From contig JALFRA010000013.1 of the NCBI GenBank assembly GCA_022785125.1, forward strand, positions 1 to 64,000: 64,000 nt of DNA, written 5' to 3'. The position numbers were made by a program, and so were the translations under genes. This document shows positions 1-64,000 of the stretch, piece after piece. The notes below the pieces were generated by a model, which was not told the origin of the DNA, did no database searches, and saw nothing but the letters and a program-made list of their open reading frames with translations. Positions within the stretch are counted from its first letter, which is position 1; the number at the start of each line of letters is the position of its first letter. The stretch comes from Clostridiales bacterium. Lineage in GTDB: Bacteria > Bacillota > Clostridia > Oscillospirales > Oscillospiraceae.

Positions 1-3000
1 TGAGATCATCCAGCTTATAGCCCTCGTCAGGCTTCACGGTCAGGGTGATGGTGAGGCCCCTGGAGGCGCGGGTACGGCTGGCGGTGACGGCGCCGTTGTC
101 GGCCTTGTCCACGGTGATGGCATAGGTAGTGGAGCCGGTGGAAGGAGTGTAGAAGTAGGCGGTGGCAGTAATCGTTCCACCCTTTTCTGCCAGCTTGGTA
201 AGCAGATCATTGGTCAGGGTGGTGTAGGTTCCCTCGATACCCGCAAAGGTCCAGCCACCGAACTCCTGACCGGCGGGAGCGGCAGCGGTGGGCAGCGTAT
301 CGCCCACATTGGCGGGGGTGTAAGTGATCTGGCCGATCTCGCTGCCGAAGTTCACAGTGGCAGTACGGCTGTCCGCCATGATCTCAAAGGTGGAAAAACC
401 CTTGTCGTTGGTAAAGGTCAGCGTAGTGCCGGAAACAGTGGTCTTGTGGTAGCCCACAAACGCACCGTCCTTGGTGTGCTTGACGTACAGGTTAGCAGTG
501 GGGAAACCGGTGGGCAGCGTGATGCTGATGGTCATGTTCTGAATGCCGGTCAGTGCCTTTTCGGAGCCCTCCAGCACTACCGCGTTTTTGTCAGCACCCT
601 CCAGATCAATTCCAGCGGCGGTATCAGCCGTGGAGGCCACCACGCGATACATGGGAATGATGTCCAGCGTCAGAACGCCTTCGGTCTTGTCATACGCAGT
701 GGGGGTAATGTCCAGATAGGTCTGGGCGTAGATGGTGATGTTTTTCCCCGCTGTTTCCACAGAGCTGTTTCTCAGTGCAGCCTCGGCATCAGCCTTCTGC
801 TGCTCGGTCACCTGGCCAATGGCCTGGTTTGCGGCGGCAGCCAGCTCACCGCTGGTGGTGACACTCTCAGCGGCGGCCTTAACAGTCTCCCGATCCTCTG
901 CCTTGATCTGATCGCCAATGGTCACATCAGGCGCACCCACAGCGGGTTCCACATCGGTCTCAGCCGCAGCACCCACCATATATGTATAGGCGCTGTTATC
1001 GCTGGGCAGAGCAGCGTATCCGTCTGCCACATAGGCGCCGGGATCGCTGGTGAAGTAACCGCCATAGATATCAAGCCGGGGCTTCTCCACACAACTATCC
1101 GCGCCAGTTCCGTAACAATAGACGTCCATTTTACCTACGATGGCATCTCCGGTATCGTTGTGAATCACCATAGTGGGGGCCTTATCGGCATAGACGGTGC
1201 CCAGCCAGTGCATCAGGTCAATGGCAACCAACTGACTATATGTACCGTCAATGCTGACATGATTCAGCACCATATCACCGTAGTTGGACGAAATGATGTA
1301 CTGGGTAGCATCGCTTCCGTACAGATCCAGATTCTCCAGTGTTAGATTGCAGTAGTTCTGGATCAGCATGATGGTTTTGGTACTGTCCTCTGCTGCGCGA
1401 ATGGTACCGTTCTTCAACATAACGGTATTCCCCTTTTCCAGGTGGAACCCCTGAGACTCTGTACCAACAGAACCAACAGCGGGATCCGCGCAGGTATAGG
1501 TAAATCCGCCAAAGTCAATGGTCAGGTTTACATCGGTAGCGCCCTTACCATTAAACAGGCCGATACCGCCGCCGGTGGCGTCCCGCAGCAGTTTGACCGT
1601 TCCGGTCTTACTTTCAGACGTTACAACGGCTTCCACCGCCTCAGCCAGGGTAGCATAATACTTGCCGTTCACCTCCGCCGCAGCGGGTACTACGGTATAA
1701 AGAGCAACGCCATCTTTCATGGACTTTGCTGCAGCGTATCCCTGGGCGCAGAAGTTGGCAACTGGATTTTCGGTCTTGCTGTTTGCAGGGTCAAAATTTT
1801 CAAAGGTACCACCGGAAACGATGATCTGTGCATCCGAATTGTCAATCAAATTGAGCAGCCAATATGTGTCGTTCCAACCATCAGATGCGCGGAAGCTGCC
1901 CCCATGAATATAGGCGACAGCACTATCCCCCGCCTGAACACAGGTCAGGCCCGCATAATAGGTGCCATTTTCAATGGTCAGCTTTGCAGTATCATAAAGT
2001 CGGAACGTATACCCAATGCTATTATGAGTCAGATAATCGTCATCAATCGTAAAGGTTCCGTTGCCCGTAATGACAACATCCGAGGTACCTCTCAAGTCTA
2101 CGATGGCGTTTTTATTAGATGCAGTACCAGTATAGACAACACTGTAGCCGTTGGTATCCAGTGTAAACTTTTTGTTGTTGACGATAATCTGTTCCTTAAC
2201 CGCAGCATCGTCCAGCAGCTTAACCGTATCTCCATCCTTTGCAGCAGCAATAGCTTCGGACAGAGTCTGATACTTCTCGCCGCCCACGATCTGAGCGACC
2301 GCTACATCGTCCAGGGTACCCACGACCCACTGATCGCCGTGCTGAGCAATGTGATAACCCTCCGGCACATAAGTGGTTACATCACTGGAAAAGCGGCCAC
2401 CGGTGACGATAACACCGTCCAAATAGCCGGTATTGCCATTCATCGCCGCAATGGCATCCTTTTCACTGGTAAAGCTGCCGCCGTTAATGGTCAGTTTGCC
2501 CTGATTGATCTCAGGCTTTCCACCGCCATTCAAAATGCAGTTTCCACGGGAACTGAATGTGCCGCCGTTTACGGCAGCCACATTCCAGTTCAGGAAAGCA
2601 GACTGAGAGGTATTGCTGAAGGTTCCGTTGTTGATGGTCAGCATTCCGCCGTCATCATTTTTAATGGTATTCAGTCCTCCAGTAAATGTGCCGCCATTGA
2701 TGGTCAGCTGAGGATATTGGGCATTGATGCCCTCCATGTATCCACTGGCAGTGTCACCGCTGCCATAATCAAAGTAACCGTTTTCCAGCAGGCTGGAGAA
2801 CTGCCCGTTTTGTGTGACGCTGACACCGTCGTTTACGGTCATAGAGCCATGGTTTACAAGCACATAGAAGGAATTACCACCGGCGTCCTCTGCGCTTGTA
2901 CCATTCTCCTTGCTGCGGGTATAATTGCCGCCGTCGAGAATCACAGTGCCTTCATTCCAAATAGCAGCTTTTGCGTGGGTCACATTGTCCACCGTACCCG

Positions 3001-3274
3001 CACCGGTAACCGTCAGAGATCCACCGTATTTTACAGTGATCGTATGGCCGCTGTCATTGGTGATGGTCTTGCCGTTCAAGTCCAGCGTCACCGAACTGCC
3101 CGCAGGCACAACAAAATCGCCGGAAACATTCTCGGTCAGTTTGACGTCGCCTCCGGCATTCAGGGCATTTTGAAACGCCTCAGCCGAATTCACATCAGCC
3201 GCCAGTGCTGTTACAGGCAGCAACGACAGGATCATTGCTAACGCAATTACAGCAGACAGCATCTTCCTTTTCAT
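1..3274 (-). CDS. Secreted beta-helix-like surface protein, C-terminus beyond window
   Basis: A single frame stays open on the minus strand from an ATG at 3274 to the window edge (about 1091 codons, no stop reached). The start has an upstream AAGGAG and encodes a clear signal peptide (MKRKMLSAVIALAMILSLLP..TALAA). The mature part contains many short repeats of the type LTINGGTF / GGxFxS, typical of right-handed parallel beta-helix surface proteins of gut Firmicutes, with two interspersed segments of the form YxTLxEAIAAAKDGDTVKLL. Near the window edge are Listeria-Bacteroides-type repeats (GGWTFAG..ITATAYF) and a start of a bacterial repeat domain (VKPDEGYKLDDL). SLH or sorting signals, if any, would lie outside the window. 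Function is probably adhesion or glycan contact; that is inference. The long open frames on the opposite strand have no start signals and are shadows. Confidence 0.85.
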   Translation of the reverse strand, partial: MKRKMLSAVIALAMILSLLPVTALAADVNSAEAFQNALNAGGDVKLTENVSGDFVVPAGSSVTLDLNGKTITNDSGHTITVKYGGSLTVTGAGTVDNVTHAKAAIWNEGTVILDGGNYTRSKENGTSAEDAGGNSFYVLVNHGSMTVNDGVSVTQNGQFSSLLENGYFDYGSGDTASGYMEGINAQYPQLTINGGTFTGGLNTIKNDDGGMLTINNGTFSNTSQSAFLNWNVAAVNGGTFSSRGNCILNGGGKPEINQGKLTINGGSFTSEKDAIAAMNGNTGYLDGVIVTGGRFSSDVTTYVPEGYHIAQHGDQWVVGTLDDVAVAQIVGGEKYQTLSEAIAAAKDGDTVKLLDDAAVKEQIIVNNKKFTLDTNGYSVVYTGTASNKNAIVDLRGTSDVVITGNGTFTIDDDYLTHNSIGYTFRLYDTAKLTIENGTYYAGLTCVQAGDSAVAYIHGGSFRASDGWNDTYWLLNLIDNSDAQIIVSGGTFENFDPANSKTENPVANFCAQGYAAAKSMKDGVALYTVVPAAAEVNGKYYATLAEAVEAVVTSESKTGTVKLLRDATGGGIGLFNGKGATDVNLTIDFGGFTYTCADPAVGSVGTESQGFHLEKGNTVMLKNGTIRAAEDSTKTIMLIQNYCNLTLENLDLYGSDATQYIISSNYGDMVLNHVSIDGTYSQLVAIDLMHWLGTVYADKAPTMVIHNDTGDAIVGKMDVYCYGTGADSCVEKPRLDIYGGYFTSDPGAYVADGYAALPSDNSAYTYMVGAAAETDVEPAVGAPDVTIGDQIKAEDRETVKAAAESVTTSGELAAAANQAIGQVTEQQKADAEAALRNSSVETAGKNITIYAQTYLDITPTAYDKTEGVLTLDIIPMYRVVASTADTAAGIDLEGADKNAVVLEGSEKALTGIQNMTISITLPTGFPTANLYVKHTKDGAFVGYHKTTVSGTTLTFTNDKGFSTFEIMADSRTATVNFGSEIGQITYTPANVGDTLPTAAAPAGQEFGGWTFAGIEGTYTTLTNDLLTKLAEKGGTITATAYFYTPSTGSTTYAITVDKADNGAVTASRTRASRGLTITLTVKPDEGYKLDDL

Positions 3275-3346
3275 TTGTCTCACACTCCTTATCCATATTG
3301 TGCTTTTTGATGCCCGGCCTGCGTCCCGCGCAAGCCTCTTGGGTTT

Positions 3347-3375
3347 AGTTTAGCCCCTCTCGTTGGTAAAATCAA
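3347..3375 (-). promoter_or_regulatory. Sigma-A-type promoter of the surface protein
   Basis: On the minus strand, -35 TTGATT (3370-3375) and -10 TAAACT (3347-3352) are separated by 17 bases. The start codon lies about 70 bases downstream. Confidence 0.55.
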
Positions 3376-3446
3376 GTACTCATAGGTAAATGTAGCCATT
3401 TCGTAAGAATTGTCCTTACACCTCACCCTATATCATACATTTTCCA

Positions 3447-3487
3447 ACAAAAAACGAGCCAGCTGCAAATTTCTTGCAGCTGGCCCG
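3447..3487 (-). terminator. Rho-independent terminator of trpB2
   Basis: On the minus strand the stem GCCAGCTGCAA / TTGCAGCTGGC is followed by a run of T, directly after the trpB2 stop codon. Confidence 0.85.
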
Positions 3488-3492
3488 TCCGG

Positions 3493-4878
3493 TCAGATCC
3501 CTTTATTTTGAGGAATGTCAGGCAGGGAGTCAAAGCCCTTTTGCAGATCCTCGTCGGTGGGAATATAGTCGGTTATCTTCCCGGTGAGGTAGTTCTCGTA
3601 GGCGGTCATATCAAAGTAGCCGGTGCCGGTAAGGCCGAAAAGGATGGTCTTGGCCTCGCCGCTCTCCTTGCACCTGAGGGCCTCGTCGATGGCTCCCCGA
3701 ATGGCGTGGGCGGACTCAGGGGCGGGCAGAATGGTCTCCTGTCTGGCGAAGAGTACCGCCGCCTCAAAAACGCGGGTCTGCTCGTAGGCCACCGCCTCCA
3801 TATGTCCGTCGTGGTACAGCTTGGAGAGGACGGGGCTCATGCCGTGGTAGCGCAGGCCGCCGGCGTGGTTGGCGGAGGGGATGAAGCCGCAGCCCAGGGT
3901 GTACATCCGGGCCAGAGGGGTCACCCTGCCGGTGTCGCAGAAGTCGTAGGCATACTTGCCCCGGGTGAAGGAGGGGCAGGAGGCGGGCTCCACCGCCACG
4001 ATGCGGGGGTTCTTCACACCCTTCAGCTTGTCGGCCATAAAGGGGGCGATCAGTCCGCCCAGGTTGGAGCCGCCGCCGGCGCAGCCCACCACCACGTCGG
4101 GGTACTCCCCCAGCTGCTCCATGGCGATCTTGGACTCCAGACCGATGATGGACTGATGGAGGAGCACCTGGTTGAGCACGCTGCCCAGCACATAGCGCTT
4201 CTTACCGCCGCTCTGAAGGGCGGCCTCCACCGCCTCGGAGATGGCGCAGCCCAGGCTGCCGGTGGTGCCCGGATTTTCCTCCAGGATCTTGCGCCCCACC
4301 TGGGTGAGGTTGGAGGGGGACGGGGTAACGGCCGCGTCAAACACCCCCATCACCGCCTTGCGGAAGGGCTTCTGCTCGTAGGAGCACTTCACCATAAACA
4401 CGTCGCAGGTCAGTCCGAAGTAGGAACAGGCCTCGCTGAGAGCGGTGCCCCACTGGCCGGCTCCCGTCTCGGTGGTAACGCCGGTGAGGCCCTGCATCTT
4501 GGCGTAGTAGGCCTGAGCCACGGCGGAGTTGAGCTTGTGGGAGCCGGAGGTGTTGTTGCCCTCAAATTTGTAGTAGATTCTGGCCGGGGTGCCCAGGGCC
4601 TTCTCCAGGTTGTAGGCCCGGATCAGGGGGGATGGCCGGTACATCTTGTAGACCTCCTGGATCTCCTCTGGGATATCAATAAACTCAGTGGTGCCGTCCA
4701 GCTCCTGCTTTGCCAATTCGGTGCAGAAGATGGGGGAGAGATCGTCCACCCCCAGGGGCTGGAGGGTGGCGGGGTGAAGCATGGGATCGGGCTGCTCCGC
4801 CATGGCGGAGCGCAGGTTAAACCAACGCTGAGGCATCTGGTCTTCGGTGAGGTACAGGCGGTGAGGGATCTTGGTCAT
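3493..4878 (-). CDS. trpB: Tryptophan synthase beta chain-like protein (TrpB2 type)
   Basis: 461-residue PLP-dependent enzyme that condenses indole and serine to tryptophan, or is a close relative. The length, the N-terminal extension and the segments YKFEGNNTSGSHKLNSA (PLP lysine about K115), ETGAGQWG and CAGGGSN are characteristic of the TrpB2 subgroup rather than classical TrpB1. No trpA or other trp gene lies next to it. The start was set at the ATG at 4878 because GGAG is 9 bases upstream; the ATG at 4884 is too close to it. A T-box leader with a Trp specifier precedes it, which independently supports a role in tryptophan supply. TrpB2 proteins are thought to salvage indole or work with other partners; the exact in vivo role here is not shown by the sequence. 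Confidence 0.9.
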   Translation of the reverse strand: MTKIPHRLYLTEDQMPQRWFNLRSAMAEQPDPMLHPATLQPLGVDDLSPIFCTELAKQELDGTTEFIDIPEEIQEVYKMYRPSPLIRAYNLEKALGTPARIYYKFEGNNTSGSHKLNSAVAQAYYAKMQGLTGVTTETGAGQWGTALSEACSYFGLTCDVFMVKCSYEQKPFRKAVMGVFDAAVTPSPSNLTQVGRKILEENPGTTGSLGCAISEAVEAALQSGGKKRYVLGSVLNQVLLHQSIIGLESKIAMEQLGEYPDVVVGCAGGGSNLGGLIAPFMADKLKGVKNPRIVAVEPASCPSFTRGKYAYDFCDTGRVTPLARMYTLGCGFIPSANHAGGLRYHGMSPVLSKLYHDGHMEAVAYEQTRVFEAAVLFARQETILPAPESAHAIRGAIDEALRCKESGEAKTILFGLTGTGYFDMTAYENYLTGKITDYIPTDEDLQKGFDSLPDIPQNKGI

Positions 4879-4945
4879 GTTCATGCACTCCTTCAAGTTT
4901 GGTTTTGCGGGAGAGGGCATGAGTTTTTTCTGCAAGGCAGGCATG

Positions 4946-5238
4946 AAAAAACGCCCCCGTCCCAAAGATTCTCTGGGACAAAGGCGTAATAAAAACCTCT
5001 GCGGTGCCACCCGGATTGACGCATGGAAACCATGCGCCCGCTCACTTTCGTATGCCTGCCAGCACACGCTCCCCTGATAACGGGTGGAGTCCCCGTCGCG
5101 CTACTCGGTCACCCTTTCGCTATGCCCTCAAAAGTCCATTCACCCGGACGCCGCCTGCCGCGATCCCACCACCCGCGACTCTCTGTGAGGCCTTGATACC
5201 GGACTACTCCTCTTTCTCATCGGTTTATCAATTTAGTT
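4946..5238 (-). promoter_or_regulatory. T-box riboswitch, tRNA-Trp specific
   Basis: Read on the minus strand, the leader begins with a stem I side GATGAGAAAGAGGAGTAG (5203-5222), has the antiterminator core GGGTGGCACCGC (5001-5012), and ends with a strong terminator stem (GTCCCA / TGGGAC, 4946-4987) followed by TTTTTT. In the specifier loop the context is GAA-TGG-AC, giving codon UGG at 5136-5138, i.e. tryptophan. By family knowledge, uncharged tRNA-Trp would pair with this codon and with the antiterminator bulge and allow trpB2 transcription. Confidence 0.93.
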
Positions 5239-5244
5239 TGACAT

Positions 5245-5273
5245 AGTATACCGCCCTGTCTGGCCCTTGTCAA
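5245..5273 (-). promoter_or_regulatory. Promoter of the T-box-trpB2 unit
   Basis: Minus-strand -35 TTGACA (5268-5273), 17-base spacer, -10 TATACT (5245-5250): near consensus. Confidence 0.85.
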
Positions 5274-5297
5274 GGGGTAATTTTAATTTTTTATTTC

Positions 5298-5326
5298 TTG
5301 CGGTCCAACCGGTCCACTGCTATACT
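5298..5326 (+). promoter_or_regulatory. Promoter of the EreA/ChaN-like lipoprotein
   Basis: -35 TTGCGG (5298-5303), 17-base spacer, -10 TATACT (5321-5326), back to back with the trpB2 promoter. Confidence 0.65.
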
Positions 5327-5362
5327 GGAGGCAGAAATGCCGGGATAAGGGAGGATTTTGGG

Positions 5363-6421
5363 ATGAAATCATGCCGTTTTGCCTCTGTCCTGCTCCTTTT
5401 AGCGTTGCTGACCGGCTGCGGCGGCCAGCCCGCTCCGGTGGAGGACTCCCCCGCCCCAGCGGGCCAGATCTATCTGTACGGAGAGATCCACGGCAGCACG
5501 GAGACCATGCAGTACGAGCTGGAGCGCTGGAAGGAATGCTACGCCCAGGGGATGCGCCATCTGTTTGTGGAGCTGCCCTACTATACTGCCCAGTACCTCA
5601 ATCTGTGGATGGCGGCGGAGGACGACGCTATTCTGGAGCAGCTCTACCAGGACTGGACAGGTACGCTGATGGAGGACACCTGGGTGCGGGAGTTTTACCA
5701 GGCCATCAAGCGGGACTGTCCTGAGACCGTCTTCCACGGCACCGACGTGGGCCATCAATACGCCACCACCGGCTCCCGCTACCGGGACTACCTGGAGGAG
5801 CAGGGGCTGACGGACAGCGAGGACTACCACCTAACCCAGGAGGCCATCGTGCAGGGCCAGACCTACTATACCGGCGCCTCGGACACTTATCGGGAGAACA
5901 CCATGACCGATAATTTTGTCCAGACCTTTGACGCCCTGGGCGGCGAAGCTGTCATGGGGATCTACGGCGCGGCCCATGCGGACCCGGACGGGCTGGAGCA
6001 CAGCAGCGGCGGCGTTCCCTCCATGGCCGGACAGCTGTGGGAGATCTATGGGGATGCCCTCCATACCGAAGATCTCTCCCGGATCGCCCTGGACAAGGAG
6101 CCCCTGTCGGTAGACACCATCACCGTGGCGGGCAAGGCCTATGAGGCCTCCTATTTCGGAGCGGCGGACATCTCCGCCTGGAGCGACCGCTGGCAGTCCC
6201 GGGCCTTCTGGCGTTTGGAGGACGCCTATCCGGACTTCAAAGACTGCCCCACCGCAAACAACGTGCTGCCCTATAACAACTACCCCACCTGGGTGGAGGA
6301 GGGCGACGTATTTGTTATCGACTATACCAGTCCGGACGGGCAGGTCACCCGGGAATACCACCGGGCCGACGGGACCCGGTGGCAGGGCCTCCCCGTCACC
6401 ACTCAGTTTATACCGGAATAA
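5363..6421 (+). CDS. Lipoprotein with EreA/ChaN/TIKI-like domain
   Basis: 352-residue secreted lipoprotein: signal peptide with lipobox LLTGC (Cys19), then a domain containing GEIHG (residues 40-44), FVELPY (Glu70), HGTDVGHQ and GIYGAAHAD. This pattern of GExH, a strand ending in Glu and a later GxxH is what one sees in the erythromycin esterase / ChaN / TraB-TIKI superfamily. Whether it is a metal-dependent hydrolase, a heme-type binding protein or something else cannot be told. The start is the ATG with GGGAGG 8 bases upstream. It stands alone with its own promoter and has hairpins downstream. The family assignment rests on these motifs only. Confidence 0.6.
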   Translation: MKSCRFASVLLLLALLTGCGGQPAPVEDSPAPAGQIYLYGEIHGSTETMQYELERWKECYAQGMRHLFVELPYYTAQYLNLWMAAEDDAILEQLYQDWTGTLMEDTWVREFYQAIKRDCPETVFHGTDVGHQYATTGSRYRDYLEEQGLTDSEDYHLTQEAIVQGQTYYTGASDTYRENTMTDNFVQTFDALGGEAVMGIYGAAHADPDGLEHSSGGVPSMAGQLWEIYGDALHTEDLSRIALDKEPLSVDTITVAGKAYEASYFGAADISAWSDRWQSRAFWRLEDAYPDFKDCPTANNVLPYNNYPTWVEEGDVFVIDYTSPDGQVTREYHRADGTRWQGLPVTTQFIPE

Positions 6422-6424
6422 TGA

Positions 6425-6749
6425 AAGAGAGGGCCGCCCCGGCAGGGGCGGCCCTCTCTCAGTCTGTCGAAAAAGGCGGAACTGATGCAAGAGAGAAATC
6501 AGTTCTTGCACCGAAGAAAAGCCCTCGGCAGAGTTTTGCCGCCCGCAGGCGGCAAAACAGAGTCAGAATCTGTTTTTTCCAAGGACATGAGCCTTGGAAA
6601 AAACACTTCTCAGCCCGCAAGCGTGCGCGCTTTGCGTGTGCGACGCAGCGGGCTGCATTCCCTCGAAAAAATGCTTGCATTTTTGAGAAGCGTGTCGAGC
6701 TTTCTCGACACGCTGAGAGAGGGCCGCCCCGGCAGGGGCGGCCCTCTCT
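6425..6749. repeat. Folded intergenic element with inverted terminal hairpins (copy A)
   Basis: This fills the 342-base gap between two convergent genes. Each end is a 34-base GC-rich hairpin (6425-6458 and 6716-6749) built on GGGCCGCCCC / GGGGCGGCCC. The bases just inside the left end, CTCTCAGTCTGTCGA, recur as a near-perfect inverted copy (CTCTCAGCGTGTCGA) inside the right end, giving long terminal inverted repeats. The interior (about 6518-6690) is copy A of a modular hairpin family also found at 25985-26175 and 35567-35738. The terminal hairpins probably also terminate transcription of the flanking genes. Confidence 0.75.
6518..6690 (+). repeat. Modular hairpin repeat family, copy A core
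   Basis: Hairpin 1: GTTTTGCCGCC - CGCA loop - GGCGGCAAAAC (6533-6558). Hairpin 2: TTTTTTCCAAGG - ACATGAG loop - CCTTGGAAAAAA (6573-6603). A third stem pairs CAGCCCGC with GCGGGCTG around an inner GC hairpin (6611-6655), and a fourth small hairpin (AAAAATGC / GCATTTTT) follows. Loops and linkers match copies B and C; stem sequences differ but remain paired. Confidence 0.8.
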
Positions 6750-6763
6750 TTCGCGCCTGATGG

Positions 6764-9394
6764 CTACCCCCGGCTGGCCACCTTGGGGGCGCTCACCCGC
6801 TTACCCGGTTTATGGCTGCGGCGAAAGGTCTTGACCGCCTCGCACACCACCACCGGCGTCACCGCCAGACCGGCCACCACGCCCCAGGCCCGGGGGGACA
6901 GGGACACGGTGGAAAATACGGTTTGCAGCGGGGGCACCAGCAGCACCGCCAGCTGCATGGCAAGGCCGATGAGGAAGGCCTTGTTCATAGCCGGGTTGGA
7001 AGTTACCCCCAGCCGGAGGAGGGAGGCCTCCTCGCTGCGCACGTCAAAGGCGTGGAAGAGCTGACACAAGGTCAGGGTAGCGAAGGCCATGGTGTTGCCC
7101 GCCGCCAGAGAGCAGCCCGGCAGCATCCAGGCCCCCAGCACATAGGCCGCCAGGGTGAGGGCCCCCACCATCACCCCCTGCCAGGCCAGCCGGAAGGCAA
7201 AGCCGTGGGCAAAGAGGGACTCCCCCGCCTGCCGGGGCGGCCGGTCCATCACCCCCGGCTCCACCGGCTCCACCCCCAGCGCCAGAGCGGGCAGGGAGTC
7301 GGTGACCAGATTGAGCCACAGCAGCTGCACCGGGGCCAGAGGCATCTCGGGAAACCGAAACAGGGTGGCCAGGGCAATGGTCAAGATCTCCCCGATGTTG
7401 CAGGAGAGCAGGTAGTGAATGGCCTTTTTGATGTTGGCGTAGATGCCTCTCCCCTCCTCCACCGCCGAGACGATGGTGGCGAAGTTGTCGTCGGTAAGGA
7501 TCATGTCGGCCGCTCCCCGGGCCACATCGGTGCCCCCCTTGCCCATGGCGCAGCCGATGTCGGCGGCCTTGAGGGCGGGGGCGTCGTTGGTGCCGTCGCC
7601 GGTCATGGCCACCACCTTCCCCCTGGCCTGCCAGGCCTGGACGATGCGCAGCTTGTGCTCCGGCGACACCCGGGCGTACACGGCAAATTTGTCCACTTCC
7701 TCCTCCAGCGCCTGCTGGGGCAGAAAGTCCAGGTCCTCCCCGGTGAGGGCACGGTCCCCCTCCCGGCAGATGCCCAGCTCTTTGGCCACCGCCACGGCGG
7801 TGAGCTTGTGGTCGCCGGTGATCATCACCGGCCGCACTCCCGCCCTGTAGCACTGGTCCACCGCCCGGCGCACCTCCGGCCGGGGCGGGTCCATCATGCC
7901 CAGCAGCCCCACAAAGGTGAGGCCTTTCTCCAGGCTGTCGCTGTCCAGGCTGTGGGGCAGCCCCTCTATATCCTTGTAGGCCATCCCCAGCACCCGCAAA
8001 GCCTTGCCCGCCATGGCCTCGTTGCGCCCGGTGATCCGCCGCAGGGCGCTCTCGGTCAGCCGGCACCGGCGGGCCAGCACGTCGGGAGCCCCCTTCACCA
8101 TCACCCGGTATCCCCCGCCCGGCTTGCTATGTACGGTGGTCATGAGTTTTCGTTCGGAATCAAATGGAATTTCCCCTTTTCTGGGCCACTCCTCCTCCAA
8201 TTTGTTTTTATCCAGTCCGGCCCGTGCCGCCGCTTCCACCAGAGCCGCCTCGGTGGGATCGCCGGTACACACCGGGGTTTTCCCCTTCCAGCTCAGCTCG
8301 GCGTCGCCGCACAGAGTGCCGATGGTGAGGGCCAGATCCCGCTCCCCCTGGGAGGGCGTCCAGATGTCCACCACCGTCATTTTATTCTGGGTCAGGGTGC
8401 CCGTTTTGTCGGAGCAGATCACCCCGGCGCACCCCAAAGTTTCCACCGCCGGCAGCTTTTTGACTATGGCCCGCCGCTTGGCCATACGGCTTACACCCAG
8501 CGCCAGCACAATGGAAATGATGGCGGGCAGGCCCTCGGGGATGGCGGCCACCGCCAGAGATACGGCGGTGAGGAACATTTCCAGCAGATTCCGCCCCTGG
8601 AGCAGCCCCACCCCAAACATCACCGCGCACACGCACAGGCACAGGAAGGACAGGGTCTTGGAAATCTCCCCCATCTTTTTCTGTAAAGGTGTTTCACTTT
8701 CCCCTTTATCCATCAGGAGACCGGCGATATGACCCACCTCGGTATCCATTCCGGTGGCGGCCACCAGACAGGTGGCCCGGCCCCGGGTGACCACCGTGGC
8801 GGAGAGGAGCATATTGCGCCGTTCTGCCAGAGGGGTGTCGGCGGGCAGGGGTCCCAGGGCCCCCTTGTTGACCGGGGCGGACTCGCCGGTCATGGCGGAT
8901 TCGTCAGCCTGGAGTCCTACCGCCTCCAGGATGCGGCAATCGGCGGGCACCAGGTCCCCCGCCTCCAGGCGGATCACGTCGCCGGGCACCAGCTTGTCCG
9001 CCTCCACCCGGGTCAGCACCCCGTCCCGCAGAGCGTGGGCCACCGGGGCCGACATCTGGCTCAGGGCCTCCAGCGCCTTGCGGGCGCTGTCCTCCTGGGA
9101 CAGAGAGATAATTGCGTTTACCGCCACAATGCCCAAAATAATAGCGGCGTCCAGCCAGTCCTCTCCCCCGCTGGCCCACAGGGACAGGACCGCCGCCGCC
9201 AGCAGCACCAAAATCATGGGGTCCTTCAGCTGGCCCAGCAGCCGGGCCAGGAAGGACTTGTCCTTCTTGTGGGCCAGCTTGTTGGGGCCGTGAGCCACCA
9301 GCCGCCGGGCGGCCTCCGCCCCGGTCAGTCCGCCCTGATTGCTTCTCAATTCCTCCAGCGCCTGTTTGGCGCTGCACGCATACCACTGTGTCAT
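6764..9394 (-). CDS. P-type calcium-transporting ATPase
   Basis: 876-residue membrane pump that uses ATP to export Ca2+ (or a similar cation). Visible landmarks in order: N-terminal cation-ATPase domain, actuator motif MTGESAPV, membrane helix with AAIPEGLPAI (the PEGLP signature of Ca2+ pumps), phosphorylation motif CSDKTGTLTQN, nucleotide-binding MVKGAPDVL, hinge MTGDGTNDAPALKAADIG, and a helix with LLWLNLVTDSLPALALG whose N and D are Ca2+ ligands in SERCA/PMCA pumps. The start is the ATG at 9394, with AGGAG upstream; the frame continues further upstream but without a start signal. Transcribed alone. Ca2+ specificity is inferred from the motifs. Confidence 0.93.
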   Translation of the reverse strand: MTQWYACSAKQALEELRSNQGGLTGAEAARRLVAHGPNKLAHKKDKSFLARLLGQLKDPMILVLLAAAVLSLWASGGEDWLDAAIILGIVAVNAIISLSQEDSARKALEALSQMSAPVAHALRDGVLTRVEADKLVPGDVIRLEAGDLVPADCRILEAVGLQADESAMTGESAPVNKGALGPLPADTPLAERRNMLLSATVVTRGRATCLVAATGMDTEVGHIAGLLMDKGESETPLQKKMGEISKTLSFLCLCVCAVMFGVGLLQGRNLLEMFLTAVSLAVAAIPEGLPAIISIVLALGVSRMAKRRAIVKKLPAVETLGCAGVICSDKTGTLTQNKMTVVDIWTPSQGERDLALTIGTLCGDAELSWKGKTPVCTGDPTEAALVEAAARAGLDKNKLEEEWPRKGEIPFDSERKLMTTVHSKPGGGYRVMVKGAPDVLARRCRLTESALRRITGRNEAMAGKALRVLGMAYKDIEGLPHSLDSDSLEKGLTFVGLLGMMDPPRPEVRRAVDQCYRAGVRPVMITGDHKLTAVAVAKELGICREGDRALTGEDLDFLPQQALEEEVDKFAVYARVSPEHKLRIVQAWQARGKVVAMTGDGTNDAPALKAADIGCAMGKGGTDVARGAADMILTDDNFATIVSAVEEGRGIYANIKKAIHYLLSCNIGEILTIALATLFRFPEMPLAPVQLLWLNLVTDSLPALALGVEPVEPGVMDRPPRQAGESLFAHGFAFRLAWQGVMVGALTLAAYVLGAWMLPGCSLAAGNTMAFATLTLCQLFHAFDVRSEEASLLRLGVTSNPAMNKAFLIGLAMQLAVLLVPPLQTVFSTVSLSPRAWGVVAGLAVTPVVVCEAVKTFRRSHKPGKRVSAPKVASRG

Positions 9395-9490
9395 GGTGAC
9401 CGCTCCTCGCCTGTTTGTTTTCCATCTTTTGGATACAGTATAGCAGGCCTGTCCCCCGGAATTGGGGGAAAGCTGGCGGGGCGGGCAGAC

Positions 9491-9522
9491 AAAAAGCGGC
9501 CCCCGCGTAACGCGGGGGCCGC
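9491..9522 (-). terminator. Terminator of the family-5 substrate-binding protein gene
   Basis: Minus-strand stem GCGGCCCCCGCG / CGCGGGGGCCGC followed by TTTTT, immediately after the stop at 9529. Confidence 0.85.
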
Positions 9523-9528
9523 AAAGGC

Positions 9529-11073
9529 TTACTGGGTGATCTGCCAATAGGGGAACTGGAAAAACAAATTCTGCTGGGTGGGGGTCATGCCGGAAACTGC
9601 GTTCCACTGGGTGAGCACCGACCAGTTTTTGAAGCAGAGTACCCCAAAGGGGGGCTCCTCCGCCAGCCGGGCAAAGAGCTGCCGGGCGCCGAGATCCCGG
9701 CTCTGTCCGCTGGTGGCCCGATAGCTCTGGAGCAGCTGTGCGGCCTGAGGGTCGCTGTAGCCCCCGTAGTTGAGGGCGCCCCCGGCGGCGATCAGGGGGG
9801 TGAGGTCAAAGTCGGCGGTAAGCCGCACCTCCCCCAGATAGAGGTCAAAATCTCCCTTCTGGAGGGCGGAGACATAGGCGTCCCAGTCCAGCTTGGTGAG
9901 GGTGGCGTGGATACCCAGATCGTTGAGGCCGTTGACCAGATGCTGGGCCGCTGCCGCCCGGTCCTGATTTTCGGCAGATACCACCAGTTCCAGGCTGAGG
10001 GTCTGCCGTCCGTTGACCCAGCCGCTGCCGGTATTGGTCCAGCCCGCGGCGGTAAGGGCCTCGTCCACCGCCTGGGAGGAGTAGCTGAGGGCGGACGCCT
10101 GATCCTCATGATAGAGGGCGGTGCCGGGGTGGACCGGCAGGGCGGCGGGCTGGGCGTGGCGGGAGAAGATGGCAGTGGATACCGACTCCCGGTCAAAGGC
10201 CCGCAGCAGGGCACGCCGCACCCCAGCGTCCCTGCAGGGGCCGCTGAGGGTGTTGAAGCCCACATACACCATGGTGGAGGTGGGGTAATCCAGGGTATCA
10301 AAGGAGCCGGAGAAGCCCAGGGCATTGGTGGCGGTCAGGTCGGTGGATACCAGAGAAATGTCCTTGGTATCAAAGGCGTGGATCAAATCGTCGGCCTCCT
10401 GAATGGCCCGCAGGGGAATGGTATCCAGGGGCAGCTGCTCCCCCTGCCACCAGCGGCTGTTGATGGTGAGGGACAGCTCACTTCCGCTGCCGGAGAGCAC
10501 ATAGGGCCCGGTGCCCAGGGGGGTGCCCCCGGTCTCCTTGACGATGGGGATATCCAGCAGAGCGGGCAGAGAGGCATTGGCCCGGCTGAGGGCCACGGTC
10601 ACCGTTCCCTGTCCCGCTGTAATGGCGCCGATATCGGTAAACCGGGCGGAATAGAGGGGGCTGGTACGGGCGCTCTCCAGGGAGGAGACCACCTCCGCCG
10701 AGGTGAGGGGGCTCCCGTCGGAGAAGGTGACGCCGGAGCGCAGGGTAAAGGTCCAGGTCAGCCCGTCCTCCGAGGTGGTGTAGCGGTCGCACAGCACCTG
10801 GCTGACCTCAAACTGCTGATCCAGGGCAAAGAGCCCCTCATACATCAGCCCGCCCAGAGACAGGTTGGTACGGTTGCTGCCGGTGATGGGGTGGAATCCG
10901 GCCTGAGGATAGCAGGCCAGGGTAAATTCCGCTCCCTCAGGGGCAGGGGTGGCGCTGGCGGCAGGCTCCGGCGTGGGGGTGGTCTCCGGCTCCGGACCTC
11001 CGGTACAGCCCGTCAAGACCAGGCAGAGGGCGGCCCCCAAAGCCGCCAAAAACCGTCGTGTTCGTTTGTTCAA
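9529..11073 (-). CDS. ABC-transporter substrate-binding lipoprotein, family 5 (oligopeptide/nickel type)
   Basis: 514-residue lipoprotein (lipobox VLTGC, Cys23), a Pro/Thr/Ala linker, then a DppA/OppA-like fold: GGLMYEGLF near the N-terminus, the family signature around DGLTWTFTLRSGVTFSDGSPLTSAEVV, and GFNTLSGPCRDAGVRRALLRAFDRE in the middle. It would capture peptides or a similar solute outside the membrane for an ABC importer. No permease or ATPase gene is adjacent, so the partner is elsewhere or the protein acts as an orphan. The start is a TTG at 11073 with AGGAGGGG upstream. A 191-base hairpin-rich gap separates it from pgeF upstream. Confidence 0.85.
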   Translation of the reverse strand: MNKRTRRFLAALGAALCLVLTGCTGGPEPETTPTPEPAASATPAPEGAEFTLACYPQAGFHPITGSNRTNLSLGGLMYEGLFALDQQFEVSQVLCDRYTTSEDGLTWTFTLRSGVTFSDGSPLTSAEVVSSLESARTSPLYSARFTDIGAITAGQGTVTVALSRANASLPALLDIPIVKETGGTPLGTGPYVLSGSGSELSLTINSRWWQGEQLPLDTIPLRAIQEADDLIHAFDTKDISLVSTDLTATNALGFSGSFDTLDYPTSTMVYVGFNTLSGPCRDAGVRRALLRAFDRESVSTAIFSRHAQPAALPVHPGTALYHEDQASALSYSSQAVDEALTAAGWTNTGSGWVNGRQTLSLELVVSAENQDRAAAAQHLVNGLNDLGIHATLTKLDWDAYVSALQKGDFDLYLGEVRLTADFDLTPLIAAGGALNYGGYSDPQAAQLLQSYRATSGQSRDLGARQLFARLAEEPPFGVLCFKNWSVLTQWNAVSGMTPTQQNLFFQFPYWQITQ

Positions 11074-11113
11074 GGGCAGCCCCTCCTGTCTGTAAGTGCC
11101 GTATAAAACACAC

Positions 11114-11267
11114 CGTTCCGGGAATTCACTTCCCGGAACGGTACCACTGCTTGCCCGCACTGGCGGGCAACCGTCTCCCCCGTGGGGAGGCGAGGGGGGT
11201 ATCAAAACCGTTGTGCCGCAAGGCGGCGCGGCGGTTTTGTATCTAGGGGGGAATATATTCCCCCCTA
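11114..11267 (-). repeat. Hairpin-rich gap with CTAGATAC linker
   Basis: Successive dyads between pgeF and the next gene: CCGTTCCGGGAA / TTCCCGGAACGG (about 11118-11146), TTGCCCGC / GCGGGCAA, and TAGGGGGG / CCCCCCTA overlapping the pgeF stop codon. Directly downstream of this last hairpin, on the minus strand, is CTAGATACAAAACCGCC, which recurs almost unchanged behind another hairpin downstream of prs (about 26190-26220). Confidence 0.55.
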
Positions 11268-12077
11268 GACGATTGCGATCATAGCAGCCTGGCTGCCCCG
11301 CTCCCCGTGGGTAAAGCGATGGGACCAGTACTTGTCGTGGAGGCAGGCGGTGCAGTCGCCGGACACGGCAATATGCTCAGGGTCCAGGCCCACGCTCTCC
11401 AACCGTTTGGCGTTGAGAGCCTTCAGATCCACATGGAACTTGCCGGTGGGCAGCACCTGGATGCAGTGGAGCGCGGAGGCGCCCATGGCCTCGGTCATGG
11501 CATTGGGCACGTCCTCGTGGGTCTCGAAGCAGCACTTGGAAATGCCGGGGCCGATGGCGGCCAGAATGTCCAGCCGGTCACAGCCGTAGCAATCCACCAT
11601 CCGCTCCACCGCCTTGGCGGCAATGCCCAGAGCGGTACCCCGCCAACCGGCGTGGACCGCCCCCACCACCCGGCGCACCGGATCGTAGAGCAGGATGGGC
11701 AGGCAGTCGGCGGTAAAGACAGTAAGCACCACGCCGGGGATGTCGGTGACCAGGCCGTCGGCCTGCCAGGGCTCCGGCTCGTCCAGACCAATGCCCAGGT
11801 CGGCGGTGGTGACGGAACGCACCGTATCCCCATGGACCTGGCTGGCGCACACCACGCCCTTCACATCGGCTCCGATGGCGGCGCAGAACCGGCGGTAGTT
11901 CTCCGCCACTCTGGCCGGATCGTCTCCCCGGGTCATGCTCAGGTTGAGGGAGTCGTAGATTCCCTCCGACACCCCGCCCAGCCGGGTGGAAAAGCCGTGG
12001 ACCGCCCCGCCGGCGGCCTCAACGCCGTCAGAGGCCAGGTACACCAGACCATTTTTGTTGTGTTCAATGATGTTCAT
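11265..12077 (-). CDS. pgeF: Peptidoglycan editing factor / multicopper-oxidase-like purine phosphorylase (YfiH/LACC1 family)
   Basis: 270-residue cytoplasmic protein of the DUF152 family. Conserved features: HGFSTRLGGVSEG, SQVHGD, TADCLPILLYD and GAVHAGWRGT, which carry the His and Cys metal ligands. Members edit peptidoglycan precursors in E. coli, and human and bacterial relatives phosphorolyse adenosine, inosine and methylthioadenosine. Given the purine-related genes elsewhere in the window, the nucleoside activity is an attractive but unproven reading. The start ATG at 12077 has AAAGGAGA upstream. The TAG stop lies inside a perfect hairpin (TAGGGGGG...CCCCCCTA). Confidence 0.9.
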   Translation of the reverse strand: MNIIEHNKNGLVYLASDGVEAAGGAVHGFSTRLGGVSEGIYDSLNLSMTRGDDPARVAENYRRFCAAIGADVKGVVCASQVHGDTVRSVTTADLGIGLDEPEPWQADGLVTDIPGVVLTVFTADCLPILLYDPVRRVVGAVHAGWRGTALGIAAKAVERMVDCYGCDRLDILAAIGPGISKCCFETHEDVPNAMTEAMGASALHCIQVLPTGKFHVDLKALNAKRLESVGLDPEHIAVSGDCTACLHDKYWSHRFTHGERGSQAAMIAIV

Positions 12078-12093
12078 ATGGTCTCCTTTATCC

Positions 12094-12160
12094 AGGGCGG
12101 GCGGTCCGGAGGCCCGCCCCTACGGGTTTCCGTAGGGGGCGGCGTCCCCGACGCCCCGCT
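12094..12160. repeat. CCCCTACG / GTAGGGG palindromic repeat, copy 1
   Basis: A core dyad CCCCTACG - 7 bases - GTAGGGG is flanked by GC-rich small dyads (GGCGTCCCCGACGCC on the right). A second copy of the same plan and wording is at 55272-55338. Lies between secA and pgeF. Confidence 0.65.
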
Positions 12161-12178
12161 TCTGGGACCAGGCTGCTT

Positions 12179-14926
<2,748 letters not shown>

Positions 14927-15234
14927 GTGTCTGATTCACCTTTCTGATCTCCACCGCGCAAAACGCGGCTGTTGACATTGATTCAGTTTCCTAGTATAGC
15001 ATAACCCCTTTAAAGATAAAAGAATAAATTGTGAACAAAATCGCATTTCCCTGCTTTTCCCTGTTTCTGATCACGGCTATTATCCCATCATGCAATAAGT
15101 GTGCATTTTTGCACACCTGCCGGCGGAAAAACTATGATACACTCTTTCCAAGCCCAAAAACAGGTAGTATAATCAAAAAATAGTCAATCATTTTTTGTAA
15201 AATCATCCGTATTTTATCAGGAAGGAGGGGCGCC
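14927..15234. other. Divergent intergenic region between secA and the HTH-kinase operon
   Basis: 308 bases, clearly more AT-rich than the flanks. It holds a minus-strand TATACT (about 14992) that may be the secA -10, and the dyad operator and promoter of the plus-strand operon (15099-15138). No small gene was found. Confidence 0.6.
15099..15138 (+). promoter_or_regulatory. Promoter with dyad operator of the HTH-kinase operon
   Basis: Perfect 7-base dyad GTGTGCA-TTTT-TGCACAC (15099-15116) whose right arm overlaps the -35 TTGCAC (15109-15114). The -10 TATGAT (15133-15138) follows after 18 bases. The same 18-base dyad plan recurs at 17544-17561. Confidence 0.65.
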
Positions 15235-15645
15235 GTGAAAACCACAGAAGAACTGCGCAACGCGATTTGCACATCCTCCGATCCCGCCATGCTGGCAGGG
15301 TGCGCGTTCACACCGCCGGACTTCACCTTTTATTTATGCAGCCTGCTGGAGCGGCGGGGCTGGCTGGTCAAGGACGCCATCCGGGCCTGCTATCTGGAGC
15401 GGTCCTATGGCTATCAGCTCTTCAATGGCACCCGTCCTCCCACCCGTACCTTTCTGCTGCGGCTGGCCCTGGCGCTGGAGCTGGGAGAGGAGGAGGCCCA
15501 GCAGCTGCTCGCCCGCTGCGGCAAGGCCTCCCTCTATCCCCGCAGCCGGTTTGACGCGGCGGTGCTCTACGGACTGACCCATCACCTGACCCTGGAGGAG
15601 ACCGACGAGCTGCTCCTCTCTCTGGGAGAAGGGGGGCTTTTGTGA
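15235..15645 (+). CDS. XRE-like HTH protein, partner of the kinase
   Basis: 136 residues, GTG start with GAAGGAGG upstream. The middle part (about residues 45-95: WLVKDAIRACYLERSYGYQLFNGTR..TFLLRLALALELGEEEAQQLLARCG) reads as an XRE-type helix-turn-helix in which recognition and scaffold helices are recognisable. The last bases overlap the kinase start (GTGA), so the two are translationally coupled. It is the obvious candidate to bind the dyad at its own promoter; this is inference. Similar HTH-kinase pairs occur in clostridia, but I cannot name a characterised one. Confidence 0.75.
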   Translation: MKTTEELRNAICTSSDPAMLAGCAFTPPDFTFYLCSLLERRGWLVKDAIRACYLERSYGYQLFNGTRPPTRTFLLRLALALELGEEEAQQLLARCGKASLYPRSRFDAAVLYGLTHHLTLEETDELLLSLGEGGLL

Positions 15646-17522
15646 GCCGCACCGATGATTTTCGTCAAGACTACAAGCAGGTGGTGGACAGTCTGTCCCT
15701 GCCCGACCGCATCGCCCTGGTCTACCGGCCGGAGGCCTGCCTGGCGGAGCGGGAGAGCCGCAGCGTGTGGCTCCTCCGCCGCCGGTGCGACGAGGCCCCC
15801 TATGCGCTCAAGATCGCCCGGGAGGGGGGCGAGGACCTGGAGGAGGAGTTCCGGCTGCTCACCCAGCTCTACCCCGCTCTGGCAGGCCGCGTGCCCCTGG
15901 CCGCCGACTGCTTCCGGCAGGAGCAGTCGGTCTATCTGGTCCGCAGCTATCTGCCCGGCCAGTCCCTGACCCGTTATCTGGACCGCACCGGCCCCTGTGA
16001 CGAGGCCCACTGCCGCCAGCTGGGTGGACAGCTGGTGGAGCTGCTGGAGCGGCTCCACGGGATGGACCCGCCCATCATCCACCGGGATATCAAGCCGGAC
16101 AATATCATCGTGGGATCTGACGGGGGCGTGGGGCTCATCGACTTCGGCATCGCCCGGCAGTACAAGCCCCACCGGGACAGCGACACCCGCATTATGGGCA
16201 GCTCGGTTACCGCGCCGCCGGAGCAATACGGCTTTGCCCAGACCGACGAGCGGGCCGACCTGTATGCCCTTGGCGCCACCCTGATCTGGGCCCTCACCGG
16301 CTCCTATGACCGGGGCAGTCTGGAGGAGGCCCCCGTATCCCGGCAGCTGAAGGGGGTGCTGCGCAAATGCACCGCCTTCAGTCCCGACGACCGCTATCCC
16401 ACCGCTGGGGCACTGAAGGACGCCCTTGGCGGCAGGTCCCGCCGGGGGCCGGTAACGCTGGCGGCAGCGGCCTGTGCCCTGGCCCTATGCCTGGGGGTGG
16501 CCGGAGGGGCAGTCCTCCCCCGGATGCAGGCGTCCCAGCCGGTGGAATTCTCCTCCTACTGTCTGGAGCTGGCAGTGCGGGAGGAGCTGGACCGGCCCCT
16601 GGGAGAGATCACCTACGGCGATCTGGAGCAGGTGGAGCGGCTGGCTCTGCTGGGCAACGAGGTGCTGGAGGACCCCTCGTCCTATTCCTATTATATGAAT
16701 GATACCACCGGTGATACCTCTCGGGGCGATGTGTCCGACCTATCCCTGCTGGCTCATATGCCCAATCTGGAGGAGGTATGGCTGTGCCGGCAGCAGATCA
16801 CCGAACTGTCCCCTCTGGAGGGGCTGCCCATCACCACGCTGGTGGTGTGCGACAACCACATTGAGGACCTGTCTCCCCTCTCCTCCCTCATCGGCCTGAG
16901 CACCCTGTGGCTGGGGGGCAACACCCCCTCCGATCTGAGTCCGCTGGCGGGACTGGCCAGGCTGCGGAACCTGAATCTGGACGGGGTGGGCGGCGGCGAC
17001 CAGCTCACCCCCCTGGACAGTCTGGCTCCCCTGACTGATCTGCCTCTGGTCCGCCTGTCCCTGGGCGGGCGTACGGTGTCCGACGGAGACTGGTCGGTGC
17101 TGGCTACTCTGCCCCTGCTGGAGGAGCTCTCCCTGTGGGCGCCCCCGGAGGAGGCGGTGGCCGCTCTGACAAAGCGGGAGCAGCTGCCCATCCTGAACGT
17201 GGGCCTGCTGCCCTGTGAGGATCTGTCTGTTCTGGCGGGCTGCCAGGTAGTGGACCTGCGGCTCCACGCCGGGCAGAACTCCCTGGAAGGGGCGGGCGAC
17301 CTGCCCCGGCTGCGCAATCTGGGGCTGTTCAGCTCCCATGTCACCGACCTGTCCCCCCTGGCCCAGGCCGGACTGCTGGAGACCTTCTGCTTCAACGGCC
17401 CTGCCGTCCCCGACTTCTCCCCCCTGACTGACCTGCCCCGGCTCAATCTGGTGCTGGTGCCCCAGTCCATGACGGCCTCTGCCGAGATTGCCTGTCCCGG
17501 CAGGGTAAGCTCCCTGGGATAA
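15642..17522 (+). CDS. Receptor-like Ser/Thr protein kinase with extracellular leucine-rich repeats
   Basis: 626 residues. Kinase domain about 20-262: VAIK-type lysine in YALKIA (K57), catalytic loop IIHRDIKPDNII (D149), DFG at 167-169, APPEQYG activation segment end, DLYALGATL. The glycine-rich loop is not recognisable as GxGxxG. One membrane helix at about 271-292, then an outer segment with LRRs of the internalin type (repeats of LSPLxxLxxLxxLxLxxN, about residues 370-615). The topology is therefore cytoplasmic kinase, single helix, external LRR. Start GTG at 15642 overlaps the upstream stop. A secreted stalk-domain protein follows 112 bases after the stop. Ligand and substrates are unknown. 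Confidence 0.88.
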   Translation: MSRTDDFRQDYKQVVDSLSLPDRIALVYRPEACLAERESRSVWLLRRRCDEAPYALKIAREGGEDLEEEFRLLTQLYPALAGRVPLAADCFRQEQSVYLVRSYLPGQSLTRYLDRTGPCDEAHCRQLGGQLVELLERLHGMDPPIIHRDIKPDNIIVGSDGGVGLIDFGIARQYKPHRDSDTRIMGSSVTAPPEQYGFAQTDERADLYALGATLIWALTGSYDRGSLEEAPVSRQLKGVLRKCTAFSPDDRYPTAGALKDALGGRSRRGPVTLAAAACALALCLGVAGGAVLPRMQASQPVEFSSYCLELAVREELDRPLGEITYGDLEQVERLALLGNEVLEDPSSYSYYMNDTTGDTSRGDVSDLSLLAHMPNLEEVWLCRQQITELSPLEGLPITTLVVCDNHIEDLSPLSSLIGLSTLWLGGNTPSDLSPLAGLARLRNLNLDGVGGGDQLTPLDSLAPLTDLPLVRLSLGGRTVSDGDWSVLATLPLLEELSLWAPPEEAVAALTKREQLPILNVGLLPCEDLSVLAGCQVVDLRLHAGQNSLEGAGDLPRLRNLGLFSSHVTDLSPLAQAGLLETFCFNGPAVPDFSPLTDLPRLNLVLVPQSMTASAEIACPGRVSSLG

Positions 17523-17543
17523 GGGCCCCGCCCGCCGGCACAA

Positions 17544-17561
17544 GTGTGCATTCGCGCACAC
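17544..17561. promoter_or_regulatory. Second copy of the GTGTGC dyad operator
   Basis: GTGTGCA-TTCG-CGCACAC, same spacing as the dyad at 15099-15116 with one arm mismatch, located upstream of the stalk-domain gene. A 10-base palindrome ACAGTACTGT (17571-17580) follows. No convincing -35/-10 pair could be placed. Confidence 0.55.
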
Positions 17562-17634
17562 CACTTTCTTACAGTACTGTGGTATGCTGGTTTCAACCCT
17601 TGAAACCCCGCAGTTCATGAAAGGAAGTGTCTCT

Positions 17635-18669
17635 ATGAAAAAAAGGACCCGCATGGCCGCTCTGGCCCTCACTGTGGTGCTGGGCACCGGCACCGCCGCC
17701 CTGGCCGCCGGTAATCTGGTCAGCATCGCCGTCAACCCGGGCATGAAGCTGTCCATCGACGGCGAGGCCTTTGTGCCCAAGGACGTCAACGGCAAGGAAA
17801 TGGACGTGTTCGCCTACAACGGCACCACCTATGTGCCCATCCGGGCCATCAGTGAGGCCTTCGGCAAGGAAGTGGGCTACGACGCCGCCACCCAGACCGC
17901 CGTCATTCAGTCCGTAAAGCCCCCCTACGATCCCGACAAGGTAGACTATGTACTCTCCGTGGAGCCCGAGCCCTACGTCAATGACAACGGCGAGGAGGAG
18001 CTGTGGTACAACGGCGTGGGCTATGAGTTCCGCTGGTGGCTGCCCGAGGAGCAGCAGAACAGCAGCTTTACCGTCAAGCTGGTGGAGGGCCAGCTGCCTG
18101 ACGGCATCACCCTGTTGGGCGACCACCTGGAGGGCGAGTGCCAGGCCGCCGGTGAAACCGACGTGACCTTTACCGTCACCCCCAGAAAGGGCGACCCCGT
18201 CACCCGCACCCTCCACTTCCGGTTCGTGGAGTCCGGCGAATTTGCGGTGGCCCCCATCATCCTGTGGGGCAAGGTAGGCGACACCGTGGACCGGGCCGGC
18301 ATCAACTCCTTCTATGACGGCATCTTCTACACCGCCGACGACCTGACCGCCGACCGGGAGATCCCCGGCGCCTCCCCCCTGGGTACCCAGGCCACCCTGG
18401 ACGCTCTGGCCGAGTACGGTCTGTCTCTGGACCATGAGGTCATTGAGAATGAGGACGGCTACCGCTGGGCAGACAAGTACCTGACCGGCACCTTTACCAA
18501 GGCCACCGACGGCTGGGTGAAGATCTCCATCCCGGTATACGCCACCGCCGGTACCTCCAACCCGGACTTCCCTATGGAGGAGAACTTCTGGTTCTACGAC
18601 GATGAAAACGGCGATACCCGGCTGGTCCACGGCAATGTGGACGTCTACCTCAATATTATCGGCTTCTGA
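17635..18669 (+). CDS. Secreted stalk-domain (copper amine oxidase N-like) protein
   Basis: 344 residues. Signal peptide (MKKRTRMAALALTVVLGTGTAALAAG), then a copper-amine-oxidase N-terminal-like stalk domain (residues about 30-100; DGEAFVPKDVNGKEMDVFAYNGTTYVPIRAISEAFGKEVGYD), then Ig-like or unassigned beta-rich sequence. Start ATG at 17635 with AAAGGAAG upstream. No enzyme motif seen. The shared dyad operator and gene order suggest it works with, or is an output of, the LRR kinase system. Confidence 0.75.
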   Translation: MKKRTRMAALALTVVLGTGTAALAAGNLVSIAVNPGMKLSIDGEAFVPKDVNGKEMDVFAYNGTTYVPIRAISEAFGKEVGYDAATQTAVIQSVKPPYDPDKVDYVLSVEPEPYVNDNGEEELWYNGVGYEFRWWLPEEQQNSSFTVKLVEGQLPDGITLLGDHLEGECQAAGETDVTFTVTPRKGDPVTRTLHFRFVESGEFAVAPIILWGKVGDTVDRAGINSFYDGIFYTADDLTADREIPGASPLGTQATLDALAEYGLSLDHEVIENEDGYRWADKYLTGTFTKATDGWVKISIPVYATAGTSNPDFPMEENFWFYDDENGDTRLVHGNVDVYLNIIGF

Positions 18670-18700
18670 TCCACGATTCCCATCTTTCTTTCCCTATACA

Positions 18701-18732
18701 GAAGGGGCCCGGCGCAATGCGCCGGGCCCCTT
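18701..18732. terminator. Bidirectional terminator between stalk protein and mfd
   Basis: Perfect stem GAAGGGGCCCGGCGC / GCGCCGGGCCCCTTC between two convergent genes. Confidence 0.8.
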
Positions 18733-18741
18733 CTGTCTGTT

Positions 18742-21700
18742 TTACGGTTGGTCTGCCGGGCTTTGCGCCCCGGTCTTGCCGTAGTCCTCCATCACCTTGC
18801 GGCCCCATTTCAGGGGGTCCTCCCCCTTCTTGAGCCGCAGGGCCAGGTAGGGCTTCTCCCCGGCGGAGAAGAGCAGCCGCCCCCGGTAGTGCTCCAGGGC
18901 GCACAGGGCGCTCACCCGCTGGAGGTCAAAGCCGTCCAGATAAAATTGCAGGCCGCCCCCCTGCTGGCGGATCTGCACCACCCCATTCTCGGCGGCGGCC
19001 GCCCGCAGCAGAGCCACCGAAATCAGGTTGTTCACCGTCCGGGGCGGGTCGCCGTAGCGGTCGATGAGCTCGTCGGTGACGTCGTCGGCGTCGGCCTCGG
19101 TGCGGATGGCGGCGATCCGCCGGTACAGGTCCATCCGCTCCTCCGGGGAGGGGACGTACCGGTCGGGGATGGAGGCCGCCACACTGAGGTCGGCGGCGCA
19201 CTCGGTGCGCTTGGGGATGGGCTCCCCCCGCTCCTCCAGCACCGCCTCCTCCAGCAGCCGCAGGTACATATCGTAGCCCACACTGAGCATGAAGCCGGAC
19301 TGCTCCGGGCCCAGGATGTTGCCCGCGCCCCGGATCTCCAGGTCGCGCATGGCGATCTTGAAGCCGGAGCCGAACTCGGCAAACTCCCGGATGGCCCCCA
19401 GCCGCTTGGAGGCCACCTCGGTGAGCACCTTCCCCTGCCGGTAGGTCAGGTAGGCGAAGGCCCGGCGGGTGGACCGGCCCACACGGCCTCTGATCTGGTG
19501 GAGCTGGGCCAGACCCATCTTGTCAGCGTCCTCAATGATGAGGGTGTTGGCGTTGGCAATGTCGATGCCGGTCTCGATGATGGTGGTACACACCAGCACA
19601 TCCACCTCGCCCTCGCTCATACGGGTCATGACCTCGTTCAATTCTTCCTGGCTCATTTTGCCATGGGCCACCGCCACCTCCACGTCCTCCCCCAGCATCT
19701 CCTTGATGCGGGCGGCGGTGCGGGTGATGGTGTCCACCCGGTTGTGGAGGTAGTACACCTGGCCGCCCCGCTCCAGCTCCCGGCGGGCGGCGTCCATCAG
19801 CACGCCCCAGTCGTGCTCCAGCACATAGGTCTGCACCGGCTGGCGGTCCATGGGGGGCTCCTCCAGGGTGGACATATCCCGGATACCCGAGAGGGCCATG
19901 TTGAGGGTACGGGGAATGGGAGTAGCCGAAAGGGTGAGCACGTCCACCTGGCGGGACAGCTCCTTGAGCCGCTCCTTGTGCTGGACGCCGAAGCGCTGCT
20001 CCTCGTCGATGACCAGCAGCCCCAGGTCCTTGAAGGTCACATCCTTCTGGAAAAGCCGGTGGGTGCCGATCAAGAGGTCGATCTGCCCCGCCGACAGCCG
20101 CCGCAGGGTCTCTTTCATCTGGGCAGCGGTGCGGAACCGGCTCACCACGTCGATCTCCACCGGGTACTTGGCAAAGCGCTGCTTGGCGGACAGGTAGTGC
20201 TGCCGGGCCAGCACGGTGGTGGGCACCAGAATGGCGGCCTGCTTGCCGTCCAGCACGCACTTCATAATGGCCCGGAAGGCCACCTCGGTCTTGCCGTAGC
20301 CCACGTCGCCGCACAGCAGCCGGTCCATGGGCCGGGCGGTCTCCATGTCCCGCTTGATCTCGGCGATGCACCGCAGCTGGTCGTCGGTCTCGGCGTACTC
20401 GAACTGCTCCTCAAACTCGTGCATCCACTCGGAGTCGGGAGAGAAGGCGAAGCCGGGCTGCCGCTGCCGCTGGGCGTACAGCTGGATCAAGCCCTTGGCC
20501 AGGTCCTTTACCGCCTTCTTGGCCTTGGACTTGGCCCGCTCCCAGTCGCCGCCTCCCAGCTTGGACAGCTTGCGCTTCTCGTTGGCGTCCTCGCCGCCGC
20601 CGATATACTTGCTCACCAGATCCAGCTGGGTGGCGGGGACGTACAGAATGTCGGTGCCGGCATAGGCGATCTTCACATAGTCCTTCTCAATGCCGTCCAC
20701 CACTTTCTTGGTCATCTCCACGAACCGGCCCACGCCGTGGTGCTCGTGGACCACCAGATCCCCGGGGGACAGGTCGGCATAGGATTTCAGCTTCTGCCGG
20801 TTGGTTGCGGGCTTGCTCCGGCGCTTCTTGCCCAGGGCGGACTGGCCCTCGGTGAGTACCGCCAGCCGCCCCACCGGGTACTCCATACCGGCAGTCACGC
20901 CCCCCACGGCAATGACCGCCTTGCCGTAGCCGGGCAGCTCGTGAAGCTCGAAGTCCACGGCGGTGGTCATCTTCTGCTCCCGCAGCAGGGCCTGGAGGTT
21001 GAGGGCCCGCTGCTGGCTGCTCACCAGCACCACGGTACGGAAGCCCTCGGAGACGTAATGGGCCAGGTCGGAGACGGCGGTCTCCAGGCTGGCGCCGTAA
21101 GAGGGCAGCTGCTTGGCCAGCAGGTTGATCACCGTCCGGGGCCGCCGGGGATAGGTGGAGGCGGCGAAGGCGTCCAGGTAGCACACCGGCCACTCCTCCA
21201 GCACCTGCCACAGCTCCTCGGGGGTGCGGGCAAAGTCGGCCAGATCCCCCGCCAGCTCGCCCCGCTCCATCAGGGACTTGGCGTCCTCCCCCAGCTGCCA
21301 CAGGTAGTTCTTCCCCCGCTCGGCCACCCGGCCACTCTCGCTGAAGAGTATTACCGCATCCTCCGGCAGATAGTCGGCCGCCGTGGCCATCTGGGGGTAG
21401 ATCAGGCTTACATACCGGTCCATGGCCGGGAAGGAGGTACCGGCGTCCAGCCGCTCCCGGTCCTCCTCCAGGGTCTGGACCAGCTTTTCCGCCCCCTTGC
21501 GCTTGCGGGTACGGACAATCAGCTTGTCCAGGCCCTCCAGCAGCCCCGCCCAGCCGCCGGGGGTGAACTGGGGCAGCACCTCGGCGGCAGGCAGAATCTC
21601 CGCCTCGCTGATGTTCTGAATGCGGCGCTGGGTGTCCGGGTCGAAGAAGCCCATGGCGTCCACTTCGTCCCCGAAGAACTCCACACGCACCGGCTTCTGG

Positions 21701-22260
21701 TGGGCGGGAGAGAAGAAGTCCAGGATGCCGCCCCGCAGGGCAAACTGGCCCACACCCTCCACCTGCTGGCACCGGGCGTACCCGGCGGCGGTGAGGGTGT
21801 CGGTGAGCTCGTTCAGGTCATGGGCCTCCCCCATCCGCACCACCTGGGCCGCCTGGGTGAGCAGGGTCTTGGGGATGGTGCGCTGGAGGAGGGACTCCAC
21901 CGTACACACCAGCAGGGGGCACTCCCCCGCCGCCAGGGCACGCAGGACGGACAGCCGCCGGTGCTCATACTGCCGGGACACCACCGCCGCGTTGTGGAAG
22001 GTGAACTCCCGGGCGGACAGGGTGGCCACCTTCTCCCCGGAGAGGGCGGCCAGGTCCTTCTCCATCCGCTGGGCCTCCCCCTCGTCGGCGCACACCACCA
22101 CCACCGGCCGCTCCAGCTCCTGATGGAGCCCGGCGGCAAAGTGGGCCCGGTGGACCGCCGATAATCCGGAGAAGGCCACAGGGCAGGCCCCGTTGTCAAT
22201 GGCCGCCGTCAGGGCACAATATTCCGGGATATCCTTCAGCGCGGACAGCAGTTGTTTCAT
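18742..22260 (-). CDS. mfd: Transcription-repair coupling factor
   Basis: 1172-residue ATP-dependent translocase that removes stalled RNA polymerase and recruits UvrA. Order seen: UvrB-like N-terminal part with GGILDFFSP and VRVEFFGDEVD, CarD-like RNA-polymerase-interacting domain (LSPGDLVVHEHHGVGRF), RecG-like motor (GDVGYGKTEVAFRA Walker A; DEEQRFGVQHKE), TRG motif region (HGKMSQEEL) and C-terminal TRCF domain. Full length for the family. Last gene of the glmU-prs-pth-mfd block, a gene order conserved in Firmicutes. Confidence 0.97.
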   Translation of the reverse strand: MKQLLSALKDIPEYCALTAAIDNGACPVAFSGLSAVHRAHFAAGLHQELERPVVVVCADEGEAQRMEKDLAALSGEKVATLSAREFTFHNAAVVSRQYEHRRLSVLRALAAGECPLLVCTVESLLQRTIPKTLLTQAAQVVRMGEAHDLNELTDTLTAAGYARCQQVEGVGQFALRGGILDFFSPAHQKPVRVEFFGDEVDAMGFFDPDTQRRIQNISEAEILPAAEVLPQFTPGGWAGLLEGLDKLIVRTRKRKGAEKLVQTLEEDRERLDAGTSFPAMDRYVSLIYPQMATAADYLPEDAVILFSESGRVAERGKNYLWQLGEDAKSLMERGELAGDLADFARTPEELWQVLEEWPVCYLDAFAASTYPRRPRTVINLLAKQLPSYGASLETAVSDLAHYVSEGFRTVVLVSSQQRALNLQALLREQKMTTAVDFELHELPGYGKAVIAVGGVTAGMEYPVGRLAVLTEGQSALGKKRRSKPATNRQKLKSYADLSPGDLVVHEHHGVGRFVEMTKKVVDGIEKDYVKIAYAGTDILYVPATQLDLVSKYIGGGEDANEKRKLSKLGGGDWERAKSKAKKAVKDLAKGLIQLYAQRQRQPGFAFSPDSEWMHEFEEQFEYAETDDQLRCIAEIKRDMETARPMDRLLCGDVGYGKTEVAFRAIMKCVLDGKQAAILVPTTVLARQHYLSAKQRFAKYPVEIDVVSRFRTAAQMKETLRRLSAGQIDLLIGTHRLFQKDVTFKDLGLLVIDEEQRFGVQHKERLKELSRQVDVLTLSATPIPRTLNMALSGIRDMSTLEEPPMDRQPVQTYVLEHDWGVLMDAARRELERGGQVYYLHNRVDTITRTAARIKEMLGEDVEVAVAHGKMSQEELNEVMTRMSEGEVDVLVCTTIIETGIDIANANTLIIEDADKMGLAQLHQIRGRVGRSTRRAFAYLTYRQGKVLTEVASKRLGAIREFAEFGSGFKIAMRDLEIRGAGNILGPEQSGFMLSVGYDMYLRLLEEAVLEERGEPIPKRTECAADLSVAASIPDRYVPSPEERMDLYRRIAAIRTEADADDVTDELIDRYGDPPRTVNNLISVALLRAAAAENGVVQIRQQGGGLQFYLDGFDLQRVSALCALEHYRGRLLFSAGEKPYLALRLKKGEDPLKWGRKVMEDYGKTGAQSPADQP

Positions 22261-22329
22261 GGTACACCTCGAAGATATAGAAAAATTTGGAAGTCATAAG
22301 CGCACCTTACCCCGGTGCAAGGGTCAGCC

Positions 22330-22575
22330 TCAGAGGGCCTCCCCCTCCGCCTGACGGCAGAGGGCCAGAATGCCCTCCACCGTGCGGAAGGAGTCCCTGG
22401 GCACCCGGGTGGGCTGGATCTGGATGCCCAGATCCTCCAGTCCCTCCAGCAGGTCGATCATAGCCAGGGAGTCCAGGATACCCTCCTCCAGCAGGTCGGC
22501 TCCGGGGCGGAGGGCGTCCTGAGTGCCGCAGACCTGCACCAGCAGGTCCCGGATCACATCGTCACCCATCATCAT
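22330..22575 (-). CDS. Acyl/peptidyl carrier protein of DltC type
   Basis: 81 residues, with ATG start overlapping the upstream adenylation gene stop (ATGA). The phosphopantetheine attachment motif is GILDSLAMIDLL (Ser36); the following LGIQIQPTRVPRDSFRTVEGILAL resembles DltC (GIxxPPxxxxRxxWxTxxxI). It would hold an aminoacyl group as a thioester, loaded by the adjacent DltA-like enzyme. No DltB/DltD acyltransfer genes are nearby, so the final acceptor is unknown. Confidence 0.85.
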   Translation of the reverse strand: MMMGDDVIRDLLVQVCGTQDALRPGADLLEEGILDSLAMIDLLEGLEDLGIQIQPTRVPRDSFRTVEGILALCRQAEGEAL

Positions 22576-23915
22576 AGCATCTCCTCCAGCCGTTTCCGGT
22601 CGCATTTTCCGTTGGGGGTCAGGGGCAGCCGGTCCAACAGCCTCCACTGACTGGGAATCTGATAGGGGGGCAGCAAATCCGCCAGGGCCTGAGCCAGCGT
22701 TTCCGGCTCCAGCCCGGACCCCTCCACGAAGGCGGTCAGGCCCTTCACCTGTCCCGCCCCATCCCGCCGGGGGAGCACCGCCGCCCGCTCCACCTGGGGC
22801 AGGGCCTCCAGCGCTCCTTCGATGCGGGCAGGTTCCAGCCGGTACCCCTTGTACTTCAGCTGTAAATCCCGCCGCCCCGCCCAGTAGAGCAGTCCGTTTT
22901 CCACATAACCCAGGTCCCCTGTGGAATACTTCCCCCCAAACCGTGGTGCCACACTGGCTCCGGTGAGGACGATCTCCCCTTCCTCCAGGGAGATATCCAC
23001 AGCCCCCTCCCCAACGGTGCCGATGGGCAGGGGCCCACCGCACATCTCCCGGGAAATAGGGACGGCGCACACGGCGCAGGTGGCCTCGGTGGGACCGTAA
23101 GCGTTGAGGAGGGCCACGCCGGGAAACCGCTCCAGCAGCCGCCGGGCGGCGGCGGGGGGCAATACCTCCCCGCAGGAAAAGACCGTCCGCAGCCGGGGCA
23201 GCTTGGCGGGGTCGAAGGATGGCTCCGTCAGGCAGAGGCGCAAAAAGGAGGGGGTGGCCACCAGCAAAGACAGGTCGCTTTCCTCCAATCGGCGGAACAG
23301 GGCGGCAAAGTTCTCCTTTTCCCCTGGGGTGAGGGCCACATGGGTGCCGCCCCCCAGCAGGGACAGATAGAGGTCGGCCACCGACAGGTCAAAGGACCAG
23401 GCGGCCTGACCTACCGCCGTCCCGCCCAGGACGGCGGCGATCTCCGGCAGAGCGGAGGCCCAACGAAGGAAGTGCTCCAGATTGCTCAGGCTCACCTCCA
23501 CCAGCTTGGGCGTTCCGGTGCTGCCCGAGGTAAAGATCTCATAGGCGATGCGGTTGGGGTCGTCGGGGGACGGGCAGGACGATCCGGAGGAAAAGCCCTC
23601 CTCCGCTTTTTGCCGGTCCAGCAGGACCGCCCCCGCCTGCTCCAGCAGTTCCCGCTGTCCCGCCAGGGGCAACAGGGGGTCCAGAGGCAGGTAGGGCCGC
23701 CCCGCCAGCAGGCAGGCCACAAAGGCCACCGGCACCCAAACCTCACCCGGGTCCCCGATGAGGGCCACCGGGCCGGTCCCTTCCACCTTTAGCTTGGCCG
23801 CCAGCCCCTGGGCCATGGGCCACAGCTCCCCCCAGCGGACCACTTCCTCCCCCGCCATCAGGGCGGGCCGGTCCCCCAGAGATTCACTGTGGGCCTTGAT
23901 TCGTTCCAGCAGCAT
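22572..23915 (-). CDS. dltA: DltA-like amino acid adenylation enzyme
   Basis: 447-residue ANL-superfamily enzyme (DltA is about 500). Motifs: IFTSGSTGTPKLVEVS (P-loop), WSFDLSVADLYLSLLGGGT, VATPSFLRLCLTEPSF, FSCGEVLPP, NAYGPTEATCAV, YSTGDLGYVENGLLYWAGRRDLQLKYKGYR, and NGKCDRKRL with the catalytic lysine. The FDLSVxD and TPSFxxxCLxExSF stretches are typical of D-alanine:carrier ligases. It should activate D-alanine (or another amino acid) with ATP and load the carrier encoded next. It follows a vanW gene by 12 bases. Specificity for D-Ala is inferred from these segments, not proven. Confidence 0.85.
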   Translation of the reverse strand: MLLERIKAHSESLGDRPALMAGEEVVRWGELWPMAQGLAAKLKVEGTGPVALIGDPGEVWVPVAFVACLLAGRPYLPLDPLLPLAGQRELLEQAGAVLLDRQKAEEGFSSGSSCPSPDDPNRIAYEIFTSGSTGTPKLVEVSLSNLEHFLRWASALPEIAAVLGGTAVGQAAWSFDLSVADLYLSLLGGGTHVALTPGEKENFAALFRRLEESDLSLLVATPSFLRLCLTEPSFDPAKLPRLRTVFSCGEVLPPAAARRLLERFPGVALLNAYGPTEATCAVCAVPISREMCGGPLPIGTVGEGAVDISLEEGEIVLTGASVAPRFGGKYSTGDLGYVENGLLYWAGRRDLQLKYKGYRLEPARIEGALEALPQVERAAVLPRRDGAGQVKGLTAFVEGSGLEPETLAQALADLLPPYQIPSQWRLLDRLPLTPNGKCDRKRLEEML

Positions 23916-23927
23916 AGCGCTCTCCTT

Positions 23928-24758
23928 TCAGCGCGGTAACATCTGATCCGCCGGGATGAGGGCGGGATCAAAGAGCACCTTGGAGTGGTTGTCCAGCAGC
24001 AGCTGCCGGCCCACTTCCGCCCCGGTGGCCCGGTCGCAGGCCATGCGGTAGACCTGGCTTACCCGGTAGTATTCCTCACCCTCCCGGACATAACCGCTCC
24101 CCTCCTCCCGCAGCCGGTAGCGCAGGGGGAAGGGGGCCGTCCCCCTCAGCTCGCCGCACAGATCGTCCTCGTCCAGCCACACCCGCAGCTGGACCGGCTG
24201 GTCGGTGTCGTTGCGGAAGCGGTAATCCACATGGGGATAAAAAATGGAGGTGCCGGTGCCGAAGGGCACCCGGCGGCGGTCGTCGGGAAAGAGGGCGTCC
24301 GAGTGGTGGTGCAGCTCGGTGACGGTGAGGGGGCTGTGGAGCACCAGGTAGTGGATCAGGTTGGCCAGCTGGCACAGCCCGCCCCCCACCGCCCGGCCCA
24401 GGGTCCCGCTTGCAATGGTGAGCCCGTCCTGGTAGCCCTTCCGGGCGGAGGGCTTGCCCACCAGGCGCCAGAAGGAGAAGCTCTCCCCCGGCGCCACCAC
24501 CACCCCGTCGATGTGGGCGGCGGCCAGGGCCAGATTGGTCCGCTTGCTGCGCTGCAGGTCCATATCCACTCCGCTCAAACGCCGGAGCACCGGGGAGCGG
24601 TGCCCCTTGAGGAGCACGGGCAGCTCCTCCTCACACCGCCAGGTGGACCAGTGCGCCCCGGTCCGCCAATCCGCCAGGGCCTTGCGTTTCCCCTCTTTCC
24701 ACAGGGAGATCCGGTAGCACACCGGACCATACTGACAAAACAGCCTGCGTCCCGCCAT
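23928..24758 (-). CDS. VanW family protein
   Basis: 276 residues. The VanW core is clear: KRTNLALAAAHIDGVVVAPGESFSFWRLVGKPSARKGYQDG and the GGGLCQLANLIHYLV segment, then HHHSDALFPDDRRRVPFGTGTSIFYPHVDYRFRNDT. VanW proteins accompany some vancomycin-resistance clusters and cell-wall genes; the biochemical activity is not established. ATG at 24758 is preferred (GGGAGG 8 bases upstream) over the GTG at 24767. First gene of a tight vanW-dltA-dltC run, so a cell-envelope role is likely. Confidence 0.88.
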   Translation of the reverse strand: MAGRRLFCQYGPVCYRISLWKEGKRKALADWRTGAHWSTWRCEEELPVLLKGHRSPVLRRLSGVDMDLQRSKRTNLALAAAHIDGVVVAPGESFSFWRLVGKPSARKGYQDGLTIASGTLGRAVGGGLCQLANLIHYLVLHSPLTVTELHHHSDALFPDDRRRVPFGTGTSIFYPHVDYRFRNDTDQPVQLRVWLDEDDLCGELRGTAPFPLRYRLREEGSGYVREGEEYYRVSQVYRMACDRATGAEVGRQLLLDNHSKVLFDPALIPADQMLPR

Positions 24759-24794
24759 GGAGACCACCTCCCAAATCCGGCGCGCCCCCCTGTG

Positions 24795-24824
24795 AAAAAG
24801 GAGCGGGCGCGCCCGCTCCTTTTA
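24795..24824 (-). terminator. Terminator of the pth-GNAT unit
   Basis: Stem AAGGAGCGGGCGC / GCGCCCGCTCCTT flanked by A/T runs, downstream of the GNAT gene. Confidence 0.75.
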
Positions 24825-24881
24825 TCCTAGCATCCCCGGTTGGAATTGCAAGTTACGATTTGGCAACAGCGGCCCACAGGT

Positions 24882-25337
24882 TCAAAGCCGGCGCATCATG
24901 CGCCGCTCCCGGTAGGTGGTTCCGTCAAAGGTATACTGAATCTCTCCCACGGTTTGAAAGCCCAGCTTTTCGTACATCTGATAGGCCGCCGTATTTTCCA
25001 ATTCCACATGAAGATAGAGCTCCTCTACCTTCCTCTCTTCTTTCATAAACTCCAGGAAACGGCGTACCGCCTCTTTGCCCAGTCCCTGTCCCTGATACTG
25101 TGCGCCGATCATAAACCGGCTCATGCACCAGCCCGGAATTTCGGGGTCATAATCAAACAGGACAAAGCCCACCATCGTGTCATCGGAATAGACGGCCCGG
25201 GTGTACAGGCCCTCTTCAAACCGGGCCTCTGCCAAAGAGCGGGCATTATCTGCCACAAAGCCGGTCTGGTCGTCTCTCACTTTCAGACAGATGCAGTCCA
25301 TGTAATTTCTTTGATCAATTTTGCGAAAAGTAATCAT
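24882..25337 (-). CDS. GNAT acetyltransferase (spermidine acetyltransferase-like)
   Basis: 151 residues. Acetyl-CoA site IGAQYQGQGLGKEAVRRFL (Q-x-x-G-x-G/A) and C-terminal LENTAAYQMYEKLGFQTVGE are diagnostic for GNAT enzymes. The N-terminal FRKIDQRNYMDCICLKVRDDQ and overall layout resemble BltD/PaiA-type polyamine acetyltransferases. Starts 7 bases downstream of the pth stop, so co-transcribed with pth. Substrate is not certain. Confidence 0.85.
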   Translation of the reverse strand: MITFRKIDQRNYMDCICLKVRDDQTGFVADNARSLAEARFEEGLYTRAVYSDDTMVGFVLFDYDPEIPGWCMSRFMIGAQYQGQGLGKEAVRRFLEFMKEERKVEELYLHVELENTAAYQMYEKLGFQTVGEIQYTFDGTTYRERRMMRRL

Positions 25338-25344
25338 ATTTTCC

Positions 25345-25941
25345 TCAGCCGTTGAATTTGTTCATGGCCTTGTCGGGCCCCTCAGCAATGAGGCACTCCA
25401 CCGCCTTGCCCGCCTTCTCGATGGCGGCGGTGATGGTCTTGAGGTCCTCCCCCACAAACTTGGAGAGCACCCAGTCGGCCATGTCGTAATCGGGATGGGG
25501 CTTCTCCCCCACGCCCACCTTCACCCGGGGGAACTGGTCGGTGCCCAGGTGCTGGATGATATTTTTCAGGCCGTTGTGGCCCCCGGCGGAGCCCCCCTTG
25601 CGGATACGCAGTTTGCCGATGGGCAGGGACACGTCGTCGGAGATGACCAGCACATGGTCGGCAGGGATCTTGTAAAACCGGGCGGCCTCCCCCACCGCCT
25701 CGCCGGACAGGTTCATATAGGTCACCGGCTTCATGAGCAGCACCTTGGCGCCCCCCAGCTCCACCGTGTTGGTGAGGGCGCGGTACTTCAGCTTCTGCAC
25801 CGGTACCCGCTGCTCCTCGGCGATATGGTCGATGGCGAGAAAGCCCACGTTGTGCCGGGTATTTTCATATTTGTCCCCGGGATTGCCCAGGCCCACCACC
25901 AGCCACTCCACGCCGGAGGCTCGATTTTTGTTGAAAAACAT
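25345..25941 (-). CDS. pth: Peptidyl-tRNA hydrolase
   Basis: 198 residues; releases peptides from prematurely dropped peptidyl-tRNA. Motifs: VGLGNPGDKYENTRHNVGF (catalytic His), KPVTYMNLSGEAV, VISDDVSLPIGKLRIRKGGSAGGHNGLKNI. Full family length. Member of the conserved prs-pth-mfd neighbourhood. The start ATG at 25941 directly follows AAGGAG-like bases. Confidence 0.97.
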   Translation of the reverse strand: MFFNKNRASGVEWLVVGLGNPGDKYENTRHNVGFLAIDHIAEEQRVPVQKLKYRALTNTVELGGAKVLLMKPVTYMNLSGEAVGEAARFYKIPADHVLVISDDVSLPIGKLRIRKGGSAGGHNGLKNIIQHLGTDQFPRVKVGVGEKPHPDYDMADWVLSKFVGEDLKTITAAIEKAGKAVECLIAEGPDKAMNKFNG

Positions 25942-25984
25942 AATGGCTCCTTAAACAGGCAAAGGCGGGGGCAAGCCCCCGCCC

Positions 25985-26175
25985 TAAATTTGTCAAACAA
26001 GTGGCCGCAGCCACTTGTTTGAATGGGATGCAGCCCGCTGCACGCAGGATCTGTCCGCCAAAGCGGACAGATCCCACACTTGCAGGCTGAGAAGTGTTTT
26101 CAGCCACGCACATGTCGCGGCTGAAAACAGATAAGATCGTTTTCGTGCCTGCGGGCACGAACTCTGCGAGGCTCT
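25985..26175 (-). repeat. Modular hairpin repeat family, copy B
   Basis: On the minus strand: start GCCTCGCAGAG (26164-26173), hairpin 1 TTCGTGCC-CGCA-GGCACGAA (26142-26161), linker with ATCTGTTTT, hairpin 2 TTTTCAGCCGCG-ACATGTG-CGTGGCTGAAAA (26097-26127), linker CACTTCTCAGCCTGCAAG, hairpin 3 GGATCTGTCCGC / GCGGACAGATCC, GCAGCGGGCTGCATCC, and hairpin 4 CAAACAAGTGGC / GCCACTTGTTTG (about 25993-26020). Stem sequences differ from copies A and C while pairing is kept. Confidence 0.8.
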
Positions 26176-26189
26176 TTTACCGTGCCCTG

Positions 26190-26250
26190 TATCGGCGCGG
26201 TGGTTTCGTATCTAGGGTCGAACCTGCCGGGGGCAGATTCGATGCCAATC
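26190..26250 (-). repeat. Hairpin plus CTAGATAC linker, second copy
   Basis: Minus strand: a hairpin with arms TCGAATCTGCC / GGCAGGTTCGA, then CCCTAGATACGAAACCACCGC. The linker is nearly identical to the one after the pgeF stop (11235-11260 region), though the preceding hairpin has an unrelated sequence. Confidence 0.5.
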
Positions 26251-26298
26251 AGGCGCAAGCCACCTTTTATGGCAGACAACGTCCCCCCTGGACGGTCA

Positions 26299-27258
<960 letters not shown>

Positions 27259-27342
27259 CTTTCAAACATCCTCTCACAAAATTAGTGTTCTTTGTCTTTG
27301 GTTCAGATCGGAATTATTTTCTGTCCCATCAGCGGGACGGGT

Positions 27343-28533
27343 TCACTTTCTTCTGGACCGGCGGGCAGCCCACTGCTTCTTCACCGCCTGGCGGGGCCGG
27401 GCGATGGCCAGGGAGTCGGCGGGCACGTCGTCGGTGATGGTGGAGCCGGCGGCGGTGTAGGCGCCGTCTCCTACCCGCACGGGGGCAACCAGATTGGTGT
27501 TGCAGCCGATAAAGGCGTCGTCGCCGATGGCGGTGCGGTACTTGCCCACCCCGTCATAGTTGACGGTGACGGTGCCGCAGCCCAGGTCCACCCGGCAGCC
27601 CACGTCGGCATCTCCCACATAGGTCAGGTGGGAGATCTTGCTATCCTCTCCCACGGTGGAGTTCTTCAGTTCCACAAAGCCGCCTACCCTTACATTGGCG
27701 CCCACGTGACAGCTGGGACGGATACAGGCGAAGGGTCCGATTTTGGCGCCGGCGTCCACGGTGCTCTCGCTGAGCTGGGAGGCATTGACCGTCACGTTAT
27801 CGCCCAGGGCGCAGTCCCGGATCATGGTATTGGGGCCCAGCTCACAGCCGGTCCCGATCACCGTCTCGCCCCGCAGGATGGTGCCGGGCAGGATCACCGT
27901 GCCCCTGCCCACCCGGACCCGGGGTCCGGCATAACAGGTGTTGGGGTCCATCATACGTACGCCGCTTTCCAGCAGGCGGTAGGCTCCGTAATTGCGGGCG
28001 GTCAGCTCGGCCTCCACCCGGCCCTCGGGGCCGCTCTTGAGCAGGGCGGCGCTCTGATACCAGATGCTGCGGCCGCCCAGCTTGTCGGCGTTTTCCTTCA
28101 GGGCCTCGTCCAGGCCGCTGCCGTCGGCCAGAGCCTGGGCCAGCAGGGCCGCGTCAATGCGGCACACGCCAGTATCCTTATTATCCAGAGGACCGGCGGC
28201 GCTGTCATCCACCAGCTGCCGGGCGCTCTGCCAGGAGAGGAGCACCGGCCGGGTCAGGATGAGCACCTTTCCCTCCAGCTTGCCCAGAAAGGCCATCAGC
28301 TGGTCCAGGGCGTCCTCGGTGCCGCCGGTGACGAATTCCGTTTCCACAGGGAAGCAGGCCTCCGCCTTTTCCCGGTCGTCGCTGTGGCACACCACAAAAA
28401 ACTGTTGCACGCCGGCGCTCTCCAGCGCCTGGGCCAGCCACAGGGCAGCCGGATCAAAGAGCAGCTCCTCCAGCATGGGAGACACGCCGGTCCCCTCCCG
28501 GGGCAGGAACACTACCGCTCCAGTCGCGCTCAT
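27343..28533 (-). CDS. glmU: GlmU-like protein with intact acetyltransferase but degenerate uridyltransferase domain
   Basis: 396 residues (usual GlmU about 455). C-terminal left-handed beta-helix is complete: FVELKNSTVGEDSKISHLTYVGDADVG, GCGTVTVNYDGVGKYRTAIGDDAFIGCNTNLVAPVRVGD, AAGSTITDDV. The N-terminal domain is shortened and has lost the LAAGxGTRMxSxxPK nucleotide motif: the corresponding text is VVFLPREGTGVSPMLEELLFDPAAL. So glucosamine-1-P acetylation is likely retained but UTP transfer is not expected. Start ATG at 28533 with GAGGTGAT upstream; the frame extends further but without signals. Its place before prs is the normal glmU locus. Confidence 0.85.
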   Translation of the reverse strand: MSATGAVVFLPREGTGVSPMLEELLFDPAALWLAQALESAGVQQFFVVCHSDDREKAEACFPVETEFVTGGTEDALDQLMAFLGKLEGKVLILTRPVLLSWQSARQLVDDSAAGPLDNKDTGVCRIDAALLAQALADGSGLDEALKENADKLGGRSIWYQSAALLKSGPEGRVEAELTARNYGAYRLLESGVRMMDPNTCYAGPRVRVGRGTVILPGTILRGETVIGTGCELGPNTMIRDCALGDNVTVNASQLSESTVDAGAKIGPFACIRPSCHVGANVRVGGFVELKNSTVGEDSKISHLTYVGDADVGCRVDLGCGTVTVNYDGVGKYRTAIGDDAFIGCNTNLVAPVRVGDGAYTAAGSTITDDVPADSLAIARPRQAVKKQWAARRSRRK

Positions 28534-28706
28534 ACCTGAGATCACCTCAAAAAACAATGGATTTGCCTGTTCGCCGGGCGGACAGTCCGCACCGGGGCGT
28601 ATTCTAAAATCATTATAGCAAAACAGTCGGGAAAATGCACCGAAATTTTGAAAAAATCCCGTCTTTTTTTCCAACTTGGGCCCCTTGCACAAGGAAAGAG
28701 CGGTCT

Positions 28707-29219
28707 TTACCCTTTCTTTACCGCGTTTCCACCGAAGGCGGGCCGGGGCAGACATGCCGTCCGGTACAGGGCGGTCCGCCGCCAGATACCCAGCACCTCC
28801 GCCGTGGCGCACAGCTTGTCGGCCAGGCACACCGCCGCCGCCGTCCGGCTGCGGGGGGCCCTGGAGGCCAGAGGCCACATATGGGCCAGGATGCCGTTCT
28901 CCTCCTCCCGGCTCAAACCTCCGCACAGATCCCTGGCATTGCGCTCCGCCGCCAGAGGATGGGCAAAGCACTGTTTATAGGAGGGCAGGCTTTTAGGGTC
29001 GTACAGATACAGATCATGGAGCAGTCCCGCCCGGGCCGCCGCCCGTCCGTCCCGCCCCCACCGCCGGGCCAGGCGGAAGGCCACATAGGACACGAACAGG
29101 CTGTGCTCAAAACAGGACACCCCCGGATGATGACGGATCTCCTTCATGGCCTGCACCGGCTGGGACACCAGCAGCTCCCCCACGCAGTCCAGATAGGCCG
29201 CCCAGTGTTCTTCCCGCAC
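28707..29219 (-). CDS. HD-domain phosphohydrolase
   Basis: 170 residues from a GTG at 29219 with AGGAGG 9 bases upstream. Metal-ligand pattern H (FEHSLFVSYV), HD (AGLLHDLYLYD), H (ILAHMWPL) and D (CLADKLCATAEV) places it in the HD superfamily of phosphohydrolases; the substrate is not known. Stands between glmU (same strand, 173-base gap) and the divergent thiolase operon. Confidence 0.82.
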   Translation of the reverse strand: MREEHWAAYLDCVGELLVSQPVQAMKEIRHHPGVSCFEHSLFVSYVAFRLARRWGRDGRAAARAGLLHDLYLYDPKSLPSYKQCFAHPLAAERNARDLCGGLSREEENGILAHMWPLASRAPRSRTAAAVCLADKLCATAEVLGIWRRTALYRTACLPRPAFGGNAVKKG

Positions 29220-29357
29220 AATACCATACCTCCTCTCCGGTCTTGCTCCCCCCTTATTATATCCCCCCGCACCCCGGCCCGCAACCCTATCCTGCCTCTG
29301 CTGCGCTGGTACAAACTGGCTGGCCGCCCCTCCCGCTTGCTTGCTCACTTTCCACAG

Positions 29358-29386
29358 TTGATTTTTAGAAATAGCGGGGGTATAAT
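29358..29386 (+). promoter_or_regulatory. Promoter of the thiolase-CoA-transferase operon
   Basis: -35 TTGATT (29358-29363), 17-base spacer, -10 TATAAT (29381-29386); the start codon is 54 bases further. Confidence 0.8.
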
Positions 29387-29439
29387 GAAACGAAGGGTTT
29401 ATTAGGGGAGAAATTGAAATTATCTGGAGGTCATTCACA

Positions 29440-30699
29440 ATGAAAGAAGTCTACGTAGTCAACTGCTGCCGTACTGCTGTCGGCTCCTTCGGGGGCAGCC
29501 TGAAGGACACTCCCGCCACCGATCTGGGCGCCGTTGTGGTCAAGGAGGCCCTGAACCGCTCCGGCCTGAAGCCTGAGCAGGTGGACGAGCTGATGTTTGG
29601 CTGTATCCTCACCGCCGCCCAGGGCCAGAACCCCGCCCGTCAGGTGGGCGTGAAGGCCGGCCTGCCCTACTCCGTGCCCGCCTACACCGTGGGTATGGTG
29701 TGCGGCTCCGGCATGAAGAGCGTCATCGAGGGCGCCCGCGCCATCCTGGCCGGCGACGCCGACGTGATCGTGGCCGGCGGCACCGAGAATATGTCCGCCG
29801 CTCCCTACGCTCTGCCCGCTGAGCGCTGGGGCGCCCGCATGGGCGACAAGAAGGTCGTGGACACCATGATCAAGGACGGCCTGTGGGACGCTTACAACAA
29901 CTACCACATGGGCACCACCGCTGAGAACATCGCCGACGTGTGGGGCATCACCCGCGAGGAGATGGACGCCTTCGCCGTGTCCTCTCAGAACAAGACCGAG
30001 GCCGCCCAGGCCGCCGGCAAGTTCGCCGACGAGATCGTGCCCGTCATGATCAAGAAGAAGAAGGAAATGGTGGAGTTCAAGGTGGATGAGTTCCCCAAGG
30101 CCGGCGTCACCATGGAATCCGTGGCCAAGCTGCGCGGCGCCTTCCCCGTGGGTCCCGAGGGCGTGGAGGACGAGATCGTCCACACCTTTGAGGTCACCCA
30201 GGTCCACACCGACGACGCCAAGCAGCACGTCCAGCGGGTCACCGCCGCCAACGCCTCCGGCATCAACGACGGCGCCGCCGCCATCGTGCTGGCCTCCGGC
30301 GAGGCTGTGGAGAAGTACGGCCTGAAGCCCATGGCCAAGCTGATCGGCTGGGGCCAGGGGGGCGTGGATCCCAAGATCATGGGCGTGGGCCCCGTGCCCG
30401 CCTCCCGCAACGCCATGGCCAAGGCCGGCGTGACCATCGAGGACATCGACCTGGTGGAGGCCAACGAGGCCTTTGCCGCTCAGTCCATCGCCGTGGCCCG
30501 TGAGCTGGGCTTCGACATGGAGAAGGTCAACGTCAACGGCGGCGCCATCTCCATCGGCCACCCCGTGGGCGCTTCCGGCGCCCGCATCATCGTCACCCTG
30601 CTGCACGAGATGGCCAAGCGCGACGACGCCAAGAAGGGTCTGGCCACCCTGTGCATCGGCGGCGGCATGGGTGTCGCCACCATTTTCGAGAAGTGCTGA
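29440..30699 (+). CDS. Acetyl-CoA C-acetyltransferase (thiolase) with an extra insert
   Basis: 419 residues. Condenses two acetyl-CoA to acetoacetyl-CoA, the entry step to butyrate. Catalytic residues: Cys88 in GMVCGSG, His374 in SIGHPVGASGARI, Cys405 in TLCIGGGMG. Compared with clostridial ThlA (about 392) there is an additional stretch at about residues 236-268 (PVGPEGVEDEIVHTFEV...HVQRVTAAN) between LRGAF and ASGINDGAA. Codons are almost uniformly GCC/GAC/AAG/CTG, a sign of strong expression. First gene of a three-gene operon with the CoA-transferase; RBS GGAGG. Confidence 0.95.
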   Translation: MKEVYVVNCCRTAVGSFGGSLKDTPATDLGAVVVKEALNRSGLKPEQVDELMFGCILTAAQGQNPARQVGVKAGLPYSVPAYTVGMVCGSGMKSVIEGARAILAGDADVIVAGGTENMSAAPYALPAERWGARMGDKKVVDTMIKDGLWDAYNNYHMGTTAENIADVWGITREEMDAFAVSSQNKTEAAQAAGKFADEIVPVMIKKKKEMVEFKVDEFPKAGVTMESVAKLRGAFPVGPEGVEDEIVHTFEVTQVHTDDAKQHVQRVTAANASGINDGAAAIVLASGEAVEKYGLKPMAKLIGWGQGGVDPKIMGVGPVPASRNAMAKAGVTIEDIDLVEANEAFAAQSIAVARELGFDMEKVNVNGGAISIGHPVGASGARIIVTLLHEMAKRDDAKKGLATLCIGGGMGVATIFEKC

Positions 30700-30715
30700 T
30701 CCATCCGTAACTTCA

Positions 30716-30750
30716 AACCGGAGGGCTGTTTACCGGCCCTCCGGCTTGAA
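30716..30750 (+). promoter_or_regulatory. Intra-operon stem-loop
   Basis: CCGGAGGGC / GCCCTCCGG hairpin in the 79-base gap between thiolase and CoA-transferase genes, with extra pairing outside (TTCAA / TTGAA). No T-run, so more likely an RNA-stability or partial attenuation structure than a full terminator. Confidence 0.5.
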
Positions 30751-30778
30751 AATAATGTGATTTAAGGAGGACACTCCA

Positions 30779-31468
30779 ATGGCCAAGTTTGTCACTGTGG
30801 AAGAGGCTGTGGCCCTCATCCCTGACGGCGCCACCATCATGGTAGGCGGCTTCATGGGCTGCGGTACCGCCCACAAGATCATCGACGCCCTGTCCAAGTC
30901 CGGCAAGGGCAACTTTACCATCATCTCCAACGACGGCTCCATGCCCGGCGGCCCTCTGGGTGAGGACTACTATGGCGTGGCCAAGCTGATCCACAACCGG
31001 CAGGTCAAGCACCTGATCGCCACCCATGTGGGTCTGAACCCCGAGGTTGCCCTGCTGATGAACGAGGGCACCATGAAGGTGGACCTGATCCCCCAGGGCT
31101 CCCTGGCCGAGATGATCCGCGCCAACGGCGCCGGCCTGGGCGGCGTGCTCACCCCCACCGGCGTGGGCACCATCGTGGAGGACAACAAGGATTTCTGCCT
31201 GGGTAAGCAGACCATCGAGGGCCGCGACTACCTGCTGATGAAGACCGTCCACGCCGACGTGGCCATCATCTGCGGCAACAAGATCGACAAGGCCGGCAAC
31301 GTGTGGTACAAGGGCACCACCCGCAACTTCAACCTGCCCATGGCCACCGCCGCCGATCTGGTCATCGCCGAGGCCGACCATGTGGTGGAGATCGGCGAGA
31401 TCGAGCCCGAGAACGTGCACACCTACGGCGTGTTCGTGGACTACGTTGTGGATGGAGGGAAAGCGTAA
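30779..31468 (+). CDS. atoD: Acetoacetate/butyrate CoA-transferase, alpha subunit
   Basis: 229 residues of the 3-oxoacid CoA-transferase subunit A family: GATIMVGGFMGCGTAHKIIDAL, NDGSMPGGPLGEDYYGVAKLIHNRQVKHLIATHVGLNP, EMIRANGAGLGGVLTPTGVGT. Together with the next gene it exchanges CoA between acetoacetate and a short-chain acyl group. Strong RBS (AGGAGGA). Ends with a one-base overlap to the beta subunit. Confidence 0.93.
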   Translation: MAKFVTVEEAVALIPDGATIMVGGFMGCGTAHKIIDALSKSGKGNFTIISNDGSMPGGPLGEDYYGVAKLIHNRQVKHLIATHVGLNPEVALLMNEGTMKVDLIPQGSLAEMIRANGAGLGGVLTPTGVGTIVEDNKDFCLGKQTIEGRDYLLMKTVHADVAIICGNKIDKAGNVWYKGTTRNFNLPMATAADLVIAEADHVVEIGEIEPENVHTYGVFVDYVVDGGKA

Positions 31469-32124
31469 TGGAAAAGTCTGAGATCAAGGGCTTTATCGCC
31501 AAGCGTGTCGCCAAGGAACTGAAGGACGGCGACGTGGTCAACCTGGGCATCGGCCTGCCCACTCTGGTCCCCCACTACCTGCCCGAGGGCGTGAAGGTGA
31601 CCCTCCAGTCCGAGAACGGCATCGTGGGTACCGGCACCGTCAATGACGAGAACAAGGATCCCCTGTACGTCACCGACGCCGGCGGCGCTCCCGCCGCTGT
31701 GGCCCCCGGCGGCGCTTTCATCGACTCCTGCTCCTCCTTCGGCCTGATCCGCGGCGGCCATGTGGACGCCACCATTCTGGGCGGCCTGGAGGTGGACGAG
31801 GAGGGCTCTCTGTCCAACTGGATCATCCCCGGCAAGAAAGTGCCCGGCATGGGCGGCGCCATGGACCTGCTGGTGGGCGCCAAGCACGTCATCGTCGCCA
31901 TGGAGCACACCGCCAAGGGCAATCCCAAGATCCTGAAGAAGTGCCGTCTGCCCTACACCGCCGTGCACTGCATCACCAAGATCATCACCGAGATGGCCGT
32001 GATCAACGTGACCGACAAGGGTCTGGAGCTGGTGGAGTACAACCCCGAGTTCACCGTGGAGCAGATCCAGGCTGCCACCGAGGCTACCCTGATCGTCTCC
32101 CCCGACCTGAAGCCCATGTGCTGA
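31468..32124 (+). CDS. atoA: Acetoacetate/butyrate CoA-transferase, beta subunit
   Basis: 218 residues. Catalytic glutamate in LQSENGIVGTG (Glu49), preceded by VNLGIGLPTLVPHYLP and followed by GGHVDATILGGLEVDEEGSLSNWIIPGKKVPGMGGAMDL. Start ATG shares one base with the alpha-subunit stop (TAATG). In lysine- or sugar-fermenting relatives this enzyme releases butyrate or forms butyryl-CoA from acetoacetyl-CoA; which direction applies here is not visible. Confidence 0.94.
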   Translation: MEKSEIKGFIAKRVAKELKDGDVVNLGIGLPTLVPHYLPEGVKVTLQSENGIVGTGTVNDENKDPLYVTDAGGAPAAVAPGGAFIDSCSSFGLIRGGHVDATILGGLEVDEEGSLSNWIIPGKKVPGMGGAMDLLVGAKHVIVAMEHTAKGNPKILKKCRLPYTAVHCITKIITEMAVINVTDKGLELVEYNPEFTVEQIQAATEATLIVSPDLKPMC

Positions 32125-32145
32125 TCGGCTTAACGCCACATACAG

Positions 32146-32176
32146 ACGTCCCGCGGGAAACCGCGGGGCGTTTTTT
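32146..32176 (+). terminator. Terminator of the thiolase operon
   Basis: Stem CGTCCCGCGG / CCGCGGGGCG followed by TTTTTT. Confidence 0.85.
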
Positions 32177-32279
32177 ATATCCCGCCCGCCGTTTGCCGCA
32201 GAGATACGCTCCGGCCCGCCCGCGCCGAAAACCGGAAGAAAAACGTCACACTTTTTTAAGGATTTCCCCCTGCCCCTGC

Positions 32280-32313
32280 GTGTATACTAACTGTATTAAG
32301 ATGTGTCATACAC
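32280..32313 (+). promoter_or_regulatory. Candidate operator of the YtrA-type repressor
   Basis: Dyad GTGTAT (32280-32285) ... ATACAC (32308-32313) around a possible -10 (TATACT) ahead of the repressor gene. GntR/YtrA repressors usually bind such dyads in their own promoter; no clear -35 was found. Confidence 0.4.
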
Positions 32314-32334
32314 TTCCAGAAAGGAGATGCCAGG

Positions 32335-32724
32335 ATGATCCAGCTCAATTACCGGGACGCCCGGCCCATCTACGAACAGGTGAAGGATGGACTGCGGCAC
32401 CTGGTTGTGACGGGGGCCCTCCAGGCCGGGGACAAACTGCCATCGGTGCGGGCATTGGCCACGTCGCTGGCCATCAACCCCAACACCATCCAGCGGGCCT
32501 ACGAGTCCCTGGAGCGGGAGGGCTATCTGTATACCGTGGCGGGCAAGGGCTCCTTTGCGGCTCCCCAGGCCGACGTAAATGCCGACCGGCGGGAGCGGCT
32601 GCTGAAGGACTTTGACTCCTCTGCCGCGGAACTGCTGTTTTTGGGCATGACGGCGGGGGAGCTGGCCCGCCGTCTGGACGAGGCCGCCGCCCGCCAGGCG
32701 GTGAGAGAGGAGAGGAAACCATGA
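32335..32724 (+). CDS. GntR-family repressor, YtrA subfamily
   Basis: 129 residues. Winged helix: PIYEQVKDGLRHLVVTGALQAGDKLPSVRALATSLAINPNTIQRAYESLEREGYLYTVAGKGSFA, with the short C-terminal tail typical of YtrA. Overlaps the ABC ATPase gene by ATGA. Such regulators repress their own ABC exporter operon and respond to cell-envelope stress or an unknown ligand. RBS AAAGGAGA. Confidence 0.92.
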   Translation: MIQLNYRDARPIYEQVKDGLRHLVVTGALQAGDKLPSVRALATSLAINPNTIQRAYESLEREGYLYTVAGKGSFAAPQADVNADRRERLLKDFDSSAAELLFLGMTAGELARRLDEAAARQAVREERKP

Positions 32725-33623
32725 TCGAAGCCAAAAACGTGGTCAAGACCTTCGACGGCTTTAAAGCCCTGGACGGTCTGACCATGACGGTGCCCCAGGG
32801 CTCCATCTACGGCCTGGTGGGTCCTAACGGCGCGGGCAAGTCCACCCTGCTGCGCCACGTCACCGGGGTGTACCGGCAGGACTCCGGCTCGGTACTGCTG
32901 GACGGCAACCCCATCTACGAAAACCCCGCCGCCAAGGCCCGCATCGCCGACATTCCCGACGAGCTGTACTACTTTCTGTCCGCCTCCACCCGGGACATGA
33001 TGCGCTTTTACAGGGGCTTTTATCCCCGGTTCGACACGGCCCGGTACGAGGCGCTGAAGGACGTGTTTACCAACGTGGACGAGGGCCAGCCCATCCGCCG
33101 CCTGTCCAAGGGGATGCAGAAGCAGTCCGCCTTCTGGGTGGCTCTGTGCTGCCGGCCGGAGGTGCTGGTGCTGGACGAACCGGTGGACGGCCTGGACCCG
33201 GTGATGCGCCGCCAGGTGTGGTCCCTGCTCATGGGGGACGTGGCCGAGCAGGGTACCACCGTGCTGGTGTCCTCCCATAACCTGCGGGAGCTGGAAGACG
33301 TATGCGACCATGTGGGCATCCTCTCCCACGGCAAGGTGCTCATTGAACGCTCCCTGTCCGATTTGCAGGAGAACGTGGTGAAAATGCAGATCGTGTTTCA
33401 GGAGCGGGAGATGCCCAAGCTGCCGGAGGATCTGGAGGTGCTCCATGTGTCCCAGGTGGGCCGCATCCATACCCTCATCATCCGGGGCAATTCCACCGAC
33501 GTGACCAACCGTCTGGCGGTGTACGCTCCCATTCTGATGGAAGCTCTGCCCCTTACCCTGGAGGAGATCTTTATTTATGAGTTGGGAGGTGAGGACTATG
33601 GGGTCCGGGACATCGTACTTTAA
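32721..33623 (+). CDS. ABC transporter ATP-binding protein
   Basis: 300 residues. Walker A VGPNGAGKST, Q-loop region absent of obvious change, signature LSKGMQKQ, Walker B VLVLDEPVDGLDP, H-loop VSSHNLRELEDV. Pairs with the downstream membrane protein; the last 26 bases overlap it. Probably an exporter or mechanosensing system of the YtrB/EcsA type. Confidence 0.95.
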   Translation: MIEAKNVVKTFDGFKALDGLTMTVPQGSIYGLVGPNGAGKSTLLRHVTGVYRQDSGSVLLDGNPIYENPAAKARIADIPDELYYFLSASTRDMMRFYRGFYPRFDTARYEALKDVFTNVDEGQPIRRLSKGMQKQSAFWVALCCRPEVLVLDEPVDGLDPVMRRQVWSLLMGDVAEQGTTVLVSSHNLRELEDVCDHVGILSHGKVLIERSLSDLQENVVKMQIVFQEREMPKLPEDLEVLHVSQVGRIHTLIIRGNSTDVTNRLAVYAPILMEALPLTLEEIFIYELGGEDYGVRDIVL

Positions 33624-35499
33624 TATGACCCTCTTCCGCAAAAATCTGGCCCGGTTCTGGCCCATCTGGGGTCTGTACGCCCTGATCTGGGCGGTACTGC
33701 TGCCGGTAGGGGTGCTGCTGCGCCGGGACGGCTGGGACAAGGGCCTGGCCCGGGAGTTCCCCCTGCACCTGCTGTACCACAGCGGAAACATGGCCCTGGT
33801 GCTGGCCTTCCTCTTTGGCATCCTGTGCGCCATGGCGGTGTTCTCCTACCTCTACTCCTCCCGCTCGGTGGGGATGCTCCACGCCCTGCCCATGCGGCGG
33901 GAGGGCCTGTTCCTCACCAACTATCTGTCCGGTCTGGCCTTTCTGTGGGTCCCCAATTTCGGGGTCTTCCTGCTGGCTCTGATGGCAGAGGCCCTCAACG
34001 GCAAAGTGGTGTTCAGTTCCCTGTTCACCTGGCTGGTGGTCGCCTGCCTTTTGTGCCTGTTCTTTTACTCCTTTGCCGTGTTCTGCGCCATGTTCACCGG
34101 CCATATTCTGGCCCTGCCCGCCTTCTACCTGATCCTCAATTTTCTGGCCTCGTTCCTTACCTACCTGGTGGAGGGCATTGCCCGGGAATTTCTCTTCGGC
34201 TTCACCGGCGCGGTGTGGGCGGAGGAGTGGGCCATGTGGTTCACTCCCGCCCTCAAGCTGCTGCGATGCACCGGCCTGGACTACTCCACCAGCACTGTCC
34301 GGTACTGCGGCCTGGGTCTGGTAGTCCTTTACGCCCTCATCGGCCTGCTGCTGGCGGGCATTGCCCTGGCGGTCTACTGCCGCCGCCAGCTGGAGCGGGC
34401 GGGGGACGTGATCAGCGTGGGCTGGGTGCGCCCGGTGTTCCGCTACGGCATGGCCCTGTGCTGCGCCATCACCCTGGGCGCCTTTTTCTACTCCATCTTC
34501 TACACCCTGCTGCCCCGGGGCGCCTGGACCCTGTTGGGCTGGATGCTGCTGTGGGGGGCCTTTGGCTGCTTCATCGCGGAAATGTTGTTGAAAAAGCGGT
34601 TCTGGGTGTTCAAAACCAGCTGGAAGGGCTGCGTGGTCTTTCTGGTGTGCCTGGTAGGCGCCATGGCCACCCTGGAGCTGGATCTGCTGGGCTTTGAGCA
34701 CCGGGTACCCGACGCCGCTCAGGTCAAGACGGTGGAGATCAGCGGTATCAACACCGCCCCCCGCGACAGCGGCGACTATCTGGTCTTCTCCACCTCCGAT
34801 CCCCAGACCATTGAGCAGATCACCACCCTCCACTCCTCCATCACCGGCCGCAAGGGCGAACTGGAGGCCGTGCAGGCCAGAGGGGTCAGCACCGAGTCCT
34901 GGATCAGCGACTCCAACGGGCTGGACCTGCAGGTGGAGACCAGTACCACCGTGCGCCTGTGGTATGAGCTGACCGACGGCACCGTGCTGGAGCGGCGGTA
35001 CGAACTGCCTGTTCGGCAGGAGGATCTGGAGGACGCCTCCTCCCCCGCCGCCCGGCTGTCCCAGCTCATCAACCAGCCCCAGGTGGCCAATCAGATCTAC
35101 TTCGGCTCCATCGGCCAGAAGGACCGGCTGGTGGACGCCGCTCTGGTCAACCTTTACAACCCGGAGGACAACAGCTACGGCTTTGAGTACCTGCCCGCCG
35201 ATCTGCTGAATCCCCTGCTGGAGGCCATACGGGCCGATGTTGCCGAGGGCAATCTGGGCCGCCGCTATCTGCTGGAGGACCAGGAGCGGATGGACAACTG
35301 CTGCTATGCCGACCTGGAGCTCACCTTCCGGCTGGATCAGTCCGGTACCTCCGGCGGCACCGCCCCCGCCAGCGAGGCCTCCACCTATACCGTCACCATC
35401 ACCCTGCAAAAGAGCGCCGTCCACACCATGGAGGTGCTCAGCAGCTACCCCCACGCCTTCCTCTCCCAGGCGGAGGTCAACATACAGTCCAACAGCTGA
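33598..35499 (+). CDS. ABC-2-type membrane protein with large extracytoplasmic C-terminal region
   Basis: 633 residues. Membrane helices occupy roughly residues 20-360 (FFxxLALLxxG-like blocks, e.g. MALVLAFLFGILCAMAVFSYLYSSRSVGMLHALPMRREG, typical of YtrC/ABC-2 permeases), followed by about 260 residues of beta-rich, non-membrane sequence (VKTVEISGINTAPRDSGDYLVFST...). Start ATG at 33598 chosen for GGGAGG 8 bases upstream. Partner of the preceding ATPase under the YtrA-like repressor. The substrate is unknown. Confidence 0.85.
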   Translation: MGSGTSYFNMTLFRKNLARFWPIWGLYALIWAVLLPVGVLLRRDGWDKGLAREFPLHLLYHSGNMALVLAFLFGILCAMAVFSYLYSSRSVGMLHALPMRREGLFLTNYLSGLAFLWVPNFGVFLLALMAEALNGKVVFSSLFTWLVVACLLCLFFYSFAVFCAMFTGHILALPAFYLILNFLASFLTYLVEGIAREFLFGFTGAVWAEEWAMWFTPALKLLRCTGLDYSTSTVRYCGLGLVVLYALIGLLLAGIALAVYCRRQLERAGDVISVGWVRPVFRYGMALCCAITLGAFFYSIFYTLLPRGAWTLLGWMLLWGAFGCFIAEMLLKKRFWVFKTSWKGCVVFLVCLVGAMATLELDLLGFEHRVPDAAQVKTVEISGINTAPRDSGDYLVFSTSDPQTIEQITTLHSSITGRKGELEAVQARGVSTESWISDSNGLDLQVETSTTVRLWYELTDGTVLERRYELPVRQEDLEDASSPAARLSQLINQPQVANQIYFGSIGQKDRLVDAALVNLYNPEDNSYGFEYLPADLLNPLLEAIRADVAEGNLGRRYLLEDQERMDNCCYADLELTFRLDQSGTSGGTAPASEASTYTVTITLQKSAVHTMEVLSSYPHAFLSQAEVNIQSNS

Positions 35500-35520
35500 A
35501 CCCTCCGCCGCCATCCCTTC

Positions 35521-35554
35521 AGGGGCGCGCCGTCCAAAACGACGGCGCGCCCCT
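35521..35554 (+). terminator. Terminator of the YtrA-ABC operon
   Basis: Stem AGGGGCGCGCCGTC / GACGGCGCGCCCCT followed by TTTCACTTTTT. Confidence 0.8.
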
Positions 35555-35566
35555 TTCACTTTTTAA

Positions 35567-35738
35567 AAAGCCTCGCAGAGTTTGCGCCCGCAGGCGCAAA
35601 ATAAATTCAGATCTGTTTTTTCCGGGGACATGAGCCTCGGAAAAAACACTGCTCAGCCCACAAGCGTGCGCGCTTTGCGCGTGCGACGCAGCGGGCTGCA
35701 TCCTGATCCCCAAAATGGCTTTGCCATTTTGGGGACTG
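35567..35738 (+). repeat. Modular hairpin repeat family, copy C
   Basis: GCCTCGCAGAG, hairpin 1 TTTGCGCC-CGCA-GGCGCAAA (35581-35600), ATCTG linker, hairpin 2 TTTTTTCCGGGG-ACATGAG-CCTCGGAAAAAA (35616-35646), linker CTCAGCCCACAAGCGTGCG, GC hairpin, GCAGCGGGCTGCATCC, hairpin 4 CCCCAAAATGGC-TTT-GCCATTTTGGGG (35709-35735). It fills most of the 366-base gap before the PLP enzyme gene. Confidence 0.8.
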
Positions 35739-35798
35739 CCGCGCCCTTTTGTTGCCTCTCCACAAATCCGACGACCTTTTTCCCAGTGTTGTGGGATA

Positions 35799-35828
35799 CT
35801 TTTCCTTGATTTCTCAGCGTCATGTGCT
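35799..35828 (+). promoter_or_regulatory. Promoter of the PLP enzyme - hydantoinase operon
   Basis: -35 TTGATT and -10 TATCAT with a 16-base spacer about 35 bases before the start codon. Confidence 0.5.
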
Positions 35829-35865
35829 ATCATGTTGGTAAGTATCTCGGTAAGGAGGCTTGTGT

Positions 35866-37332
35866 ATGATCGACCTGACCGTCCATCGCCAGGGCCTGGA
35901 GCATAACATCCGTATTGCCCGGGAAAACGGCGTGGTGATTCCCACCTTTGAAAATATGATCCATCCCGAGACGGTACCTCAGCCCATCCGGGACCGGCTG
36001 ACCCATGTGGGCCTGTGGGATGTGGACCCGGCCAACCTGTTCCGCATCACCTGGAAGAACCAGCCGGTACCCACCGGCGGTCTGTACCGCTCCGCCCCCA
36101 ACTACATCGAGCTGCCCCCCGCCCTCACCGGCGTGCCCGCCCGCATCCTGTGCCTGCCGGGCAAGTGGTTCCCCACTGGCTGCCACAAGGTGGGCGCCTC
36201 CTTCGGCTGTCTGGCGCCCCGTCTGGTCACCGGCCAGTTTGACGCCGCCTCCCAGAAGGCGGTGTGGCCCTCCACCGGCAACTACTGCCGGGGCGGCGCC
36301 TTCAACTCCAAGCTGCTGGGCGTCCACGGGGTGGCCATTCTCCCCGCCGGCATGAGCCAGGAGCGGTTTGACTGGCTGGCCTCCATCGACGCCGAGGTCA
36401 TCAAGACCCCCGGCTGCGAGTCCAATGTGAAGGAGATCTTCGACAAGACCAACGAGCTGAGCCGTGACCCCAACTGTATGATCTTCAACCAGTTTGCCGA
36501 GATGGGCAACCACCTGTGGCACTATAAGGTCACCGGCGCGGCGGTGGCCGAGGCCTTTGAGGACGCCAAGCGCCCCGGCGACCGGCTGGCGGGCGCCTGC
36601 TTCACCTCCGGCTCCGCCGGCACCATCGGCTGCGGCGACTACCTGAAGGAGGTCTACCCCGCCATGAAGCTGGCGGTGGGCGAGGCGGTCCAGTGCCCCA
36701 CCATCCTGAACAACGGCTTCGGCGACCACCGGGTGGAGGGCATCGGCGACAAGCACGTGCCCTGGATCCACGACGTAAAGAACACCGACATGGTGGTGGC
36801 TGTGGACGACAACGACGCCATGGCCCTGCTGCGGCTGTTCAACGAACCGGCGGGCAAGGCCCAGCTCATGGACGCCGGGGTGGACCCCCAGCTGGTGGAG
36901 CAGCTGTCCCTCATGGGCATCTCGGGCATTGCCAACGTGCTGTGCTGCATCAAGCTGGCCAAGTACTACGAGCTTACCGAGCACGATGTGGTATGCACCG
37001 TCCTCACCGACTCGGCGGATATGTACCGCTCCCGTCTGGCGGAGCTGACCGGGCAGCTGGGCGAGTACGACGCCAAAGCCGCCGCCTGGGACTTTGCCCT
37101 CCACCTGATGGGCCTGAAAACCGACTGCATGGCGGAGCTGGGCTACTACGACCGCAAGCGGGTCCACAACCTGAAGTACTACACCTGGGTGGAGCAGCAG
37201 GGCAAGACCACCGACGAGCTGGACGCCCTGTGGTACGGCACCGAGTGGGCCGACGTCCACAGCCAGGCCGACGCCCTGGATGAGCTGATCCGGGCCTTCA
37301 ACGAGGAGACCGGGGTGCTGAAGGGCCTGTAA
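35866..37332 (+). CDS. Fold-type-II PLP-dependent enzyme of uncertain specificity
   Basis: 488 residues. PLP lysine in WFPTGCHKVGASFG (K108), a GNYCRGGAFNSKLLG phosphate-binding region, and a glycine loop CFTSGSAGTIGCGDYLKE; C-terminal KYYTWVEQQGKTTDELDALW. The fold is that of cysteine synthase / threonine synthase / diaminopropionate ammonia-lyase / the 2-amino-4-ketopentanoate thiolase beta chain. It is longer than YgeX-type lyases and I cannot assign a substrate. Gene order with threonine-synthase-like protein, hydantoinase and molybdenum cofactor genes suggests a catabolic lyase. Start ATG has TAAGGAGG at ideal spacing. Confidence 0.72.
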   Translation: MIDLTVHRQGLEHNIRIARENGVVIPTFENMIHPETVPQPIRDRLTHVGLWDVDPANLFRITWKNQPVPTGGLYRSAPNYIELPPALTGVPARILCLPGKWFPTGCHKVGASFGCLAPRLVTGQFDAASQKAVWPSTGNYCRGGAFNSKLLGVHGVAILPAGMSQERFDWLASIDAEVIKTPGCESNVKEIFDKTNELSRDPNCMIFNQFAEMGNHLWHYKVTGAAVAEAFEDAKRPGDRLAGACFTSGSAGTIGCGDYLKEVYPAMKLAVGEAVQCPTILNNGFGDHRVEGIGDKHVPWIHDVKNTDMVVAVDDNDAMALLRLFNEPAGKAQLMDAGVDPQLVEQLSLMGISGIANVLCCIKLAKYYELTEHDVVCTVLTDSADMYRSRLAELTGQLGEYDAKAAAWDFALHLMGLKTDCMAELGYYDRKRVHNLKYYTWVEQQGKTTDELDALWYGTEWADVHSQADALDELIRAFNEETGVLKGL

Positions 37333-37346
37333 AAGGAGGTTCCTCC

Positions 37347-38585
37347 ATGAAATATGTTCTGGGCGCCAAGTGCGTCAAATGCGGCAAGGAGTACGCCGCC
37401 GTCCCCGATCTCACCATCTGCTCCTGCGGGGGCATCCTGGATATCCAGTACGACTACGCCGCCCTCCGCCGGGATCTTTCCCGGGAAAAGCTGGCCCAAA
37501 ACCCGGACCGCTCCATGTGGCGGTACCGCCCCCTGCTGCCTATGGAGGAGGAGTCCGCTCCCCCACCCCTGCGGGTGGGCTGGTCCCCCCTCTATGAGGC
37601 GGACCGGCTGGGGGCAGAGCTGGGGCTGAAAAAGCTGTACATCAAGGACGACGGCCAGAATCCCACTTCCTCCCTGAAGGACCGGGCCTCCGCCCTGGCG
37701 GTGGTCAAAGCCAGAGAGGCGGGAGCGGACACCATCGCCTGCTCCTCCACCGGCAACGCCGCCTCCTCTCTGGCGGGCAATGCCGCCGCGGCGGGACTGC
37801 GCACCTACATCTTCGTGCCCAGCAGGGCCCCCAAGGGCAAGGTGGCCCAGCTGCGGATCTTTGGCTCCACCGTCATCAGCGTGGACGGCTCCTATGAGGA
37901 CACCTTCGAGCTGTCCAAGGCCGCCATTGACAAGTGGGGCTGGTACAACCGCAACGCCGCCATTAACCCCTACCTGTCCGAGGGCAAAAAAACGGTGACT
38001 CTGGAGATCATGGAGCAGCTGAACTGGCAGGTACCCGACTACATCGCCCTCTCCGTGGGGGATGGCTGCACCATCGCCGGAGCCTGGAAGGGCCTTGTGG
38101 ACCTGTACGAGGTGGGCCTTATTGACTGGCTGCCCAAACTCATCGCCGTCCAGGCGGAGGGCTGCTGCCCCCTGAACCGGGCCATCCAGACCGGACAGCC
38201 CTGGTCTCCCATGGCGGAAAACACCCTGGCCGACTCCATCGCCGTTGGGGTGCCCCGCAACCCGGACAAGGCTCTGAACGCCATCCGGGCCTCCCATGGC
38301 GTGGCCGTCAACGTGTCCGACGAGGAGATCCTCTCCGCCATGCCCCTGCTGGGCCGCACCCAGGGGGTGTTCGGCGAGCCGGCCGGAGTGGCCGGTACCG
38401 CCGGCGTGAAAAAGGCTCTGGAGCTGGGCCTGATCTCCCCCGACAGCACCGTGGTGAGCATCGTCACCGGCAACGGCCTCAAAGACGTACAAAACGGCAT
38501 CAAGGCCGCCGGAGAGCCCATGATGGTATCCCCGGATATGGACGCGCTGCTTTCCGCCTTTGACCGGGCGGGCATCCGTCCCTGA
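37347..38585 (+). CDS. Threonine synthase-like PLP enzyme
   Basis: 412 residues. N-terminal zinc-ribbon-like Cys pairs (C9, C12, C25, C27), PLP lysine in NPTSSLKDRASALAV (K111), CSSTGNAASSLAG phosphate loop, and IVTGNGLKD near the C-terminus, all as in class-II threonine synthases. It starts 14 bases after the previous PLP enzyme with AAAAGGAGG. Because it is inside a hydantoinase/molybdenum-hydroxylase accessory cluster instead of a hom-thrB context, a role in converting an amino acid such as diaminopropionate or O-substituted serine is possible; not proven. Confidence 0.8.
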   Translation: MKYVLGAKCVKCGKEYAAVPDLTICSCGGILDIQYDYAALRRDLSREKLAQNPDRSMWRYRPLLPMEEESAPPPLRVGWSPLYEADRLGAELGLKKLYIKDDGQNPTSSLKDRASALAVVKAREAGADTIACSSTGNAASSLAGNAAAAGLRTYIFVPSRAPKGKVAQLRIFGSTVISVDGSYEDTFELSKAAIDKWGWYNRNAAINPYLSEGKKTVTLEIMEQLNWQVPDYIALSVGDGCTIAGAWKGLVDLYEVGLIDWLPKLIAVQAEGCCPLNRAIQTGQPWSPMAENTLADSIAVGVPRNPDKALNAIRASHGVAVNVSDEEILSAMPLLGRTQGVFGEPAGVAGTAGVKKALELGLISPDSTVVSIVTGNGLKDVQNGIKAAGEPMMVSPDMDALLSAFDRAGIRP

Positions 38586-38614
38586 AATCCACCAAAGAAA
38601 GGAACTTCATCCAT

Positions 38615-38968
38615 ATGAACGAACGTGCCGCCAAGGTCGGCGTCTGGGCCTACCTGCTCTTTACCGTGGCCAGCTTTGCTCTGGCCCTCTTCTATCTGCT
38701 GAACGGAGGCTTCCGTTCCAATGTCTCCCTGATCGCGCTGCCCGTATGGATGGGCTACACCGCCTTCACCACCATTAAGAGCGTGGCCGACCTCATCGGC
38801 GCCCAGAACCGTACCGCCAACTTCACCCGTATGCTGGATCGCTGGCAGGATGCCTTCGGCAAGCGGGGCTCCGCCCTTGCTCTGCTGGCCTTCATGACCA
38901 TTGTCACCGGCGCCATCAAACTGGCCGTACCCTATATCCTGTTCCAGCTGGGCGTACAGTTCGCCTGA
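38615..38968 (+). CDS. Small integral membrane protein of unknown function
   Basis: 117 residues, three predicted hydrophobic helices (about 9-30, 36-53, 88-113): VGVWAYLLFTVASFALALFYLL, VSLIALPVWMGYTAF and ALALLAFMTIVTGAIKLAVPY. No known motif recognised. Lies between the threonine-synthase-like and hydantoinase genes in one operon (RBS AAAGGAA). It could be a transporter helper or a membrane anchor for the pathway; this is speculation. Confidence 0.65.
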   Translation: MNERAAKVGVWAYLLFTVASFALALFYLLNGGFRSNVSLIALPVWMGYTAFTTIKSVADLIGAQNRTANFTRMLDRWQDAFGKRGSALALLAFMTIVTGAIKLAVPYILFQLGVQFA

Positions 38969-38993
38969 CAGAAGCAGAAAGGAGCGCTTCATC

Positions 38994-40376
38994 ATGTCTA
39001 TCCTCATCCAAAACGGCACCCTGATCTGCCCGGAAGGCCCGGTACAGGCCGACCTGCGGGTGGAGGGAAACAAAATTGCCGAGATCGGTCCTGGCCTTCC
39101 CGTGGGGGACAGCCAGGTCATTGACGCCGCGGGCAAGCTGGTCTTCCCCGGCTTTATCGACACCCACACCCATTTTGAAATGAACAAGGGCACCATCAGG
39201 GAGACCGCCGACAACTGGGAGAGCGGCACCCGGGCCGCTCTGGCCGGCGGCACCACCTGCGTGCTGGACTTTGCCGAGCCGGAGCGGGGGGCCTCCCTTC
39301 AGTCCGCCCTGGACGAGTGGCACGCCCGGGCCGATGGCCACGCCAGCTGCCACTATGGCTTCCACATGACCATCAAGGACTGGGACAAACGCATCATCGC
39401 GGAGATCCCTCAGATGACCGCCCAGGGCGTCACCTCCTACAAGGTGTACCTGGCCTATGCCAATATCCGCATCTCCGACGGGGTGGCCTACGAGGTCATC
39501 AAGGCCGTGGGCAAGGAGGGCGGCGTGGTGGGCTGCCACTGTGAAAACGGCGACCTCATCGACCGGGCCATCGCCGAGCTGAAGGCCGCCGGCAAGCTGT
39601 CCCCCGCCAGCCATCCCCTGTCCCACACCGCCGCCATGGAGGCGGAGGCGGTGGACCGCTGGCTGGCTCTGGCCGAGCAGGCGGGCTACCCCGTGAACGT
39701 GGTCCACCTGTCCACCCAGCGGGGCCTGGAGGTGGCCCGTGCCGCCCGGAACCGGGGCCAGAAGGTCTATCTGGAGTCCTGCCCCCAGTACTTCACCCTC
39801 ACCGAGGACAAGTACCACCTGCCCGGCTTCGAGAGCGCCAAGTATGTGTGCGCTCCCCCCGCCCGGCCCCAGTCCGACGTGGACGCCCTGTGGGAGGCCC
39901 TGGAGCACGGTGAGATCGACACCATCGGCACCGACCACTGCTCCTTCAATTTCAACCCCACCAAGATGCTGGGCAAGGACGACTTCTCCGCCATCCCCGG
40001 CGGCATCCCCGGCACCGAGCACCGCCCCCCCATCATGTACACCTGCGGCGTGAAATCCGGCCGCATCACCCCCCATCAGATGATGCTGGCCCTGGCTCAG
40101 CACCCCGCCCAGCTCTTCGGTATGTTCCCCCAGAAGGGCGCTCTGGCGGTGGGCAGCGACGCCGATATCGTAATCTTTGATCCTGATTATACCTGGCGTA
40201 TTACCGCTGAGGCCCAGTATCAGCGGGTGGACTACACCCCCTACGAGGGCATGGAGATGGCGGGCCGCACCGACACGGTGCTGCTGGACGGCCAGGTGGC
40301 GGTACAGGATGGCAAGGTGGTCCGGGAGGGTCTGGGTCACTATGTGTCCCGTGGCCCCGCCCAGTTCTGGCGATGA
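38994..40376 (+). CDS. Dihydropyrimidinase / hydantoinase family amidohydrolase
   Basis: 460 residues. Binuclear metal site: HxH in GFIDTHTHFE (H58, H60), carbamylated lysine in TSYKVYLAY (K150), H182 (GCHCENGD), H238 (VVHLS) and D314 (GTDHCSFNF). It hydrolyses cyclic amides such as hydantoins or dihydropyrimidines. Overlaps mocA by ATGA. In anaerobic purine-degrading clusters a homologue (HydA/HyuA) opens ring intermediates formed by a molybdenum hydroxylase, which fits the surrounding accessory genes. Natural substrate is inference. Confidence 0.92.
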   Translation: MSILIQNGTLICPEGPVQADLRVEGNKIAEIGPGLPVGDSQVIDAAGKLVFPGFIDTHTHFEMNKGTIRETADNWESGTRAALAGGTTCVLDFAEPERGASLQSALDEWHARADGHASCHYGFHMTIKDWDKRIIAEIPQMTAQGVTSYKVYLAYANIRISDGVAYEVIKAVGKEGGVVGCHCENGDLIDRAIAELKAAGKLSPASHPLSHTAAMEAEAVDRWLALAEQAGYPVNVVHLSTQRGLEVARAARNRGQKVYLESCPQYFTLTEDKYHLPGFESAKYVCAPPARPQSDVDALWEALEHGEIDTIGTDHCSFNFNPTKMLGKDDFSAIPGGIPGTEHRPPIMYTCGVKSGRITPHQMMLALAQHPAQLFGMFPQKGALAVGSDADIVIFDPDYTWRITAEAQYQRVDYTPYEGMEMAGRTDTVLLDGQVAVQDGKVVREGLGHYVSRGPAQFWR

Positions 40377-40939
40377 AGCGCATCGGCGCCGTGCTGCTGG
40401 CCTCCGGTCTGGGCCGGCGGTTTGGCTCCAACAAGCTGTTGACGGCGGTAGAGGGCGTGCCCCTCTACCGCCGCGCCATGACCACCCTGGCGGGTGCGGG
40501 GCTGGACCGGCTGGCGGTGTGCTCTCCCTATCCGGAGGTACTGGCCGCCGGGGAGCAGCTGGGTTTTCTTCCCCTGTACAATCCTAATGGTGCAGAGGGT
40601 ATTTCCGCCTCTATCCGCCTGGGGGTGTCCCGGATGGGGGACATGGACGGGGTGCTCTTTTCCGTATGCGACCAGCCCTTTTTGACCACAGATAGTATTA
40701 TCAGACTAAAAAAGGCCTTTGAGGAATCAGAAAATGCCATCTGTGCCCTGTCCTGGGGAGGAAAACGGGGCAATCCCGTCCTCTTCCCTGCCGACCTGCT
40801 GGACGAGCTGGCCGCCCTCACCGGGGACACTGGCGGCGGCGCGGTGGTGAAGCGCCACCCGGAGCGGCTGACCCTGGTGGAGGCGTTTTCCCCGAAAGAG
40901 CTGGCCGATGTGGATCAGCCGGAGGACCTAGACTCATAA
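40373..40939 (+). CDS. mocA: Molybdenum cofactor cytidylyltransferase (MocA)
   Basis: 188 residues. Nucleotide motif LLASGLGRRFGSNKLL (residues 8-23), PNGAEGISASIRLG, SVCDQPFL, WGGKRGNPVLFP and DTGGGAVV are those of MobA-related MocA, which attaches CMP to molybdopterin for xanthine-dehydrogenase-type enzymes. Translationally coupled to the hydantoinase gene. Its presence implies a molybdenum hydroxylase encoded elsewhere. Confidence 0.93.
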   Translation: MKRIGAVLLASGLGRRFGSNKLLTAVEGVPLYRRAMTTLAGAGLDRLAVCSPYPEVLAAGEQLGFLPLYNPNGAEGISASIRLGVSRMGDMDGVLFSVCDQPFLTTDSIIRLKKAFEESENAICALSWGGKRGNPVLFPADLLDELAALTGDTGGGAVVKRHPERLTLVEAFSPKELADVDQPEDLDS

Positions 40940-40940
40940 C

Positions 40941-40988
40941 AGCAAGAGCAGGCCTCAAAGGGATTCGCTCTTGCTTTGTAACTTTTTT
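40941..40988 (+). terminator. Terminator after mocA
   Basis: Stem AGCAAGAGC / GCTCTTGCT with a 17-base loop, followed by TTGTAACTTTTTT. Confidence 0.75.
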
Positions 40989-41022
40989 CCAACGCATATT
41001 TCTTTTTAAGATTTATTTCAGG

Positions 41023-41051
41023 TTGCCACTATTGCCCTGGTATGCTATAAT
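41023..41051 (+). promoter_or_regulatory. Promoter and leader hairpin of lipoprotein 1
   Basis: -35 TTGCCA (41023-41028), 17-base spacer, -10 TATAAT (41046-41051). The leader contains AAATAAACG-TATTT-CGTTTATTT (41064-41086), a hairpin that is echoed before lipoprotein 2. Confidence 0.7.
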
Positions 41052-41127
41052 CTAGACTACGAAATAAACGTATTTCGTTTATTTTGACCTCCGCCGTATT
41101 GCGGCTGAAAAAGAAAGGAAGAATGTT

Positions 41128-41502
41128 ATGAAGAAGCGCGCATTGACTCTGCTCCTGGCTCTGGCCATGATCGTCAGCCTGGCTGCCTGCGGCGGCGGCG
41201 GTGGTCCTGCCGGCTCCTATAAGATGACCAAGATGAACGCTGCCGGCGTTGAGATGAACATTGAAGATCTGGCTGCCATGGCCGGTGTGGATATGACCGT
41301 CACCCTGGAGCTGAAGAGCGACGGCAACTTCACCCTGGACATGAGCGCTCTGGGCACCGGCAGCAACGTTTCCGGCACCTGGACCTCCAGCGGTAACACC
41401 GTGACTCTCTCCAGCGAGGGCGAGGATATTGCCGCTACCCTGAACGGCAATACGCTGGTCATGGAGCAGGACGGCCAGTCCCTTACCTTCGAGAAGCAGT
41501 AA
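41128..41502 (+). CDS. Small lipoprotein 1 (paralog of 41923-42342)
   Basis: 124 residues: signal peptide, lipobox SLAACGG, then a beta-rich domain (GSYKMTKMNAAGVEMNIEDL, LELKSDGNFTLDMSALG, SGTWTSSGNTVTLSSEGE, GNTLVMEQDGQSLTFEK). The repeating strand pattern resembles small lipocalin/META-like folds. No enzyme motif. The next lipoprotein has the same layout and the same ending (EQDGQSLxFEK), so the two derive from a duplication. Likely surface exposed. Confidence 0.8.
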   Translation: MKKRALTLLLALAMIVSLAACGGGGGPAGSYKMTKMNAAGVEMNIEDLAAMAGVDMTVTLELKSDGNFTLDMSALGTGSNVSGTWTSSGNTVTLSSEGEDIAATLNGNTLVMEQDGQSLTFEKQ

Positions 41503-41533
41503 GTCTGTTCTCTTACTTATCAAAACGCCTGTG

Positions 41534-41568
41534 AACCGGACTGTCCCATTTGGGGCAGTCCGGTTTTT
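41534..41568 (+). terminator. Terminator of lipoprotein 1
   Basis: AACCGGACTGTCCC / GGGGCAGTCCGGTT followed by TTTC. Confidence 0.8.
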
Positions 41569-41583
41569 CTTCCAGTCTCTGAC

Positions 41584-41613
41584 CTTGCGTCTTTCCCGGG
41601 GGACATGCTATAA
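41584..41613 (+). promoter_or_regulatory. Distal promoter upstream of lipoprotein 2
   Basis: TTGCGT - about 18 bases - TATAAT, followed by the hairpin GAATAAAC / GTTTATTC, the same arrangement as in front of lipoprotein 1. Confidence 0.5.
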
Positions 41614-41621
41614 TAATGTCT

Positions 41622-41866
41622 GCTGAATAAACTGAAAATCGGTTTATTCACGGGGCGGTAGCCGCGCAATTCCACAAAAATGGCTCAAAAGAGCCTCTTT
41701 TGTGGAATTCAGCCATTGCTACAACGCGTATTTTCACTGGCGCGTTGAAACGCGCCAGTGAAAGGTGCAAGGTTTTTAGCCGAAATTGTCCAAAAACCTT
41801 GCACTTAAATAAAGCCATTTGGCCTTGAAAGCCTTGCTTTTCAAGGCTTGTGGCTTTGTTCAGTAC
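41622..41866 (+). repeat. Multi-hairpin leader element of lipoprotein 2
   Basis: About 245 bases with five successive long stems: GAATAAAC / GTTTATTC; ATTCCACAAAA / TTTTGTGGAAT enclosed by GTAGC / GCTAC; TTTCACTGGCGCGTT / ACGCGCCAGTGAAA; GTGCAAGGTTTTT / AAAAACCTTGCAC; CCTTGAAAGCC-type / GGCTTTTCAAGG-type. Outer ends CTGAATAAAC and GTTTTGTTCAG-like are roughly inverted. No protein is encoded. It occupies most of the 420-base gap between the lipoproteins. Confidence 0.7.
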
Positions 41867-41877
41867 ACATTATAATG
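41849..41877 (+). promoter_or_regulatory. Proximal promoter of lipoprotein 2
   Basis: TTGTGG - 17 bases - TATAAT directly upstream of the gene. Confidence 0.55.
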
Positions 41878-41922
41878 AGGCCCTACAACCACCTGCCATA
41901 TACGCAAGAAAGGAAGGACCTT

Positions 41923-42342
41923 ATGAAGCTGATCCGAACCCGACTTCTTTTGCCTCTGTTGGCAGTTCTGTTTCTGACTGCGGGACTGACCGCCTGCGGC
42001 AGCGCCCCCCAGAGCGCCCCCACTGATCCCAGTGCCGACGTGGTGGGTATTTACCGCCTGCACACCATCTCCGCCGCCGGGCTGGAGCTGGACGCCGACG
42101 CGCTGAGCGAGACTATGGGCACCCAGATCTCCATCCAGCTGGAGATCAAGGCCGACGGCACCTTTGCGCTGGACACCGCCATGCCTGATCTGAACCGCCA
42201 GGAGACCATCTCCGGCGCCTGGAGCCAGAAAGACGGCGCCCTCACCTTCGCCACCGACAGCGAGGAACTGCCCGTTACCCTTGCCGACGGGCTGCTGACC
42301 CTGGAGCAAAACGGCCAGAGTTTGGTATTTGAAAAGACCTGA
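41923..42342 (+). CDS. Small lipoprotein 2 (paralog of 41128-41502)
   Basis: 139 residues, ATG at 41923 with AAGGAAGG upstream. Lipobox GLTACGS, then GIYRLHTISAAGLELDADALSE, LEIKADGTFALDTAMPD, SGAWSQKDGALTFATDSEE and LTLEQNGQSLVFEKT, which align strand by strand with lipoprotein 1. Function unknown. Paralogy plus similar leader hairpins suggests parallel regulation. Confidence 0.8.
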   Translation: MKLIRTRLLLPLLAVLFLTAGLTACGSAPQSAPTDPSADVVGIYRLHTISAAGLELDADALSETMGTQISIQLEIKADGTFALDTAMPDLNRQETISGAWSQKDGALTFATDSEELPVTLADGLLTLEQNGQSLVFEKT

Positions 42343-42350
42343 GCCCACGC

Positions 42351-42388
42351 CGCGGCAGACGGGAACCTCCCGCCTGCCGCGTTTTTTT
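42351..42388 (+). terminator. Terminator of lipoprotein 2
   Basis: CGCGGCAG-CGGG / CCCG-CTGCCGCG followed by TTTTTTT. Confidence 0.85.
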
Positions 42389-42391
42389 GCA

Positions 42392-42479
42392 AAAACGGCA
42401 GGGGCCGGACGCCCGCTCCTGGCGTCCGGCCCCTGCCGAAGGAAAGAGGATACAATGAAATGAAAAGAAACTGTCTCTT
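42392..42479 (-). ncRNA. Candidate small RNA 1
   Basis: Minus strand: extended -10 TATGATAAT (42486-42494), then about 88 bases (CGCAAGAGACAG...TATCCTC) ending in an 18-base-pair perfect stem (CGGCAGGGGCCGGACGCC) followed by T5, a strong rho-independent terminator placed back to back with the plus-strand lipoprotein terminator. No plausible protein. A second copy with 75% similarity lies at about 42580-42654. The -35 is not obvious. Confidence 0.45.
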
Positions 42480-42579
42480 GCGAGTATTATCATACCCAAG
42501 AGATGTTAACGAAAAAATCCTCAGGTGTTACAATTCCGTTAAATCTTTCACCCACTCTGTAAAGATCCTGTGAAGAACA

Positions 42580-42654
42580 GCGAAACGGGCAGCGTTGCGC
42601 TCGCTGCCCGTCTCTTATGATTGGAGGATAGAATGAAAAGAAGCTTTGTCTCTT
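42580..42654 (-). ncRNA. Candidate small RNA 2
   Basis: Minus strand: TAGGATAAC-type -10 (about 42661-42669), conserved start CTTGCAAGAGACA, then ACGGGCAGCG / CGCTGCCCGT stem and a T-rich tail. Homologous to candidate 1 in the promoter region and first 45 bases, with an unrelated terminator stem. Confidence 0.4.
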
Positions 42655-42739
42655 GCAAGTGTTATCCTACCAGTGGGTTGTTAAAAAAGGTAGCTTTGTT
42701 TGTTACAATTTGATTAAATGTACAAAAAGGCCGGCTTCT

Positions 42740-43183
42740 TTACCTCAAATTCTGGAAGAAACTTTGCAGCAGGGCGGTACATTCCTCCTCCATCAGGCCG
42801 CCGTAGATGCGGGGATGGTGGTTGAACCGCTCTTCAAACAGATTGAGCACCGACCCGCAGCACCCCGCCTTGTCGTCCTTGGCCCCGTAGTACAGGGCGG
42901 GGATGCGGGCATTGACAATGGCCCCGGCGCACATGGGGCAGGGCTCCAGAGTGACGTACAGGGTGCAGCCCGTCAGCCGCCAGCCCCCCAATGTGCGGCA
43001 GGCCTGGTGGATGGCCTCGATCTCAGCGTGGCCCAGAGCGGTGCGGGCGGTCTCCCGCCGGTTGCGGCCCTCCCCCACCACCACGCCCTCCTTCACGATG
43101 ACGCAGCCTACCGGCACCTCGCCCTCCTCCATGGCCTGACGGCCCAGCTCCAGGGCGCGGGCCATATAGTCCCGGTTCTCCAT
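42740..43183 (-). CDS. tadA: tRNA adenosine deaminase
   Basis: 147 residues. Zinc deaminase signature: HAE (H52, E54 in GHAEIEAIHQ) and PCPMC (C82, C85). Converts A34 of tRNA-Arg to inosine. MENRDYMARALELGRQAMEEGEVPVGCVIV is the typical TadA N-terminus. RBS GGAGAG. Divergent from mntP, sharing a 122-base promoter region. Confidence 0.95.
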   Translation of the reverse strand: MENRDYMARALELGRQAMEEGEVPVGCVIVKEGVVVGEGRNRRETARTALGHAEIEAIHQACRTLGGWRLTGCTLYVTLEPCPMCAGAIVNARIPALYYGAKDDKAGCCGSVLNLFEERFNHHPRIYGGLMEEECTALLQSFFQNLR

Positions 43184-43237
43184 CCGCTCTCCTCCTTTTC
43201 AAATGCGTCCTTTGTGGTCATGTGTCCTTATATTTGT

Positions 43238-43266
43238 TATAGCATAATTCCAACGGCTATGCTATA
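43238..43266. promoter_or_regulatory. Dyad between tadA and mntP
   Basis: Perfect 8-base inverted arms TATAGCAT (43238-43245) and ATGCTATA (43259-43266) with 13 bases between. The arms look like two diverging -10 regions (TATAAT-like on either side), or a repressor site. Confidence 0.5.
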
Positions 43267-43305
43267 CTATTTGAAGGAAACCAAACTTTTTTGCAGGTGA
43301 TCGTT

Positions 43306-43869
43306 TTGGTCGAAATCGTTCTCATCGCCGTCAGCCTGGCCCTGGATGCCTTTGCCGTTTCGGTGTCCAGCGGCATCTCCATCCCCGGCTTCGGCGGCAG
43401 ACAGGCCGTGAAAATGGGGATCTGGTTCGGGTGCTTCCAGTTTGCCATGCCGCTGATCGGCTGGCTGCTGGGCACCAGCGTCAGCCAGTACATCGAGGCA
43501 ATGGACCACTGGGTGGCCTTCACTCTGCTGGCTATCATCGGCGGCCGGATGGTGTGGGGCGCTCTGCGCCACGGCGCCGGCGAGGAGGAAGAAGCTCCCT
43601 CCGACCTGTCCGCCCGGCGGCTGTGCCTGCTGGCCATCGCCACCAGCATCGACGCCCTGGCCGTGGGCGTGTCCATGGCCTTTATGAACGTGCCGGTGCT
43701 CCTCTCCGCCGTGGTCATCGGCGTGGTGGCCTTTGTGCTGTCGGTGGCGGGCGGTCTGGCGGGCCGCCGGCTGGGGGCCCTGTTCCAGCGGCGGGCCGAA
43801 CTGGTGGGCGGTCTGGTGCTGGTGGGCATCGGGATCAAAATTCTGGCGGAGCATACGATGGGAGGCTGA
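43306..43869 (+). CDS. mntP: Manganese efflux pump MntP
   Basis: 187 residues, six hydrophobic helices with the two DUF204 repeats: EIVLIAVSLALDAFAVSVSSG and CLLAIATSIDALAVGVSMAF, which hold the metal-binding Asp residues. Exports Mn2+ (by homology). TTG start at 43306 is preferred because AGGTGATC lies 6 bases upstream; another TTG at 43291 is possible. Followed directly by the YqeC gene. Confidence 0.9.
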   Translation: MVEIVLIAVSLALDAFAVSVSSGISIPGFGGRQAVKMGIWFGCFQFAMPLIGWLLGTSVSQYIEAMDHWVAFTLLAIIGGRMVWGALRHGAGEEEEAPSDLSARRLCLLAIATSIDALAVGVSMAFMNVPVLLSAVVIGVVAFVLSVAGGLAGRRLGALFQRRAELVGGLVLVGIGIKILAEHTMGG

Positions 43870-43872
43870 ATC

Positions 43873-44589
43873 GTGGGCATTTGGGAACGTCTGAACCTGG
43901 ACCCGGCGGCTCACCGTATGGTGGCCCTGGTGGGGGGCGGCGGAAAGTCGTCCACCATGTACGCCATGGCCAAACAGGCGGCGGACAGCGGGCGCAAGGC
44001 GGTGGTCACCACCACCACCCACATCCTCCCCCATCCCGGCCTGCCTCTGGCGGGGGATCTGGCCCAGCTTGCCGCCCTTCTGAAGGAGCACCGGGTGATC
44101 ACTCTGGGGGCCTATGATGAGCGCGGCAAACTCACCGGCGCGGCAGACCCCGCCGCCTGTCTGGAGCTGGCCGACGTGGTACTCATCGAGGCCGACGGGG
44201 CCAAGCTGCTCCCCCTGAAGGCTCCGGCGGACCATGAGCCGGTGATCCCTCCCGCCTGCCATGCCGTCATTGCGTCGGCGGGCCTGGACAGCGTGGGCAA
44301 ATCCGTGGGGGAGATCTGCCACCGGCCGGAGCGGGTGTGCGCCCTGCTGGGAGTGGAGCCCGACCACAAAATCACCCCCGCCGACGTGGCGGCCATTCTG
44401 TCCAGCCCTCTGGGCGGGCGAAAAGACGTGGGACAGGCCATGGCCTTCCGCTGTCTGCTGAACAAGGCGGACAATGACCAGCGGCGGGCCTGGGGAATGG
44501 AAATTCAGGAGCTGTTGGCCCAGCAGGGCATCCACAGCGCCATTACTTACTACAAAGAAGAGGAGCGGGGCGGACTATGCTTATTTTAG
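43873..44589 (+). CDS. yqeC: Selenium-dependent hydroxylase accessory protein YqeC
   Basis: 238 residues, GTG start. ATP-binding-like VALVGGGGKSSTMYAMA near the N-terminus, TTTTHILPH, VLIEADGAKLLPLKAPADHEPVIP, CLLNKAD. This is the YqeC family linked to selenium-dependent molybdenum hydroxylases. Overlaps yqeB by 13 bases. Biochemical activity unknown; partners in other genomes are MocA, YqeB, XdhC and the hydroxylase. Confidence 0.88.
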   Translation: MGIWERLNLDPAAHRMVALVGGGGKSSTMYAMAKQAADSGRKAVVTTTTHILPHPGLPLAGDLAQLAALLKEHRVITLGAYDERGKLTGAADPAACLELADVVLIEADGAKLLPLKAPADHEPVIPPACHAVIASAGLDSVGKSVGEICHRPERVCALLGVEPDHKITPADVAAILSSPLGGRKDVGQAMAFRCLLNKADNDQRRAWGMEIQELLAQQGIHSAITYYKEEERGGLCLF

Positions 44590-45380
44590 TGAAAGGCGCG
44601 GGAGATCTGGCCACCGGCACGGCGGTGCGGCTGTACCGGGCGGGCTTTCAGGTGGTCATGACCGACGTGGCCCAGCCCACGGCGGTACGGCGGACCGTGG
44701 CCTTCTCCCAGTGTATCTACGACGGTCAAACCACCGTGGAGGGCATCACCGCCCGGAAGGCGGAAAGTCGGGACCAGGTCAGGGACATTCTGGCCGCCGG
44801 AGAGATCCCGGTACTGGTGGACCCCCAGGCGGCCATTCTGACCCAGCTGCCCTTTACCGTGGTGGTGGACGCCATTCTGGCCAAGCGCAACCTGGGCACC
44901 ACCATCAGCGACGCCCCCATTGTGCTGGCTCTTGGCCCCGGGTTCACCGCCGGGGTGGACTGCCACGGGGTCATTGAGACCAAGCGGGGCCACGACCTGG
45001 GCCGGCTGATCCTGGAGGGTGCCGCCATCCCCAACACCGGCGTGCCCGGCGACGTGGGGGGCTACACCACCGAGCGCATCATCCGGGCTCCCGCGGACGG
45101 GCCCTTTGAGCCGGTGGCTCAGATCGGCCAGCAGGTCAGCCTGGGGGACGTGGTGGCCCGTGTCAACGGCATTCCCGTCACCGCCCAGCTCACCGGCATC
45201 GTCCGGGGGATGCTCCCCGCCGGTATTCCGGTGACCGCCGGGATGAAGTCGGGTGACATTGATCCCCGGTGCCAGGTGCGCCACTGCTTCACCGTGTCCG
45301 ACAAGGCCCGGGCCATCGGCGGCGGCGTACTGGAGGGTATTTTGTACTTTGGAAGGAGATTACACCTGTGGAACGACTGA
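44577..45380 (+). CDS. yqeB: YqeB / EF2563-family SDMH maturation protein
   Basis: 267 residues: VKGAGDLATGTAVRLYRAGFQVVMTD (Rossmann-like), VDAILAKRNLGTTISDAPIVLALGPGFTAGVDCHGVIETKRGHDLGR and a C-terminal domain with GDIDPR and AIGGGVLEGIL. The family is a genomic marker of selenium-dependent molybdenum hydroxylases, thought to act in labile selenium insertion. It overlaps both neighbours, so yqeC-yqeB-xdhC form one coupled unit. Confidence 0.9.
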   Translation: MLILVKGAGDLATGTAVRLYRAGFQVVMTDVAQPTAVRRTVAFSQCIYDGQTTVEGITARKAESRDQVRDILAAGEIPVLVDPQAAILTQLPFTVVVDAILAKRNLGTTISDAPIVLALGPGFTAGVDCHGVIETKRGHDLGRLILEGAAIPNTGVPGDVGGYTTERIIRAPADGPFEPVAQIGQQVSLGDVVARVNGIPVTAQLTGIVRGMLPAGIPVTAGMKSGDIDPRCQVRHCFTVSDKARAIGGGVLEGILYFGRRLHLWND

Positions 45381-46123
45381 TTTTGTGCGGCGGAGGCCAC
45401 GTCTCCCTGGAGCTGGCCTATGTGGCCGCCCGGCTGGAGTTCGAGGTCATCGTCATTGACGACCGGCCGGAGTTTGCCAACGAGGACCGCTTCCCCATGG
45501 CCCATCAGGTGCTGTGTATGCCCTTTGAGGAGGCCCTCAACCGGCTGGGCAGCCGGGACAGCGACTATTTTGCCATCCTCACCCGGGGCCACGCCTTTGA
45601 CAAGGACTGCCTGGCCCAGGTGCTGCGGGGGCAGTACGCCTATGTGGGCATGATCGGCAGCCGAACCAAGGTGGCCGCCGTGTACAAGGCTCTGCGGGAG
45701 GAGGGCTTTTCCCAGGAAATGCTGGACGGGGTATACTCCCCCATCGGCCTGTCCATCGGGGGCCAGACCCCGGCGGAGATCGCCGTGGCCATTGCCGCCC
45801 AGCTGATCCAGGTCCGCTCTCAGCGGGGCCCCGGCGCCGTCAAGCCGCCGGAGGGGCCGGGTGTGCTGTGCACCATTGTGGAGAAGCACGGCTCCGCCCC
45901 CCGGGGTGTGGGCGCCTGGATGCTGGTGCGCCCCGACGGCAGCTGCGCCGGTACCATCGGCGGCGGCGCTGTGGAGTATGAGGCCAAAAACCACGCCCTG
46001 GCGCTGTGGCAGTCCGGGGGACAGGAGGAGGTCGTGGAGTACGACCTGTCCCACGCCGCCGCCGAGCTGGGCATGGTGTGCGGCGGCCGGGTGAAGGTCC
46101 GCTTTACGCCGAGAAAAATCTGA
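45368..46123 (+). CDS. XdhC-like maturation factor with permuted domains
   Basis: 251 residues, GTG start at 45368 with GAAGGAGAT upstream. Residues 1-150 carry the Rossmann domain normally at the C-terminus of XdhC (LILCGGGHVSLEL, YVGMIGSRTK, SPIGLSIGGQTPAEIAV). Residues 165-250 carry the XdhC/CoxI domain normally at the N-terminus (TIVEKHGSAPRGVGAWMLV, GTIGGGAVEYEA, VCGGRVKV). XdhC binds sulfurated molybdenum cofactor and inserts it into xanthine-dehydrogenase-type enzymes. Confidence 0.85.
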   Translation: MERLILCGGGHVSLELAYVAARLEFEVIVIDDRPEFANEDRFPMAHQVLCMPFEEALNRLGSRDSDYFAILTRGHAFDKDCLAQVLRGQYAYVGMIGSRTKVAAVYKALREEGFSQEMLDGVYSPIGLSIGGQTPAEIAVAIAAQLIQVRSQRGPGAVKPPEGPGVLCTIVEKHGSAPRGVGAWMLVRPDGSCAGTIGGGAVEYEAKNHALALWQSGGQEEVVEYDLSHAAAELGMVCGGRVKVRFTPRKI

Positions 46124-46130
46124 CCGTACA

Positions 46131-46161
46131 GAGCCGCCGGGCATTGCCCGGCGGCTTTTTT
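46131..46161 (+). terminator. Terminator of the yqeC-yqeB-xdhC unit
   Basis: AGCCGCCGGGC / GCCCGGCGGCT then TTTTTT. Confidence 0.85.
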
Positions 46162-46190
46162 GCGTCTGCTCCACAAAATGTCCCAAAAAA

Positions 46191-46219
46191 TGAAACCGTT
46201 TGTACGCCAGAACCGTGTA
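46191..46219 (+). promoter_or_regulatory. Putative ECF-type promoter of the sigma gene
   Basis: TGAAAC (46191-46196), 17 bases, CGTGTA (46214-46219). This resembles the -35/-10 consensus of Bacillus ECF sigma factors and suggests autoregulation. Confidence 0.5.
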
Positions 46220-46244
46220 TAGGGCAGAAAGGAGGGCGGCTCAC

Positions 46245-46736
46245 ATGGACGAAGGATGGAGAGAGCCGGGCTGGCTGGCCCGGCAGTATGGTCCGGCGGT
46301 GTTTCGGCTGGCCTATGCCCGGACGGGCAGCCGGACCGACGCGGAGGACATCATGCAGGAAGTCTTTGTCTGCCTGCTGAAGGCAAAGCCGGACTTTACC
46401 GACCGGGAGCACGCCAAGGCCTGGCTGCTGCGGGTGGCGGTCAACTGCGCCAACGACTGGTTCCGGGCCCCCTGGCGGCGGCGGGAGGAGCCCCTCTCCC
46501 CCACCCTGCCCGCCTCAAACGGGCCGGAGGAGGGCGGCCTGGTGGAGGCGGTGCTGGCCCTGCCCCCCAAGTACCGGGCGGTGGTTCACCTGTATTACTA
46601 TGAGGAGCTGAGCGTGGCGGAGATTGCCGCCATTTTGGGCAAAAGCCAGAGCGGCGTCAAGTCCCGGCTGTTCCGGGCCAGGGCTCTGCTGCGGGAATGG
46701 ATGGAGGCGGATGAAGATGTTTCCCACGGACTATAA
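46245..46736 (+). CDS. ECF sigma factor
   Basis: 163 residues. Region 2 (QYGPAVFRLAYARTGSRTDAEDIMQEVFVCLLK) and region 4 (LPPKYRAVVHLYYYEELSVAEIAAILGKSQSGVKSRLFRARALLREWM) are clear; a short linker joins them, as in ECF sigma factors. The following gene encodes a membrane-anchored partner; their ends overlap by about 20 bases. Upstream lies an ECF-like promoter, so a positive loop is likely. Confidence 0.92.
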   Translation: MDEGWREPGWLARQYGPAVFRLAYARTGSRTDAEDIMQEVFVCLLKAKPDFTDREHAKAWLLRVAVNCANDWFRAPWRRREEPLSPTLPASNGPEEGGLVEAVLALPPKYRAVVHLYYYEELSVAEIAAILGKSQSGVKSRLFRARALLREWMEADEDVSHGL

Positions 46737-48102
46737 GCGGGAGATGGACGCTCTGGAGCCCAGCCGGGCCGCCATGGACCGGCTGGAGGCGCTGACAAAA
46801 GGAGAAGCGGAAGTGAAGCAGGTAAGACGGTTTGGACGCCGGGCGGTGGTGGCGCTGACTCTGTGCGCCGCCCTTGCGGTTTCCGCCCTGGCGGCGGGAA
46901 CCGGCATCTGGCAGAGCATTTCCGCCAGGCAGGGCCCCTTTTCCCAGATCGCCCAGACCATTCATGGTGCCCTATGCACCGACCAGGGCATCGAGGTCCA
47001 GGTGCTCAGCGCCCTGGCCGACGATGTGCGGGGGCAGGTCTATTTTACCGTCCGGGACGTGACCGGCGACCGGCTGGACCGTCAGCTTACTCTGAAGGCA
47101 ACGGCAGACAGCGATATCGGCGGCGAGCTGGTGGAGTACGATCCGGAAAGCCGCACCGCCCTGTTTGTGGCCCATTTAAACTATTATGACCCCCAGATTC
47201 ATGGAGCTGTGGGAATCATCACAGGCCGGAAAAAGCAATGCGGCGGCACCATACGTCTGGCTCTGGACGGCATGACTACCCGAAACGGACAACTGGAGGC
47301 CTCCGCCTCCTGCGCCGGAGTGACCGATCAGCTGCTGGACAGCCTGCCCCTGTCCGACCAGGACAGGGTGGTCCTGCATATCGAGGAGAGCGGCCATACC
47401 CGGGCCATCCTGCCGGACCGGCAGGTGGTGCTGGCTCCCGGCCAGACCCCCATGGCCATGGAGGGTACGGAGGATGTGACCATCTCCTCCATGGGCTTTG
47501 CCAGCGACGGCCGCTTCCATGTCCGGGTGGCCTATGCGTCAGGGATCACCCACGACGATGTGAGCATGGGCTATTTCCTCTCCCGGATCTACCCTAAAGA
47601 CGACAGCCAGGCGGGCCAGGAGAAGTACTGGCTGCCCATGGTGATCACCCAGGTGGACGGGGGCCTGGACGTAATGTTCCCCCTCATTCAGGCCGGCGAA
47701 GCCAACGAACTGGACGAAGTGTATTTTTACGGCTGCTATACCCGCCCGGGGGTGGTTATCCCGGGAACCTGGGACATCTCCTTTGAAATGACCTACCACC
47801 CCTCCACCACCCTGGCCTGGACGGGCGAGCTGGCCGGGCGGCAGGTGACCCGGGTGACGGTCTCTCCCATGACAGTCACCATGGACAGCAACGATACCGG
47901 CGGCTTCAGCTCCGACACGCTCTATGCCATCCTGAAAGACGGCACATCGGTGGCCGCCCAACCCTCTGTAGGTCAGTATGTCAACGTGGGACAAGACGTA
48001 GAGGTCATGCGTGCCTACAACACCTGGGAATTTGAGCAGCCCGTGGAGGTATCCCAGATTCACCATTTGACCCTTCTGGAGCAATCCATTCCCGTTCATT
48101 GA
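46717..48102 (+). CDS. DUF4179-like membrane-anchored anti-sigma factor
   Basis: About 461 residues. Short cytoplasmic N-terminus (MFPTDYKREMDALEPSRAAMDRLEALTKGEAEVKQ), one membrane helix (AVVALTLCAALAVSALAAG, about residues 40-60), then a long external beta-rich domain with a DUF4179-type beginning (GIEVQVLSALADDVRGQVYFTVRDVTGDRL). Directly coupled to the ECF gene. The start at 46717 has GGAGG 9 bases upstream; 46711 is in frame but too close. Signal detected is unknown. Confidence 0.8.
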   Translation: MFPTDYKREMDALEPSRAAMDRLEALTKGEAEVKQVRRFGRRAVVALTLCAALAVSALAAGTGIWQSISARQGPFSQIAQTIHGALCTDQGIEVQVLSALADDVRGQVYFTVRDVTGDRLDRQLTLKATADSDIGGELVEYDPESRTALFVAHLNYYDPQIHGAVGIITGRKKQCGGTIRLALDGMTTRNGQLEASASCAGVTDQLLDSLPLSDQDRVVLHIEESGHTRAILPDRQVVLAPGQTPMAMEGTEDVTISSMGFASDGRFHVRVAYASGITHDDVSMGYFLSRIYPKDDSQAGQEKYWLPMVITQVDGGLDVMFPLIQAGEANELDEVYFYGCYTRPGVVIPGTWDISFEMTYHPSTTLAWTGELAGRQVTRVTVSPMTVTMDSNDTGGFSSDTLYAILKDGTSVAAQPSVGQYVNVGQDVEVMRAYNTWEFEQPVEVSQIHHLTLLEQSIPVH

Positions 48103-48114
48103 CCCACATCTCTA

Positions 48115-48146
48115 AAGCCGCCGGGCGTGGCCCGGCGGCTTTTTGA
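48115..48146 (+). terminator. Terminator of the ECF operon
   Basis: AAGCCGCCGGGC / GCCCGGCGGCTT then TTTT. Confidence 0.85.
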
Positions 48147-48151
48147 TGCCC

Positions 48152-48205
48152 TTGACATCCTCGTTTTTCCCCGCTATAATCTTCTACAGAAGAAGAACTT
48201 CTACA
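48152..48205 (+). promoter_or_regulatory. Consensus promoter with BlaI-like operator
   Basis: -35 TTGACA (48152-48157), 17 bases, -10 TATAAT (48175-48180). Immediately downstream, overlapping the expected start of transcription, are nested dyads CTTCTACAGAAG and AGAAGAACTTCT with repeated TCTACA cores, the kind of sequence BlaI/MecI repressors bind. Confidence 0.65.
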
Positions 48206-48227
48206 ACAGACGAAGGAGGTGCAAACC

Positions 48228-48605
48228 ATGAAGCAGGAGATCCGCCGCCTGCCCGACAGCGAGTTGGAGCTGATGCAGATCATCTGGGACAAGGAGCCCC
48301 CGGTGACCCGGCCGGAGATTGAGGAGGCCCTGGCCCATACCCATCCCCTGGCGCCCACCACCATCCTCACCTTCCTCACCCGGCTGTGCGACAAGGGCTT
48401 TCTCAAGCTGGAGCGTCGGGGCAAGGTAAACTACTACACACCGATTGTCACCAGAAAGGCCTATCTGGCCCAGGCCAGCCGTGGGGTGCTGGACCAGCTC
48501 TTCGGCGGCTCGGTGGCCGCCCTGGCCACCTCTCTGGTGGACGCCGGGGTGAGCCGCGAGGATTTAGAGGAACTGCGTAAGATGCTGGAGGAGGGACGGC
48601 TGTGA
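48228..48605 (+). CDS. BlaI/MecI-type repressor
   Basis: 125 residues. Winged helix typical of BlaI (LPDSELELMQIIWDKEPPVTRPEIEEALAHTHPLAPTTILTFLTRLCDKGFLKLERRGKVNYYTPIVTRKAY) followed by a dimerisation helix region. Overlaps the M56 peptidase gene by GTGA. Represses its own promoter, presumably until the partner peptidase cleaves it. RBS GAAGGAGG. Confidence 0.92.
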   Translation: MKQEIRRLPDSELELMQIIWDKEPPVTRPEIEEALAHTHPLAPTTILTFLTRLCDKGFLKLERRGKVNYYTPIVTRKAYLAQASRGVLDQLFGGSVAALATSLVDAGVSREDLEELRKMLEEGRL

Positions 48606-50089
48606 ACCTTGTGCTTATCTGGGGCTACCGTCTGTTTGTGGCCGTCCTGCTGGCCGGCGGCATCGCCTATGCCTTCCATCGGGAGTGGAGCTACGAACAG
48701 CAGGTGGCCCTCACCGGCTGCACCAGCCGGGACAGCCGCGCACGCAGCACGGTGGTTTGGCTCACTCCCTGGTCCCTTCCCATTGTGGTAGCCGTGCTGT
48801 GGCTGATCACCCTGATCTATGCCGGTCCGGCGGTGGGGGCCGCCGTACTGACGGAGTTCTCCCTCCAGCTGATGGTGCTGCTCACCTTCTATTTCGGAGC
48901 GCTGATGCTCCTGCTTCCCCTGCTGCGGCGGAAGATCTCCGCCCGGGCCTGCGCCACCCTGTGGCTGCTGCCCGTCTTTCTCTATTACAACCTGACGGTC
49001 TGGCGGATGAGCTACCTGCCGCCCCTGGTGGTCCTGCGGGTGCCGCCCGGCGTGGTCCCCACGCTGCTGGGGCTGTGGGCGGCGGGCTTTGTGGCGGTGG
49101 TGCTGTGGCATATGGTCTCCCACTTCCGGTTCCGCCGGGCCATTTTACGGGACGCCAGGCCGGTGGAGGAGCCGGACGTGGTCAATCTGTGGTGGAAGGA
49201 ACAGCGCCAGTCCCTGCTCAAGCAGCATATCAGGTTGGTCACCAGTCCCCATGTTACCTCCCCCCTGACCATCGGGCTGTTTCACTCCGCCATGTGCCTG
49301 GTGCTGCCGGAGCGGGCCTATACCCTGGACCAGTACCGGCTCATCTTCCGCCACGAGCTGCGCCACGTCCAGCGCCGGGACATAGACACCAAATGTTTTT
49401 ACATCCTGTGTAAGGCCCTGTGCTGGTTCAATCCCCTGATGTGGCTGGCCGCCCGGAGGGCCTCCGCCGATCTGGAGCTGTCCTGCGACGAGATGGTGGT
49501 ATACGGCGCGGATGACCAGACCCGCCGGGAATACGCCTCCCTCCTGCTGGAGTCCGCCGGGGACGACCGGGGGCTGTCCACCTGCCTGTCCTCTTCCGCC
49601 TCCAGCCTGCGCCACCGGCTGCGGGGGGTGGTCAGCCCCGGGGAGCACACCTCGGGGACCAAGCTGCTGGCCCTTATGATGGCCATCCTGGTGCTGTGCT
49701 CCGGCCTGGTGGGGGTGAGCGGCAGCTACGGCACCCTGGGAGAGGTGGCTTTGGCCTCTTACGGGCCGGACTACAAGGTGTCCTTTGTATCCATCGATGG
49801 GAGAACCCGCTACCGCGCTCAGCGGGATGTAGCCCCCCAGATCGGTGAGCCCCTGCTGGACTACCTGTCCGCCCTGCCGGTGACCAAGCTGGCCACCGGT
49901 CAGACGGTCAGTGACAGCGAGGGCAGCCACCTGAGCGCCTTTGTGGCCGCAGGGGACGCATATCTCTTTCTGAACCTCACCGACCAGCTGTGCTCCCTCC
50001 AGGACGTGAACAGCGACTCGATCTCTGCGGTGCTCTGCCGGGTGGACGGCCCGGTGGACTGGGATTACCTTGAGTCCCTGCTGGAATAA
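48602..50089 (+). CDS. BlaR1-type M56 membrane peptidase without a penicillin-binding domain
   Basis: 495 residues, GTG start. Several N-terminal membrane helices, zinc site HELRH (251-255) with a downstream ELSCDE, and another hydrophobic stretch at about 340-360. The roughly 125-residue C-terminal tail lacks the SxxK/KTG penicillin-binding domain found in classical BlaR1, so beta-lactam sensing is not supported. Likely cleaves the coupled BlaI-type repressor after an unknown signal. No beta-lactamase is adjacent. Confidence 0.88.
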   Translation: MNLVLIWGYRLFVAVLLAGGIAYAFHREWSYEQQVALTGCTSRDSRARSTVVWLTPWSLPIVVAVLWLITLIYAGPAVGAAVLTEFSLQLMVLLTFYFGALMLLLPLLRRKISARACATLWLLPVFLYYNLTVWRMSYLPPLVVLRVPPGVVPTLLGLWAAGFVAVVLWHMVSHFRFRRAILRDARPVEEPDVVNLWWKEQRQSLLKQHIRLVTSPHVTSPLTIGLFHSAMCLVLPERAYTLDQYRLIFRHELRHVQRRDIDTKCFYILCKALCWFNPLMWLAARRASADLELSCDEMVVYGADDQTRREYASLLLESAGDDRGLSTCLSSSASSLRHRLRGVVSPGEHTSGTKLLALMMAILVLCSGLVGVSGSYGTLGEVALASYGPDYKVSFVSIDGRTRYRAQRDVAPQIGEPLLDYLSALPVTKLATGQTVSDSEGSHLSAFVAAGDAYLFLNLTDQLCSLQDVNSDSISAVLCRVDGPVDWDYLESLLE

Positions 50090-50101
50090 TCCAAACAAAA
50101 G

Positions 50102-50132
50102 AGCGGCCCCGGCGCAAATGCGCCGGGGCCGC
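50102..50132. terminator. Bidirectional terminator
   Basis: GCGGCCCCGGCGC / GCGCCGGGGCCGC between the convergent M56 peptidase and nucleoside transporter genes. Confidence 0.75.
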
Positions 50133-50146
50133 GTTTCGTTTGGATG

Positions 50147-51136
50147 TTACCGCTCTTCTCTAAAATAGGGCAGGCCCAAGGAGTTGGGCGGCTGCTTGTC
50201 TTTGCTGTTGCGCAGGGAGGTAAAGATCAGCACGATGACAGTGACCACATAGGGCAGGATCTTGTACAGCTCGTCAGGGATAAAGGCCAGGTGGAGCCGC
50301 TGGTACAGGATCATCAGCGCGCCGAAGAGGATGGAGCCCCAGATGGCGTTGAGGGGCCGCCACAGGCAGAAGATCACCAGGGCCACCGCCAGCCAGCCCT
50401 CGCCGGACAGGGCCTCGTGGTTCCACACGCAGCTGGCGATGGTCATAATGTACACCATGCCGCCGATGGCCGAGATGCCGCCGCCGATGACGGTGGCCAG
50501 GTACTTGTACAGGGTGACGTTGACGCCGGCGGCGTCGGCAGTGGCGGGAGACTCGCCCACTGCCCGCAGGGACAGGCCCGCCCGGCTCTTGTTGAGGAAC
50601 AGGTGCATCCCCACCGTCAGCACCAGGCCCAGGTAGAGGAAGATGCTGTGGCCGAAGAGCAGGGGGCCCACCACCGGCAGCTGCTGAAGGGCCGCCGGGA
50701 AGGGGGAATTGAGAAAGACCGCCTTCAGGTCGTTGCTCACCGCCACATAGCCGCCGGAGCTTACCCGCATATACTCGCCGATGAACTGACCCGCACCGGT
50801 GCCGAAGATGGCCAGGGCCAGGCCGGTGACGTTCTGGTTGGCCCGGAGGGTGATGGTGAGGAAGGAGTAGATGAGGGCCCCAATGGCGCCCCCCAGGAAG
50901 GCAAAGAGCAGGGCCAGGATGACGGCCAGCACGCCGCTGGTGCCGCCGGCGCCCTCGAAGTAGAAGGCAGCGCCCAGGCCCATGGCTCCGCCCATGAACA
51001 TCATGCCCTCCACGCCCAGGTTCAGGTTGCCCGCCTTTTCCGACAGGATCTCGCCCAGGGTGCCGTAGAGCAGGGGCACGCCGTTGAGGACGGCGGCCAT
51101 GATAAGGAGCAGGACCGCGTTGCTGTTGATATCCAT
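50147..51136 (-). CDS. Nucleoside-type ABC transporter permease (NupQ-like)
   Basis: 329 residues, about nine membrane helices. Family segments: GEILSEKAGNLNLGVEGMMFMGGAMG, FGTGAGQFIG, AVGESPATADAAGVNV, EGWLAVALVIFCLWRPLNAIWGSILFGA. Belongs to the branched-chain-type permeases of the BMP (nucleoside) importer. Its ATG overlaps the end of the other permease gene, so the two are translated as a unit. Confidence 0.92.
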   Translation of the reverse strand: MDINSNAVLLLIMAAVLNGVPLLYGTLGEILSEKAGNLNLGVEGMMFMGGAMGLGAAFYFEGAGGTSGVLAVILALLFAFLGGAIGALIYSFLTITLRANQNVTGLALAIFGTGAGQFIGEYMRVSSGGYVAVSNDLKAVFLNSPFPAALQQLPVVGPLLFGHSIFLYLGLVLTVGMHLFLNKSRAGLSLRAVGESPATADAAGVNVTLYKYLATVIGGGISAIGGMVYIMTIASCVWNHEALSGEGWLAVALVIFCLWRPLNAIWGSILFGALMILYQRLHLAFIPDELYKILPYVVTVIVLIFTSLRNSKDKQPPNSLGLPYFREER

Positions 51137-52221
51137 TACTTGGCCACCTCCTTATGGCTGCCCCGGAAGATGAGGCGGTAGTTGATGAAGAACTCACAGC
51201 CCAGCATACAGAACAGGAAGATGCCGGTGATGATGTCCGAGATGGAGGCGGGGACGGCCAGCTGAGTCTGGAGGGTGTCCGCCCCCTTGTCCAGCACCGC
51301 CAGCAGCATGGAGATGCCCACCATGGCAAAGGGATTGAGCTGCGCCAGCCAGGCCACGGTGATGGCGGTAAAGCCCACGCCTGCGGCCACGCCGGCATGG
51401 AGGGTATTGTCCGCGCCGGAGGCCACGATAAAGCCCACCAGGCCGGCAATGGCGCCGGACAGGAACATGGTGCGCATGATGATCCTGCCCACGTTCATAC
51501 CGGCATACCGGGCGGTGTTCTCGCTCTCGCCGATGACGGCGATCTCGTAGCCCTGCTTGGTGTACTTCATATAGAAGAACATGGCCGCCGTCAGGATGAG
51601 GACGATGATCCAGCCGCAGTGGACCCCCAGCACCTTGGGCAGCACGGCGGCGCGGTCAAACTGAGGAATGATCTGGGAGCCGGGCCGCCCCTCCCAGGGA
51701 CCGCCCTGGAGCCACTTGACCACGCCGATGATGATATAGTTCATCATCAGGGTGAACAGGGTCTCGTTGGTGCCCCACTTGGCCTTGAAGAAGGCGGGCA
51801 CCAGGGCCCACAGGCCGCCGCAGATGGTACCGGCCACGGCCATGACCACCAGCAGCACGGGGGCGGGGAGCTGATCCGCCCAGAACAGGGCAAAGTAGCT
51901 GGCGCCCACAGCGCCGGCGGTGATCTGACCTTCGGCGCCGATGTTCCAAAAGCGCATCTTGAAGCAGGGCGCGATGGCCAGAGCGGTACCCAGCAGAGGC
52001 ACGGCGATACGCACCGTCTGCCGGATGGCGGTGGGCTTGCCCAGAGAGCCGCTCACCATGGTGCCGAAGGCCCCGAAGGGGTTGTGGCCCATCAGCAGGA
52101 AGATAAGGGCGCTGATGAGAATGGCCGCCAGGAAGGAGGCTCCCCGGATGGCCCACACCTGGCCCTTGGGCATCCCATCCCGCTTGGCCAGGCGGATCAG
52201 GGGCGTATTGGATTCATGCAC
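51136..52221 (-). CDS. Nucleoside-type ABC transporter permease (NupP-like)
   Basis: 361 residues, GTG start overlapping the ATPase gene end. Segments FKMRFWNIGAEGQITAGAVGASYFALF, WGTNETLFTLMMNYIIIGVVKWLQGGPW and VIGESENTARYAGMNVGRI are typical of this permease family. Works with the second permease, the ATPase and the PnrA/BmpA-type lipoprotein to import purine nucleosides or related compounds. Confidence 0.92.
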   Translation of the reverse strand: MHESNTPLIRLAKRDGMPKGQVWAIRGASFLAAILISALIFLLMGHNPFGAFGTMVSGSLGKPTAIRQTVRIAVPLLGTALAIAPCFKMRFWNIGAEGQITAGAVGASYFALFWADQLPAPVLLVVMAVAGTICGGLWALVPAFFKAKWGTNETLFTLMMNYIIIGVVKWLQGGPWEGRPGSQIIPQFDRAAVLPKVLGVHCGWIIVLILTAAMFFYMKYTKQGYEIAVIGESENTARYAGMNVGRIIMRTMFLSGAIAGLVGFIVASGADNTLHAGVAAGVGFTAITVAWLAQLNPFAMVGISMLLAVLDKGADTLQTQLAVPASISDIITGIFLFCMLGCEFFINYRLIFRGSHKEVAK

Positions 52222-53803
52222 GGTCCTCTCCCTCCTTTCCCCCGCCCACACGGGTCATAAGCAGGCCCACCTGCTCCTTGGTGGCGGACGGTCCGTCCAC
52301 AATGCCGGACACCTGGCCGCCGCACAGCACCAGGATCCGGTCGCACAGCTCCAGCAGCACGTCCAGGTCCTCGCCCACCAGCAGCACCGCCACTTCCTTC
52401 ATCTTCTGTTCGTTGAGCAGCCGGTAGATGGTGTAGGAGGAGTTGATGTCCAGGCCCCGGACCGGGTAGGCGGTCATGAGCACCGTGGGGGCGGAGGCGA
52501 TCTCCCGGCCCACCAGCACCTTCTGCACGTTGCCGCCGGACAGACGGCGCACCGGGGTAGCCACCCCGGGGGTGACGATCTCCAGCTCGTCGATGAGCTT
52601 TTCCGCCAGGGCCTTGGGGGCCTTCCGGTCCACCAGGGGGCCGGGGGTGTCCTTGTAGGTCTTGAGCATCATATTGTCCACCATGCCCATGCCGCCCACC
52701 AGGCCCATGCCCAGCCGGTCCTCGGGCACGAAGGCCAGAGAGACGCCCACCTTGCGGATCTGGCCGGGGGTCTTGCCCACCAGCTCCTCTCCCGCCTTGT
52801 CCACCGGCACATGGTTGCCGGCGATGTCGCTGTTGGGGTGGGGCGGATAGTAGAAGATATGTCCGGACTCCGCCTTCTGCAGGCCGGCGATGGCCTCCAG
52901 CAGTTCCTTCTGACCGGAGCCGGCGATACCGGCGATGCCCAGGATCTCGCCGCCGTACGCCTGGAAGGAGATGTCCTTCAGCACCGGCAGGCCCTCGCCA
53001 TTGCGGCAGTTCAGGCCCTTCACCTCCAGACGGAGATCCCTGTACTTGGCCTGGGGCCGGTCGATGTTCAGGGTGACGGCATGGCCCACCATCATCTCGG
53101 TGAGCTTTTGAGGGTTGGTCTCACTGGTGTTAACGGTGCCGATGTACTTGCCCTTGCGGAGGACCGCCACCTTGTCAGACAGGGCCATCACCTCGTGGAG
53201 CTTGTGGGTGATGATGACGATGGCCTTGCCGTCGGCCTTCATGGCCCGAAGGATGTTGAAGAGCCGGTCGGTCTCCTGGGGGGTAAGGACGGCGGTGGGC
53301 TCGTCCAGAATGAGGATCTCGGCCCCCCGGTAGAGCACCTTGACGATCTCCACCGTCTGCTTTTCCGACACCGACATATCGTACACTTTCTTGTTGGGGT
53401 CGATGCCGAAGCCGTACTTGTCGCTGATGGCCTGGACCTGGGCGGCCACCGTCTTGCGGTCGTGCTCCTTCCCCTTCAGGCCCAGGGCAATGTTCTCGGC
53501 GGCGGTAAACACCTCCACCAGCTTGTAGTGCTGGTGGATCATACCGATGCCGTGGGTGAAGGCGTCCTTGGGGGAGCGGATGGTCACCGGCTTGCCGTCG
53601 GCCAGAATTTCTCCCTCGTCAGGGAGATAGATGCCGGAGAGCATATTCATCAGCGTGGTTTTACCGCTTCCGTTTTCCCCCAGCAGGGAGAGGATCTCCC
53701 CCCGATCGATGGCCAGGTCAATGCCATCGTTGGCCACCACCTTGCCGAAGCGTTTGGTGATGTGCCTGAGTTCAATTGCATGGACAGTTTCCAAGGCTGT
53801 CAT
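52214..53803 (-). CDS. Nucleoside ABC transporter ATP-binding protein, tandem ATPase (NupO-like)
   Basis: 529 residues with two ABC domains. First: Walker A GENGSGKTT, signature region SVSEKQTVEI, Walker B ILILDEPTAVLTP. Second: degenerate Walker A GIAGSGQKELLEAI and signature RRLSGGNVQKV with Walker B-like VLMTAYPVRGLD. This layout matches YufO/NupO and ribose-type ATPases. The RBS (AGGAAGG) is unusually close to the ATG at 53803; the TTG at 53794 (residue 4) is better spaced. Confidence 0.93.
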   Translation of the reverse strand: MTALETVHAIELRHITKRFGKVVANDGIDLAIDRGEILSLLGENGSGKTTLMNMLSGIYLPDEGEILADGKPVTIRSPKDAFTHGIGMIHQHYKLVEVFTAAENIALGLKGKEHDRKTVAAQVQAISDKYGFGIDPNKKVYDMSVSEKQTVEIVKVLYRGAEILILDEPTAVLTPQETDRLFNILRAMKADGKAIVIITHKLHEVMALSDKVAVLRKGKYIGTVNTSETNPQKLTEMMVGHAVTLNIDRPQAKYRDLRLEVKGLNCRNGEGLPVLKDISFQAYGGEILGIAGIAGSGQKELLEAIAGLQKAESGHIFYYPPHPNSDIAGNHVPVDKAGEELVGKTPGQIRKVGVSLAFVPEDRLGMGLVGGMGMVDNMMLKTYKDTPGPLVDRKAPKALAEKLIDELEIVTPGVATPVRRLSGGNVQKVLVGREIASAPTVLMTAYPVRGLDINSSYTIYRLLNEQKMKEVAVLLVGEDLDVLLELCDRILVLCGGQVSGIVDGPSATKEQVGLLMTRVGGGKEGEDRA

Positions 53804-53861
53804 CCTTCCTGTGATGAGACATGGGTGAGTGGTGCATCATTGCCTTTCCCGGGAAAAGACA

Positions 53862-53892
53862 CAAAAGAGGGCTGCGGGGCAGCCCTCTTTTG
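53862..53892 (-). promoter_or_regulatory. Stem-loop between the lipoprotein and ATPase genes
   Basis: Stem AAAAGAGGGCTGC / GCAGCCCTCTTTT in the 103-base gap. Probably a partial terminator or mRNA-stabilising structure that keeps the binding protein more abundant than the transporter core. Confidence 0.65.
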
Positions 53893-53906
53893 TAAATGGA
53901 TCGTGA

Positions 53907-55178
53907 TTAACCGAAAGCGGAGTTGAGCCACTCGATGCCGTCGATCTGCACGGTAAAGTAGGGCGCAGACTGGAAGTGGGACTCATGGAAGGCCCCGTCA
54001 AACACGGCCTCCTCAGAATCGGCCACAAAGTCACCGTCGGTGTCCAGGGCCATGCAGGTGGTGAGAGGCTGACCCTTTACGGTGAAGGTGGAGGTGTCGA
54101 ACACCTGCAGCTCGCCGTCATGGATGGCCTTCTCCACTTCAGCCAGCTTCTCAGCGGTGCCGGGGGCGGCGATGTCCTCATTCAGAGGAGTCATGACCAC
54201 AGCGCCCTGGTCCATGCCGTGGCACCAATCCTGGTCGAAGGGCTGGTCGTTGGCCACGGCCTCGATGGCGTAGGCAAAGTACACGGACCAGTCGATGCGG
54301 GTGCCAATGAGGGAGGCGTCGGGGGCCACGGAGATCATGTCGTTGTTGTAGCCGGTGTGGAAGGCGCCGGCGTTCTGAGCGGCGGTGGCGGGGGTGGTGT
54401 TGTCGGAGTGCTGGGAGATCATGACGCAGCCGGCGTCGCACAGAGCCTTGGCGGCGTTGCCCTCCTCCGTGGCGTTGGACCAGGAGCCCACGAACTGGAC
54501 CTTCATGGTCACGCTGGGGCACACGCTCTTGGCGCCCAGGTAGTAGGCGGTAAAGCCGGAGATCACCTCGGCGAAGGAGTAGGCGCCCACATAGCCGATG
54601 ACGGCCTGCTCGGGGGTGATCTCGCCGTTGTCGATCATCTCCTGCATCTTCATGCCGGCCACCACGCCGGCCAGGTAGCGGCCCTCGTAGATGTTGGCGA
54701 AGGCGTTGTGGGTGTTCTCCAGGTCGTCCACGGCGGAGGCCTGGTTGGTGCAGGCGATAAACTCAATGTCGGGATAGTCGGGGGCCACCTTCAGCATATA
54801 GGGCTCAAAGCCGAAGGAGTTGTTGATGATCAGGTCGCAGCCCTCCTCAGCCAGCTCGATGTTGGCCTCCTCGCAGGAGGAATCCTCGCCGATGTTCCAC
54901 TTGACCTTCCAGTCAATGGTGATGCCCTTCTCAGCCAGAGACTCAGTGACGGCCTCCTTGCCGCGGATGAAGTTGTAGGTGTAGCCCTGGTCGTTCTCGT
55001 CGCCGATGCAGATCAGGCCCACCTTGACGGTCTTGCCCTCGCCGGAGGGGGTCTCGCTGTTGCCGGAGGGAGTCCCGCCGCTGGGGGACTCGCCGCCGCC
55101 GCCGTTGCCGCCGCAGGCAGCCAGGCTCAGCATCATGGAACCGGCCAGGAGCATTGCAAGCAGTTTTCTCTTCTTCAT
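53907..55178 (-). CDS. BMP-family nucleoside-binding lipoprotein (PnrA-like)
   Basis: 423 residues. Lipobox SLAACGG (Cys22), Gly/Ser/Pro linker, then the BMP domain: VGLICIGDENDQGYTYNFIRGKEAV, CDLIINNSFGFEPYMLKVAPDYPDIEFIAC, YEGRYLAGVVAGMKM, GYVGAYSFAEVISGFTAYYLGAKSV, WSNATEEGNAAKALCDAGCVMISQHSD. Delivers purine nucleosides (by family) to the downstream ABC transporter. ATG at 55178 with AAAGGAGG. An adjacent xpt gene upstream supports a purine role. Confidence 0.93.
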   Translation of the reverse strand: MKKRKLLAMLLAGSMMLSLAACGGNGGGGESPSGGTPSGNSETPSGEGKTVKVGLICIGDENDQGYTYNFIRGKEAVTESLAEKGITIDWKVKWNIGEDSSCEEANIELAEEGCDLIINNSFGFEPYMLKVAPDYPDIEFIACTNQASAVDDLENTHNAFANIYEGRYLAGVVAGMKMQEMIDNGEITPEQAVIGYVGAYSFAEVISGFTAYYLGAKSVCPSVTMKVQFVGSWSNATEEGNAAKALCDAGCVMISQHSDNTTPATAAQNAGAFHTGYNNDMISVAPDASLIGTRIDWSVYFAYAIEAVANDQPFDQDWCHGMDQGAVVMTPLNEDIAAPGTAEKLAEVEKAIHDGELQVFDTSTFTVKGQPLTTCMALDTDGDFVADSEEAVFDGAFHESHFQSAPYFTVQIDGIEWLNSAFG

Positions 55179-55271
55179 GTCCAAATTTCCTCCTTTTAGA
55201 TCCGATATGACTTCCAACTTTCCTTCAAAACAGCCTGTTCCCCGCAGGCTGGTCTGAACACACAAAAAGAC

Positions 55272-55338
55272 ACACGGGCCGTCGGGGACGCCGGCCCCTA
55301 CGCCCATCTTGTAGGGGGCGGCCTCTGGACGCCCCGCA
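55272..55338. repeat. CCCCTACG / GTAGGGG palindromic repeat, copy 2
   Basis: Same plan as 12094-12160: GC-rich left dyad, CCCCTACG - 8 bases - GTAGGGGGCGGC, then ACGCCCCGC. Lies between xpt and the nucleoside-binding lipoprotein gene. Confidence 0.65.
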
Positions 55339-55353
55339 ATTCCCGGCGTTGGC

Positions 55354-55926
55354 TCAGCAGAACTCCACGCCGTCCTCTACACTCATACTCTTAATTTTTG
55401 CCAGAGATTCCACCCGCACGCCCATGCCCCGGATCAGATCGCCGCCGGGCTGGAAGGCCTTCTCCACCGCGATACCGGCGCCCACCAGGGTGGCCCCGGC
55501 GTCCAGCACCAGCTTGATGAGGCCCTGGAGGGCGGAACCGTTGGCCAGGAAGTCGTCAATGATGAGCACCCGGTCCTCGGGCAGCAGGAACTGCTTGGCC
55601 ACAATGATATCGTACACCTTGCCGTGGGTGAAGGATTCCACCTTGGAGGTGTACACGTCGCCGGCGATGTTCTTGGTCTTGTTCTTCTTGGCGAAGATCA
55701 CCGGACAATCAAAAAACTGCGCGGCCACACACGCGATCCCGATCCCCGATGCCTCGATGGTCAAAATCTTGGTAACCCCGCAGTCCTTGTACAAACGCAA
55801 AAATTCCTTACCCATTTCCTGAAACAGCTTTACATCCATCTGATGATTGAGGAAGCTGTCCACCTTCAGCACGCCGCCTTCCCGAATGATGCCGTCGGTG
55901 CGGATGCGATCTTCCAGCAATTTCAT
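55354..55926 (-). CDS. xpt: Xanthine phosphoribosyltransferase
   Basis: 190 residues. Salvages xanthine to XMP with PRPP. FLNHQMDVKLFQEMGKEF, IEASGIGIACVAAQFF, VIFAKKNKTKN and the PRPP loop VLIIDDFLANGSALQGL are family hallmarks. Precedes the nucleoside-binding lipoprotein on the same strand (175-base gap with a repeat). No purine riboswitch was seen in its leader. Confidence 0.95.
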   Translation of the reverse strand: MKLLEDRIRTDGIIREGGVLKVDSFLNHQMDVKLFQEMGKEFLRLYKDCGVTKILTIEASGIGIACVAAQFFDCPVIFAKKNKTKNIAGDVYTSKVESFTHGKVYDIIVAKQFLLPEDRVLIIDDFLANGSALQGLIKLVLDAGATLVGAGIAVEKAFQPGGDLIRGMGVRVESLAKIKSMSVEDGVEFC

Positions 55927-55958
55927 ATCGCCGTCTCCTTAACAAAAAATTCATATTT

Positions 55959-55987
55959 ATTGTATCGAATTCTGCATCCCTCTGCAA
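55959..55987 (-). promoter_or_regulatory. Promoter of xpt
   Basis: Minus strand TTGCAG (55982-55987), 17 bases, TACAAT (55959-55964). Confidence 0.65.
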
Positions 55988-56097
55988 CTGACCATATTCT
56001 ATCAAAAAACAACGCCCTCGTCACCCCTTTTTATTGATTTTGTCTGATCTATATGGGGTTTTTTCTGCCATCCTTCCGAAAGGCCCTCCGTTTTTCG

Positions 56098-56126
56098 TTG
56101 TACTTTGCCCGCTCCTTTGCTAAAAT
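56098..56126 (+). promoter_or_regulatory. Promoter of the SLH-GH18 gene
   Basis: TTGTAC (56098-56103), 17 bases, TAAAAT (56121-56126). Confidence 0.6.
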
Positions 56127-56182
56127 AAGAGGTGTCAGACCCTTGCCCCTGTTTTACCCACGATAAAGGAGGTCTTTTTTCC

Positions 56183-57838
56183 ATGAAGCGTCGGATCTGT
56201 GCGGCGGCTCTCACCGCCGCTTTCCTGCTTTGCGCCGCTCCTCTCTCCCCCGCCGCCCGGGCCTTCTCCGACACCGGCGGCCACTGGGCCCAGGCCCACA
56301 TCGACAAAGCCCGGGAGTATGGCCTGATGGAGGGCTATCCCGACGGCCGGTTCGGCATCGGGGACGAGATCACCCGGGCGGAATTTGTCACCGTTCTGTG
56401 CCGGATGTTCGGCTGGGATATGATCGCTCCATCCGCCCCCTCCTACATAGACTGCGGCACCAAGGAGTGGTATTACTCCGCGGTGGAGACCGCCCGGGCC
56501 CACGACGTGATGGACCCCAACGGCGCCTTCCGCCCCCTGGACCTGATCAGCCGGGAGGAGATGGCGGTGATGCTGGTGCGGGCCCTGGGATACGACACCC
56601 TGGCCCAGGACCTGTCCTCCCTCTCCCTCCCCTTTGACGACGTGAAAAACAACGGGGGCTATATCGCCATCGCCTACGACATCGGCATGATCAAGGGGGT
56701 GTCCGGCCCCAACGGTCAGCTCAAGTTCCTGCCCGCCCACTCGGCCACCCGGGAGGAGGCCGCCACCATGCTGGTGCGGGTGTATGAGCGCTACCTCTCC
56801 AAGGTGGACTGGCTCCACGGCTTCTATGCCTTCTCCTCCTACGCCCAGATCAACCTGACCGCCGACATGGATGCGGTCAGCCTGGGCTGGGCCCGGCTTG
56901 AGTACGGCCCGGACGGCCCCACCCTCAACTCCACCAACACAAACGGCAACGACTGGGTGAAACCCTCCGATCCCACCCCCGCCACCGACTACTTCACCAG
57001 CCACGGAGTGGACTACAACCTGTGCGTCTTTGGCTCTGCCACCGACTCGGTGACCCTGGCCGACGGCTCCACCACCTCCACCGTGGCCGCTGTGGTCAAC
57101 AACTCCAACGCCCGGGCCCAGGCCATCGACGCCCTGGTGGCCGCCGCCGGGGACTACGCCGGCCTGACCATCGACTTCGAGGGGCTGAAGGGGGACACCA
57201 TAAAAAAGAATTATGTCACCTTTATGCAGGAGCTGCGCTCCGCCCTGCCCGCCGGCAAGGCCCTGTATGTGTGCGTGCAGCCCGACACCTGGTACACAGG
57301 CTTTGACTACCGGGGCCTGGGTGAGGTGTGCGACAAGGTGATCCTCATGGCCCACGACTATCAGTGGACCTCCATCCCAGAGTCCTATGTGGGCACCGGC
57401 AACACCGACTCCCCCGTCACCCCCATCGCCAGCGTGTACGAGGCCCTGCGGGATATCACCGATCCAGCCGCCGGCGTCCGGGACGCGGGCAAGATCGCCC
57501 TGGCCATCTCCTTCGGTTCCGCCGGGTTCCACGTTGACCAGGACGGAAAACTCCTGGACACCACCATCTACCACCCCGGCCCCTCCACCCTGGCCGCCCG
57601 GCTGGCCCAGCCGGACACGGCGGTGACCTACAGCGACAAGTACCGCAATCCCTGCGCCGTCTACACCAATGAGGAGGGGGAGCGCTACAAGGTATGGTAT
57701 GAGGACGCCCGCAGCGTGGCGGACAAGCTCCAGCTGGCCAAAATGTTCGGGATCACCGGGGTGTCCCTGTGGCGGGTAGGCACCATTCCCGCCAGCAGCG
57801 GATACGACGTGTGGAGCGCCGTCCAGGCCGCCCGATGA
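56183..57838 (+). CDS. SLH-domain protein with GH18-like glycosidase domain
   Basis: 551 residues. Signal peptide, then three S-layer-homology repeats (about 28-75, 87-140, 150-205) that bind pyruvylated cell-wall polymer, then a GH18/YaaH-type TIM barrel with the catalytic motif LTIDFEGLKG (D331, E333), and KVILMAHDYQW and GVSLWRVG in later strands. It resembles spore-cortex or cell-wall muramidases/N-acetylglucosaminidases. Start ATG has AAAGGAGG. Cleavage of peptidoglycan is the likely role. Confidence 0.88.
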   Translation: MKRRICAAALTAAFLLCAAPLSPAARAFSDTGGHWAQAHIDKAREYGLMEGYPDGRFGIGDEITRAEFVTVLCRMFGWDMIAPSAPSYIDCGTKEWYYSAVETARAHDVMDPNGAFRPLDLISREEMAVMLVRALGYDTLAQDLSSLSLPFDDVKNNGGYIAIAYDIGMIKGVSGPNGQLKFLPAHSATREEAATMLVRVYERYLSKVDWLHGFYAFSSYAQINLTADMDAVSLGWARLEYGPDGPTLNSTNTNGNDWVKPSDPTPATDYFTSHGVDYNLCVFGSATDSVTLADGSTTSTVAAVVNNSNARAQAIDALVAAAGDYAGLTIDFEGLKGDTIKKNYVTFMQELRSALPAGKALYVCVQPDTWYTGFDYRGLGEVCDKVILMAHDYQWTSIPESYVGTGNTDSPVTPIASVYEALRDITDPAAGVRDAGKIALAISFGSAGFHVDQDGKLLDTTIYHPGPSTLAARLAQPDTAVTYSDKYRNPCAVYTNEEGERYKVWYEDARSVADKLQLAKMFGITGVSLWRVGTIPASSGYDVWSAVQAAR

Positions 57839-57872
57839 CGGGACTCCCCCCTGACGAAAAGGAGAGATGGAC

Positions 57873-58730
57873 ATGATATCGGACAAAAAGCGATTCTGGA
57901 AGGAATTTCTGTGGATGAACATTGCCACGGTCATGATCTCCGTGGGCGTCTACTGCTTCAAATTCCCCAACAACTTCTCCATGGGGGGCGTGTCCGGCCT
58001 GTCCATCCTGCTGGGCAAGGTGCTTCCCGTCCTGTCGGCCTCCTCCTACAACACCATCATCAACGTGCTCTTTCTCATTCTGGGCTTTCTGATGCTGGAC
58101 AAGAGCTTCGGGTTCCGGACGGTGTACTGCTCCCTGCTGTCGGCGGGCCTGATCCAGGTGTTTTCCTGGGTGTGGCCCCTCACCGCCCCTCTCACCGACC
58201 AGCTGATGCTGGAGCTCTTCTTCGCGGTGATCCTGCCCGCCCTGGGGGCCGCCATTTTGTTCAACATCGACGCCTCCTCCGGCGGCACCGACATTGCCGC
58301 CATGATTTTGAAGAAGTACACCGGCCTAGACGTGGGCACCGCCCTGCTCATCTCTGACGTGGCCATTGCCGCCGCCGCTCTCTTCGTCTTTGACGCCACG
58401 GCGGGCCTGTGCTCCCTGCTGGGCCTGGCCCTCAAGTCGGTGCTGGTGGACGGGGCCATCGAGTCTCTCAACCGCCGGAAGGCCTTCTTTATCATCACCT
58501 CCGACCCGGAGCACGTGTGCGACTATGTGACCCACACTCTGACCCGGGGAGCCACCCTCTGGACCGCCCAGGGGGCCTACACCCACGACGTCCACCATGT
58601 GGTGCTCACCGTTCTCTCCCGGGGCCAGGCGGTGGCTCTGCGCCGCCACCTGAAGCAGGTGGACCCCCATGCTTTCATGATCGTGGCCAACTCCAGCGAG
58701 ATCTTCGGCAAGGGCTTTTTGCGGGCCTAG
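57873..58730 (+). CDS. YitT family membrane protein
   Basis: 285 residues: five or six membrane helices at the N-terminal half (MNIATVMISVGVYCFKFPNNFSMGGVSGLSILLG; NIDASSGGTDIAAMILKKYTGLDVG) and a C-terminal cytoplasmic DUF2179 domain (FFIITSDPEHVCDYVTHTLTRGATLW...VVLTVLSRGQAVALRRHLKQVDPHAFMIV). Function unclear; sometimes described as a transporter. ATG at 57873 has a better-spaced AAGGAG than 57867. Confidence 0.9.
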   Translation: MISDKKRFWKEFLWMNIATVMISVGVYCFKFPNNFSMGGVSGLSILLGKVLPVLSASSYNTIINVLFLILGFLMLDKSFGFRTVYCSLLSAGLIQVFSWVWPLTAPLTDQLMLELFFAVILPALGAAILFNIDASSGGTDIAAMILKKYTGLDVGTALLISDVAIAAAALFVFDATAGLCSLLGLALKSVLVDGAIESLNRRKAFFIITSDPEHVCDYVTHTLTRGATLWTAQGAYTHDVHHVVLTVLSRGQAVALRRHLKQVDPHAFMIVANSSEIFGKGFLRA

Positions 58731-58762
58731 GAGCCGGCCAACCATAGATCCATCCATCCCAT

Positions 58763-58809
58763 ACCGGGGCGGTGTTTGTGAATTTTCAATGAACCCCGCC
58801 CCGGTTTTC
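58763..58809 (+). terminator. Terminator of yitT
   Basis: ACCGGGGCGG / CCGCCCCGGT stem followed by TTT. Confidence 0.7.
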
Positions 58810-58837
58810 TTGCCTGTGAAGAAAAAAAGGTGTACAC
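58810..58837 (+). promoter_or_regulatory. Promoter of the foldase gene
   Basis: TTGCCT (58810-58815), 16 bases, TACACT (58832-58837). Confidence 0.5.
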
Positions 58838-58886
58838 TAGTGCTGTTTCGCCGGGACTGTCCGGCCATCACAAGGAGGAACGAGAC

Positions 58887-60128
58887 ATGAATTGGAAGAA
58901 ACTCTTGTGCGCCGGACTGAGCGGCGCGCTTCTGGCAGGCGCCATGGCCGGCTGCGCCGCAGCCGATCCCAAGCCCGCCGACGACGATATCGCCTACAAG
59001 GCCACCGGCCTGAGCCGGGACACCGTGCTCTTCACCGTGGACGGCCGGGAGGTCACCGCCGACCAGTACCTGTACTGGCTGCTGACCAGCATCTCCACCG
59101 CCAAGAGCGCCGGCTACCTGGCCAATGACGAGGCCTGGGAGGAGGAGATCGAGGGCCAGCCCACCGCCGACTACCTGAAGGAGCAGGCCCTGGAGATCAG
59201 CAAGCTGTACGCCACCGTGGCCAACCATGCCGATGAGGCCGGGGTGACCGTCACCGAGGAGCAGCGGGCCGAGGCCGAGGCGCAGCTGGACCAGATGGGG
59301 GCCATGTACGAGCAGTATTACGGCCTGACCACCCAGGAGTGGCTGGACCAGCAGTGCATCAGCCGGGAGGGCTATCTGGGCCTGAACGACGCCTACTACC
59401 TGGTGTCCGGCCTCCAGAGCGCCATGAAGGAGTCCGGCGAGCTTACCCCCACCGACGAGGACATCCGGAACATGATCGACTCCGAAGGCATCTACAGCTG
59501 CAAGCACATCCTCATCGCCTTCCCCACCCATGAGGATGGTTCTCCGGCTACCGACGAGGAGAAGGCGGCCACCAAGGCGGAGGCCGACGCTCTGTACACC
59601 GAGATCACCGGCGCCGCCGACCCCGCCGCCGCCTTTGAAACGGCCATGAATGAGAAGAGCGACGACGGCCGGGACGAGACCACCGGCGAGCTGTATAAGC
59701 CCGAGGGTTACACCTTCCTGTCCACGGGCGCCATGGTGGACGGCACCGGCTCCCTGGTCTCCGAGTTCGTCACCGCCGGCACCCAGCTGGAGGTGGGCCA
59801 GATCAGCCAGCCTGTGGAGACCGACTACGGCTACCACATCCTGCTGCGGCAGGACGCCGACAACGAGACCACCCGCACCGCCTACACCGACTACGCCATG
59901 AACCAGCTGCTGGACCAGTGGACGGCGGACGCCAAGGTGGAGACCACCGACGCCTACAAGAACCTGGACCCCAAGGCCTTCTATGACTTTATGATGAACA
60001 TGGTCCTGGAGTGGCAGCAGCAGAAGCAGGCGGAGGCCCAGGCTTCCGAGAGCCCCGCGGCCACTGAGAGCCCCGCTCCTGAGACCGAATCTCCCGCGGC
60101 GGAGCCCTCCGCCTCCCCCGCAGCCTGA
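58887..60128 (+). CDS. PrsA-like peptidyl-prolyl isomerase lipoprotein
   Basis: 413 residues. Lipobox AMAGCAA (Cys22), N-terminal SurA/PrsA-like helical part (FTVDGREVTADQYLYWLL), then a parvulin domain (CKHILIAFPTHEDGSPATDEEKAATKAEADALYTEI...GAMVDGTGSLVSEFVTAGTQLEVGQISQPVETDYGYHILLRQD), and a C-terminal Glu/Ala/Pro/Ser tail. Helps secreted proteins fold outside the membrane. The parvulin region lacks part of the usual fold text, so activity as an isomerase is not certain. Confidence 0.88.
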   Translation: MNWKKLLCAGLSGALLAGAMAGCAAADPKPADDDIAYKATGLSRDTVLFTVDGREVTADQYLYWLLTSISTAKSAGYLANDEAWEEEIEGQPTADYLKEQALEISKLYATVANHADEAGVTVTEEQRAEAEAQLDQMGAMYEQYYGLTTQEWLDQQCISREGYLGLNDAYYLVSGLQSAMKESGELTPTDEDIRNMIDSEGIYSCKHILIAFPTHEDGSPATDEEKAATKAEADALYTEITGAADPAAAFETAMNEKSDDGRDETTGELYKPEGYTFLSTGAMVDGTGSLVSEFVTAGTQLEVGQISQPVETDYGYHILLRQDADNETTRTAYTDYAMNQLLDQWTADAKVETTDAYKNLDPKAFYDFMMNMVLEWQQQKQAEAQASESPAATESPAPETESPAAEPSASPAA

Positions 60129-60147
60129 GGCCCTTTTTCGCACCCTG

Positions 60148-60185
60148 CGCAGCAGCCCGGCTTTGTCCCGGCTGCTGCGTTTTTC
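60148..60185 (+). terminator. Terminator of the foldase gene
   Basis: CGCAGCAGCC / GGCTGCTGCG followed by TTTTTCTTTT. Confidence 0.8.
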
Positions 60186-60209
60186 TTTTGTTTTCAACTA
60201 TTGTTATTT

Positions 60210-60274
60210 GATTTGAAACGATTATTTCTTGTAAAAATACTGAGTTGTGACACCCTATATCTATAGTTGGGATA
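60210..60274 (+). promoter_or_regulatory. Promoter region of the XRE gene
   Basis: TTGAAA - 17 bases - AATACT (about 60213-60241), followed by a dyad CTATATCTATAG (60255-60266) that could be an autoregulatory site. Confidence 0.45.
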
Positions 60275-60299
60275 ACCTTTGATATGCGGGGTGGCTGCT

Positions 60300-60656
60300 G
60301 TGGAAAAACAGGAGAAAAAGCGGTGGCTGGGCGAAGTGGGCACACGGGTGTGGAACTGCCGGGCTCAGCTGGATATGAGCCGGGAGCAGCTGGCCGAGCG
60401 GCTGGGTATCACAGCTCAGTACGTCAGCGACATTGAACAGGGAAAAAAGTGTATGTCTATGTCTATTTTTGTAGAGATGAGTCAGGTACTGGGGGTGGGG
60501 CTGGACTTTCTGGCCCACGGCACCCTGCCGGAGGACCCGGCGGTGGACCGGCTGGAGCGCCATCTGCGCCAGACCTCTCCCCTGGACCGGGAATTGGCGG
60601 CCCATATGCTTCTGCTGGCCCTGAAGGCGGCGGAGGCCATGGGGCCGGAGGACTAA
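60300..60656 (+). CDS. XRE-family HTH regulator
   Basis: 118 residues from a GTG with GGGGTGG upstream. HTH: RVWNCRAQLDMSREQLAERLGITAQYVSDIEQGKKCMSMSIFVEMSQVLGVGLDFL, C-terminal helical tail of unknown role. Three bases separate its stop from the Spo0A-like gene, so the two are co-transcribed. Could act as a modulator of that regulator or of sporulation entry; inference. Confidence 0.88.
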   Translation: MEKQEKKRWLGEVGTRVWNCRAQLDMSREQLAERLGITAQYVSDIEQGKKCMSMSIFVEMSQVLGVGLDFLAHGTLPEDPAVDRLERHLRQTSPLDRELAAHMLLLALKAAEAMGPED

Positions 60657-60659
60657 ACC

Positions 60660-61349
60660 ATGGCCGCCCACATTCGGGTGCTGGTGGCGGAGGACGATCC
60701 TGCCGCCCGGCGGCTGCTGGGAGAAGCCCTGCCCCGGCTGCCCGGACTCTCCCTGTGCGGCGTGGCCGCCGACGGGCTGGAGTGCCTGGCCCTCATGGAG
60801 CAGCTGCGGCCCGACGCGGTGCTGCTGGACCTGGTGATGCCCGGCCTGGACGGGCTGGGGGTGCTGCGGACCATGGGCCGGCGGCGGGATGGCCCTGTGG
60901 TGGTGGTCACCTCCCAAATCTCTCACCAGGGGGTGATAAAGTGCGCCCTCTCCCTGGGGGCCAGCTATTATCTGGTTAAGCCGGTGAACGTCCAGGCCCT
61001 GCCGGAGCTGCTCCAGTTCCTCTGCGGCGCGCCTCTGGAGCGTCAGGCTATGGAGCTGCTGGACTCCATGGGCGCCTCCGGCCTGGGCATGGAGGCAGCG
61101 GCACGGGCCGCCGTGGTCCTTCATCAGTGCCCCAGCGCCCTGCTGAAGGAGGCCTACGCCCCCACCATTGCCAGTCAGCACACCTGTTACGGCAGCGTGG
61201 AAAAGAACATCCGCTCCATGGTGGACAAGCTCCACGCCGCCCCTCGCCCAGCTTACATAGACCTGATGGGCGGCCTGCCGCCCCAGCGGCCCAGCAATCT
61301 GATCTTTCTCCGCCGCCTGGCCCAGGCCCTGGACCGGGAAGGCGGGTAA
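60660..61349 (+). CDS. Divergent Spo0A-like response regulator
   Basis: 229 residues. Receiver domain: acidic pocket E11-D12-D13, phosphorylation Asp57 in LLDLVMPGLDG, Thr84, Lys107 in LVKPVN; so phosphorylatable. The C-terminal domain aligns with the Spo0A DNA-binding domain (LLDSMGASGLGMEAAARAAVVLHQCPSALLKEAYAPTIASQHTCYGSVEKNIRSMVDKLHA), but the recognition-helix region (SRVERAIRHAI in Spo0A) is changed to GSVEKNIRSMV. Probably a second Spo0A-type regulator rather than the main Spo0A. Next to noc. Confidence 0.85.
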   Translation: MAAHIRVLVAEDDPAARRLLGEALPRLPGLSLCGVAADGLECLALMEQLRPDAVLLDLVMPGLDGLGVLRTMGRRRDGPVVVVTSQISHQGVIKCALSLGASYYLVKPVNVQALPELLQFLCGAPLERQAMELLDSMGASGLGMEAAARAAVVLHQCPSALLKEAYAPTIASQHTCYGSVEKNIRSMVDKLHAAPRPAYIDLMGGLPPQRPSNLIFLRRLAQALDREGG

Positions 61350-61451
61350 ATGGAAAATATTTCCCATTCGACGCTGTTAGGCCTCTTTTGCGGAAAAATA
61401 TGGTAATCTATAGTCAGACCAACTACTTACCACCGCGAAGGAGGCGCTTTT

Positions 61452-62258
61452 ATGCCGCTGCTACGTCGAAAGGGCCTGTTTGAAAGCAATCGGGTCCAGT
61501 TTATGCCCATTTCCGCTATTTCCCCCAATCCGGCCCAGCCCAGAAAGGTCTTTGCCCAGGATGGGCTGGAGGAATTGGCGGCCAGCATTCAGGAGCACGG
61601 GGTGCTCCAGCCCCTGTCAGTGCGCCGGACAAGCACCGGGCTGGAGCTGGTGTCGGGAGAACGCCGTCTGCGGGCCTCCAAGCTGGCGGGGCTGACCGAA
61701 GTGCCCTGCATTATTGTCAGTGTGGACGGGCAGGAGTCCTCCCTGCTGGCCCTGGTGGAGAATTTGCAGCGCCGGGACCTGGACTTTGTGGAGGAGGCCG
61801 CCGCCCTGTCCTCTCTCATTCAGACCTACCGCCTCTCCCAGGAGGAGGCCGCCAAGCGGGTGGGCAAGTCCCAGTCCGCCGTGGCCAACAAGCTGCGGCT
61901 GCTGCGGCTCCCCCCTGCCGCCCTGTCGGTCCTGCGGGAACACGGCTGCACCGAGCGCCACGCCCGGGCCCTCCTCAAGCTGGAGGACCCCGCCGCCCAG
62001 GAGGCGGCTGCCCGCTATGTGGCGGAGGAAGGCCTGACGGTAGCCAAGACCGAGCAATATGTGGAGGAGCTCCTTCACCCCGCCCCGGACAAGCCTGCCC
62101 GAAAGAAGCCCGCCTTTATTATTAAGGATGTGCGGCTCTTCCTCAATACGGTCACCCGGGGGCTGTCCATCATGAAGAGCGCCGGGGTGAACGCCAACTG
62201 CAAACGTCAGGAGACGGCGGACTCCATCCAGCTGACCATTACCATTCCCAAATCATAG
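61452..62258 (+). CDS. noc: Nucleoid occlusion / ParB-like protein Noc
   Basis: 268 residues. ParB/Srx N-domain (ISAISPNPAQPRKVFAQDGLEELAASIQEHGVLQPL; GERRLRASKLAG), HTH (YRLSQEEAAKRVGKSQSAVANKLRLLRLP), and a C-terminal dimer domain. Noc binds DNA near the origin and prevents division over the nucleoid. The nearest neighbour, spo0J at 63335, is a paralog. RBS GAAGGAGG. Two parS sites follow. Confidence 0.88.
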   Translation: MPLLRRKGLFESNRVQFMPISAISPNPAQPRKVFAQDGLEELAASIQEHGVLQPLSVRRTSTGLELVSGERRLRASKLAGLTEVPCIIVSVDGQESSLLALVENLQRRDLDFVEEAAALSSLIQTYRLSQEEAAKRVGKSQSAVANKLRLLRLPPAALSVLREHGCTERHARALLKLEDPAAQEAAARYVAEEGLTVAKTEQYVEELLHPAPDKPARKKPAFIIKDVRLFLNTVTRGLSIMKSAGVNANCKRQETADSIQLTITIPKS

Positions 62259-62280
62259 CCTTTCCCTCTCTTATCTTTTG

Positions 62281-62312
62281 CCGGATGTTTCACGTGAAAC
62301 ATCCGGTCTTTT
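62281..62312 (+). terminator. Terminator of noc, with parS in its stem
   Basis: CCGGATGTTTCAC / GTGAAACATCCGG followed by TCTTTTT: the parS palindrome itself forms the hairpin. Confidence 0.75.
62286..62301. promoter_or_regulatory. parS site 1
   Basis: TGTTTCACGTGAAACA, a perfect 16-base match to the ParB (Spo0J) binding consensus. Confidence 0.97.
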
Positions 62313-62332
62313 TCTGTTTGACATTTCCAGCT

Positions 62333-62348
62333 TGTTTCACGTGAAACA
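62333..62348. promoter_or_regulatory. parS site 2
   Basis: TGTTTCACGTGAAACA again, 47 bases from the first. Two nearby half-like motifs (GTGAAACAGTGAAACA, about 62445-62460) lie downstream. Confidence 0.97.
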
Positions 62349-62480
62349 CACACTCTCTTTTTGCATAGTGCCCTCGCGCCAGCACAGCTGCGGCGACCTA
62401 CGCTAAAAAATGTGCCACCGGCACATTTTCTTTACGCTGCGGCGTGAAACAGTGAAACAACCATTCTTTTTCTTTTGCTG

Positions 62481-62509
62481 TTGAATTGCGTCAGGCAAGG
62501 GGATATAAT
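62481..62509 (+). promoter_or_regulatory. Promoter of soj-spo0J
   Basis: TTGAAT (62481-62486), 17 bases, TATAAT (62504-62509). A hairpin AAAATGTGCC / GGCACATTTT (62407-62429) lies upstream. Confidence 0.75.
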
Positions 62510-62546
62510 AGAACCTGAACCTTTACAAGAAAAAGGCAGGTGCGCT

Positions 62547-63332
62547 ATGGCAAAAACCATCGCTATTGTAAATCAGAAGGGCGGGGTGGGCAAAACCACC
62601 ACCTGCGTCAACCTGGCCGCCGCCCTGAAAAAGCTGGACCAGCGGGTACTGGTCTGCGACTTTGACCCCCAGGCCAATACCACCTCCGGCTTTGGTGTGG
62701 ACAAGACCATCTCCCCCAACATCTACGATGTGCTCCTCAACGGCACCGACGTCCGCAAAGCTGTGGTATCCACTCCCTACGTGGACGTGATCCCCGCCAA
62801 CAAATCCCTGGCAGGCGCCACCGTGGAGATGATCACTGCCGACCACCGGGAATATCTGCTGAAAAACGCTCTGGATGCTCTGGACGGAGACTATGACTAT
62901 ATCTTCATTGACTGTCCCCCCTCTCTGGAGCTGCTCACCCTCAACGCTCTGTGCGCCGCCGATTCCGTGCTGGTACCGGTGCAGTGTGAGTACTACGCCC
63001 TGGAAGGACTGAGCGATCTGCTGTCCACCATCCGCATCGTCAAGCGGTCCCTCAACCCCAGGATCGGACTGGAAGGAGTGGTCCTCACCATGTACGATGG
63101 GCGGACCAATCTGTCCATGCAGGTGGCGGAGGAGGTCAAGCGCCACTTCCCCGGTCAGGTATACGCCACGGTGATCCCCCGCAACGTCCGCCTGTCCGAG
63201 GCCCCCAGCTTTGGCAAGCCGGTGCAGGCCTATGACCCCTATTCCCGGGGGGCCGAGGCCTATGGAGCCCTGGCGGCCGAGCTGCTGGAACACAACCAAT
63301 TTTCCATTACCCGGGAAGAAAGGAGCGAATGA
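62547..63332 (+). CDS. soj: Chromosome-partitioning ATPase Soj (ParA)
   Basis: 261 residues. Deviant Walker A KGGVGKTT (11-18), DFDPQANTT, FIDCPPSLELLTLNAL. Together with Spo0J and parS it moves replication origins apart and, in Bacillus, also controls DnaA. ATG at 62547 with a GGCAGG upstream. Followed by spo0J after 2 bases. Confidence 0.96.
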   Translation: MAKTIAIVNQKGGVGKTTTCVNLAAALKKLDQRVLVCDFDPQANTTSGFGVDKTISPNIYDVLLNGTDVRKAVVSTPYVDVIPANKSLAGATVEMITADHREYLLKNALDALDGDYDYIFIDCPPSLELLTLNALCAADSVLVPVQCEYYALEGLSDLLSTIRIVKRSLNPRIGLEGVVLTMYDGRTNLSMQVAEEVKRHFPGQVYATVIPRNVRLSEAPSFGKPVQAYDPYSRGAEAYGALAAELLEHNQFSITREERSE

Positions 63333-63334
63333 CC

Positions 63335-64000
63335 ATGGCATTGGAACGCGGCCTGGGCAGAGGCCTGGGCGCGCTGCTGGGCGACGCCGCCCTCCAGTCC
63401 CAGGAGGGTGGTTCCCTCTCCCTCCCCATCTCCCAAGTGGAACCCGGCCTGAAGCAGCCCCGGAAGCGGTTCGACGAGGAATCCCTCCAGGATCTGGCCG
63501 ACTCCATCCGCACCCACGGGGTCATTCAGCCCCTGACCGTGCGGCGGCTGGCCTCCGGCTACTATCAGATCATCGCCGGCGAGCGCCGGTGGCGGGCCGC
63601 CAAAATCGCGGGCCTCACCGAAATTCCCGCCGTCATCATCGAGGCCGACGACCGGAAGGTCATGGAGCTGGGCCTCATTGAAAACCTCCAGCGGGAGGAC
63701 CTGAACCCGGTGGAAGAGGCCAACGGCTACAAAGTCCTGATGGACGAGTACGGCCTCACCCAGGAGGAGGTGGCCCAGCGGGTGGGCAAATCCCGCCCGG
63801 CAGTGGCCAACGCCCTGCGTCTTCTGGCTCTCCCCGATCCCGTCCACCAGCTGCTGGAGGAGGGCAAGCTGTCCGCCGGACACGCCCGGGCCATTCTGGC
63901 CGCCCCCACCGGCGAGCTGCAAAAGAAGCTGGCCCAGAAGGTCATTGCCGAGGACCTGTCGGTCCGGCAGACCGAAGCCCTGGCCAAGCGGCTGGCGGCC
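63335..64000 (+). CDS. spo0J: ParB (Spo0J), C-terminus beyond window
   Basis: The first 222 residues are visible: RGLGRGLGALLGD basic N-terminus for Soj contact, ParB box (ISQVEPGLKQPRKRFDEESLQDLADSIRTHGVIQPLTVRRL; GERRWRAAKIAG), HTH (YGLTQEEVAQRVGKSRPAVANALRLLALP). Binds the two parS sites just upstream and spreads along DNA. Cut by the window end. Confidence 0.97.
   Translation, partial: MALERGLGRGLGALLGDAALQSQEGGSLSLPISQVEPGLKQPRKRFDEESLQDLADSIRTHGVIQPLTVRRLASGYYQIIAGERRWRAAKIAGLTEIPAVIIEADDRKVMELGLIENLQREDLNPVEEANGYKVLMDEYGLTQEEVAQRVGKSRPAVANALRLLALPDPVHQLLEEGKLSAGHARAILAAPTGELQKKLAQKVIAEDLSVRQTEALAKRLAA

What the first reader, a model, noticed from the sequence alone, without database searches (positions are those of the whole stretch)
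6518..35738. Three-copy modular hairpin element with covarying stems and fixed loops
Copies at 6518-6690, 25985-26175 (minus) and 35567-35738 share the same order: GCCTCGCAGAG-like start, hairpin 1 with a CGCA loop, ATCTG linker, hairpin 2 of exactly 12 pairs with loop ACATGAG/ACATGAG/ACATGTG, linker CTCAGCCYRCAAGYGTG, inner GC hairpin, closing GCGGGCTGCATCC (pairs with CAGCCYGC) and a final hairpin. Stem sequences differ completely (e.g. hairpin 2: TTTTTTCCAAGG, TTTTTTCCGGGG, TTTTCAGCCGCG) yet stay paired. Stem covariation with loop conservation is the hallmark of a selected RNA or ssDNA structure, not of a simple decayed repeat. All copies are intergenic and none encodes protein. It may be a new mobile or regulatory RNA family.
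Basis: seen in the sequence. Interest (0 to 1): 0.8.

Follow-up and report, generated by a model that had tools for sequence, protein, structure and literature searches.

The report
Gene-end jumping elements with folded core
The three hairpin-rich copies belong to a family of small jumping DNA elements in gut bacteria that insert at hairpins lying at gene ends, often copying the whole hairpin, and that carry a conserved RNA-like fold whose job is still unknown.

Summary
All three copies are present, fold far better than shuffles, and belong to a family with 24 strong matches in this genome. A model of hairpins 1 and 2 matches 65 of 120 sampled genomes of the same bacterial family, and 3 of 391 in a class-wide sample, all three of that family. 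Rfam has no match.

Copies carry IS1182-type ends (CAGNCTGTCRAAAAA). In 45 of 120 copies the flanks are a long direct repeat, nearly always a whole terminator-like hairpin (23-41 bp). Similar ends and duplications flank 40 of 55 IS1182-family insertion sequences tested (39 of the 40 palindromic). Empty sites in related species support two of the three window insertions. So this is a miniature transposon (MITE) using hairpin-targeted IS1182-type transposition, in a mode that duplicates the target.

Inside is a three-hairpin core. Stems covary, 97% of pairs are kept, and G.U wobbles lie on one strand, which the flanking palindromes do not show. Pairing persists in copies without visible duplication. 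This argues for a selected RNA on that strand. No promoter, shared gene neighbour or function was found. Most element-rich genomes tested lack an intact IS1182 transposase, so the helper is unproven there.

The parts
6426..6459 (.). Copy 1: left copy of the duplicated terminator-like palindrome (34 bp)
   Evidence: Identical to 6716-6749; called terminator-like on the minus strand by the simple scan
6460..6715 (+). Copy 1: whole mobile element, 256 bp, ends CAGTCTGTCGAAAAAG ... CTTTCTCGACACGCTG
   Evidence: Lies exactly between the two palindrome copies
6522..6612 (+). Copy 1: core hairpins 1 and 2 (model R1, 105.7 bits)
6604..6659 (+). Copy 1: core hairpin 3, type A (short inner hairpin)
6716..6749 (.). 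Copy 1: right copy of the duplicated palindrome
   Evidence: not called by the simple terminator scan
25964..25983 (.). Copy 2: target hairpin GGCGGGGGCAAGCCCCCGCC; related single hairpins stand here in species without the element
   Evidence: not called by the simple terminator scan
25993..26022 (-). Copy 2: right-end hairpin
   Evidence: Sequence
26027..26096 (-). Copy 2: core hairpin 3, type A (long inner hairpin)
   Evidence: L021
26088..26173 (-). Copy 2: core hairpins 1 and 2 (85.7 bits)
35522..35553 (.). Copy 3: target hairpin, left copy
   Evidence: called terminator-like; stands singly in species lacking the element
35569..35655 (+). Copy 3: core hairpins 1 and 2 (95.5 bits)
35647..35702 (+). 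Copy 3: core hairpin 3, type A (short inner hairpin)
   Evidence: L001
35707..35735 (+). Copy 3: right-end hairpin
   Evidence: Inverted match reported; sequence
35739..35746 (.). Copy 3: possible remnant of the right hairpin copy (CCGCGCCC)
   Evidence: Comparison with empty sites; remnant status is inferred

Best explanation
The copies are miniature inverted-repeat transposable elements (183-434 bp, median 219, in the 45 copies delimited by flanking repeats; the longest is a nested unit) of an IS1182-type system in the family Oscillospiraceae. Shown: IS1182-type terminal repeats, insertion at terminator-like hairpins at gene ends, duplication of the whole hairpin in many copies, empty sites in related species, and a three-hairpin core on one strand whose pairing is conserved and covaries, also in copies without a visible duplication. 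Inferred: an IS1182-family transposase joins the element ends at the feet of the target stem-loop, probably extruded as a cruciform, so that repair duplicates the whole hairpin; the element's right-end hairpin may serve as a terminator where it abuts a stop codon. Inferred, and weakest: the core acts as an RNA read from outside promoters, in cis or in trans, probably to the benefit of the element; what it binds is unknown.
For: Family and structure: 24 matches at E <= 1e-11 in this genome; 65 of 120 family genomes, own included; 3 of 391 in a class-wide sample, all own family, own included. Covariation: 97.3% paired, 20 of 24 pairs with two-sided change, 0 of 500 shuffles as good. Hairpin 3: 14 of 19 pairs (type B, 26 sequences) and 14 of 23 (type A, 38 sequences with the long inner hairpin) with kept two-sided changes. 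Strand: G.U versus A.C is 100:3 in hairpin 2 and 12:4 in hairpin 1 by a symmetric Watson-Crick-only method, but 12:8 in the right-end hairpin and 7:6 in the duplicated palindromes. Mobility: long flanking direct repeats in 45 of 120 copies versus 0.3% of 2385 mismatched flanks; ends CAGNCTGTC-like; empty sites for window copies 2 and 3. Partner: L126 has the same ends and a 32-bp palindromic duplication, is IS1182 family by NCBIfam (3e-115), and 40 of 55 relatives tested (L126's own locus among them) show long flanking direct repeats, 39 palindromic. Persistence: 96.7% paired in copies without duplication versus 97.6% with it; in six syntenic pairs 13 two-sided kept, 2 one-sided kept, 3 broken, 5 indel.
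Against: An IS1182 match (E <= 1e-10) occurs in 10 of 30 element-bearing and 6 of 20 element-free family genomes, over the curated cut-off in 3 of 30 and 3 of 20, so helper and element do not go together; G064 and G091, with clean duplications, have only a broken remnant and nothing. 75 of 120 copies have no clear duplication. No core lies in 80 IS1182 loci. No promoter signal, and 39 of 103 copies lie antisense to both neighbours, so transcription of the + strand is unproven. Gene conversion between copies could mimic compensatory change at syntenic sites. Published IS1182-family members do not all duplicate hairpins: IS1272 is reported without target duplication and ISCaa15 with 4-bp direct repeats. 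The simple terminator scan calls only two of the four flanking hairpins in the window.
Confidence: 0.75

Rival explanations
1. Plain MITE: the internal hairpins have no function of their own; their near-perfect pairing is kept by template-switch correction of palindromes, and copies differ because they descend from different subfamilies.
For: The target palindromes and right-end hairpins are also nearly perfectly paired, and left and right palindrome copies of one insertion sometimes differ by matched changes (L070, L081).
Against: Palindrome correction would remove G.U positions and has no strand preference, yet hairpin 2 keeps a G.U at its third pair in 88 of 132 copies (100 G.U to 3 A.C over the hairpin) and type A hairpin 3 keeps three wobbles in 32, 36 and 36 of 38. 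Loops and linkers stay recognisable in loci fetched from about 25 other genera.
Confidence: 0.2
2. Free-standing RNA gene or cis-regulatory RNA (riboswitch-like) that happens to sit near terminators.
For: Strong covariation, conserved loops and a GNNA-like tip with a G-A rich internal loop in type B.
Against: Terminal repeats with duplicated hairpins, species polymorphism, no gene pair shared between genera, no promoter signal, tandem and nested copies.
Confidence: 0.05
3. The structure acts as single-stranded DNA, for example as a recognition or folding signal during transposition or replication, not as RNA.
For: Copies antisense to both neighbours keep the pairing with the same strand preference (G.U 19 to A.C 5), although no gene reads into that strand; no promoter signal found.
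Against: Runs of conserved G.U wobbles are expected of RNA more than of DNA (established base-pairing knowledge); pairing persists in copies with no visible duplication.
Confidence: 0.2

Closest known systems
IS1182-family insertion sequences, IS1272 in particular (Wan et al. 2017, PMC5678879; Furi et al. 2016, PMC4923244)
   Same: Target is a stem-loop irrespective of sequence, terminators included; IS1182-type transposase; end sequences as in the IS relatives fetched here.
   Different: IS1272 is reported to replace or delete the stem-loop with no target duplication. Here whole stem-loops are duplicated, as in pathway b drawn in the model of Wan et al. The elements here encode no transposase.
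bcr1-bcr18 repeats of the Bacillus cereus group (passages in PMC3446304)
   Same: Dispersed intergenic repeats; bcr1-bcr3 MITE-like, bcr10 and bcr18 with conserved secondary structure; 84 of 165 and 62 of 155 repeats found in mRNAs of two strains.
   Different: Other host group; no link to IS1182 or terminators in the passages read (the usual bcr1 target is recalled as TTTAT, not tested).
RUP, BOX and SPRITE elements of Streptococcus pneumoniae (passages in PMC2229807 and PMC10969869)
   Same: Small non-autonomous elements; RUP shares ends with an IS, SPRITE is terminator-like; structured transcripts.
   Different: RUP is tied to IS630-Spn1 and TA targets; no duplication of whole terminators in the passages read.
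REP/BIME palindromes with RAYT transposases (recalled)
   Same: Intergenic palindromic repeats.
   Different: No terminal repeats or target duplications as here (recalled); not tested.

Membership tests
MITE of IS1182-type transposons | Terminal inverted repeats shared with an autonomous IS of that family | tested here: met
   CAGNCTGTCRAAAAA-type ends on most delimited elements (the right end is more divergent), on L126 and on many IS1182 relatives
MITE of IS1182-type transposons | No transposase gene, short length | tested here: met
   Delimited elements 183-434 bp, median 219
MITE of IS1182-type transposons | Same target type and duplication as the autonomous partner | tested here: met
   Long flanking repeats, nearly all palindromic, in 45 of 120 elements and in 40 of 55 ISs
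MITE of IS1182-type transposons | Resident helper transposase in genomes with recent copies | tested here: not met
   IS1182 match in 10 of 30 element-bearing genomes, over the cut-off in 3; G064 only a remnant. A lost or external helper is possible, and this is not strictly required of a MITE
MITE of IS1182-type transposons | Transposition in trans shown by experiment | not testable with these tools
   Needs bench work
Rfam RNA families | Score above a family's gathering threshold | tested here: not met
   0 matches in the window; 5 weak matches below gathering in 7 loci at E <= 1, to miRNA and proteobacterial sRNA models
Structured RNA | Covariation beyond relatedness | tested here: met
   Observed structure far above slid and shuffled controls; R-scape itself was not available
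Structured RNA | Transcription of the structured strand | not testable with these tools
   No RNA-seq; no promoter signal

The most novel reading that the evidence does not exclude
A selected RNA family spreads through Oscillospiraceae by riding IS1182-type ends from terminator to terminator, multiplying terminators as it goes, and is kept as a folded RNA after it stops moving; its route is IS1182-type transposition by stem-loop duplication, which the one mechanistic paper read draws only as a possible pathway.
Probability: 0.4. Interest if true: 0.85.

Novelty: new variant of a known kind. Interest (0 to 1): 0.66.

Why it matters
It links two open matters. First, how IS1182-type transposases treat a hairpin target: here many natural insertions with duplicated hairpins can be set beside the stem-loop-replacing mode reported for IS1272. 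Second, why bacterial MITEs carry conserved folds: this family offers, in one bacterial family, fresh copies, immobile copies and syntenic copies with matched stem changes, so selection on the fold after insertion can be measured. It also suggests that gene ends in many gut bacteria are being rebuilt by a mobile element, which bears on terminator annotation and on assembly breaks.

Tried and rejected
Rfam families: no match at gathering score and only irrelevant weak ones in 7 loci. Free-standing RNA tied to a gene: no pair of copies from different genera has both neighbours matched; a few match on one side. Internal promoter: best sigma-70-like scores are no better than shuffles upstream of the core, inside it, or on its minus strand, 121 copies. 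Antisense control of the IS1182 transposase: complements of six loop and linker motifs are absent from the 5' 220 nt of 45 IS1182 loci and close to shuffled counts over the whole gene (largest excess 5 against 2.05 expected). The IS1182-like gene of the own genome (L031) as partner: its ends differ. Core inside autonomous ISs: none in 80 loci (four earlier loci). Phages and plasmids as main carriers: three weak phage records, and two replicons of one Vescimonas species, with 36 places and 1 place. Window copy 1 as an empty-site case: unclear, because an ORF beside it is also absent in relatives. Literature searches for this family or for IS1182-derived terminator MITEs found none; they cover only the held open-licence library.

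Mistakes of mine: one search returned nothing (pattern error, redone). One search called coding strands wrongly (antisense frames in the training set) and is replaced.

Rows dropped: of 80 IS1182 loci, 55 with a match and flanks suited to the test were used, and 45 of those; eight of the 40 positives come from one Chakrabartyella piscis genome and three from Clostridiales bacterium CCNA10. Of 131 distinct copies, 120 with both flanks in hand were used; one search gives confident calls on both sides for 103. Of the 75 copies without a clear duplication, 65 sources went into; ten with weak or partial repeats were left out of both groups. Six of eight syntenic groups entered. One of the 45 duplications (L067) is not palindromic, and one of the 40 (L303) is not. 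Type A alignment A7 holds 38 of about 100 type A entries, those with the long inner hairpin, L019 among them; A6 holds the 24 type B entries plus L111 and L202. include 2, 1 and 3 opposite-strand matches, kept in the counts, one of two dropped, and dropped. Several own-genome matches lie at contig ends, so 24 may count one physical copy twice.
Full report
1. The observation. Their predicted folds beat all 200 dinucleotide shuffles each (z -6.4, -6.6, -4.2). They lie between the larger ORFs. A blastn search of the own genome (2.97 Mb, 43 contigs) gave about two dozen related places, and a covariance model of hairpins 1 and 2 (R1, from 19 own-genome copies) gave 24 matches at E <= 1e-11. Several contigs end inside copies, so the repeat breaks the assembly and a few matches may be the same physical copy.

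2. Spread. R1 matched 65 of 120 genomes drawn from the same family, own included, by genus 59 of 106, several with 30 or more matches (scoring stops at 36 candidates). In 391 genomes drawn across the class, 3 matched at E <= 1e-6, all three of the same family, own included; the listed order relatives from other families had none (strict filters, so weak matches can be lost). Plasmid records held it only in Vescimonas fastidiosa, family Oscillospiraceae: 36 places on an 861-kb replicon and one on a 142-kb replicon. Contig lengths and coordinates identify G066 as Pseudoflavonifractor sp. An44 and G120, same genus as the window, as Flavonifractor sp. An10. Rfam has no match.

3. The frame: a transposable element. 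Copy 1 lies between two identical 34-bp palindromes, and many copies elsewhere are framed likewise. Among 120 distinct copies with both flanks in hand, 45 have a flanking direct repeat of score 16 or more (lengths 23-41, median 31), against 0.3% of 2385 pairings of left and right flanks from different copies; nearly all are palindromes, and I call them terminator-like because they are GC-rich hairpins at gene ends, often with a T run. The simple terminator scan calls two of the four flanking hairpins in the window (copy 1 left, copy 3 left) and not the other two. The remaining 75 of 120 copies have no clear duplication. One locus (L188) holds two elements in tandem with three copies of the same hairpin. 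Delimited elements mostly begin CAGNCTGTCRAAAA or close to it and end in a related, hairpin-forming end.

4. Empty sites. At the site of window copy 3, G022, G133 and G118 have a single related hairpin and no element, G127 and G132 have a different single hairpin, while G125 and G121 carry the element. At the site of copy 2, G022, G127, G133, G118 and G136 have a single related hairpin and G120 a different one, while G125 and G132 carry the element. Copy 1 is not informative because a neighbouring ORF is also missing in relatives.

5. The partner. In G066 an insertion sequence (L126) has the same ends and a 32-bp palindromic duplication. Its 484-aa protein is IS1182 family in NCBIfam (3e-115, over the cut-off) and has Pfam DDE_Tnp_1_6, DDE_Tnp_1 and DUF772. 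Of 80 named relatives, 55 with suitable flanks were tested: 40 have long flanking direct repeats, 39 of them palindromic (19-64 bp), mostly with CAGNCTGTC-type ends, against 0.09% of 1086 mismatched pairings. Several of these come from one genome each (eight from Chakrabartyella piscis), and a few hosts lie outside Oscillospiraceae. So IS1182-type elements of these bacteria often duplicate whole stem-loops. Wan et al. (PMC5678879; [quoted passage not shown] Furi et al. (PMC4923244; passages read) report hairpin targets, a repA terminator among them, with partial deletion and no duplication. A table in PMC3196728 (passages) gives 4-bp direct repeats for ISCaa15 of the same IS family. The insertions seen here are what pathway b predicts; the family is clearly not uniform. 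Some copies without duplication have their right-end hairpin against what reads by eye as the stop codon of the right-hand gene (L169, L170, L171, L173), which would fit the replacing mode or later loss of one copy.

6. Against a simple helper story. An IS1182 match (E <= 1e-10) was found in 10 of 30 element-bearing and 6 of 20 element-free genomes, over the curated cut-off in 3 and 3; an earlier search with Pfam PF13751 found it in 7 of 22. G064, with many clean duplications, has only a broken remnant, and a TIR pattern search there (1 mismatch allowed, 43 places) showed no unexplained inverted pair at IS distance (my reading of the list). The helper in such genomes is unknown or lost.

7. 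The core. Hairpins 1 and 2: 97.3% of cells paired, 20 of 24 pairs with two-sided change, covariation score 0.478 against 0.160 in shuffles and at most 0.124 when slid. The alignment was fitted to the model and leans towards it; the slid and shuffled controls and the ungapped count limit that worry. Hairpin 3 comes as type A (99 of 133 entries), type B (24) and others (10, of which L019 is A-like, L111 and L202 are B-like, and some begin CGGAGCG). On MAFFT alignments, 14 of 23 (A, 38 sequences with the long inner hairpin) and 14 of 19 (B, 26 sequences) predicted pairs have kept two-sided changes.

8. Which strand. With hairpins found by Watson-Crick symmetry alone, so without favouring G.U, hairpin 2 has 100 G.U to 3 A.C (88 of the G.U at the third pair from the loop), hairpin 1 has 12 to 4, the right-end hairpin 12 to 8, and the duplicated palindromes 7 to 6. 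In the alignments, leaving out pairs where G.U is the majority, the totals are 78 to 29. The asymmetry marks the + strand of the core as the folded strand; in hairpin 1 alone it is weak, and it is not significant in the plain DNA palindromes beside it.

9. Selection after insertion. Copies without visible duplication are about as well paired as those with it (96.7% in 66 matches; 97.6% in 48 matches, 45 distinct). In six syntenic pairs the pair changes are 13 two-sided kept, 2 one-sided kept, 3 broken and 5 indel. L023/L171, in two species with flanks about 84% identical and no recognisable left end or duplication, differ at six pairs, all kept, plus one indel. Gene conversion from other copies is not excluded. 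In L112 and L215 hairpin 1 has decayed.

10. Context and function. By codon usage (trained on the window, applied to all), 41 of 103 confident cases are convergent, 39 have both genes antisense to the element, 20 both sense, and 3 are divergent, as expected for insertion at gene ends. No pair of copies from different genera shares both neighbours. No promoter signal was found. The function of the core therefore stays open in detail. The reading I commit to is an RNA, transcribed from outside, that serves the element; single-stranded DNA remains possible.

11. What is known. Structured, dispersed, MITE-like repeats are known: bcr1-bcr18 (PMC3446304, passages), RUP, BOX and SPRITE (PMC2229807 and PMC10969869, passages). 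Hairpin targeting by IS1182-type elements is known (above). The combination, and this family, were not found in the searches made. Hence 'new variant of a known kind'.

Noticed in passing
L188 (G066:C29): Two elements, type A then type B, stand in tandem with three copies of the same hairpin, so one target can be hit repeatedly.
   Followed up: partly
L006 (own C12, about 137245-137690): An element appears nested inside another unit with IS1182-type ends and its own duplicated palindrome of some 32 bp.
   Followed up: no
L014, L168, L172, L176: Hairpin 1 or the stretch around it carries an extra branched insertion of some 40-45 bp.
   Followed up: no
window about 26175-26300: Next to copy 2 lies a further stretch of some 110 bp that is shared with G125, partly with G132, and is absent from other relatives.
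   Followed up: no
window 5267-6421: This ORF beside copy 1 is absent at the same place in several same-genus genomes.
   Followed up: no
own C37:1-1825 (L031): A second IS1182-like gene with different ends (TGACATTAAGGTCAAAAGGG) beside an ORF that looks like a conjugation coupling protein (recalled resemblance).
   Followed up: partly
L070, L081 and others: Left and right palindrome copies of one insertion sometimes differ by matched changes on both stem sides.
   Followed up: partly
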